Assembly (NCBI RefSeq): GCF_003073045.1
Contig: NC_037595.1
Coordinates: 16,156,252 to 16,220,251 of the forward strand
Source of the DNA: Pomacea canaliculata
Taxonomy: Eukaryota; Mollusca; Gastropoda; Architaenioglossa; Ampullariidae
Reading direction: 5' to 3'
DNA: 64,000 nucleotides
Shown here: piece by piece, positions 1 through 64,000 of the stretch
Numbering within the stretch: the stretch's first letter is position 1
Layout of the letters: each line of letters opens with the position of its first letter
Notes under the pieces: model-generated
What the model was told of the DNA's origin: nothing
The model's input: the letters and a program-made list of their open reading frames with translations, nothing else
Databases searched by the model: none
Position numbers and translations under genes: made by a program

Positions 1-540
1 AAAAATAGTATTATGCACATGTCGAAAACTACAGGAATTTGGTAGTACATATTTTCGGATGTGTTTCCACTGACCTTAACCCATTCATTGGAAAAAGTAG
101 ACATTTACCACATCTTTAAAGGTTAAAGGCAATTGTTTGTATCAAGTCTTAGAACAAAGAACATCCACGAATAAATCATCAAAAGGTTTCTTCTGTGCAG
201 GTGACAATAACCTGTTTGAAAAATTGCAGAAAATGCTTTCAAATGGTCTAAACTTCTACAATATCAACTACGTTTTTAGCCCAAACGAGGAAAGAACTCC
301 ATCTGACATCTACTGATCATTATCATTTAAACATTTAAACACGCAGACTGCATGTTCCACACAGCAAATCGTGGGTAACCAGGAGTTTGAAGCATGTACT
401 AAATAAATAAAAAAAGCGTGTTTATTTCACCGGCGATGACTTGGCTAAAACATCTACGGATAGAGAGGTGGGGGACGAGATCAAAAGAGCTAAAACAGAA
501 GAATAAAGACAAACACGAGTTTGGTTACTGTGCTGGCGAC
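1..540. other. Intergenic, nothing recognised
   Basis: AT-rich sequence with no convincing reading frame, RNA gene or repeat. A LINE remnant begins just after it. Confidence 0.5.
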
Positions 541-549
541 CTTTGACAC

Positions 550-1170
550 GCCTGGCAGGAGGTCAAGTCTATGTCGTCTGTCAATCACAAGAAGGACCGC
601 ACTAGGAAAGTAATCAAACTCAATGGCGAGAGCGATCAGGACTTGCCTAATGTTTTCAACAACTTCTACGCATGTTTGGAGAACCGTGATTTTTTCCTTT
701 ATAGTCAGGGAACTGAGACAGTCGTTTGTCTCCGACATCGACAAAGTCATTTCTGAAGTCTGCGTGATGGAACTGCTATAGCGGGTCAAGGTCAAGAAGT
801 CGCAGGGGCTGATGGGATCTGTGGGCGTGTCCTAACATCTGTGCTGTTCAGTTTGGCGGAGTGTTTCAACTCTCAACTCCTTCTCGACTCAAGGCACATT
901 CCAGCGTGTTGTATGTGTGATGTGTGTGATATTGTAGGTGCGCACATGAATATTCCTAATGTAATTTTTTGTTTAAATAATTATATATATAATTGTCTCT
1001 TGCACATTTTTTCATTTCCTAATATTTTTTTCATGGTGACATATTTTAACGCATCACCTTACAACGAACTTTCTCTCTTATTTTTATTTCTTACTTTTAC
1101 TTTAGTGGTTAGAGCACCTTTCCAGGTTCTAATTGCCTACTAGGACAAATAAATTCATTGTTATTGTATT
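550..1170 (+). mobile_element. LINE reverse-transcriptase remnant with 3' tail
   Basis: The plus strand encodes pieces of a non-LTR retrotransposon reverse transcriptase. One piece (about 610-690) reads DLPNVFNNFYACLENRDF, the region before the finger domain. A second (about 735-910) reads DIDKVISE, then KKSQG and LAECFNSQLLLDSRHIP, the usual K-x-P-G-x-D-G finger block and the stretch after it. The pieces are in different frames and the palm with its catalytic aspartates is absent. The block ends in an AATAAATTCATTGTTATTG-type tail near 1146-1166, like the 3' end of a LINE. It is a dead, internally deleted copy of a CR1/Jockey-type element. Confidence 0.65.
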
Positions 1171-1480
1171 TACCCTGTTGTATCAGTTAAGTTTATTAAG
1201 ATATTGTGTCCCTAAATTACATTGTGGTATCAGCTAACTACTCTGTTGTATTAGTCAAATACTCTGGTAGTAGTACATTACACTGTTGTATCAGTTTAAC
1301 AAACAGTGTACCAGCTAAAGACATACCCGAAAGGGTTTTCTTGTGTTCCAATTTCTGTCTGTAAAGTACAGATTTGTATAACCGTCCCAAACACACGAAT
1401 CTCTTGATGAACTGTAACTATCAATGTCAAGCGTATACACACTTAATCAAAACAATGTTTTGTTGTCATAGTAGCTTAAC
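1171..1480. other. Intergenic, 3' side of TNF gene A
   Basis: No gene is visible. Several near-repeats of a 'ctgttgtatcagt' phrase occur between 1178 and 1310, suggesting a decayed short tandem repeat of about 20-35 bases. Confidence 0.4.
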
Positions 1481-1481
1481 T

Positions 1482-1487
1482 TTTATT
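1482..1487 (-). promoter_or_regulatory. Candidate poly(A) signal of TNF gene A
   Basis: The minus strand reads AATAAA here, about 220 bases past the stop codon of gene A. It is the nearest consensus signal downstream of that gene. Confidence 0.4.
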
Positions 1488-1708
1488 TTTGTCGTTTTGT
1501 GTATTTGTTAACACATCATGATTGACTTAGCAAAACATACATCGAAAGTTACTCGTTAAATATAATCGTCCTTAAAGTGGACTCAGTACATTTACCTCAA
1601 TTATAGACTTTAGACACATCCCCTGAGAGCTGTAGCAAAATGTCTGCATTCAAGTCATTGTTCTTTCTTCACCTCCAGTGCCGGCACTCAACAGCCTCCA
1701 GCCCAGAC

Positions 1709-4367
1709 TCAAGCATCACCAACTCTGAAGAGACCAAAGAAGCTCGATTTCTCATCGCTGGACACGAGGGACGGATCGGAAACTTTCACGTACAAATTGT
1801 CTCCCCTGTCAAGCAAGACGAGTCGGCCGACGTAGTTACCATGGCGATCATTCACGTCGTCGTGCCGGAAGTGACGTGTTTTCATCAGTATGCCTGAGGC
1901 TTCCGGTGAGATGAGGCTGTCACGAAGGACATAACTGCTGACAAGTCTTGAGTTACTTCCCTTCTCTTCGTCTTCGAGATCAAAGAGGATGTGGCAGTAG
2001 ACGTAGTACAGGCCGGGGCTGACCACGTAGATGGCGTTGTCTCGGAACGTCAGACCAGGGCGCACGTGAGAAAATGATGAATCTTCTGGAGCTCGCCAAC
2101 GCTGCACAAGCTTTTGGGGGGACTCTCCTGCACGCCAGATAGGTTTATCTGTGTTTATCACTGCAATGTTTACACGATTTGTCCTGGCTCTCTCTCAAAT
2201 TCGTAAACACGACAGTACACACATAAACACACACACATATGAAAACACACATAAACACACACACATGAACACACACATGAACACATACACACACATGAAC
2301 CCACACACACAAAAACACAAATGAACACACACACAACTAGGAAGTTAGAGGTCTGACACCATTACGGGGGACTGTGCCCTAATGACATGTCAACGGATCA
2401 GGAAGTGTAACTAATGTTCAGGTATTCCCTATCTTATCAGTTTCTGGTTTTCCTTGTCTGATCCAGACGTGACTTCTGGTAAATACAACACAAAATTTCT
2501 TATAAGTTCAAAGGGTAAATTTAGCTATAAATATAAAATGAGATTTACCATAGAGGGTTTCATGTTTAATGAAAATTAGTCATCCTGGATATTTAGGTTA
2601 TGAACAGGGTGTACCTTGGATACCTCTGACCATATTATTAGAAACAACCCTAACCCTGACACTATTATTAGAGACAATAGCTAGACACACCTGTGGCACA
2701 GGTAACAAGGTGTTTCTGTCATACATACCTCTGTTAGCGGCAGAGTTGAGAATAAGATGAGCTGAGACAGCCGAGCTCTTGTTGTACACACTGTAGTCGG
2801 ACTCTTTCAAAATTTCTGTGAAAAGATGCATGGTATTATTATAATGTCCGGCAAATAATACTACAAGATAATAAAGATCAGTAATGTTTGCACAGGCTTA
2901 CACTGAAAGGTCGCCTAGTGGGTTTGTAAGTAAGACTAACTTTATTGTAGTGTATTTGAAGTAATAAAGGTAAGGAGATGCTGTCAATTTGTGAGAACTT
3001 AAGCCAAAAAATTAAAAAAAAAAAAAAGGACGCATGAAGTCTCACCTGCCAGGTGTCGAGCCCCTTGCTGTCTCAGTAAAATCTGTGAAGACAGAAGGTC
3101 AGGTTAGTCTGTTTAGTATGGTCAGGATTGTATTTTTCACCATAAAGCTTTTGTTTATAAATAGAAAGCAGTGTCCGAGAAATAATATTGTTAACGGCCG
3201 TCACTCATTTTAATCTTTCTAAAGATAAAGGTATTGCGAAAGTAAAATACGTTTCACGTGTTCTTATTTAAACTTATCATAATATTATTGCAATATTATC
3301 TTAGTGCTGAAGTTTTATTCTAGTTTAAATATTTTTGTGTCCAGTCCTACATTGATGTCATGTAAAGCTGAAGTATAAAACTAACAGTGTTTACTATATG
3401 TGGCATGAAAAAGCAACAAAGCTAGTTTGTAAAATGCAAATACTTATTTATATTACAATAGAAGATTAATCGAGTTCCTATCCTGCTAAACATAGTGACA
3501 ACTTTATATGTACATATAGCTTATATAGTGTCAAACACGTGGTTGAATATCTTAAATGGTGTAATGTTGTCATGTATGAGCATTTACTGTACTTCTATAG
3601 CTTTTAGTGTGAATATGTCATGTATTGATGCAACACACACACACACACACTTGTATTAACGTGTTTGTGTGTGCTTTCTTTTAAATGTGTGAAGTTAAAC
3701 ACATATACAGTACAAAGCATAATAAATCAGAGAATCACTCATGTTCTACTGATGACCTGTTGTACCATGCACACAACTTGGCACATTAATTAATATAATA
3801 ACTATGCATTTTTGGAACTTATTAGGTTATTAATGCACTGGAGAGCATATACACACCGGAAAACAAAGCATTGCTACAGCTGTATAGCATGTGCAACATC
3901 CCGTTAGCTGGGTAGTTGCTGAGGTCAAGAGGTGAACTTACCAGTTTGAACACTGCGGCATACTGTGAACGTGTCCTTGCGCAACAAATCTCTTCGTCTG
4001 CCTCGACATGGACGTCCAACGTCTCCAACAACATCGACTTCACCTCGCTAGTGGGGTCAGGGGTCAGCTGGAGGCAGGGGACACAGGTCTGTTCCTCGCT
4101 CTCTTGTCTAGCAGCCACGTGACTGCGTACGACGACGACTACAGCTGTGGCGGCGACGATGAGAAAGCAGACGACGGTAATGACGAAAGAGAGGATTGCG
4201 AGACGCAAGGCGGGCCTCGACCTGACGACAACCTCGCCAGGCTCGCGACACAAGTGTCGATACCTGTCGTGTGACTGCTGCTCGACATCGCTGCTCATCA
4301 ACGTGTTGCCAGGCAACTTTGAGTCCGTTGTGATGGTCTTGGAGCCAAATAATGTCGAGAAGCCCAT
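1709..4367 (-). CDS. TNF ligand superfamily member (gene A), type II membrane protein
   Basis: Four exons on the minus strand: 4367-3942, 3082-3046, 2815-2729 and 2127-1709. Together they give 322 residues with consistent phase and GT-AG borders. Exon 1 encodes a cytoplasmic tail, a membrane span at about residues 55-80, then a stalk with C-V-P-C (95-98) and a C-C pair (128-129). Exon 3 ends with SSAVSAHLIL, the usual first strand of a TNF fold. Exon 4 has GLYYVYCHILF, GDNLYVKVS and SFFGLFRVG, which match core strands of TNF ligands. Family members act as trimers on death-type or inflammatory receptors. The start chosen is the first Met; Met24 is an alternative. A kappa-B consensus and a TATA-like box lie upstream. 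The receptor partner cannot be told from sequence. Confidence 0.87.
2217..2335. repeat. CA-rich microsatellite in intron 3 of gene A
   Basis: Interrupted (CA)n tract with AAACACA and TGAACACA variants. The open frame through it on the minus strand is only the Cys/Val-rich read-through of the repeat. Confidence 0.85.
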
Positions 4368-4483
4368 TTTCTCTTGACTTTAGAAATGATTTGGGTGATT
4401 TGGTGAAGCGTTTCAACAGAGAAGTAGATTATCGGCCATCACCTAACGCTCGCCCCGTTCATCTAGCGATGTATGAGAAGTCG

Positions 4484-4493
4484 CTATTTTTAG
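4484..4493 (-). promoter_or_regulatory. TATA-like box of TNF gene A
   Basis: The minus strand reads CTAAAAATAG about 115 bases before the ATG of gene A and about 20 bases after the kappa-B match. Spacing suits a core promoter with a start near 4455. It is a variant, not a perfect TATAAA. Confidence 0.4.
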
Positions 4494-4512
4494 CCTCATG
4501 AATATTCATAGG

Positions 4513-4522
4513 GGAATGCCCC
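4513..4522 (-). promoter_or_regulatory. Candidate kappa-B (Rel) site upstream of TNF gene A
   Basis: The minus strand reads GGGGCATTCC, a full match to the consensus GGGRNWYYCC. It lies 145 bases upstream of the start codon, directly before the TATA-like box. Function is inferred from position only. Confidence 0.45.
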
Positions 4523-4529
4523 TTTCTGC

Positions 4530-5600
4530 TCAGGTGGCGAGCAGGCCAGGGTGACACGCTTTACCTGAGCTCCGCCATTGCTACTGTTAAGCCAGTTCCT
4601 GCAATAATATCAACGTTAGCTTTATAAGAATTGGGGTGTAGTTAATGCAATCTTTAGGTCAGTCCACAAACCTTTAAATAAATCGTTGTATGTTTGTGTG
4701 CCATTGTGTTTTGCAAGTTCAGGATAGTGAGTTAAATTTTAGCTATGTAATTGACATTCATCATTACCTTACAGTCACATTCAGTAATGTTTAAATTACA
4801 GTATAATTAGAGCTCTGTTAGACAAGGAGAGAATCCATTCATCGATCAAAGTAACAGGCTAGAGATTGCTAAACACACTGCTTTGAGTCAAAGAGAACTC
4901 GCTGCTTGTCTCTATTTAATTAAGGCAATGTTATCTGTAAATTTTCAGAAAACACGAGTCAAGAATTTTATGAGAAAGAATCAGCACTGAATATAGTAGG
5001 GTGAGATATCCCGGTGAGTCACACGCGTGGCTCTTTGTCGGAGAACTAGGCTACCTGTAATGTGATAAGCTTTACCTGGTGACGGTCATGTAAGGTCCCA
5101 AACTTCCAGTAAACACACGCAAGTCTTTCTCCCTTCGCATGTCAGGGTCTGTCTATCCTACTGTACAAAACAAACAAAACTGGATCCGGAAGACCAACAG
5201 CTGAAAACCATCGGCCAAAGGCACTGAGGGGTGAGCGGAGTGGTGTGGGGGAGACACCAGCAAGTGCGGGTACACTCAAACCTGCACACAGGAGGTCAGG
5301 GAATAGGTTCTCGCTCTACTGGACCGAAGCAGTAGAGAGTTTGGCAGCCCCTCCTAGTGACTAAACAACTCTGGTTAGGACCACTGTGCCCACTTCTGTA
5401 GTGTGAGGCAGGGGTGAGAAAATGTCCTGCTTACTTATTAAGTGTGGCCAGAAAATTGCAAGCACGACTCCAATCACTTCGATGATTTCCTTGTCTGTCT
5501 CTGGTTCACAGTCGACTGAATCTTACTATTTGCTTAGTGCTGAGGGAGAAAAGCTTCTAACAAAGAAGCGAAAGACCCTGCAGAAATCGAACTCTTCTAA
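4530..5600. other. Intergenic between TNF genes A and B
   Basis: No gene found. The part at about 5160-5420 is GC-richer than its surroundings and may be old repeat sequence, but I could not assign it to a family. Confidence 0.4.
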
Positions 5601-5624
5601 ACCGGTTCTTCCGTAAAGATGAAG

Positions 5625-5760
5625 ACTTTGTCCACTTGATGAAGACAAACTACGACCTTGACACTCAACCCACAGACGAGGCAGACGAGGAGGTCACTAA
5701 GCAAATAGTAAATAATAAAGGTCCAGGATCAGGTGGTATCCCTTTGTCGCTATAGAAACG
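5625..5760 (+). mobile_element. LINE reverse-transcriptase finger fragment
   Basis: The plus strand reads EEVTKQIVNNKGPGSGGIP, which resembles the finger block of non-LTR reverse transcriptases (K-x-P-G-x-D-G-I-P). It is short and ends at a stop. No flanking element ends were recognised. Confidence 0.4.
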
Positions 5761-5796
5761 ACAGGTGTGGCCTTATTGGAGAAAATGACAATTGTC

Positions 5797-6040
5797 TCAG
5801 TGCGATGAATGCATGTTCTTGACATTTTCCCTGGATGTGTCATCAGCAAAGATATGTTGGTGCCATTCGCTGATGGCTTTCAGTGACACTGTCAGTAAGA
5901 GGAGGCGATGAAGGAGAAGCCATGCGAGGATTTTCACTGCTCTGGGAGGCAGAGAGATGTGCCTGTTGTAAGTGCGGGACTTTGTAGATGTGGAATATAG
6001 CGGCTTCGTTAGGTTGCTAGGAGACCGTGCATTCATCCCA
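5797..6040 (-). mobile_element. LINE reverse-transcriptase fragment
   Basis: The minus strand reads RHISLPPRAVKILAWLLLHR followed by ISEWHQHIFADDTSRENVKN. This lines up with the NYRGISLLS-x-KVLARxLLxRL and IPESQxGFRxxRST blocks of LINE reverse transcriptases. It is heavily diverged, and opposite in strand to the finger fragment next to it, so they are probably separate insertions. Confidence 0.45.
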
Positions 6041-7073
6041 CACGCACTGAGAGGATTAGGTCATTTCCTCCAATAAGCAGTTGCGATATCGAGAGCTGAG
6101 TCAGGAGAAGCGCACAATCTCGGGGGAGGGGGAGGGAGACCAGAATAAGAGAGGTCGGCACCATCAAAGCCACCCTCAGGATCTTACCCCTGACCACCTA
6201 CCCTGACACAGCGCCCTCACCCCTCGGGAACCCATGCTGCTCATGCCGGACATGTCACGAAATTTGTGTTTGTTTATTTATTTAAAGTTATGGTCATCGC
6301 CGGCTATTGCTTGGAGGCCTTTAACAACTGTTTTGCGAGAATCTGTGATGGCTAGATGATCAAGAATTTCAATATCAATATACTTTCCTCTAATTTCGTT
6401 AAACTACTCAGCAGGAGCAAACCTGTTGTAACAGGTGTTGTTGATGTTTACAAGATGGACACAATTTCTATATTAATGTGCCATAGATAAAATATAGCAT
6501 AAAATAAATAAATCTCATTCGATACGTCAGGGTTCAACGAGGTCAACTCAGTCAGTGTAGTGCAGCTATTTATTTATTTAAATTCATGTTTAATGTTCTA
6601 ATTCAAGCATTCGTCACAATCGCATGAACATCACCTGCAACGAAGCTTTTGAGCTAAGAGTCTACACACACACACACACACACACAGAATTCACTACACA
6701 AACATGGGAAGAGAAAGAGTTGGAGACCAAGGCATGCTGGGATTTGCCTGTGAGATCAGCAATGAGATGTTCTCAAGACTGTGCCTGTAGAATGTGGCAT
6801 CTCTACTGAATGGTTTGCCTCCTCACACGTCCTCTCGTCCTCTTAGCTGTTGTGTAAGTGCAGCCCACGTGCAATAATGTACACATCTATGTATGATAAA
6901 ACACTTCACAAGCTCTTCCTCGGGCCATTCCTTAGGATGAAAGTCATCGGGTACAATGTCCGACTCTTGCAAGACATTGAAATAAACTTCAAACATGCAA
7001 TGTCAGACTTGATACTGTCAGGCTACCCTAGCCCTTCTCTGTCTGTCCTCACCTCGCCTCTGGTCACATCCAC
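6041..7073. other. Intergenic, 3' side of TNF gene B
   Basis: Contains a short (CA)n tract at 6663-6686 and TTTATT-rich stretches near 6279 and 6567-6585 that could serve gene B as minus-strand poly(A) signals. No coding sequence was recognised. Confidence 0.4.
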
Positions 7074-9209
7074 TCACTCCCCGACCCTAAACAGACCAAA
7101 GAAGCTGCCTTTCTCATCGTTGGACACGAGGTCGGAATCGGACAACTTAACATACAGTTTGTCTCCCTTGTGGAGAGCGACGAGTCCCCCCACGTAGCTG
7201 GCGTGGTGGTCGGTTTGCTGGACGTACTTGGTGTGGCGGGTCTTGAGCACGATACCCGACATCATGGGGTTCATCAGGCTCTCGCGGTACACGTAGCTGC
7301 TGACCACCCCAGTAGTAGTATCAACCTGGTACAGGATCTGACAGTAGACGTAGTACATGCCGGACGTGATGACGTAGATAGTGTTGTCGTAAAACGTCAA
7401 GCCGGGTCTCACGTGCGAGAGTCCATGGCCATCCGGGGCTTTCCACTGTTGTATTTCTTCTTTTCCTGTTCCTTTGACAATAAATATAAACTCTAGGTGA
7501 ATACATGAAATGTATTAAGGATCGACAACGGATATATATATATAAACTTATAACATACATATATTACTTAATGGAAGATAATTTAATGAATGTTGCAAAA
7601 AGTGTTAGATGAAATAACAAATAAGAAAACAAAGAAAAGCAAATAAAAGAAATATCAAAAAGTCTACGGGTATCACTTTTAGCTATGCCGTATGAGCAGA
7701 CCTGAAGTAGAAACAATTGTCTGAAACAGTAAGCATATTTATGTTTCACTGAACCCGACTCATAACAACTTTTGCTTTCGTTTTTGAGTACCTGGTGTTT
7801 TTATCTTCTTATCGACACTGTTTACTCTTCTCTATTTCATAATAAATCAGATAGAGGACGACTGATTACGCAATCGTCAGAGGTGATAAAGTCGAGGGTT
7901 GGATTCTGATAACAGTCTCTCTTGGCACAGAGCCACAAAGATTGCGGCAACCTTCCTGACCTTCTATTTGCATTTGTAAATGTTTACGTCAGCCTCTGGT
8001 TAAGTAGGTTACATAAGGTCAAGGACGTGACCCTGCTGTTACTGGATGTCTGTGTATCAATGTTTGGGCTTGAAACACCTGCTTAGCAGGTCGCGGCTCT
8101 TGCTGCCTTTATAACTCGCTCATTGTGAGATCACAGTCCTCACGAGGTTAATAGAGATTTTACAAGACACAGGTGTGACAAGATCCCTCACCAGCCTTGA
8201 AGAGCAGGTGAGCCGAGACAGCACTCGTGTCGTTTGTACTGGCCGGGTTCTGACCTCCAGCAGGTTCCAAACTATCTGCAGGATACAAGAGTAGATCCAT
8301 CAGACCCAAAACATTGTAGCTTTATACCAAACAAGTGGTTTGAGTTCAACACACATACTTTCTAGAAAAAGGATGATGAAATGCAAGGTATAAAAAAAAA
8401 CCCCAAAACAAAAACATTCATTCTGTTACTGGATATTTTCAATACAAAAACGTTATGACTATTATTTAATTTTGATGATTGCTTTTAAATAATTAAATAT
8501 TTTCAAACGCTATTTCTTTTGGTCAACATTACCAGTAAAAATAAAATGCAGTATTCTCACCTGCTAGCTTTTTGATCGTTTGCTGCCGCTGAATGATCTG
8601 GAGAAAAATCAACCATGAAGAGGATTATTGCTGAGTTTTGAGTAACCATTGTATGTAATTTCTAGCAACCTACAAATACATTTTATTTACAAAAAATGAC
8701 AGATTGGCTAGGTTTTGTTGAGTTGCTACTCACGAAGCTACTGAGACAATAAGAGAACATTTTACCAGTTTGAGGAGAGCAGCGAATTGAGCGTTCGTGC
8801 GAGCGCAGCAGACGGTCAGGTCACTGTTGTCGTCTCTCCTGACCTCCAGCACGTCCAGCAGAGACGAATCCGTGTCGCTGACGGGGTCAGAGTTCAGCTG
8901 TACACAAGGAAGACAAACCTCGTCACTCACTGAGACTTGTGCTTGCAGGTCCCCGTGGATAAGTTCACTGTCGTTGAAGAAGACGAAGGCACCGACGAGA
9001 AGGACAGCGAGGATACTGATGACACTAAGGACAAGAGAGATGACGGTGACAACGACCAGTTTCCTCCTCCTTCCTCTGGTTTGTGTCTGTCGGCGGTCTG
9101 GGAAGCCTCCTCCTTTCACGAGGAGCTCCTCCTCAACCCGCACGGCGTACGTACTGTCACCGCTGGTGGTGGAGTCCATGGAGGACTCGGAGGACAGCCT
9201 GGTCTTCAT
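7074..9209 (-). CDS. TNF ligand superfamily member (gene B), type II membrane protein
   Basis: Four exons on the minus strand: 9209-8766, 8597-8561, 8275-8192 and 7471-7074, coding for 320 residues in consistent phase. The tail (1-48) has the acidic VRVEEELL motif, then RRRK and a membrane span at about 51-78. The stalk carries C-L-P-C (99-102) and a C-C pair (134-135). Exon 2 adds the 12-residue IIQRQQTIKKLA segment. Exon 3 ends in SAVSAHLLFKA, and exon 4 has GMYYVYCQILY, GDKLYVKLS and SFFGLFRVG. The acceptor before exon 4 has a weak pyrimidine tract but is fixed by phase and by the paralogues. The N-terminal 40 residues are almost those of gene C, so B and C are a recent duplicate pair. Expected product is a membrane-anchored or shed trimeric ligand. 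Confidence 0.88.
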
Positions 9210-9434
9210 GTCGTTGTTGTTGCTGTCGGCAAAGTTGTTATCGCTGAAGCGACTGCTGCAGGTCTAAGTCCTACTTTGTCTCGTTGGCTTTTCTGCTCTC
9301 AAAGGATTGTAAACATAACTAGTGTTGAAGCAGGAGATGACCTAGTGTCTGTGTGTGTGTGAATGTGTGAGATACTGTCGCGAGCAGCGATGTTGCCCTC
9401 CCCCTGTCCCTTGGCGGTGGCGAGGTTGTGTGAG

Positions 9435-9444
9435 CTTTATATAG
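9435..9444 (-). promoter_or_regulatory. TATA box of TNF gene B
   Basis: The minus strand reads CTATATAAAG about 225 bases upstream of the gene B start codon. It is close to the ideal TATA box. An E-box (CACGTG) lies about 50 bases further upstream near 9491. Confidence 0.55.
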
Positions 9445-11084
9445 GTAGCGGGCACAAGGAAGGTAAGCAAAGCCGACCTACCTGACGAGTCACGTGGGGC
9501 GAGACACGACCACCGATGAAAGCCCTGGTGGAGATATATCTTTCTTCCTGCACTGTGCCCTCAACTACAGATGTTTACTGACAACACAAAATGGAAGGAA
9601 GGCTATAGCACAAAAGCGAACACCTGCACGGGGAAATCAAATTAATGCACCTTACGATGTCAGTAGATGTGTATATCTGCTCAGTGTACATTACGGGACC
9701 GTTAATGCTTGACACTATGTACTAACATGCACTTTAGAAGATGCACTTCCGAAGAATATTGATATTTTGAGACAGAAGGCATTTAATTTTTCTGATATTA
9801 TGGCAAACTTATCCCCTGCACCATGTGAAGAACAGAGGTGAGACAGAGTTAAGTGACCTCGGTTACGTCACGTCGTGACCTCCTTTCAGTTTCATACCTT
9901 CCTCTTTCTCTCTGTGTACGCTCGTGTGTTTGTGTGCATGCGAATGTGATTGTGATATGTGTGTGCGTGCGTGCTTTTACGTGTATGTATGTGAGATATT
10001 AATTATAAATAGTGTTCATTCCGCCTTTTTTCCAAAACCTGTTTCATGTGTGAGCCATGTATCAAGCGTTGAAGTGATAGTAAGATGACATCTTGATAGC
10101 TGGGTAGATAATGAATGTAGAACACACGTGATAAAAAGTAGAAAAAAACCTTCAAACAATAGTTATACAACACGATTTTTAGCACACTGTTTAAAATATA
10201 ATAAATAATTCATCTGAATTACTTATAAATCAACGTCTTCTAACTGCTAACCTCACACAGGCGCACACACACACTACACGCTACCACCAGAAACTGTCAG
10301 ATCCCAAGGTCTGTGTTTATTTTCCCTGGCAACGAGGACGATGAAAATTATTATTACTTCTGGACATATGGTGAAAAAAAAAATGTTACTACACTGCGTT
10401 GTAGTGTTAGAATTTGCTGTGTAGACATGACAGAAGTAATGATGAACTAACAAAGTGTTTTCTGAAGTATTCCGAGTGGTCCCACTTGTAGTGAGGAGGT
10501 GGCCAACTGTAAAGGTGGTCAGACCTGAATTCTCAGAAAGTCAAAGTCAGTCTTCAGAACTAAATTCACAAGTAGTCTCGCGCATGTCAAATCGTTGCTG
10601 TAAATTTAAACTGTAAGCGCCAGGAACATTTTCTGGAAAATTGGTCGTTTTTATTTCTAAGAAACCCTGAATGAAAGATTGCTTTCTTTACACTTCTACA
10701 ATCTGCGGAGACATGTTTGCACACATACCTCCTGGCAGGGTTCACCTACCTGAGTTACAGGTGTCAATACTTTAAGTGTCTGTATGTTAGGTACACGTCT
10801 ATAAAATAATAGCTCATAATTGAGGGTATGGGGGACATTCAGTACCTCACCCCGTGAAATGAATTGTTAGTAAACAATCCACTGTTAGCATTGCACTGCA
10901 TAGAATTCTAGTAGAAATTCGTAAATAGAAACTTTATATCTTGCGATGATCGAAACTATCTAGTGGGCAATGGCTGTTAGATAACATAATAATGTACTTA
11001 AGGACAGTATATCTGGCTACATTTGAATTTCTACATTCTGATTGCTATGCACTGTATAAACTGTAATATCTACTCATATTTTCT

Positions 11085-11165
11085 TTCGGAGCTCCCTACG
11101 AAGAAAAATTTCTATGTCTCTTGCGAACATAGACAATAAAGATTTTCTTTATCTTGTATCTTGTA
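11085..11165 (+). mobile_element. LINE 3'-end fragment
   Basis: Sequence ending in AATAAAGATTTTCTTTATC followed by the tandem unit TATCTTG. Such short 3' tails end many CR1/L2-type LINEs and the SINEs that copy them. No coding part is left. Confidence 0.4.
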
Positions 11166-13298
11166 ATACTAATGCCTACATGTGTATTAAACATTAACAA
11201 TACACCCAACCTTCTTTCTTATTATGTACATCACGACCAACAAATACGAAGAAAATTAGCTTTCGTTATATATTTCTGGAATACAAGAAACTAAGTGAAA
11301 CGAAAAATAGGCTTTTGTATATATTGAGTGGAATATTAGTTTGTATAGTGTGTACTGTTTCAGCTTCTAAAATAAACGTTATGTGATAGTAAGTAATGTA
11401 CAGTCTTCTGTATATAATCAGAGTGGACATACGATGTTTTACGAGAAACAAAGTATCGTTTGCGCTGGCAGGAAGGACAGAAATAGAGGTTTGGGAGAGT
11501 AAAGGTGGATGTCGACAGGTGACAAATGACACCCGCTCCCTAATTGTGACAAAACTGACAGCCAGTTGGTTAGACCGTCGACATCCTGGACTGTTGACCG
11601 CACACTAAATGACAATACTCGCCAATTACCTCCAATTATACCAGTCCTTGACCTGTCTTTACCTTTATCTAATGTAGATGATTATTTTAGTACATCTGAC
11701 AATTGTCAGCAAAATCGTCAGATGATTTCAAGGATTTCAATATTGTAGGGTCTCAGTAGTGACAAAAATCAATGTCGATTTTCCGAAATTCAGGTTTGTA
11801 ATGAAAATAGACAATTTCAAGAAGTTACTTTCGTTTTGATTAGAATTAGTATGGTACGACTGACGCCCCATATGGTGGCAGTGGGTGACATAAGCATGAG
11901 ACCGTTTCTCAGAAATAGCCGACAATGTTTTCCTAAACCTTTCTCAACTGCTCTCGTATGTACCTGAGAGAGGTCATTGCTTTTAGCTGACAGCGTCTCA
12001 CTGAGGTCCAGTGACCTGACCCTGATAACCGTCTTGTTGATATGCACCGTGATTACACTTCGGTTACAACATTAGATACAGTCCATGGAAATCCCACAAC
12101 ATACTCTTACTGTCTCAGTGTTATCAAGATAAATCTCGTGTTGCAGATAAAATTATGTAACAAAATCAGGACAATAATAAAATTGTTGGGTGTCTCAGTA
12201 TAGGATGCTAGTCATGCAGATTTCAATTTTATAGAAATCCCCACCTCTAGGTAACTGTCTTTAGGTGTCACCTACTCCTGTACAAGGTTAGAGTTATATT
12301 GATAGTATGTTATATTTAAATAAAAGAATATTAATATCAAAAGCAAGTGAGGATGATAGAAGAAGGACGACATCAGAGACTTTTGTAAGTGAAAGATTTT
12401 ATCTGTGGTCCTTTTATTTAAAGTTTATGGTAGTCAGTAGAGATGTTCTTTACCTGCTCCATCGTCAATACCATATCACAAACAAAATAGTTAAATGTAG
12501 TTTCATATTTTCAAATATCAAGAATAGTCTTCTCTGTGTGCGTGTGTCCGCACTCGCGCGCGGGTGCGTGCGTGTGTGTTTGTATGTGTCAGTTTTTAAG
12601 TAAATAGGTGAAACCCAGAGAAAGTGAAAAATCTTGATTTAAAGGCCATGTTATACTAAAACACAAAGAGGTTTTCTTTTTTGAAATAGATGATTAACAC
12701 TCTGCGGTTTAAAAATAGAACATGGAAATGTCAAACTATTGCGACGGTTGAGTAAGTCGTGTCTGACGGCTTTGACTCCTTAGCCACTTCACCTCGGCCA
12801 GGTGATCTCAGATTTCACTTTGTAATAAAGAGCCAAGTCTCCAGGTGAGACTCTATTTATAGACATGATATGAAGGACGATAGCACCACACTGATGAAGC
12901 ATCAACACCACGCACGAAGAACAGAGGAAACGGCGTATAGAAAAAATTATTATTATTGTAAAAGGACTGTCTGCAGTTAATTTAGTGAAGGAAATTTAAA
13001 AGTGCTGTTGTGAGATATTGCATTCAAGATCAATTACCGAACGTTCTGGACATTACATGTAACTACCTTCACAAGACAGGGAACAGAAGGGACGTGAGAA
13101 TGTACGGCATCGAGTGATGATGGAAGAGACGAGAATACAGAGAATACCTGTGTATTTATGTCTCTACATCTTCACACATCAAAGAACGAAAAACACATAA
13201 CAGGTTGAATATTTATAGAAAAAAAATTTCAACATTATTACAGATAGCACTGGCCACACATCTTTATTTACTTCAACATAAGAGTATGTAGTTTCAAC

Positions 13299-13370
13299 AC
13301 ACACACACAAACATACACACACTACACACACACTATACACACACACACACTACACACACACACACACAAT
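13299..13370. repeat. (CA)n microsatellite
   Basis: Interrupted CA repeat with CTACACAC breaks. There is no sign that it belongs to a gene. Confidence 0.85.
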
Positions 13371-13889
13371 GTTGTGCTTGTACCAGATTATCACTATCAG
13401 GGGAGGCATAGACCAGACTATCAGTCAGGTGTAGCTTGTACCTTTTGAGCGGAATATCATCGGTAACTGTACAGAGGGCGTGCACAACACATGTTATACT
13501 GGGTACATGTCACGCACGTCACTCTGGATACACGTCACGTCACTTACCATACATACACACGTCACATACTAGTCAATTTTCACTTGAGATCACACATCAC
13601 ACACGTCAATCAATCACACATCATTTCCAAGTCAATATTAACTCGAGTACTTTGCGCGTCATCACAGTGTAACCACCCGTGTAAACCTGAGACGAAGAGG
13701 AACAGTGAAACCTTGCCGTTAGAATACATCTCTGCAAGGGGCCAAAGGTCATCATTCCCGTCATCATCTAGTAGCACAGCACAGTGAGTGTGTCAAACGT
13801 GTGTTGCGATGATTCAAGGAACACATTCATATGAGTACACCTACTTCTAATATAAATCAGATCTTCACAGTACACCATTTTAAATCTCA

Positions 13890-13918
13890 AGATGATGATG
13901 ATGATGATGACGATGATG
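13890..13918. repeat. (GAT)n microsatellite
   Basis: About nine GAT units with one GAC change, roughly 80 bases past the 3' end of TNF gene C. Confidence 0.8.
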
Positions 13919-13998
13919 TCTTTCTACCCACTCGTGCCAGTCATTCAAAACTTCCTCTCCTGCCCTATTGTAACCATGCCAGACACCCTGCAGCAACT

Positions 13999-16003
13999 CT
14001 ACTCGCCCACCCTAAACAAGCCAAAGAAGCTGCCTTTCTCGTCGTTGGACACAGCAGAGGGTTCAGAGACCTTGACGTAGAGTTTGTCTCCCTTGTGGAG
14101 AGCAACAAGTCCCCCCACGTAGCTGGTGTGCCGGTCGGTCTGCTGGCTGTACCGGGTGTGGCGAGTTTTGAGCATGATACCTGACATGACGGGGTCTATC
14201 AGGCTCTCGCGGTACACGTAGCTGCTGACCACCTGAGGAACATCTTCGTTGTTGTCGTCGCCGCGGTTGTTGTAAAGCATCTGACAGTAGACGTAGTACA
14301 TGCCGGACGTGACGACGTAGATAGTGTTGTCGTGAAAGGTCAGGCCGGTTCTCACGTGCGACAGTCCAGAAGCATCCGGTCCCTTCCATTGCTGCAATCC
14401 TCCCTGCCCTGTACCTAAAGCCAAAATAGACATAAACATTAAAAATCCAGCTGCATCTTTTCACCTAGTTTAGATATTTATATATATTACATAATCTACC
14501 GCTGTATTCACAATCTTACTTGAGACCAAACACAGTTTATTTAGAGAAGAAATACACTTTCAATCTCATTTGAGTGCAAGTCGTTTATCTATTCTCTCGA
14601 CCTTCATCTGTCACCTAGCTCTGTTGATAACTCTTTTCTACTTGAAAATCAGTAGTGATCAGCGGTTGTAGTGGATAGATGTGATTCTGACAGGTAAGGT
14701 GTCCTATGACCTGGCACAGCGCCAGAGACTGATATCGCAGGTTGACAAACAATACCCGCCAGCCTGAGGTCAAGCAAACCTCGTACATGCATGTTGACAG
14801 TCCAAGATGTGTCACAACTGATTGGTGCATAAGAGGGCTAGGGCTTAATTATTTATTGATAATTAGTCTGCTGCTCTTGCCAAATATTGATCACCGCCAC
14901 ATAGCAGAGGGTTAGGGTGTATCACGTGACATGACGGACACAGAACTACAACCTAGTCTCTCACCAGCTTGAATGAGCAGATGAGCTGAGACTGCACTGC
15001 TTGAGCCTGTCTTTGCAATTTTATGACCTCCAGCAGGTTCCAGGATATCTGTAAGAAGATACAGGAGAAAATTAGTCATATCTGAAATTGTCCTCGTGAT
15101 AATATTTCTGGTGACTGTTGTTAGTAAGTAATTTGTGTGTTTGTGTGTGTGTGACTGTCAAAGCAGGGTGAATGTCCGACGTGTTGGAGGTACTTTGAGG
15201 TCTGATTATTCAATAATAAATCCTCGAACATCAATACACCTTTTACTTTGATAGAATGTTACTGCTTCTGCATAAATCAAGTCCACATAGGTAGTACGAT
15301 AAATTGTAATTTTGTAATTTTTGTATATTTTATCAGGGCAATATAGACTGTTATACAAATAATTTGTTTTATTCTCACCTGTAAGCTTCTGTATCATTTG
15401 TTGTCGTTGAATGATCTGAAATAATCAATGAAAAGATTAAGGAGAAATATTGGAAAACAAAACTTTAGGTTTTTATTTTTTGAAATGTTGTTTATTCTCT
15501 TAAATACACATTCTTTCCCACAATTATAGCAAGCAAAGACTATTTACCAGTTTAAAAAGTGCGGCGAATTGGACGTTAGTGCGCGCGCAGCAGATGGTTG
15601 GCTTGCTTTCGTCGTCTTTCCTGACATCAAGAAGGTCAAGCAGAGATGAACCCTTGCCGCTGACGGGGTCAGAGTTCAGCTGTACGCAAGGCAGACAAAC
15701 CTCTTCACCCGCCGCAACTTGTGTCTGTTGGCCTCCGAGTATGATGTCGCTGTTATTGAAGAAGACGAAAGCAGTGATGAGAAGGACAGCGAGGAGACTG
15801 ATGACACTAAGGACAAGAGAGATGACGGCGACAACGAATAGTCTCCGCCTCCTTCCCAGGGCCTGTGTCTGTCGGGGTAGTGGGAAGCCTCCTCCCTTCA
15901 CGAGCAGCTGCTCCTCAACCCGCACAGCATATGTACTGTCACCACTACTGTCACCACTACTGGCAGAGTCCATGGAGGACTCGGAGGATGGCCGGGTCTT
16001 CAT
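13999..16003 (-). CDS. TNF ligand superfamily member (gene C), type II membrane protein
   Basis: Four exons on the minus strand: 16003-15548, 15415-15379, 15048-14965 and 14414-13999, coding for 330 residues. The tail repeats that of gene B with a small SGDS duplication. The membrane span is at about 55-82, the stalk has C-L-P-C (103-106) and C-C (138-139), and the micro-exon reads IIQRQQMIQKLT. Exon 3 ends SAVSAHLLIQA. Exon 4 has GMYYVYCQMLY, an insert rich in Asn/Asp (NNRGDDNNED) in the loop where the paralogues also vary, then GDKLYVKVS and SFFGLFRVG. All key TNF-fold blocks are present, and nothing suggests loss of function. A frame on the opposite strand over exon 1 is only its shadow. 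Confidence 0.88.
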
Positions 16004-17189
16004 GTCACAGATGTCGTGGATGTTGTTCTTTCTTCACGTGGTGTTAGTCTTGCTACTGCCTCCCTCACTTGCTCCAAGTTGTTATGAAATGTTAATCAAT
16101 TCTCGAGTGGGTTCAAATATTTGTAATGAAGACCACGACAAAAACATTGCCGTCAATATAAATTTAAAGTAGTACATCTACTAGGAGCTTATTGGTGTTT
16201 TGTGACACGTGTATAACTAGGACTACTGGTGAGAGAGACACTGCTGTCTACCGCCCTCCCCCAGGCCAGGTGTGACTACCTCCACGGCGCAAGGCGACCT
16301 GAGCTTTTGTAGGCCACGTACACGGAACACACACACCTGAGTCCCTGGCGAATCCTGTGCCGGGACCTCTACCTGTCGGGGGAAAATCCAGTGAGGTCAC
16401 ATACTTCTTCCTAGTTTCAGTTCACAAAATCCCTACGTAGAAAGATAATATTTGCGCATAATACTTACACTCAAAGATATCCATAGAGAGTAGATGCAAT
16501 TATGCTGTATTTGTGATTAAGATAGGGTAATTCCCTTACTTCCAATGCTGTAATTATTGGTATATCCAACACACCTGTATCCTATGGTAACAGTTTGATT
16601 GGGTATTTTAGCAGACGATGATATTTGTTTATTCAGGTATTGTATTTTAGACTTTTTTGCGTAAAAGAAATGTTAACTCATTTTTATCATTTTGCTTTGT
16701 GTTGTCACGATTAATTAATTTATTACAAAAGGTAAACGAATATTCTCATTGTTACCAGCACTCTCAATAGACATTACTACAATTATTATAACCATCTTCG
16801 TCATCTTTGTCGTCGTCATCATCGCTGTATTGTAAAGATTTAAAAATATATTAAGGGTTTTAGTAGAATACATTAACTCTTTTGAAAAGAGTCTCAGTCC
16901 GACCTTTGTTTGTAGCCGAAATGTTGCCCAGGAGACGGCCTTCCACACTTCACCTGCCGTATGGAATGCTCATGAAAAAAACATAAAAAAATTCTTATGC
17001 ATAAAAGAGTAACAAGGTCATTTACCAGAAACTAGATACACACCACTAACCCGACAGGTCAGGGGGAACATAAATTCATATCTCCAGGAGCTATAGACTT
17101 TTAAATCCGCGTAATTTCCAAGGGGTTGGAAAATGTCTCCACCTTTCTTTTTAAAAGCAGGTTTGTGTATGTCTCTTTCAGAGCTCGCT

Positions 17190-17275
17190 CAGGTGTGTGT
17201 GTGTGTTGGTGTGTGTGTGTGAGAGAGAGAGAGAGAGAATGTGTGTGCGTGCGTGTGTGTGTGCGCGTGTGTGCA
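17190..17275. repeat. Compound (GT)n-(GA)n-(GT)n microsatellite
   Basis: A GT run, a run of nine GA units, then alternating GT/GC sequence. The alternating purine-pyrimidine parts have Z-DNA-forming potential. Confidence 0.85.
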
Positions 17276-19281
17276 TGCTTTCCTTTTGTGATATACAAGA
17301 GCCTGAGGTGACACGCACGGACACACACGTTTCACAACACGGAGATGAGCAACATTTATTGCACGGACGTGTCTGTCGACTGCTGTCAGTTATCAGTCGT
17401 CGTTGTTGTGTCAACGACTGACAGCTGCTCCTTACTGTCGATGTCGAGTTTCAGTTTATGATTTCGTGTGTAAACTCCATTTGATGAGCTAGTAACACGA
17501 TATTAAAATAAAGTAGTAAACATTAAACAGGCAGCCAGTAGGAGAGAGAACACTCACGGGGGAGATAGTTGACGCGGAACATTCTTCTTATATACCTCCC
17601 ACACCTCTCCCCCCCCCCCCACACACACAAATAGACACACATACATACAGACATACCTACCTGGATGCTACATCCTAGACTTGTCGGCACCATCATTTTC
17701 CGACAAACACGAAGGACGGGGATGTAGTTATCAAGATAGAACAACATCGGGCACGAAAATAGTTTTCTTCTGTTAAAATGCGATGCCGCGACAAAGAAAA
17801 TTTTCTCTCGCTTTATAAATTTGATACCAGGACTAAAATACCATCTACTGGGTGTGGACACTGTTTAAACCCACGGAATTAAGACACTCGTGTAGTTGCT
17901 ACTCAAATCTCGCCAGGGGTCTCGTCTTACTCTAGTTTCACAGCTACGGGCCCTGGGTGTTGATACTTGCCTATATCTTGCAAGTCAGACAAAAACAAAA
18001 TTAATTAGCCTGACATTGTACTATTGCTCTGATTTGTTTGAAATCATCGAATTTTTATGATGGCGGGTCAAATGGCTGACATATTCTCAGCTTTCTCCAT
18101 AGCAACAGTACAAGTCATGTAGTTGATAAAGGACTGTAAATCTTACTACATGATACAAAAGCTGTTTCTAAGAAAGTCAACGTTCGTCTTTACCCCGGAC
18201 TTGCACTTGATAAGGAGCTAGTTCACTAGGTGCACACAGCAACATGCAAGGGGTACACTTGTAAATCTTCAGTTATACACGGGGTACACTAAGTCTTCAG
18301 TCCTACTTACACGGGGTACACTGAGCTTACCAAATGTCTGGTGTAGCATATACAGCTCACTGTGTGCACATTATTGTCATGTAAAGCAACCTTCAGGGTG
18401 CACCCGAGCGTTTCGATAAACATTTGACCCTGCGTCGAGACCTCCAGGCCTACATTACAATAAAAGATTTACGAGAAGTCAGGTACACCAGACATTTTTG
18501 ACTTTGTAGCTTTGCATTTATTTTCAAGAAGCTGTCACACGGACATGCATTGTTCACTACTACCCTTGTTATTGTTTCGAATTATTACAATGCATGCACA
18601 ATCACGCTTCATCATATATACACAAACTGATTCTTAATGACCCCTCTCTCTCTCATATAAATGTTAAAATGTATAGATAGAAATGAACTGTATATACACA
18701 TACAGAGATAAAGAGAGACTGGCATTTTTTCGGATTTCGGTCACAGCCTAATTTGTTTCGCTTTATCCGACACCGACATAGGACAAATAAAATAATAGAA
18801 ACAAAAGCAACGCAGCTATACCAGTAGCTGGTCACAAATGATTGAATGTTGAAACAAAACACAAAATGAGTCTAAGTTTGCAAAACTAGTCTTATCGTCC
18901 AAAAAAAAAATAGCCTTAGCACCAGTTAACCTGAGACATGTATCTTTGGAAACATATGGTCATCAGGTACCCACACCCGACAATGACTATACATGGGTAT
19001 GTATACCAGCTAAATCGGATAAACATGGTGTCAATGTTTGCGATGATAAAGGAGAGGATGATGATGTTAGCGTGGAGTCTAGTCCCTTTGCAACACACAT
19101 ATCCAGTGTCAAGAGATGCTGGTAAACAACAATTTATGTATGTAAATAAAGAGGATTTGTATCAAGCGGTGGGTAAAGTGACAGTGAGAGGACAGTTGTG
19201 ACCAGTTGTTTGGATGATGGAAAACCGACGAGTACATTTGATGTTGATATAAAAAGGTGAAGGTCTCAAAAGGTCGAATTA

Positions 19282-19352
<71 letters not shown>

Positions 19353-19353
19353 C
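19282..19353. repeat. (CAA)n microsatellite
   Basis: About 24 nearly perfect CAA units, the longest pure triplet array in the window. It lies about 230 bases past the 3' end of TNF gene D. Confidence 0.9.
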
Positions 19354-19578
19354 TAACAACAACACTACTTACTCATTTGGCATGTTTATTACAAAAGACA
19401 GAGAATGTGTGTTGCTTGATGGCGCATTAAAGTAACAGAAAAGAAAACAAGTTCAGATCTTTGGTACTTCAGCTTGATGCTGGCAAACTTACATTTCACA
19501 AGTTATTTTATTTACGTTTGGATGTTGACACTAACCTATGGCTGAGTATCTCAAATGAAGTTATCCCAAGTTTCCTAG

Positions 19579-22019
19579 TCATCCTACCCCAAGCATGCCA
19601 AATACCCGTTTTCTTTGAAGTCTAGTCCCCGACCTTAAACATGCCAAAGAAACTGCCCTTCTCGTCATAGGACACGAGGACGGGTGGGACAGCTTGACAT
19701 AGAGTTTGTCTCCCTTGTGCAGCAGGAGTTGTCCCCCGACAAAGGTGCTGTGTCGGTCTTGTTTGTCACCCTGGGTGTGGCGGGACTTGAGCACGATACC
19801 CGACATGTTGGGGTACATCAGGCTAGTGACGTACACGTAGCTGCTGGCCACCTGAGGACCGTCATCGATGCTGTCATCGCTGATGTTGTAGAGGATCTGA
19901 CAGTAGACGTAGTACGTGCCGGATGTGATGACGTAGATAGTGTTGTCGTGAAAGGTCAGCCCAGGTCGCACTAGTGACCAGCTGCTCTCTTCAGGACCTT
20001 TCCACTGCTGCTTGTCTTGAGATCCCGACCCTGGAACAGGTGAACAGGTGAAACCATGCAAATACTGGCGTGTCAAGGGTGACAGTGAAAGGTTACATGA
20101 ATTTCAAGATGGAGGTGAAAACATAATGTAGATGGTATAAAGGTCAAGATGGCAGATGACAAGCTATGAGAAGACGTTTGAATTAACGAAACGAATTAGC
20201 AAAAGAGAGAAGGAAAATTCGTAGTGCGTGTGTTTGCTAGTCTGCTATTTGTAAAATCTCTTCACGTGTGTCGTACGTCATCCTTACGTACTCAATAGTA
20301 CTTGTTGTTTGTAGGTTTCTTGCTAAAGAGTCATCAATGATGTAAATAAACCTGTTCCTTCCTTACCTGGTTTCCAGAGCAAGTGAGCGGATACCTCCAT
20401 CTTTGTGTTTGTACTCAAGAGGCTGACGGCGTTAGGCGGCGCTTTAAGCTCTGCAGATGACAATAAACACAGAAGTCTTGTGATATACACTTCATACATC
20501 ATACACCCCGTTACACACACACACACACACATATATATAATGTATTCTATGCACACCGAGATATAATTACACTGAGAAAACACATCGGGCGATGCACGCT
20601 GTAACATCATGACATCCGGCAATGAATGCTTGAGTGCCAGTGCGACTTTTTGTTACATCTATTTTTATTTATTAGTTATTTTATTACCTGTTCTCTACTA
20701 AAATGATGAGGTCTTCTAGGTTCTTAAAAATGTTTTGAATCAGCCTTTTGACACAGTTTACGCCAAAAGAAAAAAATTTTCTTGATCAAAGAAAAATCCT
20801 TTTAATTAAAACTACCATAGGACAAAGAATGTTAGTGTGTTCTGTATTATTATATTTATTTATTTATCAAGAGTGATATATTGTGTTTTTGAATAGACGG
20901 ACAGAGGCTCACCATAACGAGATAAAAACATCCCAATGTTAAAACAAATGTCAAGGACTAAGTAGGTAGTTCTCAAAACTAAGAAACAGATTCGCTAGTA
21001 GCCTGTGTCTTACCTGAAGATGCTCGAATGCTTTCTTGACGCTGGAGCATCTGAAATCGAATTGGCTTCAGGTAGTTTAATCTACATAATGTGGTTTAAT
21101 TGGAAAAAATATTTAATAATTTCCTTGGAGGTCATTGTAAACTAATGTATTCAGAACGATATTATCACATTCTAATTAGCGATACTCAATTAAAGCTGTG
21201 TTCATACTTTCTGCTATATACAATGGCAAGACTGTAATTATAGATGGAAGGGAAGAGCCGAGTTATTAGAGCGCTGGCGTCTAAACTGAAAGGGTCGCAG
21301 GTTCGATACCCGAGTAGCGCTGCAAACTTCCCTTAGTAGACACATCCGGTAGGAATGGGTACCCGACTTCAGTGAGGGTTGGGAAAGGTAAGGCAGCAAA
21401 CGGAAGGTTGGTTCCGAGAAACGTGAGGTCTCTAATACTTCACCCCTCCAACGACCCTAAAAGGTCAGGGACGACCTTACTTGATATGTATCTGTGTTGT
21501 TGAGTGAACATGTCCAGACGTTAATTCCGGCGAACATCTCATGTATATACAAAGACTCGGGAATATACGAGAGTACATATAACATATACTTACCAGTTTG
21601 AAAAGTGCGGCCAGTTGTGCATTAGTGCTTGCGCAGCAAATCTTCAAATCGTTGTTGTCTTTTATGACCTCCAGCCCGTCAGGCAGAGGTGAGAGCAGGT
21701 CAGCGACAGGGTCAGAGGTTAGTTGAGCGCACGGGAGACATACTTCGTCTTGTAAGTTAACAAGTTGTGTTGACAAAGCATCGTTCAAGAGCAACCACCC
21801 AGCAGCAGCAACGGCCAACAGCAAGCTGGCAATACTCAGACACACGGAGATTCCAACGATGAAGCCTAAATTTGTTCTTGTCTTTTGAGATCCTTCTTTC
21901 TTCACCAGGAACTCGACTTCCACAGGGAGGGCATAGGACAAGCTGCTGCCTCCCCCGATGCTGCCAGATGCTAGGGACGATACTCGACTATCAGACATAT
22001 CAAAACCTTTGGACAACAA
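19579..22019 (-). CDS. TNF ligand superfamily member (gene D), with a frame break near the 3' end
   Basis: Four exons on the minus strand: 22019-21594, 21050-21014, 20450-20367 and 20030 onward. Exon 1 gives a membrane span at about 52-78 and the stalk with C-L-P-C (94-97) and C-C (128-129). The micro-exon reads MLQRQESIRASS and exon 3 ends with VSAHLLWKP. Exon 4 has GTYYVYCQILY and GDKLYVKLS, but then changes frame at about 19678-19682, where one base is missing compared with the four paralogues. As read, the protein ends at 19579 with an unrelated tail (LACLRSGTRLQRK). The family-like ending SFFGMFKVGD and its stop at 19622 lie in the next frame. The last beta-strand is therefore lost unless the base is an assembly error. 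Either a young pseudogene or a sequence error; the other exons look well kept. Confidence 0.75.
20514..20531. repeat. (AC)n microsatellite in gene D
   Basis: Short pure AC run followed by ATATATA, in the intron between exons 2 and 3 of gene D. Confidence 0.75.
21250..21480 (+). mobile_element. tRNA-derived SINE in intron 1 of TNF gene D
   Basis: The head has a tRNA-like arrangement: GAGTTATTAGAGCGCTGG near 21258 as an A-box region and a B-box, GGTTCGATACC, at 21300-21310. A body of about 160 bases follows, with GGGTACCCGAC and a GGAAAGGTAAGG stretch, and it ends near ACGACCTTA. The 3' terminal CCA and proper acceptor-stem pairing of a working tRNA are absent. It lies antisense to the host gene. 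Confidence 0.6.
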
Positions 22020-23770
22020 CTTTGCTTCAAGAGTTTGAGAGTCAGACTTCTATACATGAGCTAAAGAAGGCGGGTAATTTGTTAGGTATCATGAACACAA
22101 ACGTCTTGTATTTAAATTCTCCGATACTTGCAGTCAAATAATCCTACTTTCATTATAAACTACAGTTTGAATCCTCCATTTTTTAATCTGAAATATCTTG
22201 CCGCGCTTTCATAGCCGCTCTCTCCATTGTTTCTATTAAGTTACATAGAAATTCTTTACTAATTTCCTACCGTGTTTGTGCCGACTTCTACAAACATTCT
22301 CATCCCTCTACAGCTTTGCTTCCTTCTAAAGCCAACAGGGTATATCCGGGGTCATGTGACAAAATGTCGTGGTTGACTGAAGAAGTGGGGTTTGAGCAGT
22401 TTAAGGCACTGACGTGTAAGAAGCTCACCTGTGGCTGCCACCTTCACGGAAGTGGAGAAGGTTAAAGTTACTCCTGATATAAAAATGCAACAGGACACTC
22501 CAGTCTAATCATGTTTCTGTCTCACAAGAAAGTAGAAGATTTGTGAAGGGGGTTTCCGAGAAAAGAAAGAACGAAAACGATTAGATAGATAAAAAGAAAG
22601 GAGATAACGAAACAGGGTGATAATAGAAAGAGAGGAAGAGAGCACACTAGAGTGGATTAAAGATTGGCAAACAAATAAAAATAAACGAATTTAAATATTT
22701 CAAATAGTCTGTAAGCTAGTGCTGAACACACCGTAAATCTCTCGGTTCTGTAGACTACTACTACTACTGTTCGCTGGTACATTGCTGTATTCTGCCCTAT
22801 AGAAAGGCTCAAGGCACTGCCCTATAGTCAAGTTTAAGGCGATTCACAAATGACAGATCACGAGATTGAGAAGGAACCGAAGCCACCGACACGGAAGAGA
22901 CACTACATTCCACACGCACGATGGTAGGTTGTCACTAATATACACAATCACAATCACAATCACACACGAGGAAGACGTCAGATAAGACAAAATACAACAC
23001 AGCTCTGTCCCTCCAGTTAGACGGGGGGATACCACTCTCTCTCTCTCTTCCCCCTCATGTGGATTTCGCTCTCTCTCGCTGCGTCCATGAGTATGTGGAA
23101 ATGATTACAACATTCTGGTAAATGAAACCGCCAACAGTGGCTACGGGGCTACACACAGATGACTGAACACCCACCAGCCATCCCGCTTGTCGTCGCTCCT
23201 CGTTGTAACAATCAAGATGGCTGACTCACAGGGTGCCAGGACGTGTAACAGGCCAGACTTACCCACTAGTTGCTCGGGTGTAAACAGAAGTACCCTCTAT
23301 ACCCTGACCACTCTGTGTTTCTACTTGTTTATCAATTATCAAACAGCTAGTGACAGGTAATCAGAAATAATGACAAATACACAACCTATGACATAATACA
23401 TTGTCATCTCAAAGGTTGACTGATAGCCGACTGCTGCAGGGAGAAGAGTCAAACTAAAGTTCACAGAAAGTCTGATATAGTAGTACAGAACATTCTAGTA
23501 AGATATGAAAGTCCGCTGATCACACATTACAGTCTGTCCGTGTCATCTGCTTGTAATGTCGTGAATAAGACAGACCACAAGGAAGCTTCCTTGTTGCGAG
23601 GCAAGTCTGTCTGTGGGCGTGTGGCTTCATTCTAGGGATAAGTACTCACCTTACAATAGTCAAATCGTTTGTTGACAAATTAAGGTCGGGAAATTAACCG
23701 TCAATATTTAAATTAAGAAAAAAGAAACGGTGCATAGAAACATCGTGAGAACATCGTAGACCGGATGAAT
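22020..23770. other. Intergenic upstream of TNF gene D
   Basis: Must hold the promoter of gene D, but I see no clear TATA box or kappa-B site. A CACAAT array lies near 22944-22970 and a CT-rich tract near 23034-23050. Confidence 0.4.
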
Positions 23771-23771
23771 G

Positions 23772-23960
23772 CTTTCCTCCCTACTGCCAGATTCTAAGGA
23801 CGACAATGGACCTTTGCACCTCATATAAAGCCTTTGGTCAACAATTTTATTTTAAGAGCCTTAATCTCAGACCTCTTCACTATTGAAGCTGTTTTTGGTA
23901 TCCTTTCTCTAATTTTCATGTGTTTATGATCTTTAATTTTTACAATACTTGGCGAGAACC
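23772..23960 (-). pseudogene. Relic of a TNF gene 5' end (D-like)
   Basis: About 190 bases resemble 21956-22133, the first codons and 5' flank of gene D. Shared phrases in order are CTGCCAGAT-CTA, CCTTTGG-CAACAA, GGTATC and ATACTTG. The part matching the first codons of D keeps KGF but then meets a stop. No micro-exon or TNF-domain exon lies beside it. It looks like the leftover of a sixth family member or a partial duplication. Confidence 0.5.
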
Positions 23961-24751
23961 TCAACAACTCCTTGTGCACTTCGATTTCCTTGTCTTCTAC
24001 AATAGCAGATGGCTTGAAGGTCTATTTATAGCGTTGTTGGTATTGATGATTGCAGCTTAGCAAAGTGACAAATAGGGCATAAACGTAAAAAAAAAAACCA
24101 AACTGAACAAAAATAATAATAAAAAAGTATTTTTGGTATTTTTTCCTATCTCACTGTGTTGATTTTTATCTAATTTTTTTGTGCATATGCCAATGTATGT
24201 CATTATGTGTGTAGATAATAGAGACCTTGCTTTTTCTTATTTTTAACCATCATTTTTTATCAATGAATGATTGTTCGAAAACTTTGTTTAAATTTTTTTT
24301 TTACTGTTTTGCTTCTCTTCGATAATTTTAACTCTAGATCCTTAACGGTGTTCGTCAAATTATTATTATTATTTTTTTCTTTTTTTTTTGCAACAAAGCA
24401 CACCGGTATTTGCCAAGGAAACATGCTCACATCTGTTAATTAAAAACATGTTGCTACTATTCTAAAAATATCGGAAAGTATTTGCTACTTCTCGTTGATC
24501 AAACAAGCTGTTCTTATAAAATCCTCAGTCAGCAGGACATGTTTGGTAAAGGCGTGCCTTCTAGTTTCTAGTTGGAGAATCGCTTTCATGTCTTTGTTGC
24601 TTTGACAATCTTTGAAGCTGACAGACAAGACCTTATTGTTTGAGACTACATCTCGGTGTCTGATGTCTGGGTGTTGGCCCCATCCGCTGGTGCTGGACGA
24701 TTTCTCTCAGACTGTGCCACCTGGACAGTTCCTTAAGAGTTCTACCTGGGT

Positions 24752-25879
24752 ATGACATCTGCTTCAGATGACACCTCCAGCACAATGACTTCTACATTAA
24801 ACTCGAGTGCATGTAGTCACGCGTTTCTCGACACCAACAATTCGAATGGTTGTGAGAGTCAGAAAACCCGACATCTGATTGAGATGATATTTTACACAGG
24901 TTTTGGAACTCTCAAATGTCTGGTTGGCATGACGACCACCATCATCAGCTGTATGGTGTTTCGGCGACAGGGTCTTCGAGATCGTATAAACGTGGAATTG
25001 TTTTCACTTGCTCTGGTTGACTGCTTTTACTTCATCGGTTTCTTCGCTCAGTTTCCTGTACCCTTTTTCATCCGTCTACACAATAGTCATCTTTATGAAG
25101 AGTACTCATCCATATCAACAGTAACATTGACAGGTGTAATTCGCGGCTTCTCCCTGACATCAGGTTGTATCAACATGGTGGTGGCTGTGGACACGCGTGT
25201 GTGTGTCGTGTGTCCACACCGTGCTGCCAGCATTATGCGCACCAAGACAATGATTTTCCTGATAGTCTCGTGTTTCCTATTCATACAAGTCGCTTATTTT
25301 GTCTGTCCGTTGTCTTATATCCCTCTCAAAATTACGACAGGAGAAAGTGTACATTGGTCAATTGTTACATCTAAATTTTTTTCCGAAAACAAATTATTTG
25401 TATATTTCTTAAAAAATATTGTGCTTGAAACAGGTCTCCCTCTTGTTAATTTGACGACTGTGTCGATAAGCACCATCATCACAGTAAGCAGGCTGAGATC
25501 AGCGATATCATGGAGAGCAAAGAGCAGTCACATCGCGAATAACTTCAACATCCGACAGGTGGCGCTAACGAAGATGCTGGTGGTCGTGGCCGGTGTTTAT
25601 ATTGTAGTCATGCTACCATACGTAGCCTGCCAGCTGAGCTTGTGTTTTATTTTCTCCATTTTAGGGGAAGCCAGTGTTCTGGACATGTTCATGTCTGGCC
25701 TTGCGGTGGTGAACACAGTTACTCAAGTCAACGGCTGCATCAACTTCTTTATCTATTATCATCGCTCCTCCAGATTCCGTCAGGAACTGCGGCACATGTT
25801 AACATGTTGTGTGAGAACATCACACACATCATCTACATCAGCCAGTCATCAACAACCTTATTTGAGTGATACATTTTAA
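24752..25879 (+). CDS. Class A seven-helix receptor, gastropod chemoreceptor/FMRFamide-receptor-like (GPCR 1)
   Basis: Single-exon gene of 375 residues. N-glycosylation sites (for example NSS at 17) lie in the outer tail. Seven hydrophobic spans lie at about 46-70, 83-106, 125-153, 167-190, 218-246, 270-296 and 312-336. The first inner loop reads RRQGLRDRIN and TM2 has FSLALVD, a signature shared with the other two receptors here and, as far as I know, with expanded mollusc chemoreceptors. The usual D-R-Y is D-T-R (147-149), and the TM7 N-P-x-x-Y is replaced by NFFIYY. The tail is Ser/Thr-rich. It should sit in the plasma membrane and signal through a G protein; the ligand is unknown. AATAAA follows the stop at once. 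Confidence 0.87.
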   Translation: MTSASDDTSSTMTSTLNSSACSHAFLDTNNSNGCESQKTRHLIEMIFYTGFGTLKCLVGMTTTIISCMVFRRQGLRDRINVELFSLALVDCFYFIGFFAQFPVPFFIRLHNSHLYEEYSSISTVTLTGVIRGFSLTSGCINMVVAVDTRVCVVCPHRAASIMRTKTMIFLIVSCFLFIQVAYFVCPLSYIPLKITTGESVHWSIVTSKFFSENKLFVYFLKNIVLETGLPLVNLTTVSISTIITVSRLRSAISWRAKSSHIANNFNIRQVALTKMLVVVAGVYIVVMLPYVACQLSLCFIFSILGEASVLDMFMSGLAVVNTVTQVNGCINFFIYYHRSSRFRQELRHMLTCCVRTSHTSSTSASHQQPYLSDTF

Positions 25880-25880
25880 A

Positions 25881-25886
25881 ATAAAA
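25881..25886 (+). promoter_or_regulatory. Candidate poly(A) signal of GPCR 1
   Basis: AATAAA within a few bases of the stop codon. It would give a very short 3' UTR, so a later signal may be used instead. Confidence 0.25.
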
Positions 25887-25899
25887 TTTTACCTAATTA

Positions 25900-26560
25900 G
25901 TAAATGTATCGGTTGTGAGCTTAACACTAATAATGTACCGCAATCCGCACTGCCACCTTTTCAATGTACTGCAGAAAATATTTAAAGGGAGGTTATTCGC
26001 TCAGTCGCTTCAGGCTATACCATTCACAATGGTCTCCCCTTTTACCTCTCCGACTCCCATATTCGGACTGCCCACGTTTTGTAATTTCATTTATATATAC
26101 ATAATGTGAAACAGTGAAAAATTGTTGTTGGAAGCCTCTATTGTGGAACGATAAAGAAGAGCGACTGATTTGCGCGAGGACTTTTAGAAGCCGCGACTCG
26201 CCGGTGGTCAGGTGACAGTAGGTAGTTAGCTTGTAAACACCAGCAGGGTGCGGATACACTGCCAAAGGTCAAATTCTTAGACATACAGCAGTCAGGTAGA
26301 ATCGATGCTAAGGCCATTTTTTAAGTAACATATTTTTAGTAAATAAATGTTGAGTATAATCAGTGAATATTTATTTTACATCACGTATGATTAAAAAAAA
26401 GAAATATTGGTTTGTAAGTAACTATTAAAAAGGGTAGGTTGTCTTTGAAAGAGCTGATGGATAAAAAAAAGCTAAGGAACTTCCATATCCTAGTGTTTTC
26501 TTTTGTGGTGTAAATTCTGTTTTTTAAAATAGAAACACCTGCTGGATGTAATAAACGTTT
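25900..26560. other. Intergenic, nothing recognised
   Basis: AT-rich sequence downstream of GPCR 1 with no family motif in any frame. Confidence 0.45.
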
Positions 26561-26569
26561 ACAGTTTTA

Positions 26570-26725
26570 CAGTTAGTCTTCCTGTCACCAGAACAAGTAT
26601 GGTCACACGACTTTTACAGCAGTGGAACTCTTTTCTCTTCCATATCAACCCGACTACCACCATTGACTGCTTCAAACGTGAACTAAAACATTTCTGCTGC
26701 ATGAAAACTAATTCCTAATAACAAC
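26570..26725 (+). mobile_element. LINE 3'-terminal coding fragment
   Basis: The plus strand reads TRLLQQWNSFLFHINPTTT followed by DCFKRELKHF and ends in a stop. This fits the W-N-x-L-P ... F-K-x-x-L-K-x-x-L-F ending of many CR1/Jockey-type LINE proteins. The rest of the element is missing. Confidence 0.5.
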
Positions 26726-27930
26726 CCAAATTCCGCTAATCCGTTTTCTAATCCGTTCTTTTGCTTGTTTTCATCTATTAACAAGTCTGCCTTCTTGTCT
26801 TCCTCTGCAAATTAACGAAACTCTCAATGCCTTGAGTGTGTTCTCCCTCATGATCGCGGTCATGCGCTTACACATCACACCTTGTCGTCATTATTATTAT
26901 TATTATTTTTATCGTATTGTAGCCGAGTGGTGGGGTTTATGGAGTGGCAACAACAACCGTCCAACACTTAAATAAAGGCAGGAACCGTCAGCAGGTGCGC
27001 AACCCTGTAATGCACGGGCGAGAACAATGGCCACGGTTACTCCGCTTGTTTTTGTCGTCCTTTTCTGAACCAGTGTCGTCTGCTCTTTTTTTGTCGTCAC
27101 CTTATTTTGACGTCACATCACCTTATGTCATTTGCTCAAGGGTTAGATTTGAAATCTGCGTATCGGCAGTGTCGACTTTAAACTTTAATTAATTGCCTTT
27201 CACCAGCTACTTGACAAATGACATCCGGGCCTCTACATCATTAAGAAGGAAAATATTTTTACTTTCGGTTACTTTCATACTAAGAAAAACACGAAGTTAA
27301 TATACCTTCCTATGGTATGAGTCCTGCATTTTTGTTACATGAACTTTTTAAAAATTAACGAAAAATTCAGAGATTTTTCTCTGACAATTGTCCTTTTCTA
27401 GACCATGATATTGCATGCGAATACCACTTACCTATGATTACCTCGCGTTCCGAAAGCCAGTAAAACACAAGCGAGTTCTTGTTTCCGTTCTTTATTGTCG
27501 GTACAGTAAAACACACCTGAGATCTGCTTTTGTACAATTGTGCATCTGTAGCTGCACTTTCTTGCTTTGACAAATGTATGACTACGACATTTACAATGAC
27601 GATGATCGTTATCATCATTACCTCATTATCTATAGGAACGGTCTTTATAGAATCGTTACGCGGATACTTTTAACTTTACGACTTTTACACAGTAGAGAAA
27701 CTTCATTTAAAACACAACATTGTATGACACTGTTAGCCTTTACTTTTGGTTACTCGCAGAAAAGAAACAATAAAGATGAAGAAAGTTTAAATTATAAATC
27801 AAGAAACCTTCTGTCTTTTTTTCCTTTTTGTGAAATAAGGAAAAGCGCGGGCGGATGAGCGAGGGTGTGCATCTGATGACGTCACGTTTTTGCATGTAAG
27901 TTTTGAATGAGAAAAGTATTTTGCAAAATA
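26726..27930. other. Intergenic, nothing recognised
   Basis: Contains short ATT repeats near 26890-26907. No supported gene; the short frames lack motifs. Confidence 0.45.
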
Positions 27931-27934
27931 CATC

Positions 27935-27985
27935 AAACCAAATCAAATCAAATCAAACTTTATTGTCTGTCCGAGGAAGTCCAAG
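27935..27985 (-). mobile_element. LINE 3' tail (AAATC repeat)
   Basis: Tandem CAAAT units followed by CAAACTTTATTGTC. On the minus strand this is a poly(A)-like signal followed by a short repeated tail, as at the 3' end of a LINE. No coding part was recognised. Confidence 0.4.
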
Positions 27986-28154
27986 ACATAATTTTTTCTT
28001 TTGTTGACAAGCCCAACCACATATATGAGTATACATATATACAATACAATACAATACAACTTTATTCATCCGCAAGGGCAATTATAGGTATGATGACACG
28101 CCAGCACACTAGAGGCAAGATTATGTAAGAGATTAAAGGGAATAGATTCTGGCG

Positions 28155-28157
<3 letters not shown>

Positions 28158-28198
<41 letters not shown>
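28158..28198. repeat. (CA)n microsatellite
   Basis: Nearly pure run of CA units inside the 3' part of the LINE remnant. Confidence 0.85.
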
Positions 28199-28497
28199 AT
28201 ATAGTAACACAGCAAGTTCAGTGGGCACCCCGCACAAGGTCACCTCAGGCTGACACATCATCACAGCTAGTGAAATTTAAAAAGTGGATGGCTCGCGGAA
28301 TGAACGAGTTAAGGTAACGGTTCGTTCGACTTACCGGTACAGCGTATCTGTGACCAGACCGCAGGAGTGAGAACTCACTCGCCAACACATGACCAGGAAT
28401 AGTTAGGATACGAGATGCCGTCCTAAGGATTTGCTGCTTATTTAAGAGGGCTAAATCCCTCTGCTTGGTTCCGGTGATTTTGGAACAGATATATATA

Positions 28498-29023
28498 CAG
28501 TGATACCTCGGTTCTCGAACATAATTCGTTCCGGGAGGACGGTCGAGAACCAAATTGTTCGAGAACCGAAGCAATGAAACCCATAGGAAATAATGGAAAC
28601 TGGATTAATTCGTTCCAAGCCCCAGAAAAGGCCTATTTACTGGCCTAATTTGTATATAATATATAGAAAAACATGAGTCTCAACAAGAAATAAGAAATAA
28701 AAGTGTATTTATTAAAACAAACAAAAAAATAATAAAATGTACAGTACAGTAAATTTTCATTTACTGTACCTGTACCAAACTTTATGGCAGGAGGGAATGA
28801 ATGTGGAGGGAGGAGGGAAGGGGGATGGTTATTGTCACTGATGACGCAAGCAAAGCGCGCTGGGCAGAATGAACGCCATTCGGCTCAACTCGGCTCATCT
28901 CGGACGTTCGGATGTTCGAGTTCCAAATATTTGTTCGAATTCCAAGACAAAATTTTCTCGAATTTCCTGGTCGAATACCGATTTGGTCGAAAGTCAAGGC
29001 GTTCGAGAACCGAGGTATCACTG
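28498..29023. mobile_element. Pogo/Tigger-like MITE, 526 bp
   Basis: Perfect 23 bp inverted repeats, CAGTGATACCTCGGTTCTCG plus AAC, lie at 28498-28520 and 29001-29023, and TA is duplicated on both sides (28496-28497 and 29024-29025). The first bases resemble Tigger/pogo ends (CAGGCATACCTCG). The inside has further copies of the TTCGAGAAC phrase but no transposase frame, so it is non-autonomous. It sits inside the LINE remnant. Confidence 0.85.
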
Positions 29024-29450
29024 TATATACACAACATAATTAAGATGCACATCCCTTAGGGATACCCGTGTTGAGGATCTGCTCGCCTTACCAAATCGTT
29101 CCATCCATTGACAGATTTACCCGTTCAGACGAGCTCAACACTACTGTACCTGTTGGTGGAACTCTGACCCACCCTGTGTGGTCGCTCCTTCAAGAACGAT
29201 CGTATCACAGAGCTAGGCTGGTGTTAAAATCCAAGTCTAGTAGGCGTTCTACTTAAGGGTGGGGCTGGACTGTGTTGAAGACGTTGGAAACATCCATGAA
29301 CAGGAACCAGAGGTGTCCAAGTGTTGTAGGATATCATCTAAAAGAGTGAGAGTGGCATCAGATCCCCAACTACGTGGCCTGTAGGCAAACTGCAGAGGAT
29401 CCAGGCGATCAGCACAGTGTAGGTTATCAAACTTCCCACAACCCTATCCA

Positions 29451-30461
29451 AACTTTTGCCAGCACCAGACTACCGAGCTCACCACCGACCAGCTTCACAA
29501 CCTCCCACTATCACGACTGCTGACATTTTATTCTCCGGACAATCACTTTGATAACCTACTCATAACTGCTGGTCATGTGTGTTTCCTACACACGTGTTTA
29601 AGTCTCTAAACAATAGCATCGTAAATATGTACTAAGTACATTCTTTTTGAATAACAGCATTGATAGGAAAAGCCCAACTGAGGTTAGAGGTGCTGTGACG
29701 ATAATCACACATGTTGTCATATCTTTGAGTTGTCTATCAGAGAAGCGAAAATATATTTTAATCTTATGGTGTCCAGAAATTTAATTTTAGCTTGCTTAAT
29801 TTCTGCTGAATGTAAATCACACACACACACACAGAGACACAGACACAGACACACGGAAACACACACACACACACACTCACACGAGCTGACATACCTGCAA
29901 ACGCATAATTGCATTCACAGAAATCCACATAAGAGACATTAACACGAAATGGCAGGTACACCACCCGACGTTTGTATTTTACATTTACTTTCATCAAACT
30001 AAATTGCACAGTGCTCTGGTTATCTGAAAATGGAGGGAAAATAACAATATAAGATAAAAATGTAATCCTCAAAAGTGCTTAGAATCAATGATTGCCTACC
30101 TGTTTGAGCTAAAAGTTCATCTGAGATGCACATGAAAATTACTCGTTAAATACATTTTACCAGAAAGACAATAATATTTATGTTTGTTTTGTTGCATTTC
30201 TTGAGAAGACTTCGAAACTGCTGTCAGAAACTAGTTATTAGGTACTAGATTTTTGAATAAGAATATGATTATACTTTCAGTACATGTGTAAATGCTTTTT
30301 TTCAATTCCCAGAGAATGCAGCAATTATTTTGAACAAATGTTATATTTTTAATAAATGACTCTTTGCGCCATTTTTAATGTTTCTTTGTACAAAAGCAAT
30401 TACCTCAAAGTGTATTTATCTGCTTTGATGTGTTCCTTTAGAGATATGTTTTGTTACTGGG
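29451..30461. other. Intergenic upstream of GPCR 2
   Basis: Contains a CA/GACA microsatellite at about 29818-29882. No gene recognised. The promoter of GPCR 2 should lie here, but no TATA box stands out. Confidence 0.4.
29818..29882. repeat. (CA)n with AGACA variants
   Basis: Interrupted CA repeat; frames through it on both strands are repeat read-through. Confidence 0.85.
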
Positions 30462-31508
30462 ATGGCAGATGACTTTGAGAAATCAAATATGTCGGCTATA
30501 ATACAGAATGTGGAAGCGAGCAGCCTTAGAGGTTGGACTAACTGGACAGAACTGCAGGACTACCTAGTGAGTGAGAAGGTTTACCGCTACATACTACTCA
30601 CATTTGGCGGTTTTGTGCCGTTTGTCGTTTCGCTCATTGGAATCCCTGGAAACATAGTCTGCTGCGTAATATTCCAGCGCCTGGGACTCAGGGACCGCAT
30701 GAATCTCTGTCTCTTCTCTCTTGCCCTCGTTGACCTTCTTCACGTTGCTTACGCATTAGTGTGGTCATCTAGTGTTCTGTTGACCTACTTTAGTTGGTTT
30801 GGATTGGACGAGGAGAAGTACGTCACGTGCCTGCGTGTCAACCTTGGCGTTTCCTACGGTCTTCGAACGACCTCTGGCCTTTACTTCCTCGTGATTGCAA
30901 TTGAACGGTGCTTCTGTGTGTTGTTCCCCCTGCGTGCATCCTCCCTACTGCGCACCCGCACGATGGCAGCACTGCTACTTGTCTTCGCTTTTTTTCCTCA
31001 GCTAGGATTTAGTCTATTGCCTTTAAAGTATAAAGTCGAACAGGTTGTGACAGTCGTTGGTGTCCGTTGGCAGCTTGTCCCATCCACCATGTGGTATCAA
31101 CACAGAGTTATCATGGACGCCATCTTGTATATGATTATGAGCGTTGTAGTGCCAATAGTAACCTTTTTAATTATTTTCCTAGCGACAGTTATTACAATAA
31201 TCAAGCTAAGAGCCGCGATGTCGTGGCGGGAGAAGGCGACCTCCACCATTGACCACAGTCACGTGCAGCAGACAGGACTGACCAAAATGTTGGTCCTCAC
31301 CTCCTGCGTCTACATCATCACCATGGTGCCGTTTGTGTCGCTAATCATTATCCATCTCGTTATTCCCGAGTTTTCCACCAGCGGTCGGTATGTTAACGTG
31401 TACCTGGCTTACTACGCTGTGGCTGGTGCAGGTCCCTTCATCAACAGCGCCGTCAACGTCTTATCTACTACAGTCGTTCATCGCGTGTTAGAGCAGAGCT
31501 GCGTTTAA
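30462..31508 (+). CDS. Class A seven-helix receptor, chemoreceptor-like (GPCR 2)
   Basis: Single-exon gene of 348 residues. TM1 holds the conserved G-N (63-64), the first loop reads FQRLGLRDRMN, and TM2 has SLALVD with the key Asp at 91. TM3 ends in E-R-C (148-150), nearer to the classic D/E-R-Y than GPCR 1. TM5 lies at about 218-246, TM6 at about 275-300 and TM7 at about 313-337. TM7 is unusual: it reads FINSAVNVLSTTV and lacks the Tyr of N-P-x-x-Y. The cytoplasmic tail is only about ten residues (ending EQSCV), much shorter than in GPCR 1. It is the same subfamily as the other two receptors but the most divergent of the three. Ligand unknown. Confidence 0.87.
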   Translation: MADDFEKSNMSAIIQNVEASSLRGWTNWTELQDYLVSEKVYRYILLTFGGFVPFVVSLIGIPGNIVCCVIFQRLGLRDRMNLCLFSLALVDLLHVAYALVWSSSVLLTYFSWFGLDEEKYVTCLRVNLGVSYGLRTTSGLYFLVIAIERCFCVLFPLRASSLLRTRTMAALLLVFAFFPQLGFSLLPLKYKVEQVVTVVGVRWQLVPSTMWYQHRVIMDAILYMIMSVVVPIVTFLIIFLATVITIIKLRAAMSWREKATSTIDHSHVQQTGLTKMLVLTSCVYIITMVPFVSLIIIHLVIPEFSTSGRYVNVYLAYYAVAGAGPFINSAVNVLSTTVVHRVLEQSCV

Positions 31509-34240
31509 TATGCAACTGCAACTTGTCAGAAACTTAATATAACAATTCAGATAATTGAAAGATGGCCAGCGACTGTCCTTTCAATCATTTTTCTTGCTTT
31601 GATATCCCTTCTTATTTCATTCTTATTTAGCACTATTGATTAGTTCTAACGTTCTCTTAGAATGAACTGAAATTTTGTTTATTTTCATCCGTAGTATAAG
31701 ACATCTTGGTAGTACACTTCGTCGTAATTATTCTCTTGATGGTGCAGTAGCCCTTATACAGTCAATACAACTGTTGAAAGGGAGCGAGGACCTTCCAATC
31801 GACACAGATCCGAACCCTGTCCCAGTCTAGGGACGTACCCGTGATGTCTTTAACGAGTGCTTGCTGTCATACGCACCAAGATAAGGTAATGTCGGGTACA
31901 GCCGCCGAACGAACACCAACTTGGTGCAACATGATTCCCTCAACGGACTCATGCACATAAAGATTCACTGGTAGATGTAGCAATAAAATGTCCCAAGAAC
32001 AGGTTTATTTTTTGGATGTTACAAATTCTCCCGACTGAAGTAGATCAGTACTTTGGTATTTAATCAAACTGAGCCAAACGGTGATTACTGCTAAAGAACC
32101 ATCTATATCTTACAGCTATAAATCTTCGTTAAACAAACTACATTTTTTATACGTATGAAATGGTAAACTGATATAGTAACATTCTGGTAACTGGTAAAAT
32201 GAGGCATCAGGAGAGGTAAGAGCAAATTATTAGCGGGTGTCAGTTATGATTTGCTTATGTGAGAATAGAAGAAATTATATATGTTGGACTCAGTTATGTG
32301 AATGACTACTGGTGTATTGTTCATTTGTTTTCTTCAGGTTTAAGGAAAAAACATGTCAGTGCCGAATCTCGTGGAAAACAAATATATTCATCATCGGCCA
32401 CCGTGTCTTCTCGGGGAGGTTGGCGAACTACTTACATTTCAAACTTGACGATAGCGTTTCCAGAACCTTCCAAAAGCTCTCGCTACAGTAAATGACTACA
32501 GCACAGTCTGGCACAAAACTACCTACCCTTGACCTTTGCACTATTTATCTATCTATTCTCTCACCAATGAACGCGGTATCAACAGAAAAAGTATATCTCA
32601 TCTGGATGGGGGCATAGTTTAATCAAGGGAGATAGCTATGCTTATTTTATTGCACGACACAGTTGCACTTCGCTCCCTTTTGATTGTGGTAGAGTAGAGC
32701 ATCTCATCAACAAGAAGGACGCTGGCAATGAAACTAATGATTATTAAGTTGGTGACAACGAAAAGAAAAAAAGTTTTCGTAACGAATATTATTAAGTCTG
32801 CGTGACGTACAAATATTGATAAGTTGTCACAAACTTTTTACAATTTATGTGTTCTTTATTGTCCAACATATTTTCACAACTCTAAAACATGTTTAATTTA
32901 AAAACAAAAAGTGTAAAAATATGAAGACATAATACTGATAAGAGGAAATTTAAGTACATCAATCTAAACGTTTTTTTTTGCGCATGTAACAGCTGCCTTT
33001 TGAAGGTAAATTGATTGCCGTTAGTGATATGTAACATGTAACAGGTACACGGGATCAAGAGAGCAGTAGACCACGGTACACATATTGTCAGTAAAATATC
33101 CATCACACAATATCAGTAGATTATCCCCTCACACAATGCCAATGTAGTATACCCTCACAAGGTAAGTTCTCCCTTACATTGACAATAGAGAATCATATTG
33201 CTAGTAATCTTCTCACACAACCTGTGGAGTATCCTCCCTTCACACAACATTAACAGCAAAAAGTAAATCTCCTTGTATATCAGTGTAGCTTTATACAACA
33301 GTCCGTTGTCAGGATGTTGTTGGCAGAGAATATGATTGAATGCACACAGACTCGTCTCCGTTATTATTTCAATACAAGATAAGTACAATGAAATACTATT
33401 GCAGATAACAACATATATAGATATATAGATAAAAAGAAATAATGCACAAAATAAGTATCAGTCATAAGTGTCCCGGAGACACCACTTGTGTCATATCTGA
33501 CCTCAACTGCTTTACATTGAAGCAATAAATGTTTTGTAATTTACATATTGATATCGTGATGAATGTTTGTAGAACTTTCTTAACGCAAGTCATTGCAGCC
33601 ATATAAACTACTATTACAACGTAGAATTAAATGTCTCTATTATTTACATACGTATTCACAGTAATCTCGCACACAGTGCAAATTGTTTTGTCCTAAGACA
33701 TACGAATGATGTGAGCATCTCGTCATGACAGGCTGACGCTGGATGTCACCACATGATTGTAACAGTAGACTGTGATGTCTAACCCTGTTAAGTGTAGCTG
33801 TGACACAGGTGTACACGAGGACTAACAGACATTGAAATTCACAACAGATAGTAAATACAAGAAACTGTTGCCAAGGTGAGAGGACGTCCCTCTCAGTTAT
33901 AAACATCTTAAACACTGTGTTTAATGATAATTAATACAAATGTTTAAAACGCCTCACATCATCAGTGTAAAACTATAACCCTTGGCAAGGTAGCCTCTCA
34001 CTAGTTTAACATCCATAAATAATTATGTACATTTTTATGCGTACGTACATATCCATAAGCATAAACACTTTGATGTGGATGTCTTTCTTCAATATAAAAT
34101 ATTTTACCTAATATATGATGTATGAAGCAATTCTTTTGTCAAGACAATAAATCTAATAATAGTCAATTGGTGAACATTTACATTGGGCATTTTGTTACGG
34201 TGTTTACAAGTTTATATCATACAAACGCCTTTTCTGTGTC
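31509..34240. other. Intergenic between GPCR 2 and TNF gene E
   Basis: No gene recognised. Sequence at about 31740-31935 is GC-richer than its neighbours and may be an old short repeat. Short frames at 32259-32495 and 33640-33915 show no known motifs. Confidence 0.45.
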
Positions 34241-36629
34241 TTAATCGCCTATCCTAAACAACCCGAAGAAGCTTCCCCTCTCGTCATTAGACACAAGAGT
34301 TGTGTTCGAGGTCCTGACGTACAGCTGGTCGCCGGCCTGCAGCTGGAAAAGCCCTCCGACATGAGAGACGTGGAAGTCCCTGTCGCCCCCGAGCCGAGTG
34401 TGACGAGCCTTCAGCAGGATACCCGAGATAGGGGGCAGCACCACACTGTCACGATACACGTAGCCACTGACCACGTGGGGTCCACCTTCCAAGTCGACGT
34501 CAAACAGGAACTGAGCATAGACGTAATACACACCCGGGGTGACCACGTACAGTGAATTGTCATAGAACCTGAGGCCAGGTGTGACATGAGACAGGTGTGT
34601 TTCGTTTGGTCCACTCCACTGCTGCCGCTGTCCTGATCCTAAACCTGTGACAGGGTGACAGATGAATATGTCAACTTCTTGGTTACATGTCGGTAAATGT
34701 GACAAGGTTTTAAATGTAACCCGTCAACTAACAGATAACATGTAGATAACTGAACATCCTTATCTTATTAATTTCTCGGAAATGATTTCCTGTTGAGTAT
34801 AATGACTCAGCGCTGACAGTTTCACTTGGACAAAGATTGCTGTCACAGGAAGCATGATCATGTAAAGGTATAATAGTACTAATTTGAAAATCTACAAAAT
34901 ATCTTGGCTTACATGTTATTTTCACTCTGTTCCTACTTTAAAAGATAAACCACATCCTCATACAACAAAGAGTATTACTCGAGACTAAACACGCACACTG
35001 GGACTCGCACACCCACGCTTCTGTCCACAAGGAAGAAAATGGAGCACGACAGTTTCAACGACGTCTGACTCATCACATGCAGCAGTTATCACTGGCCCAG
35101 TTATGGATCCTCCCACTCACCCCTGGGTTCATGACCCATTGGGGTTGGGGTTTGATGTTCTTGTCTCTGCCCTGAACCCATTTCCTCTCCGTCTCTCTTA
35201 TCTCTAACCCTGCTTTTTAACGCGAATAGACGGGACATCCTTGTCCTCATTGTGAGACTCATTTAGTCATCATGTGTTGGTATCATCGTCATCAGACTGA
35301 TGGAACACTGACATGCACACCAGGTGGAATGGCTATCGTATCACAAGAGGGGGAAATGAATAAGGAGATCCTGAACTTGGGATGACTATCCAGATTACTG
35401 TGAACGAAGAAGACAGTGTTGTTCATAAAAAAATATCTTTTTTTATGCTGCAGATCCGTTTTTCTCAGGAAATTATTATTCCTATAACTAGTGAAGTTTA
35501 AATTATGTAAGGAGCTGTTGATCTGCTGACTTTGTGGGCACTCACCTCGTCGGAACAGCAGGTGTGCAGAGACAGCGCGCTGTGGGGCAGGAGGTGAAGG
35601 GACTGGAGGCTTTGTCTGTGTCCAGGGATCTGAAAAAAGGGGAAACAGTTTTAGACATTAGATGTGTTTACACTTCCAGCACAAAGCATGTCATGCTAGT
35701 ATTAATAAACTCATTCAAACACTACCGACCCACTAACTAAATTTACCTGTATGTTCTTGTTCTTTTTTCTCCCGGCTTCGAAAACTCTGAAAGAAAACAA
35801 AAACCACTCTACATTAATCCATGTTAGCTAATTTGAGATGCAATTAAATGAACAATGACTTCGAGGCAAAAAAGTTTGATATAATGGTCATGACAAGAAA
35901 TTCTGCCGCCACTATTTAGCTTCACTTAACAAACTTTCTTGTTTCTCTAAGAATTAGTTCAGGTGGGTAGAGTACACTGCAGACATTTTGGTCACTGACT
36001 ATTAAGACTCGGGTAGAAGGATGATGTCCTTCAGTTAAAAACTAAGCATTATCAGCAAACGAATATAATTAAAGAAATATAATAAAAATGAAATGATACA
36101 ATCTGTCACTTTGGTCTATTTTTAGATTGTGCTTTGTGTTACACCTGTGACAGTCAAGTTCGGAAGTTAATCTCGTGTACTACACAGTGTGAGTGACATT
36201 AGTCTGTGTATTTACCAGCTGAAGGAGGGTCAGGTACTGGGCTTTGGTTGTCGCACAGCACGTGACAGAGCCGTTGTGGTCCCTTCGAACCTCCAGAGCA
36301 TTCTTCAGCCACGACCTGTCGGAAGGGTCATAGGTCACGTATTCACATGGAAGGCAAAGCGTTCTGTCAGTCTCTGCCAGGGAGGATGGCCAGTTTGTCA
36401 AACTGACGAGAAGAACCCAGACCGAGACACTAACGGCGATGAGGAGGCTGATAACACTGACAACACAGGCCACCCGGGCCAGTCGCAGTTTTCTCCCTTT
36501 GCTCTTTTTAAGGGACACGGAGGGATAACGACGGAGGCGACAGTTGTCCATGTCGACCACAAAAGCGTAAGTGCCGCTGGAAGAGCTGCAGCTGGAGACC
36601 GTGGACAAGTCCAACTTTTGCGAAGACAT
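34241..36629 (-). CDS. TNF ligand superfamily member (gene E), type II membrane protein
   Basis: Four exons on the minus strand: 36629-36216, 35786-35747, 35629-35546 and 34638-34241, coding for 311 residues. The tail is Ser-rich with a basic KKSKGRKLRL run before the membrane span at about 52-76. The stalk has C-L-P-C (92-95) and C-C (124-125). Exon 2 is 40 nt rather than 37 and encodes the charged SFRSREKKEQEHT. Exon 3 is Pro-rich and ends RAVSAHLLFRR. Exon 4 has GVYYVYAQFLF, GDQLYVRTS and SFFGLFRIG. It is the most divergent of the five, lies apart beyond two receptor genes, and is intact. The same exon plan shows common descent with A-D. Confidence 0.87.
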
Positions 36630-36699
36630 TTTCTGACACGTGCTACAACACAGACTGACCTCCGTTACATAAGTTACTAGAAGTCCTCGAAAACTCTTT

Positions 36700-38100
36700 T
36701 TTTTTTTTACCCAGGCAGCATTTGTCAGTCAGTGTGTGTAGATGATAAAATATGTATTACAGTTGTTACGTCTGTAATATTTCCATATGAGAGAAAAGTT
36801 TGAATGTTGAGTTTTGTTGGCATGAACCTGATATTTATATTCTAAACTTATCACAAGTAGGCGGATGTCTATGTTCACAACTATACAAGACGAAACTTCC
36901 CCTGTTAGTTCATTGGTCAAGTGTGAAGGTGGTAACCATAGTGACGAAAGGGTTATTCCCTGTTTCATTCACGTTCCTTATTTAGACCGTGTAGTGGATA
37001 TTTTCACCCTCCCCCCACCACAGGGACGCATTTCAGCCTGGTGGCCCAGAAACACTGTCGTCGTGAAACTCACACATTAAAACGTATTACAAGGAAAATA
37101 AACGAAGCTAAGTAAAATAATCACATACACACAAAAGGCACACATACTCAAACACATAAATAAAAAGACACACACAAACATAAAGAACAGGCCCACACAC
37201 ACACACAAAAATAATAAAAACCCCCCCAAAAAAAAGCAGACATCATGCGTTCCATAATCATCGTCGTCGTCGTCATTATTATTACGATGCTTTTGTCTCC
37301 TAGAAATAAAAATAGTACTGATCGATATGCTGGTTAAGAAAGATGTAATATGTGTATATAATAGTATAATAATAAATGCAGAATTTATAAAGCGCATACT
37401 CACACTCCTAAGGAGCATGCTCTTAGCGCTTAAGGAACAAGAACGAAACATGGACAGTAATGAGAGACAGGAAAACAAACAAATAACATGAACTATACAA
37501 AACTCAACCACCGTACTAAACGAAGAATAAAATAAAATACAGAAAACACAAAGAGGAACCAAATAGCAAGAAAAAGAGCTGAGAGAAACATGATATTACA
37601 AAGGGAAGGGTGTGACAAAGGACTAGCATTATGGGACAGGTTGTGGGGAGCAATCTTTACGGAAAGATGCGTTTTCAGAGCACTTTAAAAGGATTTGCGT
37701 GTGCGTGTGTGTGCTTTATCTATCTAAGAACTTCCTCTATGATCGGTTTATTCGTGCTTAATATCTAATCTAGCGTTCTTCCCTTTTTCATGAAATAATC
37801 CAGTGACTATTATTTAAAAAAAGACCGGCTCACAATATTGTAACCATGCCGTCTGATTCACCCGAGTGTCGCGTGCGCGTACTCGAGAAAACACGAACCA
37901 ATACATTGCGAGTATGTCAACGGAAAACTATACACTACATTTGTGAGAAGTTGTATAGAGGGTCAGCCACACGAAACTCAGCTTAGGTCAGACTGACCAA
38001 TGGTTGTTTCTCTAACATTTTTTTTAAATGAAAACATTTTACTGTAAGTTATTTTAGTTCTCGACAGTAAAACTGTGGGGCTGTACTCTCGGTCCCCGAT
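36700..38100. other. Intergenic with low-complexity DNA
   Basis: Contains A- and CA-rich sequence at 37080-37300 and a dispersed repeat at 37370-37690. No gene recognised; the 161-codon minus-strand frame here is low-complexity. Confidence 0.45.
37370..37690. repeat. Unclassified dispersed repeat
   Basis: Begins with GAATTTATAAAGCGCATACT and ends with GTTTTCAGAGCACTTTAAAA. This pairing of ends looks to me like a common mollusc repeat, but the family name is not known to me and no second copy is in the window. Confidence 0.3.
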
Positions 38101-38106
38101 AACGGA

Positions 38107-38208
38107 AGTACATGGCATGAATTCGAATATGAAAGAGATTAGAGCTGTAGGACACAAATAGTTTGTCCATCTGTGCTGTATGTCAGTAGGTCATCATAAG
38201 GACTTTGG
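38107..38208. repeat. 102 bp direct repeat, left copy
   Basis: Matches 43238-43339 along its full length with about a dozen changes by eye. It starts AGTACATGGCATGAATT and ends ACTTTGG. The flanks of the two copies differ. Same orientation as the right copy. Confidence 0.75.
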
Positions 38209-38292
38209 CATAGCCTAGTAAGGAGATGCCCTCTGTCCGGAAGTTACATTGTTTCAACTTCACAGAGGTGGCCATAGCAGCACACGTGGGCT

Positions 38293-38357
38293 TGGGGGGG
38301 GGGGAGAACCAAAAGTAGAAAGAAGAATCTCTTATTGTGGCCCTTCCCCCCCCCCAA
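38293..38357. repeat. G-run and C-run inverted pair
   Basis: A run of about 10 G near 38294 is followed about 40 bases later by a run of about 10 C near 38347, with a further G run near 38374. The runs could pair as a hairpin. Confidence 0.6.
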
Positions 38358-38449
38358 AGAGTGTGTATGTAGGGGGGTCAGGGGCAGTTCCCTTGTCGCC
38401 ACCTACAAAGGCCTCATCTGGCTCACACTTCACAGAGAGTAACGTACTT

Positions 38450-38490
38450 GATTGTGTGTGTGTGTATGTGTGTGTGTGTGTGTGTGTGTT
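38450..38490. repeat. (TG)n microsatellite
   Basis: TG repeat with one ATG break. Confidence 0.85.
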
Positions 38491-38559
38491 TCGACAACAA
38501 ATCTTCAATGAAATTGCAGGAAATCTACATCGAGTAAGAAAATAAATATCTGATTGAAT

Positions 38560-39737
38560 TTCTATTAAAAAAAACCTTTTACTAAATGAGGTGATAATAT
38601 CAATCAATTGTCACAAAAAGGTGAAATGAAGTTACGAGTCAGCACAGCGTGGGTGGCCGAGCCGCACCTATTAAATATATAATAGATTCGAGTATTTGTG
38701 GTAGAAAGTTGGGGGAGGATAAGGGGAAGACGACATCCAGCATCCAGCACTTCCTTCCCAATAAGACACGACAAGTGTCACGACATTGCGTGTGGGGAGT
38801 GGAGGCTTATTCTGTCTAAAATATGAGGAAATCCCATTTCTTTTGTAGTTCGGAAAGTGGAAAGTTTATTTTTTTCTTGTATTTGTGTAATGATTTATAT
38901 TAGTATTTTTTGGAACTCCTAATAGGAGCGGTGTAAGGGTCAGGAGTGTTTGGGGCTGGCTACTGCCACGGGGTATTTAGACTTGTTGACAAGGTAGTAC
39001 ATTTTGTACTTGGACGAAGTAACCGGGTAAGTGCTGCTTTCCTCACAAGGGGGAACTTGCTAACCAAGAATAGTAAGACAGGAAGAAGTTGTGGCTGGTG
39101 GTTGCCAAGAGACAGAGTTTATAAAACCTGTATCCCTAGAGGCGGAGTCTGAGCACAGAGTGTGGTCACTTGTCTCCAGGAGGCAGCACCGTGTTGTTTT
39201 AACGTCTGTCCCCCAGTGGAGGGGTCAGTGTTTTTTTATGGAATATATAAATATCGCAAGCGAATGGCTCGTACAATCATACACACTGTATAAGAGCTCA
39301 AAAAGCGGGTTAATGCCAACTACAAAGGGAGCTTTCACCACAGTACGCCTCCGTCAGGGGTTCCTCAGTCATCTGTACTGTTTGGGCTTCTTTTGTGAAC
39401 AATGGACATGATACCCTCCATTTGTGGAAGGCTGATTTGCCACCTACACTTTGAATACAACATCTGCCTGATATCAGACACGAGCAGAGAGCGCTTGGTA
39501 CTTACATCACTTCTCTCACAAATATTAGTGATTTTCTGTGTGCACCCTTTCTTGAGTGTGTGTAAGTGTTGTCACATGATATGACTCATGCGAAGATGCT
39601 TAATTTACAAAAAGCTTCCGTGTTAGTTTCGAGCCATTGAAGTACTTTTGTCTGACCTGATTACAATCTCACACAACGAGAGACTTCAGGCCATACTCTA
39701 CATACAATGATACACACATACACACCTACACAGACAC
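38560..39737. other. Intergenic, nothing recognised
   Basis: No supported gene. Short frames such as 39091-39411 carry no recognisable motif. Confidence 0.4.
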
Positions 39738-39749
39738 ACAGGCCGACAC
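39738..39749. repeat. Target-site duplication, left copy
   Basis: ACAGGCCGACAC, identical to 42969-42980, directly flanking the 3' end of the RTE-like LINE. Confidence 0.8.
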
Positions 39750-42700
39750 TATCTATCTATCTATTCCTCTTTGTGCATCAGGTTGCACATAAGGCCTCAA
39801 CCAGAGTCCGCCACCGATGTCGATCGGCTGAAACACGCTCTAGGTGACCCCATGTCCAGCCCTTTCCTTTCATCTCCCTTTCCACTGTTCTTCTCCAAGT
39901 TTCCTTTGGGCGGCCTCGTTTTCTTCGGCCGTCTGGAGTCCATCGTAGGGCGACTCTGGAAAGGTCTGCTGTCTGCTGGCGGAGCACATGTCCAATCCAT
40001 CGCCAACGCCTTCGTTGAACCTGCTTGGTGATGGACTCGGTTTCACTTCTTCGGTGGAGTTCTTCGTTGGTGATGTGTTTGGCCAAAAGATGTTAAGTAT
40101 GCGCCTGAGGCATCTGTTTTGGAAGACGTCAAGCTTGTTACTGATGGTTTTGGTCATCTTCCAAGATTCTGATCCGTAAAGGAGGTGCTGATCACATTAG
40201 ACTTGAAGATTCTCAGCTTGATCTTCTGGCTGATGTTTTTAGCCTTCCATGTGCTCCTGAGTGAGGCAAAGGCCTGACTGGCTTTCGCCAGTCGGCTCGA
40301 ATCTCCACCTCCGCATCCCCCAGTTTTGACATTTTGGACCCAAGATAGGTGAAACTGTCAACTTCCTCAATCTCTTCTCCATTTAGTTTGATGCTGTCTT
40401 GGACTCTGGCGTTCACTCTCATACTGTTAGTCTTTTTTGTGCTGACCTTCAAGCCAAGGTTTCCAGCTGTTTCTGAGAAGGCCTTTGTTTTTTCCTGCAT
40501 GTCTTGGTGGCGGTGTGACAGCAGGGCAATGTCATCAGCAAAGTCCAAGTCTTCCAGCGTTGTTGTTGCTGTCATAGTCATGGTCCATCTGATCCCTCTC
40601 CTCTCACTGTCGGTGGAAGTCTTCATGATCCAGTCCATGGCCAGGATGAAGAGGAACGGCGACAGAATGCAGCCCTGCTTCACCCCGGTACTGACGTTGA
40701 AGGGGTTTGTGAGCTCCGTGTCACAGACAACCTGGGATTTGAAATCGCTGTACAGCATTGCAATGACCTGAACAAGTTTTGCAGGGACTCCGTAATGCTC
40801 AGGATCTTCCATAAGGACTCGCGGTGGATGCTGTCAAAAGCCTTCTCCAGGTCGATGAAATTGATGTACAGCGGTGTGTTCCATTCGTTGCTCTGCTCCA
40901 GAATCTGTCGCAGAATGAAGATGTGTTCGAGCAGGATCGCCCAGGGCGAAATCCTGCTTGCTTGTGGTCGGAGGTCTTTCTCAAGAGTTGCCGTCAGTCT
41001 TGACAAAAACAATCTTGCTGAAGACCTTGCTGGTGAGGGAAAGAAGTGTTATGCCCCTCCAATTATTGCAGTCTCCAAGATCTCCTTTCTTGGGTAACTT
41101 GAAGATGAGCCCTGTCTTCCACGCAACAGGGACCTGCCCTGATTCCCAAATTTGCCTGAAGATTTCAGTCAGCTTGGGAGCTGTCACATTCACGTCTGCT
41201 TTCAACATCTCTGCTGTATTTCCATCTGCCCCTGGTGCTTTGCCGCTCTTCATGTCTTGACTGCTGCTGTCACTTCTTCCAGGCTTGGTGGGTCTGTGCA
41301 GATGTCAAGGTCTATAGCTGCTGGCTGGATGTCTGCAAGCTGAGGGGATCTGGTCTGTTCAGAACTGACTCAAAATGCTCCCTCCAGCGCTGTAGTTTTC
41401 CTGCCTCTCCCTCGACGACATTACCGTTCACGTCTTTCATTGGCACATCACTGTTCTTAAACCCGTTGTTTAGCTGTTTGTTTATCTTGTACAGTGTCTT
41501 CAGGTCATTTTTACTTGCTGCATTTTCTGCTTCATCTGCCAGTTTCTCTATGTGATATCTTTTGTCGGTTCTTGTCATCCTCTTTACCTCTTTGTTCAGT
41601 TTTGCATATCTTTCTGTGTTGTTCCTTCAGGCGTTCAGATCTGGTGCTGTTGATTCTTTGTTTGGCTGACTTTCTCTCTTCTATCTTCTTCCATGTCTCT
41701 TCTCTGATCCACTGTTCTTTCTTTTTCCGTTGGAAGCCCAGTATTTTCTCTCCTGATTCCTGTAAGACTCGATTGAAGTCGTCTAAGGTCATCTCTTGTT
41801 GTCTCCTAGTGCCTGGAACCTGTTCTTTACTTCCATAGCAAAGGCCTTTCGGTGGCTGGATTTTTTAGTTTGCCGGAGTCCACTCTCTGCTGACGTGCCT
41901 GTTTTCCTCGTGATCGACGCAGCTTCAGAGAAACTGTGGCTATCACAAGAGTGTGGTCACTGCAATGTCTGCTCCTCTGTAGGCTCTAACATCTTGAAGT
42001 GAGCTCCTCCATTTTCGGTTGATGATGACATGGTCTATCTGGTTCTTTGTGATCCCATCTGGTGATGTCCATGTTGCTTGTGGATGTCTTTGTGTGGGAA
42101 GAGTGTGCCCAATCAGTAGGTTGTTTTCTTCACAAAAGTCTGCAGTCTCTCCGTTGTCATTGATGCTTCCGATTCCATGTTTGCCCATGACATGCTCCCT
42201 GCAGTGTTGTCACTTCCCACCTTGGCATTGAGATCGCCGATGATGAGCAACATGTCGTGGGCTGGAACGCTTTCTGAGGCTGCCTGGAGCTGATCGTAAA
42301 AAGCATCCTTGTCTTCTGCCTCAGAGTCATTTGTTGGTGCATAGCAAGCTAGCACTGTCAGCTTGGTGTACTTGGAATGGAATCTTGCTCTCAAAAGCCT
42401 GGGTCCATAAGGCTTCCATTCCAGCAGTGCCTTTTCCGTTTTCTTGTTGAGGAGTAGAGCTACTCCTTCAGAGTGCTGAGCGTCTGATCTTCCTGAGAAC
42501 AAGATGGTATGTCCTGACGCTAGTCTCCTCTTTCCCGTGCCGGTCCATCTGACCTCACTGACTCCCAGGATGTCCAAGTTGTAGTTGTCAAACTCCTTGA
42601 CTAATTGGAGCATCCTGCCAGTCTGGTTACAAGGTCTGGACGTTCCAGCACCCACCCTCAACTTCTGCCTCGGCTTCAGTAAATCCGCTGTCGGGGCGCC

Positions 42701-42968
42701 AGCTCCCTTTCGGGTTTGGCTGTCGTCCGTCATTAGTCCAGTCTCCTGGTGTGCTTCATTACCTCCGCCATCTGTGACGAGTTCTCTGGTTTTAGTTTCT
42801 GTAACAGGATTTTTTTTACATGGTGGGGTTGTTAGCCCTACCACAACCTATTTTACCTCTAGGTGAGGTGTCCACCTTAGTCGCCTCTTACGACATGCCT
42901 GGCTGGATGGCAGGGACCCTATTCTTGCAATACTTGCTAGGCAAGCATACCCCGGGGTCCCACAGGGG
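39750..42968 (-). mobile_element. Near full-length RTE-like LINE
   Basis: A 3.2 kb non-LTR element on the minus strand. From the 5' end: a short leader with GTCGTAAGAGGCGACTAA, an APE-type endonuclease (about 42670-41950; LDILGVSEVRWTG, YAPTNDSE, IIGDLNAKVG, QIDHVIINRKW), a linker (about 41800-41310), then reverse transcriptase (about 41260-40330) with GKAPGADG, YINFIDLEKAFDSIHR, GVKQGCILSPFLF and the catalytic DFADD. The C-terminal RRRWRWIGHVLRQ region ends at about 39778. The 3' UTR is only about 27 bases and ends in ATAG repeats, a trait of the RTE clade. At least six frame changes or stops break the single expected ORF, so it cannot move by itself. Flanked by a perfect 12 bp duplication. 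Confidence 0.9.
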
Positions 42969-42980
42969 ACAGGCCGACAC
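42969..42980. repeat. Target-site duplication, right copy
   Basis: ACAGGCCGACAC, the partner of 39738-39749, next to the 5' end of the LINE. Confidence 0.8.
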
Positions 42981-43237
42981 AGGGTGCAAATTTTGGAAGT
43001 AGATCTTCACTTGCCTGTGTGTGTGGTTTATTTCTGAAGGTTTATTAGCCTGTGGATAACTGTGTGTGTGAAAGAAAGTGTATTTTTGTGATTTTGTCTA
43101 TTTGTGCTTGCTGTGTGTGTGGAATGGAAAAGGTCTTGATTTATTTTCCACCTTGCGTTTCTGCCTGTATAATATGATAACTTTATGTACAAGAATGATT
43201 TTTTGTTATTTCTATTAACACCAAATAATACTAAGTT

Positions 43238-43339
43238 AGTACATGGCATGAATTAAAATTTGAAAGAGATTAGAGCTCTAGGACAAAAATAGTTTGTGCA
43301 TCTGTGCTCCATGTCAGTCAGTCATTATAAGCACTTTGG
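43238..43339. repeat. 102 bp direct repeat, right copy
   Basis: Partner of 38107-38208; see there. Confidence 0.75.
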
Positions 43340-44580
43340 ATTCACCCAGTATAAATTACTTTTTTGTGATTTCTTTCGACTACCACTAATTAATACTAAC
43401 TTTTTATATTTGATGATAGTTACAAAGCCGTCAAACTTTGTTATTCACAATTATGTTATGATCTTAATTTTTTTTAAACAATCGTCATAAACTTTTTTAG
43501 GTTCTAAGATTAAGTTGTTATTATGTTGTTATTGTTGTTATTATTATCTTAATTTTTATTATTAAAACTTTAAATATGTAGCAAATGGGTTTAACTCAGT
43601 GAGCACTATAGTTATGTAAGATCTTAAAGTAAAGGCTGACTAATGTAAAAATTTATCCTTACAAAGGACTTAAATTATAGCCCTTTATCTGTTTACCAAA
43701 GAATAGCATGATTTTATATACACCTTTAAAGCAAAATTGTTCTTGTGTTTGTTAGTAATGGGATGAGGAAGCGTTTGCCTCTTCTGAGACAAGATTTAAT
43801 GGACACAAGTCCCAGTAATCAAACACAACAGCCGTCACTACAGGCAACCCACTGTCAACAAGTCAACTCACTGCTTTTCTGCTGTTACTGAAATATTTGT
43901 TTACCAGCCCCATTATCACAACTATTGCATTTGTTACAGAAGTGTTTGTTTTCAATTAAACATCAGAAAAACCTAATGTATTTGTGAACAATATAATCAA
44001 GGAAGTGATGTCATTGATGCGATTCTAACCCGCCTCATTGTTTGCACGCACACGTGAAGATCTAGTAATGCCTTACCAGAGAAGTCGTGGAAATAGTTGC
44101 ACAACTTCGAGGCAGGAGGGAAAAACGAACTACAAGTGGAGCTTGTGAGTACATCCTTTCAGTCAACCTGACTTCACTCTCTTATTATTGAAGATGAAGC
44201 CGTCACAAACATGGCGATATATCAACTGAATCATTGCCTGCTGTTAAATATAACAAAATAGTTGATCGGCTGACGTTTGTCATCATTCTAAGGGAAGTAA
44301 TCGCTAGTAGGACAATCCCTTCAGGAACCAACAGTTTCTTCCCCTACTTATTTACGCATTTCTCCACTTGCTTTTGACTGCCATTACTACCTAAAACTAA
44401 GCTTTTGTGTACATCAGCTCAGTCAAACTTACTTTACTCTTTAAAATATTTTAGAAAATGTGACAGATATTTAAGACACCAAGGATAATGCGTAGTTTAG
44501 AAAGTCCCAGCTACACACAGAAGAAACTGTGGTGTTGGTGGTCTATTCATGCATTACGTGGTTATCACGTAATCGTTCCT
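43340..44580. other. Intergenic upstream of IAP1
   Basis: AT-rich with TTA/TTG low-complexity sequence at 43500-43565. No gene recognised; ends at the IAP1 promoter. Confidence 0.45.
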
Positions 44581-44583
44581 AAC

Positions 44584-44593
44584 GGGAATTTCC
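44584..44593 (+). promoter_or_regulatory. Candidate kappa-B (Rel) site of IAP1
   Basis: GGGAATTTCC, a perfect match to GGGRNWYYCC and close to the best-binding sites known for Rel proteins. It ends 16 bases before the TATA box. Confidence 0.6.
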
Positions 44594-44608
44594 GACAGTA
44601 GCTGAGGC

Positions 44609-44615
44609 TTATATA
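44609..44615 (+). promoter_or_regulatory. TATA box of IAP1
   Basis: TTATATA within GGCTTATATAGGAGGG. A start of transcription would be expected near 44640. A first, non-coding exon can then run to a GTAAGA donor at 44772, with an acceptor at 44921-44923 before the coding exon. Confidence 0.55.
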
Positions 44616-44937
44616 GGAGGGCAAAACGCGAAATCCAGACATTCCCAACCACCTTGTCCTTTTGTTTTCAGTTGCCGATTGCCTCTGCCCGATTAACCAC
44701 GTCTACGAATCCAAGCAAGTCTAACGTGTGCAGTCGTGAGCAGAGTGCAGTGCCCACGACTGATCATCAACGTAAGAAAGTCTAAGAAAATAGGCACAGA
44801 AAATGTGTGGAAAATAATGAGTTTCACCGTTAAGTAAAGTCATTTTCTGCAAATGTGTTTCTGCTTTACATTTTAATTTTGACTGATAAGCCGCGGCTAG
44901 TTCAGTCTGCCACATTGTTCCAGGGCAAACATAGAAG

Positions 44938-47900
44938 ATGAAACAGATGAAAGCGATTCATCTTGAGGACGTCGATGACCGCATTAGAAGTTTTTTTCTG
45001 GACTCACCCACGAGACAGGATCTTTCCAAGAACACATACCGACACAAGGTAGTCACACCTACATCATTGGCTGCTTAATTTTTAGAAAAACAATCTCTTG
45101 CTCCACTTTATATGCCCAAATATTCCTACATTGTCATTTATTCCTTCTTTGTTTCTTTTATTATGCTACTCTTCTGACTTTGTGTTATATAACTGTGATT
45201 TTTTCACGCAGAGTATTTATATAACAAGTCACATTGGACGAATTCTGATTGAAAGCTTCTTTGACCTGGAACTTTCTGACTACACGTTGTCTGGAAGACT
45301 GAAGTCATTTCCTGGAAACTGGCGGGGTCCTCCTCCTCTTGAAATGGCTTTAGCAGGTTTCAACTACATCGATACCGGTAACAACTTAAAATGATTGGCA
45401 TATTTACTGATTTACTGAACTGCTTTAAAAGGGCTAGTACAAACAACAACTATTAAGTTAGATGCTTTTATAAGTGGTATCTATAAAGAGTTCCAGATGG
45501 GGCGTAGGCTGTTGAAAGCATGCATGACCTTGTTGATGTGGCTTTTGATATCATCATCCACTCCACCATCCTTGTTGACAATGCTCCCCAGATACACAAA
45601 GCGATCTGTTTCCAGAAGGTTATCTCCTTTAAGTTGGATTGGGAGTTCCTGCTTGTTAATGGTTCTCATCACTTTGGCCTTCTTTCTGCCAGTCTTCTCC
45701 GCTTCCTCTGCTTGCTTACTCAGTTTGGTTTGTGCCTGTTGCTGCAGATGAGATAGGAGACTAATATCATCTGTACAGTCCAGGTACACTAGCTGTTTGG
45801 GAAGGTCCACTGGATACCGGTGTTGTTGTCTAGGGTCTTGCGCATAATCCAGTCTGTGACAGTCAGTAAAACTGTCGGTGGTAATATTCAATCCTGTCTT
45901 ACGCCGGTCTTTATTACAAAAGGTTTAGTGAGTTTGTCTTTGTGAATAACTTGGCAGGACGAGTCTTCGTACAACCCCTGCATAATGTTTATGAGCTTAG
46001 GTGGAAGGCCATAGTGGGTCATCAGCCTCCAGATGACGTCCCTGGCTACACTGTTCAAGTCCACAAAGATTGTAAAAAGGGAGGACTGCCACTCGATAGA
46101 CTGCTCAATGATAGTACGGAGGGTTGCAATGTGGTCAGTGCATGACTTACACTGGTGAAACGGTGTCTGCTCTGGTCTTAGTCTCTTGTCTAGTGCCTTC
46201 TTCAATCTTTCTAGTATTACCCTTGTCAGGATTTTGCTGAGAATGGACAACCGCATTATATATATATATGATCAGTAGATATACATATGTTACGTACTGT
46301 TATTTGATAAGGCTGTGCATTAATTCTCCATTTTGATTTCCGTCATGTAGTACCTTGTTATATGTCAGATAGTTCTCGATGTCTTTCATCCTGCTTTCAG
46401 AACGGGTGACGTGCTTCAACTGTCGACTAGAGATTCGAACTCAGGAAGGAGAGAATACATGCCCATGGACGTCGCACAAGACGTTCGCACCAAACTGTGC
46501 CCACCTCAGGCGTTACCATGTCAACGGCTTCTCCTCCCTGGTAACGAGCACTGATTTTTCAGTATTTATTAAATTATCAAACAAGATATACTTTCAATGA
46601 AAATTCAGTATGATGTTGAAAATTTAACTTGAATGAATTGAAAGGTTCTGAGACAATGAAATGAGGAAAATGCTTTTTTTAACCCCAAAATAAAGCGCTT
46701 TTACGAGAATGTCTTGTTAAAATTTTCCCTCAGAAGGAAGGAAAACGCATCAATAGGAATTCTTCATCGGATACCTACAGGCTGATAAAATGACGTGGAG
46801 TGATTGATGAAAGTGAATCCTACCTCTACTCTACGATCTTCGCCCACACCTTGATGTCGAAACCGGTTCTCTCTTCTCTTTTCAGCGAGATTTTCTTTAA
46901 TGACTATCATAGATTCTTTTACCTTTGTTGTAGATGCCAGTATCCGTTGTTAAAATCAGCGCTTTAAATATAATACAACTTTTTATATATAATCAGCTAA
47001 GATGGTAGTTAAGAAAAACCATATTGTACTTGACAGACTGAGACAGTTAATTGTTAATCACAGCTATGGCTCTGACCAAACAGTTGTAATATTGTCCGTG
47101 TACAATATACATTACTCCCAGGCACCCTTACGAGTACGACTTGTGTGTATTTTATCGAAATTAAAGTGATGCAGCGTGATGTTGCAGATGACCTTTTGTG
47201 ACAATAATGGCACAGTATGATAGTAAAATGACCTACCAAACCGGTAGTGATTACATGTAAGGGAGGACCTGGCTTATCAATACAATTACTCGACCTTACA
47301 ACTTGTTGTTTGTCTCAGTGACAGTGTGATGTGAGAAGGAAGTATACAATATGAGAAGGGCATACAATGTAAAAGTCTGGAATAGTCACTTTTTCTCTTC
47401 GAATACGGCATTTATTAAATGGTTTTGATTTTATATGTGTTCATTTTGTTTCATAACAGGTCTGCTTCGATAGGCTACTATCCCCCACCTCATTATTACT
47501 TTCATGTTTCAAATACACATAACTTGCTTTACCTGTTGCCTTTAGTTCTGCTGGTTACCCGCACACATACTGACATACATACTGACATGCAAACACACAC
47601 TGACACATACACACTGGCACACACTTCACACGCACTCACAAACTGATGCACTCACACACACACACTCACAGAACTCCCCCGGACACACGTGTCTGTGTTG
47701 CTAGGAGACGAAATACAACAAGTAAGCGGTGACACATTGCGTTTGTTTCTTTTGAAAACAATGGTTCTCATTATTGTGTTAGACCACGTGGTGCAGTCCG
47801 TGAACAGCTCACAGACTACACTGAACAAAGCACGGACTACACACTGGATGGTGTTGCTTACTCACCACACACATATGACACTTTATCCAGTCTCTTACTT

Positions 47901-50900
47901 GACCAGGATTTGTATATAATTTACAGAAGGAAATTAATACCTGCACCTACATTTTTGCTTATTGTTTACATTTATAGGTTGGTCTTATACATCAACTTCT
48001 TTCTACCGACACAATCGCTAATCTGAGCTTATATTTAGTTGACTAAACGATAACAAGTAGTTACTTCACTGTTACAACTAGTCACCTGTCATTCAGTAAT
48101 ATCATCACTGACAATAATAGTGACAGTAATGGCCTTTAGACAAATTTATTATGTGTATTTATGTTAGCTGCGGGTAGTCTTACCACAAGTAGCTAATCAG
48201 CTTCACAGTAACACTCGCCTCTGACATACACTGTCAGCAGCATCAAGCAGCATCAACAGTTTGCTCGCGATGAGACTTTATGCTCATAAGGAGGTTCTGT
48301 GCTCGCAGGTGAAGACAAGGTTGATATAGATGTGAACACACAGCAATACGAGTTTTATAGGTGCAACCGCGTGGGCTATAAATAGAAATGTGAGGCTGCC
48401 TAACATGGAAACAGGTAGAAGAGGGTTTCGGTCTTTAGAATGGATTTTGTTAAAAAAGAATGTTTGTGCTTTATTTATTAGACCAAAGTGACAGTATGAC
48501 TGTTGTTTACTTACCATTGACAAGCTTATGAATAAAGCCTGCACATCACTTGCACGTGTGTACTGTTCAGCGTGTTGTTACTCACAGCAAGTACTATAAA
48601 GTCTGTAGGTCTTCCATCCTCTCATGGACCTCAACTCGTGTATTCCTCCTGTCTTATTTCTTAGAGAGTAGTCTCCCTCGTCGTCGTCGTCGTCGTGTGT
48701 GGGCTTACTGTGTAGTTAATTTATTTATGCCTTTATCGACACACTCTGCTATAACATCCGTGAAATCACAAGTGTAAGAACTGTGTGATCAGAGTAAGTA
48801 CGTGACAACATTCTCGACACATTTCTTAAACTTTCCAACACTAGTACCACTAGTGAACAGCTCACATGTATTTATCTTCTATCATCGGACACTAGTTTTG
48901 TCTCCAAGACTGGGGCTTTAGCCAAAAGGGACAGAGACACAGGAAAATATCAGAACACATGAGTTATGGAGCCCTGACTCAGGGGACTAGTCAGCAGAAA
49001 CGAAATTTGTCGTTCTTGGTCAGTCAGTTACCTGTAGTTGGGGGGAATCACGTGAATAGACGCGGTAGGTGATGGAGCCCTCCACTCTTGCTTATTCTGG
49101 GAGATAGTCAGCAGGTCTTGTACACTTTGTAGACACCTCCCGAAAACATCAAAGAGGTGTTAATGTCAACAACAGAGGAGGTTCTAGGGCAACATAAGAG
49201 CAAGAAACAGCCATTCTAGATCTTTGTAACCAGGAAAGGGCCATAGAGAGAGAGAAGATAAAGTAAACCTGAAGAAGCTGCAAAATACAGAGAAGTGAAC
49301 TATGCCATCAAGGAAGGGATGAAAGCAGCTAGAAATAACTGTATTTAGAGCCAATGCCGGAACACAGAAGATGTAATGACATGAGGTGGTAGAAACAAAG
49401 ATCCTCACTAAGACAGGTCGGCACAAGACCTCAGTCATCCAAGACAACAGAGGCCACCTTCTGACACAAAACATTGCTGTACTCAACAGATGGACTGAGT
49501 ACTGCAGGTATCTGTACAGCTTTCAGCTGAAGACCGACACCAACATCCTCCAAAACAACCTCCATAGTATAGACAATGAACCTGCAGACCTGCCAGTCCT
49601 ACGGGAAGAAGTCGAAAGAGCTGTGCACAATCTGAAGGGAGGAAAGTCGCCAGGCTTTGATAATGAACCAGCTGGACTGCTGAAGTAGGATAGGGAGGAA
49701 ACTTTACAGACCCTGTCTGTCTTGTACCAAAGAGTTTGGGAACGCAAGGAATGACTTACTGAATGTAAATAAACGAGAGACCACGAAACCTGAGAGAGAC
49801 CACGACAATGATTAGAATATCACGGACGTGAATACAAGTTCGTCACATGCAGGCCTGGTCCTGAGCACCACAATGAGGCCACTTTGTTGTCAACACCTCA
49901 GCGACAGATAAGCAGTGTGTGGAGGAGGGAGAAGTGGTTGGGGGCTCAGCCACAGAGAGACCAGCACGAGTGCAGCATCCGCTACAAAAGTCACATGGTA
50001 TGCTGGCTGTTCTATCTTTAGACCACACCCAAGCGCCCGACTCAGTCTGTTGCCGGCGCTGCACCACCTCACATCACCTCTATTTTTGGCACCGCTCCAG
50101 AAACACAGGTTACCTCGGGAAAGTCACAGGTAAGATTATACTTCCTTCACAGCGAGTGCTTACTCATTCTGTCCGCTACTTTCTTTTTCGCATAGAGCGC
50201 GGTGTAGGAGACGTTGAGCGAATGTATGGACATAGATAACGGAGAGAACGAGTAAATGTGTTACTTTTCAACAAAATCCTCTTCATGCCTCCGTGTTTGT
50301 TTGTTTGTGAGTGGATTGATGGGTATATTTTGTGTTTGCGCGCGTGCGTGTGTGAGTAATACATGCAGCAATACATATAATTATATGTTTAAGTAGGTTT
50401 GTGTTCATGTTTTTACATATAAAGTATTTGTCACAGCTACATATGCCTTATATTTATTGGTGAAAATGTTGAGCCACCTGTTTAAACCGTTGGCTATACC
50501 CTGAGAATTGTCCATTGTTAATACAGTGACACTGACATGTGTAGTGTTCTTTCAGTGTCACTCTGTCATGTAGGCGTTAGTCTTGCTTTTTCAGACAGTT
50601 TTTTTCCAGTTTACACATGGTCACAAATGCAGTTCTTTTGGTTGCAATTTTCCAAGATAACAGTTCTATCAGAAAACGTTTGTTCACGCATACACACCTG
50701 ATCACAATATGCCCCACACCATATTGTGCACTTCTCATTCCTGATAATCTTACAGACACTGCCACAACCTCTCACCTCCATTCAATTCTCACATTTCTTT
50801 CTTGCTGAGCTGTGTGGAACAAATAATACTTCACGCTAGGTACCCAAAAATAATTACAACGACGACGACGACGACGAGATGATGATGATGATGATGATGA

Positions 50901-51214
50901 TGATAATGATGATATTAAATAAATATTTTTCGTCAACAATGTGGAATTAAATGAAGTCGAAATTTTACCAGGAAACAGGTCACGGCAAAATGTCTTCACA
51001 CATTCAGCTACGACATAAGTCGAGATGTCACATTCAAACCTGTGTCACGTGTCATGAGCGAGAGCCCATCGTCCTCTTCTTCCCATGTGGTCACGTGATC
51101 ACGTGCTCGCCGTGCTCGGAGACCATGGTCAGCTGTGCCTCGTGTGGGAGGAGGATTCTGGGCTCGTGTGTCCTCGCTCCACCAAGTCCCTCGTGCAGGA
51201 CAAGCAGGGTGTGA
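44938..51214 (+). CDS. Inhibitor-of-apoptosis protein with one BIR and a RING finger (IAP1)
   Basis: Coding exons 44938-45048, 45212-45377, 46401-46540, 50022-50129 and 50972-51214 give 255 residues with every junction in phase. Exon 1 encodes DVDDRIRSFFLDSPTR and ends YRHK, a segment shared with IAP2. Exons 2-3 form the BIR: RLKSFPGNWRG, LEMALAGFNY, C-F-N-C, then C-P-W-x3-H-x6-C, so all four zinc ligands are present. Exon 4 is a 36-residue Thr/Pro-rich linker fitted by phase and splice sites. Exon 5 is a RING: C-x2-C, FPCGH, C-x2-C and C-x2-C. Such proteins block caspases or ubiquitinate death-signalling partners in the cytosol. The long intron 3 (3.5 kb) and intron 2 hold LINE debris. The linker exon is the least certain part. 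Confidence 0.82.
45481..46256 (-). mobile_element. RTE-like LINE fragment in intron 2 of IAP1
   Basis: The minus strand reads LSILSKILTRVILERLKKAL, then TIFVDLNSVARDVIWRLM and IKTGVRQD, and after a frame change LVYLDCTDDISLLSHLQQQ and RFVYLGSIVNKDGG. These are palm and thumb blocks of an RTE-type reverse transcriptase. The catalytic Y-A-D-D is altered to DCTDD. Both ends of the element are missing. Confidence 0.75.
47560..47670. repeat. CA-rich tandem repeat in intron 3 of IAP1
   Basis: CA repeats mixed with CTGACATA units. Repeat read-through explains the frames here. Confidence 0.8.
48671..48695. repeat. (CGT)n microsatellite
   Basis: Seven to eight CGT units in intron 3 of IAP1. The Arg-rich frame over it is an artefact. 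Confidence 0.8.
49200..49740 (+). mobile_element. RTE-like LINE fragment in intron 3 of IAP1
   Basis: The plus strand reads YREVNYAIKEGMKAARNNC (about 49290), VLNRWTEYCRYLY (49471 on) and REEVERAVHNLKGGKSPGFD (49603 on), the linker and finger region before the reverse-transcriptase palm. It has stops and ends before the palm. Opposite strand to the RTE piece at 45.5-46.3 kb, which begins about where this one stops in the protein. Confidence 0.7.
50858..50915. repeat. (ACG)n-(GAT)n compound microsatellite
   Basis: About six ACG units run directly into about ten GAT units, about 55 bases before the RING exon of IAP1. Confidence 0.85.
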
Positions 51215-52380
51215 AGGCAGCGTGACGACATCGTCACGTGGGAGGCTTCATGTACAGCCAGACGTCCTGCCGCCTATACCTTGTGTAGACGGAGAGTATT
51301 GACGAGGGACAATTGTTACCATGCATGTCATCTCTTGATACTAAAACCAGCACCGACAAGTGAGCATTATATAACCCTGACTACAGCACTAAGATGGTAG
51401 ACACTAGTTTCACTTTTCTCTGTTACATTGTTGTTGTTGACTGAAGTGTATTGACATTTTGTATGTTTAATTTCCATATTATCCCAATCACGTGTACTAT
51501 AAATGTCACATATTGACTTTAAAATGTCATAAGCAGTCAAAATATTTGTCTAGTTTTATGTCTAGTAAATACCCCCAATTAAAATCAATGCACGAGGCGT
51601 CTTATTTTTAATTCTTGATGATATACTCTTCCTACAAATGTGAATGGATTTTGGAAAGACTTTTAAGAAGAAATTTTTTTGCCAAAATATTATAAGGGCT
51701 TTTTTATCATTAAAATGTTTTTAAATTATTGTTTTTTTATCAATGAAGAAGCTTCCTAAAAATTATTTTTTAAAAGTAGCTATATTCTAAACCGAAACCA
51801 AATGCAACGCTTAAGCTGGACAAGATGTGTAGAAGTGTAAGGCTTCTCGCCGTACACATAAATGTGAATGTATTAAGTATTTTATCAAATATTTCTCTAA
51901 AAAAAAAGAAAGACCAAGAACTGTCTCTCTGTCTCGCTCTATTGTCTAATTGTCAGGTATTCCAACATGAGGCAAACGGGAATATACGGGTCTTTCGAGG
52001 GATTTTCAACCCCCCCCTCCCACCTCTACAGTACAGCCCCTTCAACTCAAATACAAAAAAAAAAAAATTCTCCATCATAGGCATAGCCACTTAAAACACA
52101 CGGTCCCATCCATCCCAGAATATAACCAAGCCTTTACGGTTTATTTTTTTTCTTAGGAAAACATAGAAATGATTGGATAATAATGTAAAGTATGTATCAT
52201 GTTCCAATTCAACACCCCACCCCCACACACACACACGAGCGAACACGCGGACGAACACGCACACAGTCATACAATACATTCCTTCATGATGGTTACTAGC
52301 AAGCGTTATTTTACTATTGTTAGTATGAAATCCTTTTCTTTCCTGGGAATAGCCTTTACAGGAGATTTTAGTTCCGTGGA
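51215..52380. other. Intergenic between IAP1 and IAP2
   Basis: AT-rich. No gene recognised. An A-run lies at 52058-52070 and a CA/CG tract at 52218-52265. The GC-rich IAP2 promoter follows. Confidence 0.45.
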
Positions 52381-52383
52381 CGC

Positions 52384-52440
52384 AGTCCCGCCCCCTGCAA
52401 GCTGCTGTGTCATCTGATTGGCTGACCGGAGGCGGGGCCA
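52384..52440 (+). promoter_or_regulatory. GC-box and CCAAT promoter of IAP2
   Basis: A GC-rich island in AT-rich DNA holding CCCGCCCC, GATTGGCT (an inverted CCAAT box) and GGCGGGGCC within 57 bases. No TATA box. It lies just before the first possible coding exon of IAP2. The architecture is that of a steadily expressed gene and differs from IAP1. Confidence 0.5.
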
Positions 52441-52447
52441 ACACCAG

Positions 52448-55400
52448 ATGGAGGCTTCATTGCCAGATCGCCTTCGAGGACAGAGTGGTCTGTGTGCTTG
52501 CAGAGGTAAGTGCCTACAGAGACCTTTGTAACCTTACAGATATTCAGATAGGTTTTCATGTTTTAAATATTTAGTTTTTATGTCTGAGTGGTCTCGGTTG
52601 TTACAAGAAAAGCCTGGAGCGTGTTGTAGCGGCAAGTCAATAGAAGTTTCAAACTGACCTATTGTGTTTGGATACAGTATACACAAAGCAAATTGTGATC
52701 CGTGACTAGCTCCGCCACGTGCCGATGAACATGGAGAAAATAAGATGTCTGTTGCTGACACCTTTACCCTTACCACCACACTTGAGACACTTGTAGACAC
52801 AGCAGCAGTAGCAGCATCTACTACAACTGCACTTCTCAGGATCGTGTCTTTCTTGTTTTGTTGAGATGACATTGGTAATGCTACTTCTAGTGCTTCTGCT
52901 GTTCTTACGACTACTTCTTTCATCATCATCATTACGGAAGTGTGGTCTGACTGCTGTTTGCCTACTGCCACTAATATTTGACTACTTCGTTCACTGCTAC
53001 TGCGCACCTTGTGACTCGATTTCACAGAGATCACTGATGACGAACTTTCACAGATATAACAGCTGGTACACTGACTAGATACCAATCCTGGCGAGTTTCT
53101 CACTGGTGATCTTTCTGGGAGTGGAACAGACAACTTTCTGCTTATATTGTGGCCGTGCCGCTATAAATACAATGCTGACGTCATGGAAGCACGTGTCACT
53201 TGGTCAGCTTTGTGCTGGCGATATATTTAACCATCGGGTTTTCCCGCTCTGTACACCTCCCCTAGAAACCTTTCCAGTTAAGGCTGTCAGAGGGTTTTTT
53301 CCGCAACTGCCAAAAGATGACTAGATGACATTTCTTCCAATGGGAGAGGATTTGAGGGTGCAAAATGTTTCTTGACACTGTTTGCAAACAAGTCATAATG
53401 TGTTAAGAACGGGGTGGGGGTGGAGACTGATTAATGATTCACAGAGGCAAACAACAGTTTAAAACAGACTAGTCGTTGAGGATTGATCTTACATAAATAC
53501 ATAAGTTACGAGCAGGAATTACGATGGGGTGAGGCTAAACAGTAATGATGCGTTAATTGTTTATAGGCATTTAAAATCAATGCTTATTTCTTAAGAATGT
53601 TTATTACACGCGGATTTCTCTAACGCAAAGACATGAACAGACAACTGACACAATGTATTTCTATTTTGGTGTTATATTGTAATTTTTAAGTTTAATCGAC
53701 TCTAAATAATGTACCTAAATGTGTTCGGTACATTGCTAGCAGACTGACGTATGTGTCTTTAGTAGATGTACAGAAAGTTTTGGGAAAGTCCGCTAATTGA
53801 CTCTAGTCTTTATGTGTAATAAATGTCCACAAAGTGCCGTGTATTTCACTAACGTGTCTGTGTTCTGTAGCCGGACTGCCGCTGGCAGACGACGCAGCGA
53901 GATCCAAAATGGCGCAGCCCCGTAGGGCTTCAGGTGTTTCTCTCCTCGACTCTCATTGGCGAGAGATAACAAAGGCGCTCTATGAGGAGGACGTCGATGA
54001 CTTTGTGAGAGGGTTTTACCCCGACTCACCCACACGCCTACAACTGCTGGCTGAGAGCCACAGACACAAGGTATGAGACTTGTTGTTTACCAGGCTACAG
54101 CAAAACATTTGTTGAATTGTTAAAACTCTTTTAGCGACTAGACAGACCTCAGGGTGGCGCTGGAGTCGCGGTGTTGTGAACACATTTGTCGTCTCTTCTT
54201 GCTTTCTGAATAGTTCATAGAACACATGTGTTATCTTTTATTTCTCCGTTTAAGTACCTTTTTACCTTTTTTCCTGAGAGATTTTTGCTATAGTACATTT
54301 CTCATTTATTGTACTATCCTGTTTTTTATTGTAAAGGCATAACAAGCTTACATCCTTCCATTTCAAGTAATTAATATAGTTTAAAACTGTTTTAATATCA
54401 ACAGGCTATATTTGTCAGCGGAAATCTTGGCAAAACCCTAACAGATAGTTTCCATGATCTCTCTAACCCTCTAATGACTCTGAGTGGAAGAAAACTCAGC
54501 TTTTCGCAGGACTGGAGAGGCCCCCATCCTCTAGAAATGGCGCTAGCAGGGTTCTTCTACACCAGCACAGGTCTGGTCAAGATCCATGGACATAATTACA
54601 ATGCATATTATTGAATGATTTATCTAAAGATAAAGTACTTTCCTCTCAACATTAACTATATAATTTATTATACTGTTTTGAAAGCAAGTTCAAACTGCGT
54701 TTTCTTTGCGACTGCTTTGATTTTAGTTAGAACCTATGTTCAGCTATGAGAAACATACTGAAAGCGTGTGGTGGTAGTGATTTATAACATATAACCCTAT
54801 CAGGAAAGTTATAGTCCGTCTAAAGAGCTACCTGTGATTCTTTACTTTTTGATCTCGCAGGCCAGGTGGAGTGCTGCAACTGTGGACTGCAGGTGAGGGA
54901 TGCCAGTGAACCCAGGACGTGTCCATGGAGAGTTCACATGGAGCTTGCACCCCGCTGCGTGCACCTGGCACGGTACAATGCTCAGGGACCCTCCTACAAG
55001 GTAGAACACACTATACACTCCATAAAACTTTAACAACACATATACACTGCACACCTCTATAAAATACTAAAGCAACGCATATACGCTTTACACCATAATA
55101 ACAATAATAAAATGGACACATTTGATGTCCATTTTCCAATGATTTGTTCAAAGCGGTTTACTGAAGTGAGATAAAGACCAATCCAGGTGAACAGAATCAC
55201 TAAGAACCACGCATCCATATTTTCATGTAACAGACACATTAACAGACACATTCCTTTAACATACCTTCCTACTCACTCACAAGGTAAACACAGACACACT
55301 TATGCTTTCTTGTAGTCGCTGTGAAGTTTCTGTTTTTGAAAAATGTTTGGACTTAGCAGTTGTAAGAGAATCAGAGTGACGAAGGTTTAACAGTAATCTG

Positions 55401-55492
55401 CTGACTTGTTGTCTTTTTTTTATTTATTCTGACAGAGAAGTAAACTAATCAGAGTGAATTCTACGTCAGCCTTTCTTGACCTTCTGAGATAG
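52448..55492 (+). CDS. Single-BIR inhibitor-of-apoptosis-like protein without RING (IAP2)
   Basis: Predicted exons 52448-52505, 53871-54070, 54405-54570, 54861-55000 and 55436-55492 give 206 residues in phase. Exon 1 (MEASLPDRLRGQSG) has a GTAAGTG donor and stays open into exon 2, but a start at Met 53909 is also possible. Exon 2 carries EEDVDDFVRGFYPDSPTR and ends HRHK, as in IAP1. Exons 3-4 form the BIR with LEMALAGFFY, C-C-N-C and C-P-W-x3-H-x6-C; zinc ligands are complete. The last exon adds RSKLIRVNSTSAFLDLLR and a stop. It is proposed only from a good acceptor and phase, so the C-terminus is uncertain. No RING was found downstream to the end of the window. BIR-only proteins may bind caspases or act outside apoptosis. 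Confidence 0.72.
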
Positions 55493-55494
55493 TC

Positions 55495-58400
55495 TCAGGT
55501 CCAGGAGACCTCAACATTTAGTCGCAGTTTGACTGATGTGTGTGGGTGTGACCGAGGTGTGAGCTACAGTTTGTCCAGCCTTCAGACAGATCGGAACTCC
55601 TTTTGTCGGAGACTGAGGAGTAGGGGTGAGTGTATACAAGTGCAGGAACCATGACACCCATTGACTTACATCTTTGTGTGGTCCATGATCTTCTCATCAG
55701 GCAGCACCCATTCCCAGCATCTGGTCCAACTTACATCAGCGCTACGGTCGGTAGACGACTCGTGTTAGAAGCATCTGCAAAATTATCTTTGGGATTAGGA
55801 TTAGAAAGTGTGTAGTAACTGAACTAGGGATTAGAGTATGTAAAGAAAACACAGCTTGTATGGATGCCATACTCATACCTGATACATCTATGTGGTACTA
55901 GGTGTTACTGGAAGGTTTTCTGTTGTTAATGTCGTGTCAAAGTTTGTTGAAACGGCGTGTTTGTAATATGTTCTGTTGTAATACAAGTAATATTAATAAT
56001 TTTCTACTGTTAGAATATTATTTTAATTTAATTGTCTATATTGCTTACATTTATTCATGTTTTTTCGTTCAAAGTCCACTTTCGAAACTGTGATTTTAGT
56101 TTATATTCTCCAGGAGTTTTGTCGCTCAGGATTGATCTTTTACCAATATTTTTAAAGACTATCTAAATGTAATAAATTAATCAAAAATAAATAAATTACT
56201 GTATGCGCTTACGTATGTGTTTTGGGAATAAATACACACATCAGTAGCAGGGTGTGGCGGATAGAAAGAGTATTTTGGGCTAACAGCAAAGGAAAGGGTG
56301 TTAGACGGGTGTGCACCCTAATCTGTTGTCTACTAAGACTACACTGTAGACTACACTGTAGACTAACTTGTAGACTATACTCACGTGTTTGACCTGTTTT
56401 TTGCTGGTGCTTTACCTGCTAACATCGGATCTAGTCATGGCACACCTCCGACAATATATCCTTTGCTAGAAAAAACCGATGTAAGATTTACACATCGAAT
56501 ATAGTCTCTTTCTCTCGCCTAGACATGGGGATTATGAGTCCTGATGTGATAATAAAAGGTGATAATAAAGGGCTATCTTTCAACCAAAATCAGTTATTTT
56601 TGATGAGTAAGAGAGAGAAAGAAAGAAAGAGTATGTGCATGTGTGTGTGTGTGCATGTCTTATGCATGTATGTCTAATGTTGTGTGCACATCATGTTATT
56701 TAGCTCTTCATGGCCTCTTGTGGTAAGGAGAGGTCAGGGAATGGCATCAAATCTTTTTCTTCTCTGTGAATTCTGCAAGTCGGACACCGAGCCCAGGGTT
56801 ACGTGTGCTGGTGATTAAGTAAATATTCACTCCATGCCTCCATGTTTTTATTCTCATTACTGTTATGCTTCCAATCATTACAGAAAAGTCTAAAATTACC
56901 CTGACAAGTCGACAAGCTGGTAGACATCATCAGTCAACACAAGCAACATTACATGATTGACTGGACGATTGTTGGAGAAAACAGGGCTTGTTCTATCCAT
57001 GATCCATGTGTATCCGAACTGCTGTGTCGGACAGTTCATAGTGTTTTATCCAAGACATCAAAAGCTTCTCGCCGACTACACATTTTTCCCATTTACCTTA
57101 AAGCAGTTCATTTAAAATTATTTTGTAGAGAAACACTGGCTATAAAATGATAGTCAACATTCTTACCGCGATAAAGATGATTTTGATTGGAGAATGACTG
57201 TTAAATTCTTTTCATCTGTCGCTTCTTCATGCTTGTAAAATTCAGTCAGTAACATAAAATTAATAAATAATTACCAGGCTAGCTCTTCATCTCAACAGAT
57301 TTCTTCGCTGATGACCCATTACTGAAGAATTGTTAGGTAACCTGTCGGCGGGTTTTAAATATTTAAACTGTTTTACACTTGAGTAGAACACCTTGATGGA
57401 TCTCCTTGCTTGCGACATGGTTGGACTTAACTGATTGAACACATATATCATTCTGCTCGCCAGTCTGTAGTTTTCTGATCGAATACATCTACTGTGTAAT
57501 TACTAATGTAGTTTACTGCACTAGACATTGCTGCTCCTCGCGCACGCCTTTTTTTTCTAAAATCTTTATAAATACTTTTTTCTACATCTTCGGCTGCTCT
57601 GATTAATTAACGTTTTTGCTCATAGGAAGCAAAAGCTTCTACTTAAATTCCAACATGTACAGCCGTTGATAAATTAAGTGCGCACAGCTCCTACATTTCC
57701 AGAGATATTAAATTTCATGAAAAATACAGTTACACGAAAAAGTCGATAGACACCAACAGATTCACATACAAGACTTACAGGAACGAAAACACACACACAC
57801 ACATGCACATGCTCACACACACGCCACAGACACACGCGCGTGCACACAAACACACAGAGATAAGTGCACGAACGCTTTATTGGAAGGCGAAAGACTAGAA
57901 TAACGGAATTATTACATTAGTTTTTCATTGTATTCTTCTAATTAGCTCAATTTGGTTCATGATTCTCTCCTCGCAAGAAATCGAGTTGACATTTTCTAAG
58001 CGGGAAAGTTTTATATTTCTTTTTTCTTTTTTAATTTTGTGTCAGATGTTACACCATTTTTTAATTATCGATATTTTGTCTTACATTGATGCTTTTTTGT
58101 TTTTGCTAATGTCATGACAGAACTCGATATTTTTAAATTAAAACATAAATGTGCTTTAAAAAATTGTGTTAAATTATTTTTGAGAAATGTGTATAAAAGT
58201 TTAATTGTTTCAGGAAACATCTTGGCAATGATAAAGAAGTTATACAGTCTTTCATCTGACAATACACAGAATCACCTCTAAAAATTAGCAAAAGATTGTG
58301 CTGGTCGAAAAGTCTTTACTGTTAAAGACAAAAGCAAAGTTTTCACCAGAGATTGGCCGTTATTTCAGTGTTCTTTATCCTTTGATGTTAGATGGTGTGT

Positions 58401-58620
58401 ATTTTTACCTGAACTAAAAAGAAACTGAAGTGGTGACGGACATTGTTTTGTTTTCTAGTAGTTGCAAGTGAGATCAACCCAGCAAAAACCAGGTAGAAAC
58501 CGTCCTGCATTCATCATTTAAACACAGGATCCGTTAGACAGTGAGACCCAGCATACTTCAACCGCCGCATACAAAATTCGTATACCTGGCGTTATCAAAT
58601 ATTTCTTAAACATTTCTCGC
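55495..58620. other. Intergenic between IAP2 and GPCR 3
   Basis: No gene recognised. CA/TG tracts lie at about 56640-56656 and 57789-57850, and AATAAA near 56169-56189 may end IAP2 transcripts. RING-type cysteine patterns were looked for and not found. Confidence 0.45.
57789..57850. repeat. CA-rich microsatellite
   Basis: Interrupted CA repeat with CG steps (ACACGCGCGTGCACAC). Confidence 0.8.
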
Positions 58621-58628
58621 TGGTAACC

Positions 58629-59661
58629 ATGTTAAACACGACAAACTCAGGTACATATAGTAACATAACTATCGTTACCAATAATTCGATTAATAATGAA
58701 AACTTTCGGCAGATAGTGGAAGGTGTATTTTACGGTGCTTTGGGGACTGTGGAATGTCTGGTTGGCATGGTGACCAACGTCATCAACTGCCTGGTGTTCT
58801 GGCGACAGGGTCTTAGAGACCGCATCAACCTGTGTCTCTTCTCTCTAGCATTGGTGGATGGTTTGTACTTTGCAATAATGTGTTCAATATATACAGTAGC
58901 CTGGTTAATTCGTTTTTACGATGTTGCTCTGTATGACGAGTACCTGGCAAAAGCTAAAATTGTTCTGATAGGTGTGTTGCGCGGGTGTGCGCTGACATCC
59001 AGTTGTATCAACATGGCGGTGGCTGTGGACACGTGTGTTTGTGTCGTGTGTCCGCACCGAGCTGCCAGCATCATAAATACTAAGACAATGAAGTCGCTGA
59101 TACTCTCATCCTTCTTGCTCATTCAGGTCTCCTATATTGTATTTCCATTTTCTTATAGTGCTTATCTCACTACGACAACAGAGCGGGTACAGTGGGTAAT
59201 TGTTCGCTCTAAATTTCACGAAGAAAACAAATTATTTGTATACGTGTTTCACAACCTTATTCTTGAAACAGTGCTTACCTCTCTTTAACTTGGTAGTCGT
59301 GTCCGTTACAACAAGTGTTACAGTAAAAACTCTCAGGTCAGCCATAGCCTGGCAGGAAACCACGATGAACAATAATAACCTCCGAAGTAGAGAGGTGGCA
59401 CTGATCAAGATGTTAACAATAATCGCCTTTGTCTTTATTATCGTGATGAGTCCGTTTATCGCTTGTCAGGTGAGTTTGTGGTTTCTTCCTCGCCTTTTTG
59501 ATTACACGACAATCGCAGAGCAGTTTATAACAGCTACATCGATAATATTTGTCTTGTGTCACATCTACGGATGCGTTAACTTTTTCATCTACTATTATCG
59601 CTCCTCGAGGTTCCGTCAGGTCCTGCGCCGCATATGTAATGTCAGTGACACTACATCGTAA
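58629..59661 (+). pseudogene. Class A seven-helix receptor, chemoreceptor-like (GPCR 3), one frameshift
   Basis: The gene spans 1033 nt, one more than a multiple of three. The first frame (58629-59288) gives N-glycosylation sites, TM1 with CLVGMVTNVINCLVFW, RQGLRDRINLCLFSLALVD, TM3 with VDTCVCVVCPHRAA, and TM4-5 up to NLILET. One extra base near 59277 then shifts the frame, and a stop follows at 59286. The other frame carries on with LPLFNLVVVSV (TM5), ALIKMLTIIAFVF (TM6) and YGCVNFFIYYYRSSRFRQVL (TM7 and tail) to 59661. It is closest to GPCR 1: the two share EENKLF, CVVCPHRAAS and the NFFIYY ending. With a single lesion it is either a very young pseudogene or a sequencing error. The equivalent of D-R-Y is D-T-C. 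Confidence 0.8.
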
Positions 59662-60855
59662 AGTACAATACTAAGGTAGGAAATGGTGTTCATCATCTGA
59701 CCTGGCTGATCTTATTTTTTTATATGTGACGTGTACTCAATATAAAAAGAAGTAGGTGTATGTAATCGCCAGTCCAGTGCTATTTCACACCTGTGATGGT
59801 CTCCTGTGATGGTCGCCGCGGTGACCACTGAATCCCACGAGCAGTTGTCAGAGACCTCTAGCGTTGACCTCATTGTTGACCTTAGGTCATACGTGAAGAA
59901 TTGAATCCACGAGGTCGTCTGTCTGTAGTGTCAACCTACATATCCCAGACTTCGAACGACAACGACCATCGTGTAATGTCACAGATGTGTTAAGGACACA
60001 GGTCTGGACCTGGTCTTCCACTGACCATTGGCTGAACTCACAAAGCCTGGTGGTATCACAAAAAGCACCGCACTGTTTGTAATTAAATAAATAAATCAGC
60101 CTTAAAGGATTGTTTGACTAAGAATTACTTCCATTGTGAAGCTACAGTGGTAAAGCAATCAGGTGTTTTGTTATAGTTCAGTATATTTGCAAATAGGCAA
60201 TGAGTCCGGTGGTCAAAAGTCGTGTGTAAGATAGTTGCCGTAAACCTAACTTGACATGGATGTTTACCACAATACCAATACCAGGATAAAAGTGAGTAAT
60301 ATTTGAAATCTATTTTTATTCTAACAAAATATTTCATTGTTTTGCATTTTATGTTTGCAAAATAATTTTGTAAATATTCTTTGTATTCTGCCTCGTAAGC
60401 TTTCCATTCCATATTGTTGCCATCTTTCATTTAAATTTCAAAGAAGAAAGCAATGTATATATACATACATTTCTTGCAAATCCCATAGCTTTATTGTTTC
60501 AACAAATTCTCTGTAAATTGGCCTATTAGTGATGGTTATCTTTTCTTTAAAGCTAGCAGTATATATTCATATATGTTGTATATGTTGATATATATGTGTT
60601 GAATTATTTTATTATTTATTGCTTAATTTATTATTTATTGCTTAAAGTGGATTATATAAGTTTAAGTCTAGAACTGCCCTTAAGAGTAGTACCCTTAGAA
60701 TATGTGAATTCATTTGGTGTGTCTTGATGCAACTTGTATTAGTTGATGTGCATTGTATATTTTTGTGTTATTTTCCTCTTCGATTTTCTTGTCCATCCCA
60801 GGGTCACGATTAGCTATTGTAGTATATGTATGAATGTAGTTAGGTAATTTGCTTT
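59662..60855. other. Intergenic, nothing recognised
   Basis: AT-rich, with ATATATGT-type sequence near 60555-60600 and a repeated TTATTTATTGCTTAA phrase at 60611-60647. No gene recognised. Confidence 0.45.
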
Positions 60856-60859
60856 GTCA

Positions 60860-63445
60860 TGAATAGAGCTGGACAGGATTACAAGAGAGAAATAAGAAAG
60901 CAGTTTAAACTCTACCAGCAAAAATGGTTTAGGAAAATTAGACACTTAAGAAGTAAGGACCCAAAGGTTTTCTGGAACATTCTGAACAAGAATACAGTGA
61001 TAAAATAAAGAAGGAAACCCCAACCTGTAATGAATTTTTACAGCACTTCATGGAGATAAACAATCCTGGCAATCACACCTGAAACTGACCTACTTGTGAA
61101 TACCACTGAAACTAGCAATAACTATCTCAACAGTGAAGTAACAGAGAGTGAGGTTTGCTAATTGCCTAAAAAAAGCTAAAAGAAATAAAAGCTTGTGGAA
61201 ATGACAATATAATAAATGAATTTTTAAAATTTTTCTCAACCAAAGACTCTGACCCTATTCACAGCCCTCTTTAACCTCATATTAGCAACAGGTCATGCCC
61301 CCACAGATGGCAACAGGATTATAACACCAGTTTTTAAAAACAAAGGAAAACAAAGTGATCCAAATAACTACCGTGGCATTACAATCCTTAGCTGTTTTGG
61401 TAAGCTATTCACAAGTGTCCTTAATGTACGCTTAAAACATTACCAGAGGAAAATGATCTCATAGGACAGGAACAGCAGGCTTTCGGCAGGGAGTTATCAC
61501 ACCTTGACCACCTATTCACCATGCAAAGCATCCTCGAAATTTACTAAGTAGAAAAAAAACGAGTTTCTGCGCGTTTTTATAGATTACCAGAAAGCATTCG
61601 ACAAGATAGATAGAACTTACTTGTGGAAAAATTGCTAGATTCTTGGAGCGAAGGGAAAATTCATGAATATAATCAGGATATATACAAAAAGGCAAAAATC
61701 CTGTGTTAAGATTAATGGAAACCAGTCAGAGTTTTTTAAAAGTAGTCATGGTATCAGACAAGGAGAAACCATCTCCTCTATTATTTGCAATTTATACTTA
61801 ATGATCTGAAAACGCATCTCTTAGCAGACTCTGTTAGTGTCTCCCAGAACTAGCCAACTGACACCAAATACTCACCCCCCAAGAAACTGTGTGCTTCTAA
61901 ATATTCATACTCCTATATGCAGATGATACTGTTATTTTATCCGAAACACCAGAAAACTCTACAGAATGCTTAGACAGCATGAAAAAATACTGTGACAAGT
62001 GAACCTGACAATTAACTCAGACAAAACAAAAATAGTATTTTCTCTAGAGGTAAAATAAGAAAGAAACCAACATTTTGTTATAACGGTGAGAAACTTGAAA
62101 TAGTAGACTATACTCCTATCTTGCCTGAAACTAAACTACAATAACAAATTTCTAGTAGCACAAAAAGACCTATATGACAGAGCCTCAAGAGCCATGTTTG
62201 CTTACTGAAAATAATGTAAAAAGTCACAGAGAAACCTACCACTAATATTCAACTCGACATGTGACAGAATTGTTCTTCCCAGTACTTACCTATGGTTGTG
62301 AAATATGGCATCAGGAATTAGTGACATTTGTGGTAAACTACCAGCTAGATTTTATAAAATGGTCTCAAAATAAGAAAGTCACCCATCTTAGTATAGTGGC
62401 TTGGAGAATGTGGTCGCTCCTGTTAGTCTTCTATTAAAGTAAGATGCTTAGCTTGGTTAAATTAGATTAGCAACAGTAATAAACTATCAAGCACTAATAT
62501 AGAATTGCTCTTAAATCTACACGAACAAACATTCTTAGTCTAGCTATATCATTACTATCCAGACAACGCTGCAAGACCTTGGCCTAAGTGGAATATGGAT
62601 AACCAGAAAAGCATAAACATAACAGGTGATTGGTTCAAGAAGAAAGTTAGATACCCCTACAGGACCAGTATATCCAGAATTGTTAGGGAACTAGACTCCA
62701 AACAAATACTCAAATTACAGAATGTTTAAAAGCAGCTTCTACGAGAACCCTACTTAAAAATCCTACCCCCACCATGATTACCTCCCTTTAATAAAATTTA
62801 GGTCATTGAATAACCACTTTCAGTTGAATAAAGGTAGGCAAACAGATATCCCTAGAATGAAAGGTTTCTGTAGACTCTGCAACACCAAGACATAGGGAAA
62901 ATTCCACTATCTTTTAATTGTAACAAATTTGATACCCAGCCGAAAAAATAGCTTACCAAGCTACTATACTCGTAACCCAAATGCTTACAAATTCCAATCT
63001 TTATTAGCCTCAAAAAATAAAAAGACCCTTAGTAGACTATCTCAATTGTAAAGATTACTAAGAACAGTAAATTTAGTTAAAATTGATAAAACGTGTGTGT
63101 GGGATATATTTACACAGGATGGATGGGAGTGCATTACCCTGTGATAAAGAAATATAAAGAATACAGAACACCTGTGAAAGAGAGTGAGCGGAGAACAAGA
63201 GAGTGGTTATCCATGTTCTGATATGTCAGATGCTTAACCTACTCGATTACAATATCCAAGTTTACACGAAATGATTGGAAAAAGGAAAGAATGAGTGGAT
63301 GATTTTTGAATATAGTAAATGAGAGACACCCTATATAATTAATGATAAGAATGTGAATGTATATGCATTGATACTTCCTAATTTCTCAATACCCCCTGGA
63401 GGGCGACAGAATAAAAGAATAAAAGAATCTTGAGAATCTTGAATC
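60860..63445 (+). mobile_element. Degraded CR1/L2-like LINE
   Basis: The plus strand encodes, in order and over several frames: WFRKIRHLRSKDPKVFWNIL (60929 on), NNYRGITILSCFGKLFTSVL (61357 on), VFIDYQKAFDKIDRTYLW (61570 on), SCVKINGNQSEFF and GIRQGE (61700 on), LYADDTVILSETPENST (61915 on), VLPVLTYGCEIWHQEL (62276 on) and GFCRLCNTKT with HYLL and RKNSLPSYYTRNPNAYKF (62860 on). This covers the whole reverse transcriptase and the C-terminal cysteine region; Y-A-D-D is intact. No endonuclease was seen, so it is 5' truncated. The 3' end has AATAAAAG and GAATCTTGA tail units at about 63410-63445. There are more than ten stops and frame changes. Confidence 0.8.
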
Positions 63446-64000
63446 AGAATCATAGAATAGAAAAAAGTATAATCAAAATGCGATCCTGACAGTACAATGC
63501 AATCTTTCTGATTTGTTGAACGAGCTTGCCATTGTTACAGAGAGACTGACGAAACTTTTTTTGCATTGCAGTAAACTGTACATAGTAAAGAAAAAAGATA
63601 TCGTTGTTTCTGATTAAGACGATTATTGTATAAGCTGTTTCAGAGAACATTTTATTTCTTAAATCAGTTTTTTTAAAGCAGTAAAAGATGTGTTTGAATG
63701 CTCGTGTAAGTGTGTGTGTTGCTGGTGGATTGCAATTAAAAAAGTAAAATGTAGAAAAAAATTAAGAATAGTATCTACCCTTTATTCATAATTTGTGTTG
63801 TAGATCTTTAGAGTTATTCATTGTTTTATGGCATTGTGTCTAAAGTGTTAGTCAACTCAAATCAATGGTTAGGAAAATGGTGATGAAGGCAGAACATTGG
63901 CACTGGAAGCTTTTTAAGTAGACAAGATGCCCTATAATACTGAAAAGGATGATGTTGTACTATAGTTTCTCAAAACACGGGTATTAAGATGGGCAGCATG
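63446..64000. other. Terminal intergenic, nothing recognised
   Basis: AT-rich, no gene or repeat recognised up to the window edge. Confidence 0.4.

What the first reader, a model, noticed from the sequence alone, without database searches (positions are those of the whole stretch)
1709..36629. Tandem array of five TNF ligands with one shared exon plan
Genes A-E all lie on the minus strand and share a four-exon plan with identical phases (0, 1, 1) and near-constant exon sizes. TNF ligands are usually few in invertebrates, so a local expansion points to lineage-specific diversification. Cytoplasmic tails and the loop after YYVYCQ vary most, while the core strands are kept.
Basis: partly seen in the sequence, partly recalled or inferred. 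Interest (0 to 1): 0.75.

Follow-up and report, generated by a model that had tools for sequence, protein, structure and literature searches.

The report
Old snail array of TNF ligand genes
A snail chromosome carries a row of related TNF-type signalling genes with the same four-exon layout; the row is real and looks old, and expansions of this family are already reported from another mollusc, so it is interesting but not a new kind of thing.

Summary
Five TNF-ligand genes (A-E) lie on the minus strand at 1709-36629, each predicted with four exons, intron phases 0, 1, 1, and a TNF domain above the Pfam cut-off. The window lies in a 440,159,624-base genome that fits Pomacea canaliculata. A sixth copy, F, with the same plan sits just outside. 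A genome search showed no further close copy (counts are lower bounds).

Corrections. (1) The array looks old: dS 0.53 for B-C, 0.96 or more in the other 13 finite pairs; dN/dS 0.29-0.41. (2) 23 TNF genes are already cited for oyster. (3) D and F each lack one base at the same codon before the last strand. They are probably not sisters (AU p 0.030, but SH p 0.159). Two of three neighbouring GPCRs also show one-base indels, so assembly error leads, then recent pseudogenes.

The loop after YYVYCQ is hypervariable, but positive selection is not shown. Whether the array is lineage-specific could not be tested. No transcript was seen.

The parts
3942..4367 (-). gene A exon 1: cytoplasmic tail, membrane span, CxPC..CC stalk (426 nt, ends phase 0)
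3046..3082 (-). gene A exon 2, 37-nt microexon (ends phase 1)
2729..2815 (-). gene A exon 3: stalk and first TNF strand (ends phase 1)
1709..2127 (-). gene A exon 4: most of the TNF domain, stop
   Evidence: acceptor has a weak pyrimidine tract
8766..9209 (-). gene B exon 1
8561..8597 (-). gene B exon 2 (37 nt)
8192..8275 (-). gene B exon 3
7074..7471 (-). gene B exon 4, TNF domain
15548..16003 (-). gene C exon 1
15379..15415 (-). gene C exon 2 (37 nt)
14965..15048 (-). gene C exon 3
13999..14414 (-). gene C exon 4, TNF domain
21594..21998 (-). gene D exon 1
21014..21050 (-). gene D exon 2 (37 nt)
20367..20450 (-). gene D exon 3
19579..20030 (-). gene D exon 4 as read in the assembly; frame shifts before the last strand
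   Evidence: Pfam match stops at position 119 of 127
19663..19686 (-). place of the one-base frameshift in D; the sequence beyond it is conserved in another frame
36216..36629 (-). gene E exon 1
35747..35786 (-). gene E exon 2 (40 nt)
35546..35629 (-). gene E exon 3
34241..34644 (-). gene E exon 4, TNF domain

Best explanation
This is an old tandem array of six TNF-superfamily ligand genes (five in the window, one just outside) in a gastropod genome, most likely Pomacea canaliculata. Each gene encodes a type II membrane protein: a short cytoplasmic tail, one membrane span, a stalk with four conserved cysteines (CxPC..CC), a short exon-2 linker, and a C-terminal TNF domain. Shown from sequence: the exon plan, the hydrophobic span, the cysteines, the TNF domain and overall purifying selection. 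Inferred: the proteins trimerise, are shown on the cell surface, and bind TNF receptors encoded elsewhere in the same genome so as to drive death, stress or immune signalling. Divergence of the CD loop (strand and loop names, and its role as a receptor-contact loop in known TNF ligands, are recalled) and of the cytoplasmic tail changes which receptor is met and in which cell. The array arose by repeated local duplication of a gene that already had the four-exon plan. The one-base frameshifts in D and F are most likely assembly errors or, failing that, recent inactivations in a birth-and-death family.
For: Exon plan identical in 6 of 6 predicted genes, 18 of 18 introns GT-AG. Pfam TNF above cut-off in 6 of 6. 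PDB profile search of exon 4: 73 sequences matched, the 60 shown are all TNF-family ligands, best RANKL at E 1.7e-11. Foldseek of the C exon-4 model: best matches TNF and LIGHT, with TRAIL and RANKL in the 50 rows shown, E from 4.2e-7. One strong hydrophobic span with a positive N-side flank in 6 of 6. CxPC..CC cysteines invariant in 6 of 6. Pairwise dN/dS 0.29-0.41 in 14 of 15 pairs, over the codons before the shift site; in A-E dS is saturated. TNFR_c6 repeats at six loci on C1, C2 and C3 of the same genome. The stalk motif, with a predicted phase-0 donor after that exon, also occurs in an unlinked TNF gene on C14, so that part of the plan seems to predate the array. In the whole genome only the six array copies match exon 4 of C strongly. 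For the frameshifts: two of three nearby GPCR genes also have one-base indels, and the assembly was PacBio, corrected by Pilon, from a highly heterozygous genome (passages of PMC6129957).
Against: No transcript was seen, so splicing is predicted only. The structure model is weak (mean pLDDT 66.1, made from 6 sequences and exon 4 alone) and its fold matches have rmsd of about 5-9 A and TM-scores of 0.5-0.6. Trimerisation and receptor binding were not tested. dS values near or above 1 are near saturation, so the age is rough. Two independent frameshifts in the same codon have roughly a 0.3% chance if random (1/300), which sits badly with random assembly error. Kappa-B-like sites: 5 against 2.54 expected, not significant, so that gives no support for immune regulation.
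Confidence: 0.8

Rival explanations
1. D and F are real, recent pseudogenes: birth-and-death evolution leaves four working ligands (A, B, C, E) and two that lost the last strand.
For: Frameshift in both; Pfam match cut short at 119 and 118 of 127; birth-and-death is usual for tandem immune families (general knowledge).
Against: No other lesion seen: 6 of 6 predicted introns of D and F have GT-AG borders; dN/dS of pairs with D or F (0.30-0.41) is like that of the other pairs; the sequence beyond the shift is still conserved with its stop in register. The losses would have to be very recent and fall in the same codon twice.
Confidence: 0.3
2. The frame of D and F is restored in the cell (programmed ribosomal frameshift or RNA processing) at a shared site before the last strand.
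For: Two genes that are probably not sisters (AU p 0.030 and KH p 0.038 against the one D+F tree tested) are shifted at the same codon, and the sequence downstream is conserved in the other frame: D-F tail pN 0.12, pS 0.69 over 17 codons.
Against: By inspection neither site is a canonical slippery heptamer; neighbouring GPCR genes also carry indels, which points to base errors; no transcript or peptide was seen. The SH test does not exclude D and F as sisters (p 0.159).
Confidence: 0.03
3. The genes are C1q-domain proteins, which share the jelly-roll fold and are greatly expanded in molluscs.
For: Same fold superfamily (PMC10672478, search listing and start of abstract only); C1q expansions by tandem duplication in bivalves (PMC6835236, search listing and start of abstract only).
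Against: Pfam TNF over cut-off in 6 of 6 and no C1q match at the thresholds used; the 60 PDB sequence matches shown are TNF-family ligands; type II membrane layout.
Confidence: 0.01
4. The copies diversified under positive selection in receptor-contact loops to give distinct receptor specificities.
For: In B-C the CD loop holds 13 changes in 23.5 nonsynonymous sites against 29.5 in 263.2 in the rest of the TNF domain (Fisher p 1.3e-6; N against S inside versus outside p 0.017).
Against: Within the loop N and S do not differ (p 0.39); the loop has indels, so its alignment is unsure; only the B-C pair was tested this way; dN/dS is at most 0.41 in 14 of 15 pairs; the EF loop shows nothing (p 0.25). 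Relaxed constraint explains the loop equally well.
Confidence: 0.25

Closest known systems
Crassostrea gigas TNF superfamily (23 genes; Gao et al. 2015, itself not held, cited in PMC12843592 and PMC7674686; oyster clusters in PMC4346834)
   Same: Mollusc TNF ligand expansion, partly in clusters of three or pairs (passages)
   Different: A gastropod, and a run of six; sequences could not be compared because no oyster genome is held
Human TNF gene
   Same: Four exons, three introns, most of the protein in the last exon (passages of PMC7985780 and PMC7189060). The coding exon sizes 186/46/48/422 nt, hence phases 0, 1, 1, are recalled and come from no call. If right, this is the same plan as in the snail genes, which suggests an ancestral layout
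   Different: Longer first exon in the snail, with a four-cysteine stalk; no RX[KR]R furin motif after the span in any of six copies
RANKL, TRAIL, FasL, LIGHT, TNF (solved TNF ligands)
   Same: Best sequence and fold matches
   Different: About 18-26% identity in the 50 fold-search rows shown; no orthology claimed
Tunicate TNF superfamily (up to 14 genes in a species, PMC12843592, start of abstract and passages)
   Same: Dynamic TNF family expansion outside vertebrates
   Different: Different phylum; its main text has 0 hits for 'intron' and 'phase', so exon plans could not be compared

Membership tests
TNF superfamily ligand | TNF homology domain above the curated Pfam cut-off | tested here: met
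   6 of 6 copies, 48.3-70.6 bits against 23
TNF superfamily ligand | Jelly-roll TNF fold | tested here: met
   Foldseek of C exon 4 to TNF, LIGHT, TRAIL, E from 4.2e-7, TM 0.5-0.6, rmsd about 5-9 A; one copy only, weak model (pLDDT 66.1) that lacks the exon-3 strand
TNF superfamily ligand | Type II membrane topology with C-terminal TNF domain | tested here: met
   One strong hydrophobic span, positive N-side flank, 6 of 6; hydropathy only
TNF superfamily ligand | Complete domain including the last strand | tested here: inconclusive
   A, B, C, E complete; D and F frameshifted before it in this assembly
TNF superfamily ligand | Homotrimer | not testable with these tools
   only a single chain was modelled
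TNF superfamily ligand | Binds a TNF receptor | not testable with these tools
   TNFR_c6 repeats exist at six loci in the genome; binding is unknown
Lineage-specific tandem expansion | Copies form one clade against other molluscs | not testable with these tools
   No mollusc genome but the window's own is held; within it A-F group apart from three C14 genes, 93/93. Scans of viral contigs (33 pattern matches) and genome contigs (51) gave no relative
C1q domain protein | Pfam C1q match | tested here: not met
   No C1q match for A-E at E up to 0.1, nor for F at E up to 0.01

The most novel reading that the evidence does not exclude
Two TNF genes of the array (D and F), probably not sisters, carry a genuine, long-kept one-base frameshift at the same codon, and the cell restores the frame when it makes the last strand. 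Ligand output from these copies would then depend on a recoding step.
Probability: 0.03. Interest if true: 0.75.

Novelty: new member of a known kind. Interest (0 to 1): 0.33.

Why it matters
The mollusc TNF expansion in the papers I saw is that of the oyster. A compact six-gene gastropod array with one exon plan, an invariant cysteine stalk and a hypervariable loop is a good system for asking how a cytokine family diversifies. The shared-codon frameshifts are a warning for anyone who counts working copies from this assembly. If they prove real, they raise a sharp question.

Tried and rejected
Gene conversion: in the strands that flank the CD loop (a region picked after looking at the alignment), codons are 95-100% identical among B, C, D and F against 51-70% elsewhere (Fisher p 4.8e-4 to 1.2e-5 in 6 of 6 pairs among them; not in the 5 pairs with E; with A only A-D is below 0.05). 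A run-length test with 2000 permutations in four settings gave several pairwise p below 0.05 (such as B-C 0.011, C-D 0.012, D-F 0.012) but no global p below 0.05 (lowest 0.051, B-C). Conversion is therefore not claimed. Regional constraint with high GC3 is as likely.

NF-kappaB-like sites: 5 found, 2.54 expected, 14 of 100 shuffles reach 5. Rejected as evidence.

A seventh copy: a weak tblastn match at window 5662-5555 (E 0.51) did not look like a TNF fragment on inspection. No match at E up to 1 was listed in the fetched flanks C6:16116252-16146251 or 16220252-16250251.

Relatives in viral contigs and genome contigs: none confirmed.

Assembly error rate: the histone search was not decisive (17 matches, 11 without and 6 with an inner stop; introns and pseudogenes confound it). 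The HSP70 family search meant as a better yardstick did not complete.

Literature: ten searches. I saw no paper on this Pomacea array in their listings, but most subscription papers are not held, so I do not claim it is unpublished.
Full report
What is there. I rebuilt the five gene models from the raw sequence. Exon 1 carries the cytoplasmic tail, the membrane span and a stalk with CxPC..CC cysteines. Exon 2 is a 37-40 nt microexon. Exon 3 holds the rest of the stalk and the first TNF strand. Exon 4 holds the rest of the TNF domain. Phases are 0, 1, 1 and borders GT-AG in 5 of 5 genes. The exons were picked by homology and by GT-AG borders, so this agreement is consistency, not independent proof. 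Pfam TNF is above cut-off in 5 of 5.

Where it is. The genome behind the window has 440,159,624 bases in 24 contigs, and the window is C6:16156252-16220251. The length fits the 440.1 Mb Pomacea canaliculata assembly (passages of PMC6129957). The species name is my inference from this length; no call names it.

How far the array goes. A sixth copy F lies just beyond the low end of the window on the same strand (L012, C6:16154387-16151897), with exons 438, 37, 72 and 392 nt as read, the same phases and GT-AG borders. A search with exon 4 of C found ten matches: the six array copies, two short tail pieces of F and D that belong to the frameshifts, and two weaker matches on C14. The Pfam TNF search of the genome gave 11 matches: the six, three on C14, one on C3, one on C5. 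The tool says such counts are lower bounds.

What it is. The profile of exon 4 matches 73 solved sequences; the 60 shown are TNF-family ligands, best RANKL at E 1.7e-11. The AlphaFold model of C exon 4 is weak (mean pLDDT 66.1), but its best Foldseek matches are TNF, LIGHT and TRAIL, with TM 0.5-0.6 and rmsd of about 5-9 A. Hydropathy gives one strong span with a positive N-side flank in 6 of 6, as expected for type II membrane proteins, and no RX[KR]R furin site after the span in any; looser RxxR motifs occur inside the TNF domain of A, C, E and F. The four stalk cysteines are invariant in 6 of 6. An unlinked TNF gene on C14 has the same stalk motif, and its first exon is also predicted to end in phase 0. 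So that part of the plan seems older than the array. Human TNF also has four exons with most of the protein in the last, and its coding exon sizes as I recall them give phases 0, 1, 1 too. The shared plan therefore looks ancestral rather than new.

How old and how constrained. Over the codons before the shift site, synonymous divergence is 0.53 for B-C and 0.96 or more for the other 13 pairs with a finite value; A-E is saturated. dN/dS is 0.29-0.41 in the 14 finite pairs. This is purifying selection on old copies, though values near saturation are rough. The codon tree is ((((B,C),D),F),A,E), with support 100, 89 and 75; the nucleotide tree and the protein tree place E and F differently with weak support, and none of the three joins D with F. 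A tree of nine TNF domains keeps A-F together with 93/93, but the C14 branches are long and the order inside is open.

What varies. Mean identity over 15 pairs is lowest in the membrane-proximal linker (0.16) and the exon-3 stalk (0.17), then the tail, the membrane span and the CD loop (0.30 each); strands keep 0.58-0.75. In B-C the CD loop is strongly enriched in nonsynonymous change against the rest of the domain (p 1.3e-6), but N does not exceed S within the loop (p 0.39) and indels blur the alignment. I therefore do not claim positive selection.

The frameshifts. D and F each lack one base at the same codon, just before the last strand. Beyond it the usual sequence continues in another frame, with the stop in register. 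The one tree tested with D and F as sisters is disfavoured (AU p 0.030, KH p 0.038) but not excluded by the SH test (p 0.159), so two events are likely, not certain. Against a biological reading, GPCR2 (one base fewer, near 31460) and GPCR3 (one base more, near 59265) next to the array also have one-base indels relative to GPCR1. Four indels among nine genes suggest residual errors of the assembly. Against pure error stands the coincidence in one codon, about 1 in 300. I could not measure the assembly's error rate: the histone search was not decisive and the HSP70 search did not complete. My judgement is assembly error about 0.65, real lesions about 0.3, recoding about 0.03.

Receptors. TNFR_c6 gives 26 matches at six loci on C1, C2 and C3, none of them on C6 (150 of 159 candidates scored, so a lower bound). 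Ligands and these receptors are thus not linked. Pairing is unknown.

What is known. Oyster has 23 TNF ligands (cited in PMC12843592 and PMC7674686, passages), with TNF genes in clusters of three or pairs and varied responses to bacteria, heat and air exposure (passages of PMC4346834). A mollusc TNF expansion is therefore a known kind. The paper dedicated to it (Gao et al. 2015) is not held.

Verdict. The lineage-specific claim stays open. The loose end worth following is the shared-codon frameshift.

Noticed in passing
window 24737-25879, 30429-31508, 58545-59661 (+): Three intronless rhodopsin-like GPCR genes, two inside the array between D and E and one beyond it. The first and second match Pfam 7tm_1 (the first below the curated cut-off); the third gives no Pfam hit in its first open stretch but aligns to the first. 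The second and third have one-base indels.
   Followed up: partly
window 40216-40833 (-), 42116-42847 (-): LINE-like fragments: reverse transcriptase (RVT_1) and endonuclease (Exo_endo_phos) matches.
   Followed up: no
genes B, C, D, F, strands flanking the CD loop: Codons are almost identical between these copies around the hypervariable loop; the conversion test was not significant globally.
   Followed up: partly
G000 C3:37796784-37797944 and C3:37837823-37838986: Two neighbouring stretches, each with ten TNFR_c6 matches in one open frame (427 and 426 aa), apparently a tandem duplicate.
   Followed up: no
L019 (C3) and L020 (C5): Two very similar TNF genes on different chromosomes whose TNF domain seems split over exons.
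   Followed up: no
window 38107-38220 and 43238-43351: A 114-nt direct repeat, 85% identical.
   Followed up: no
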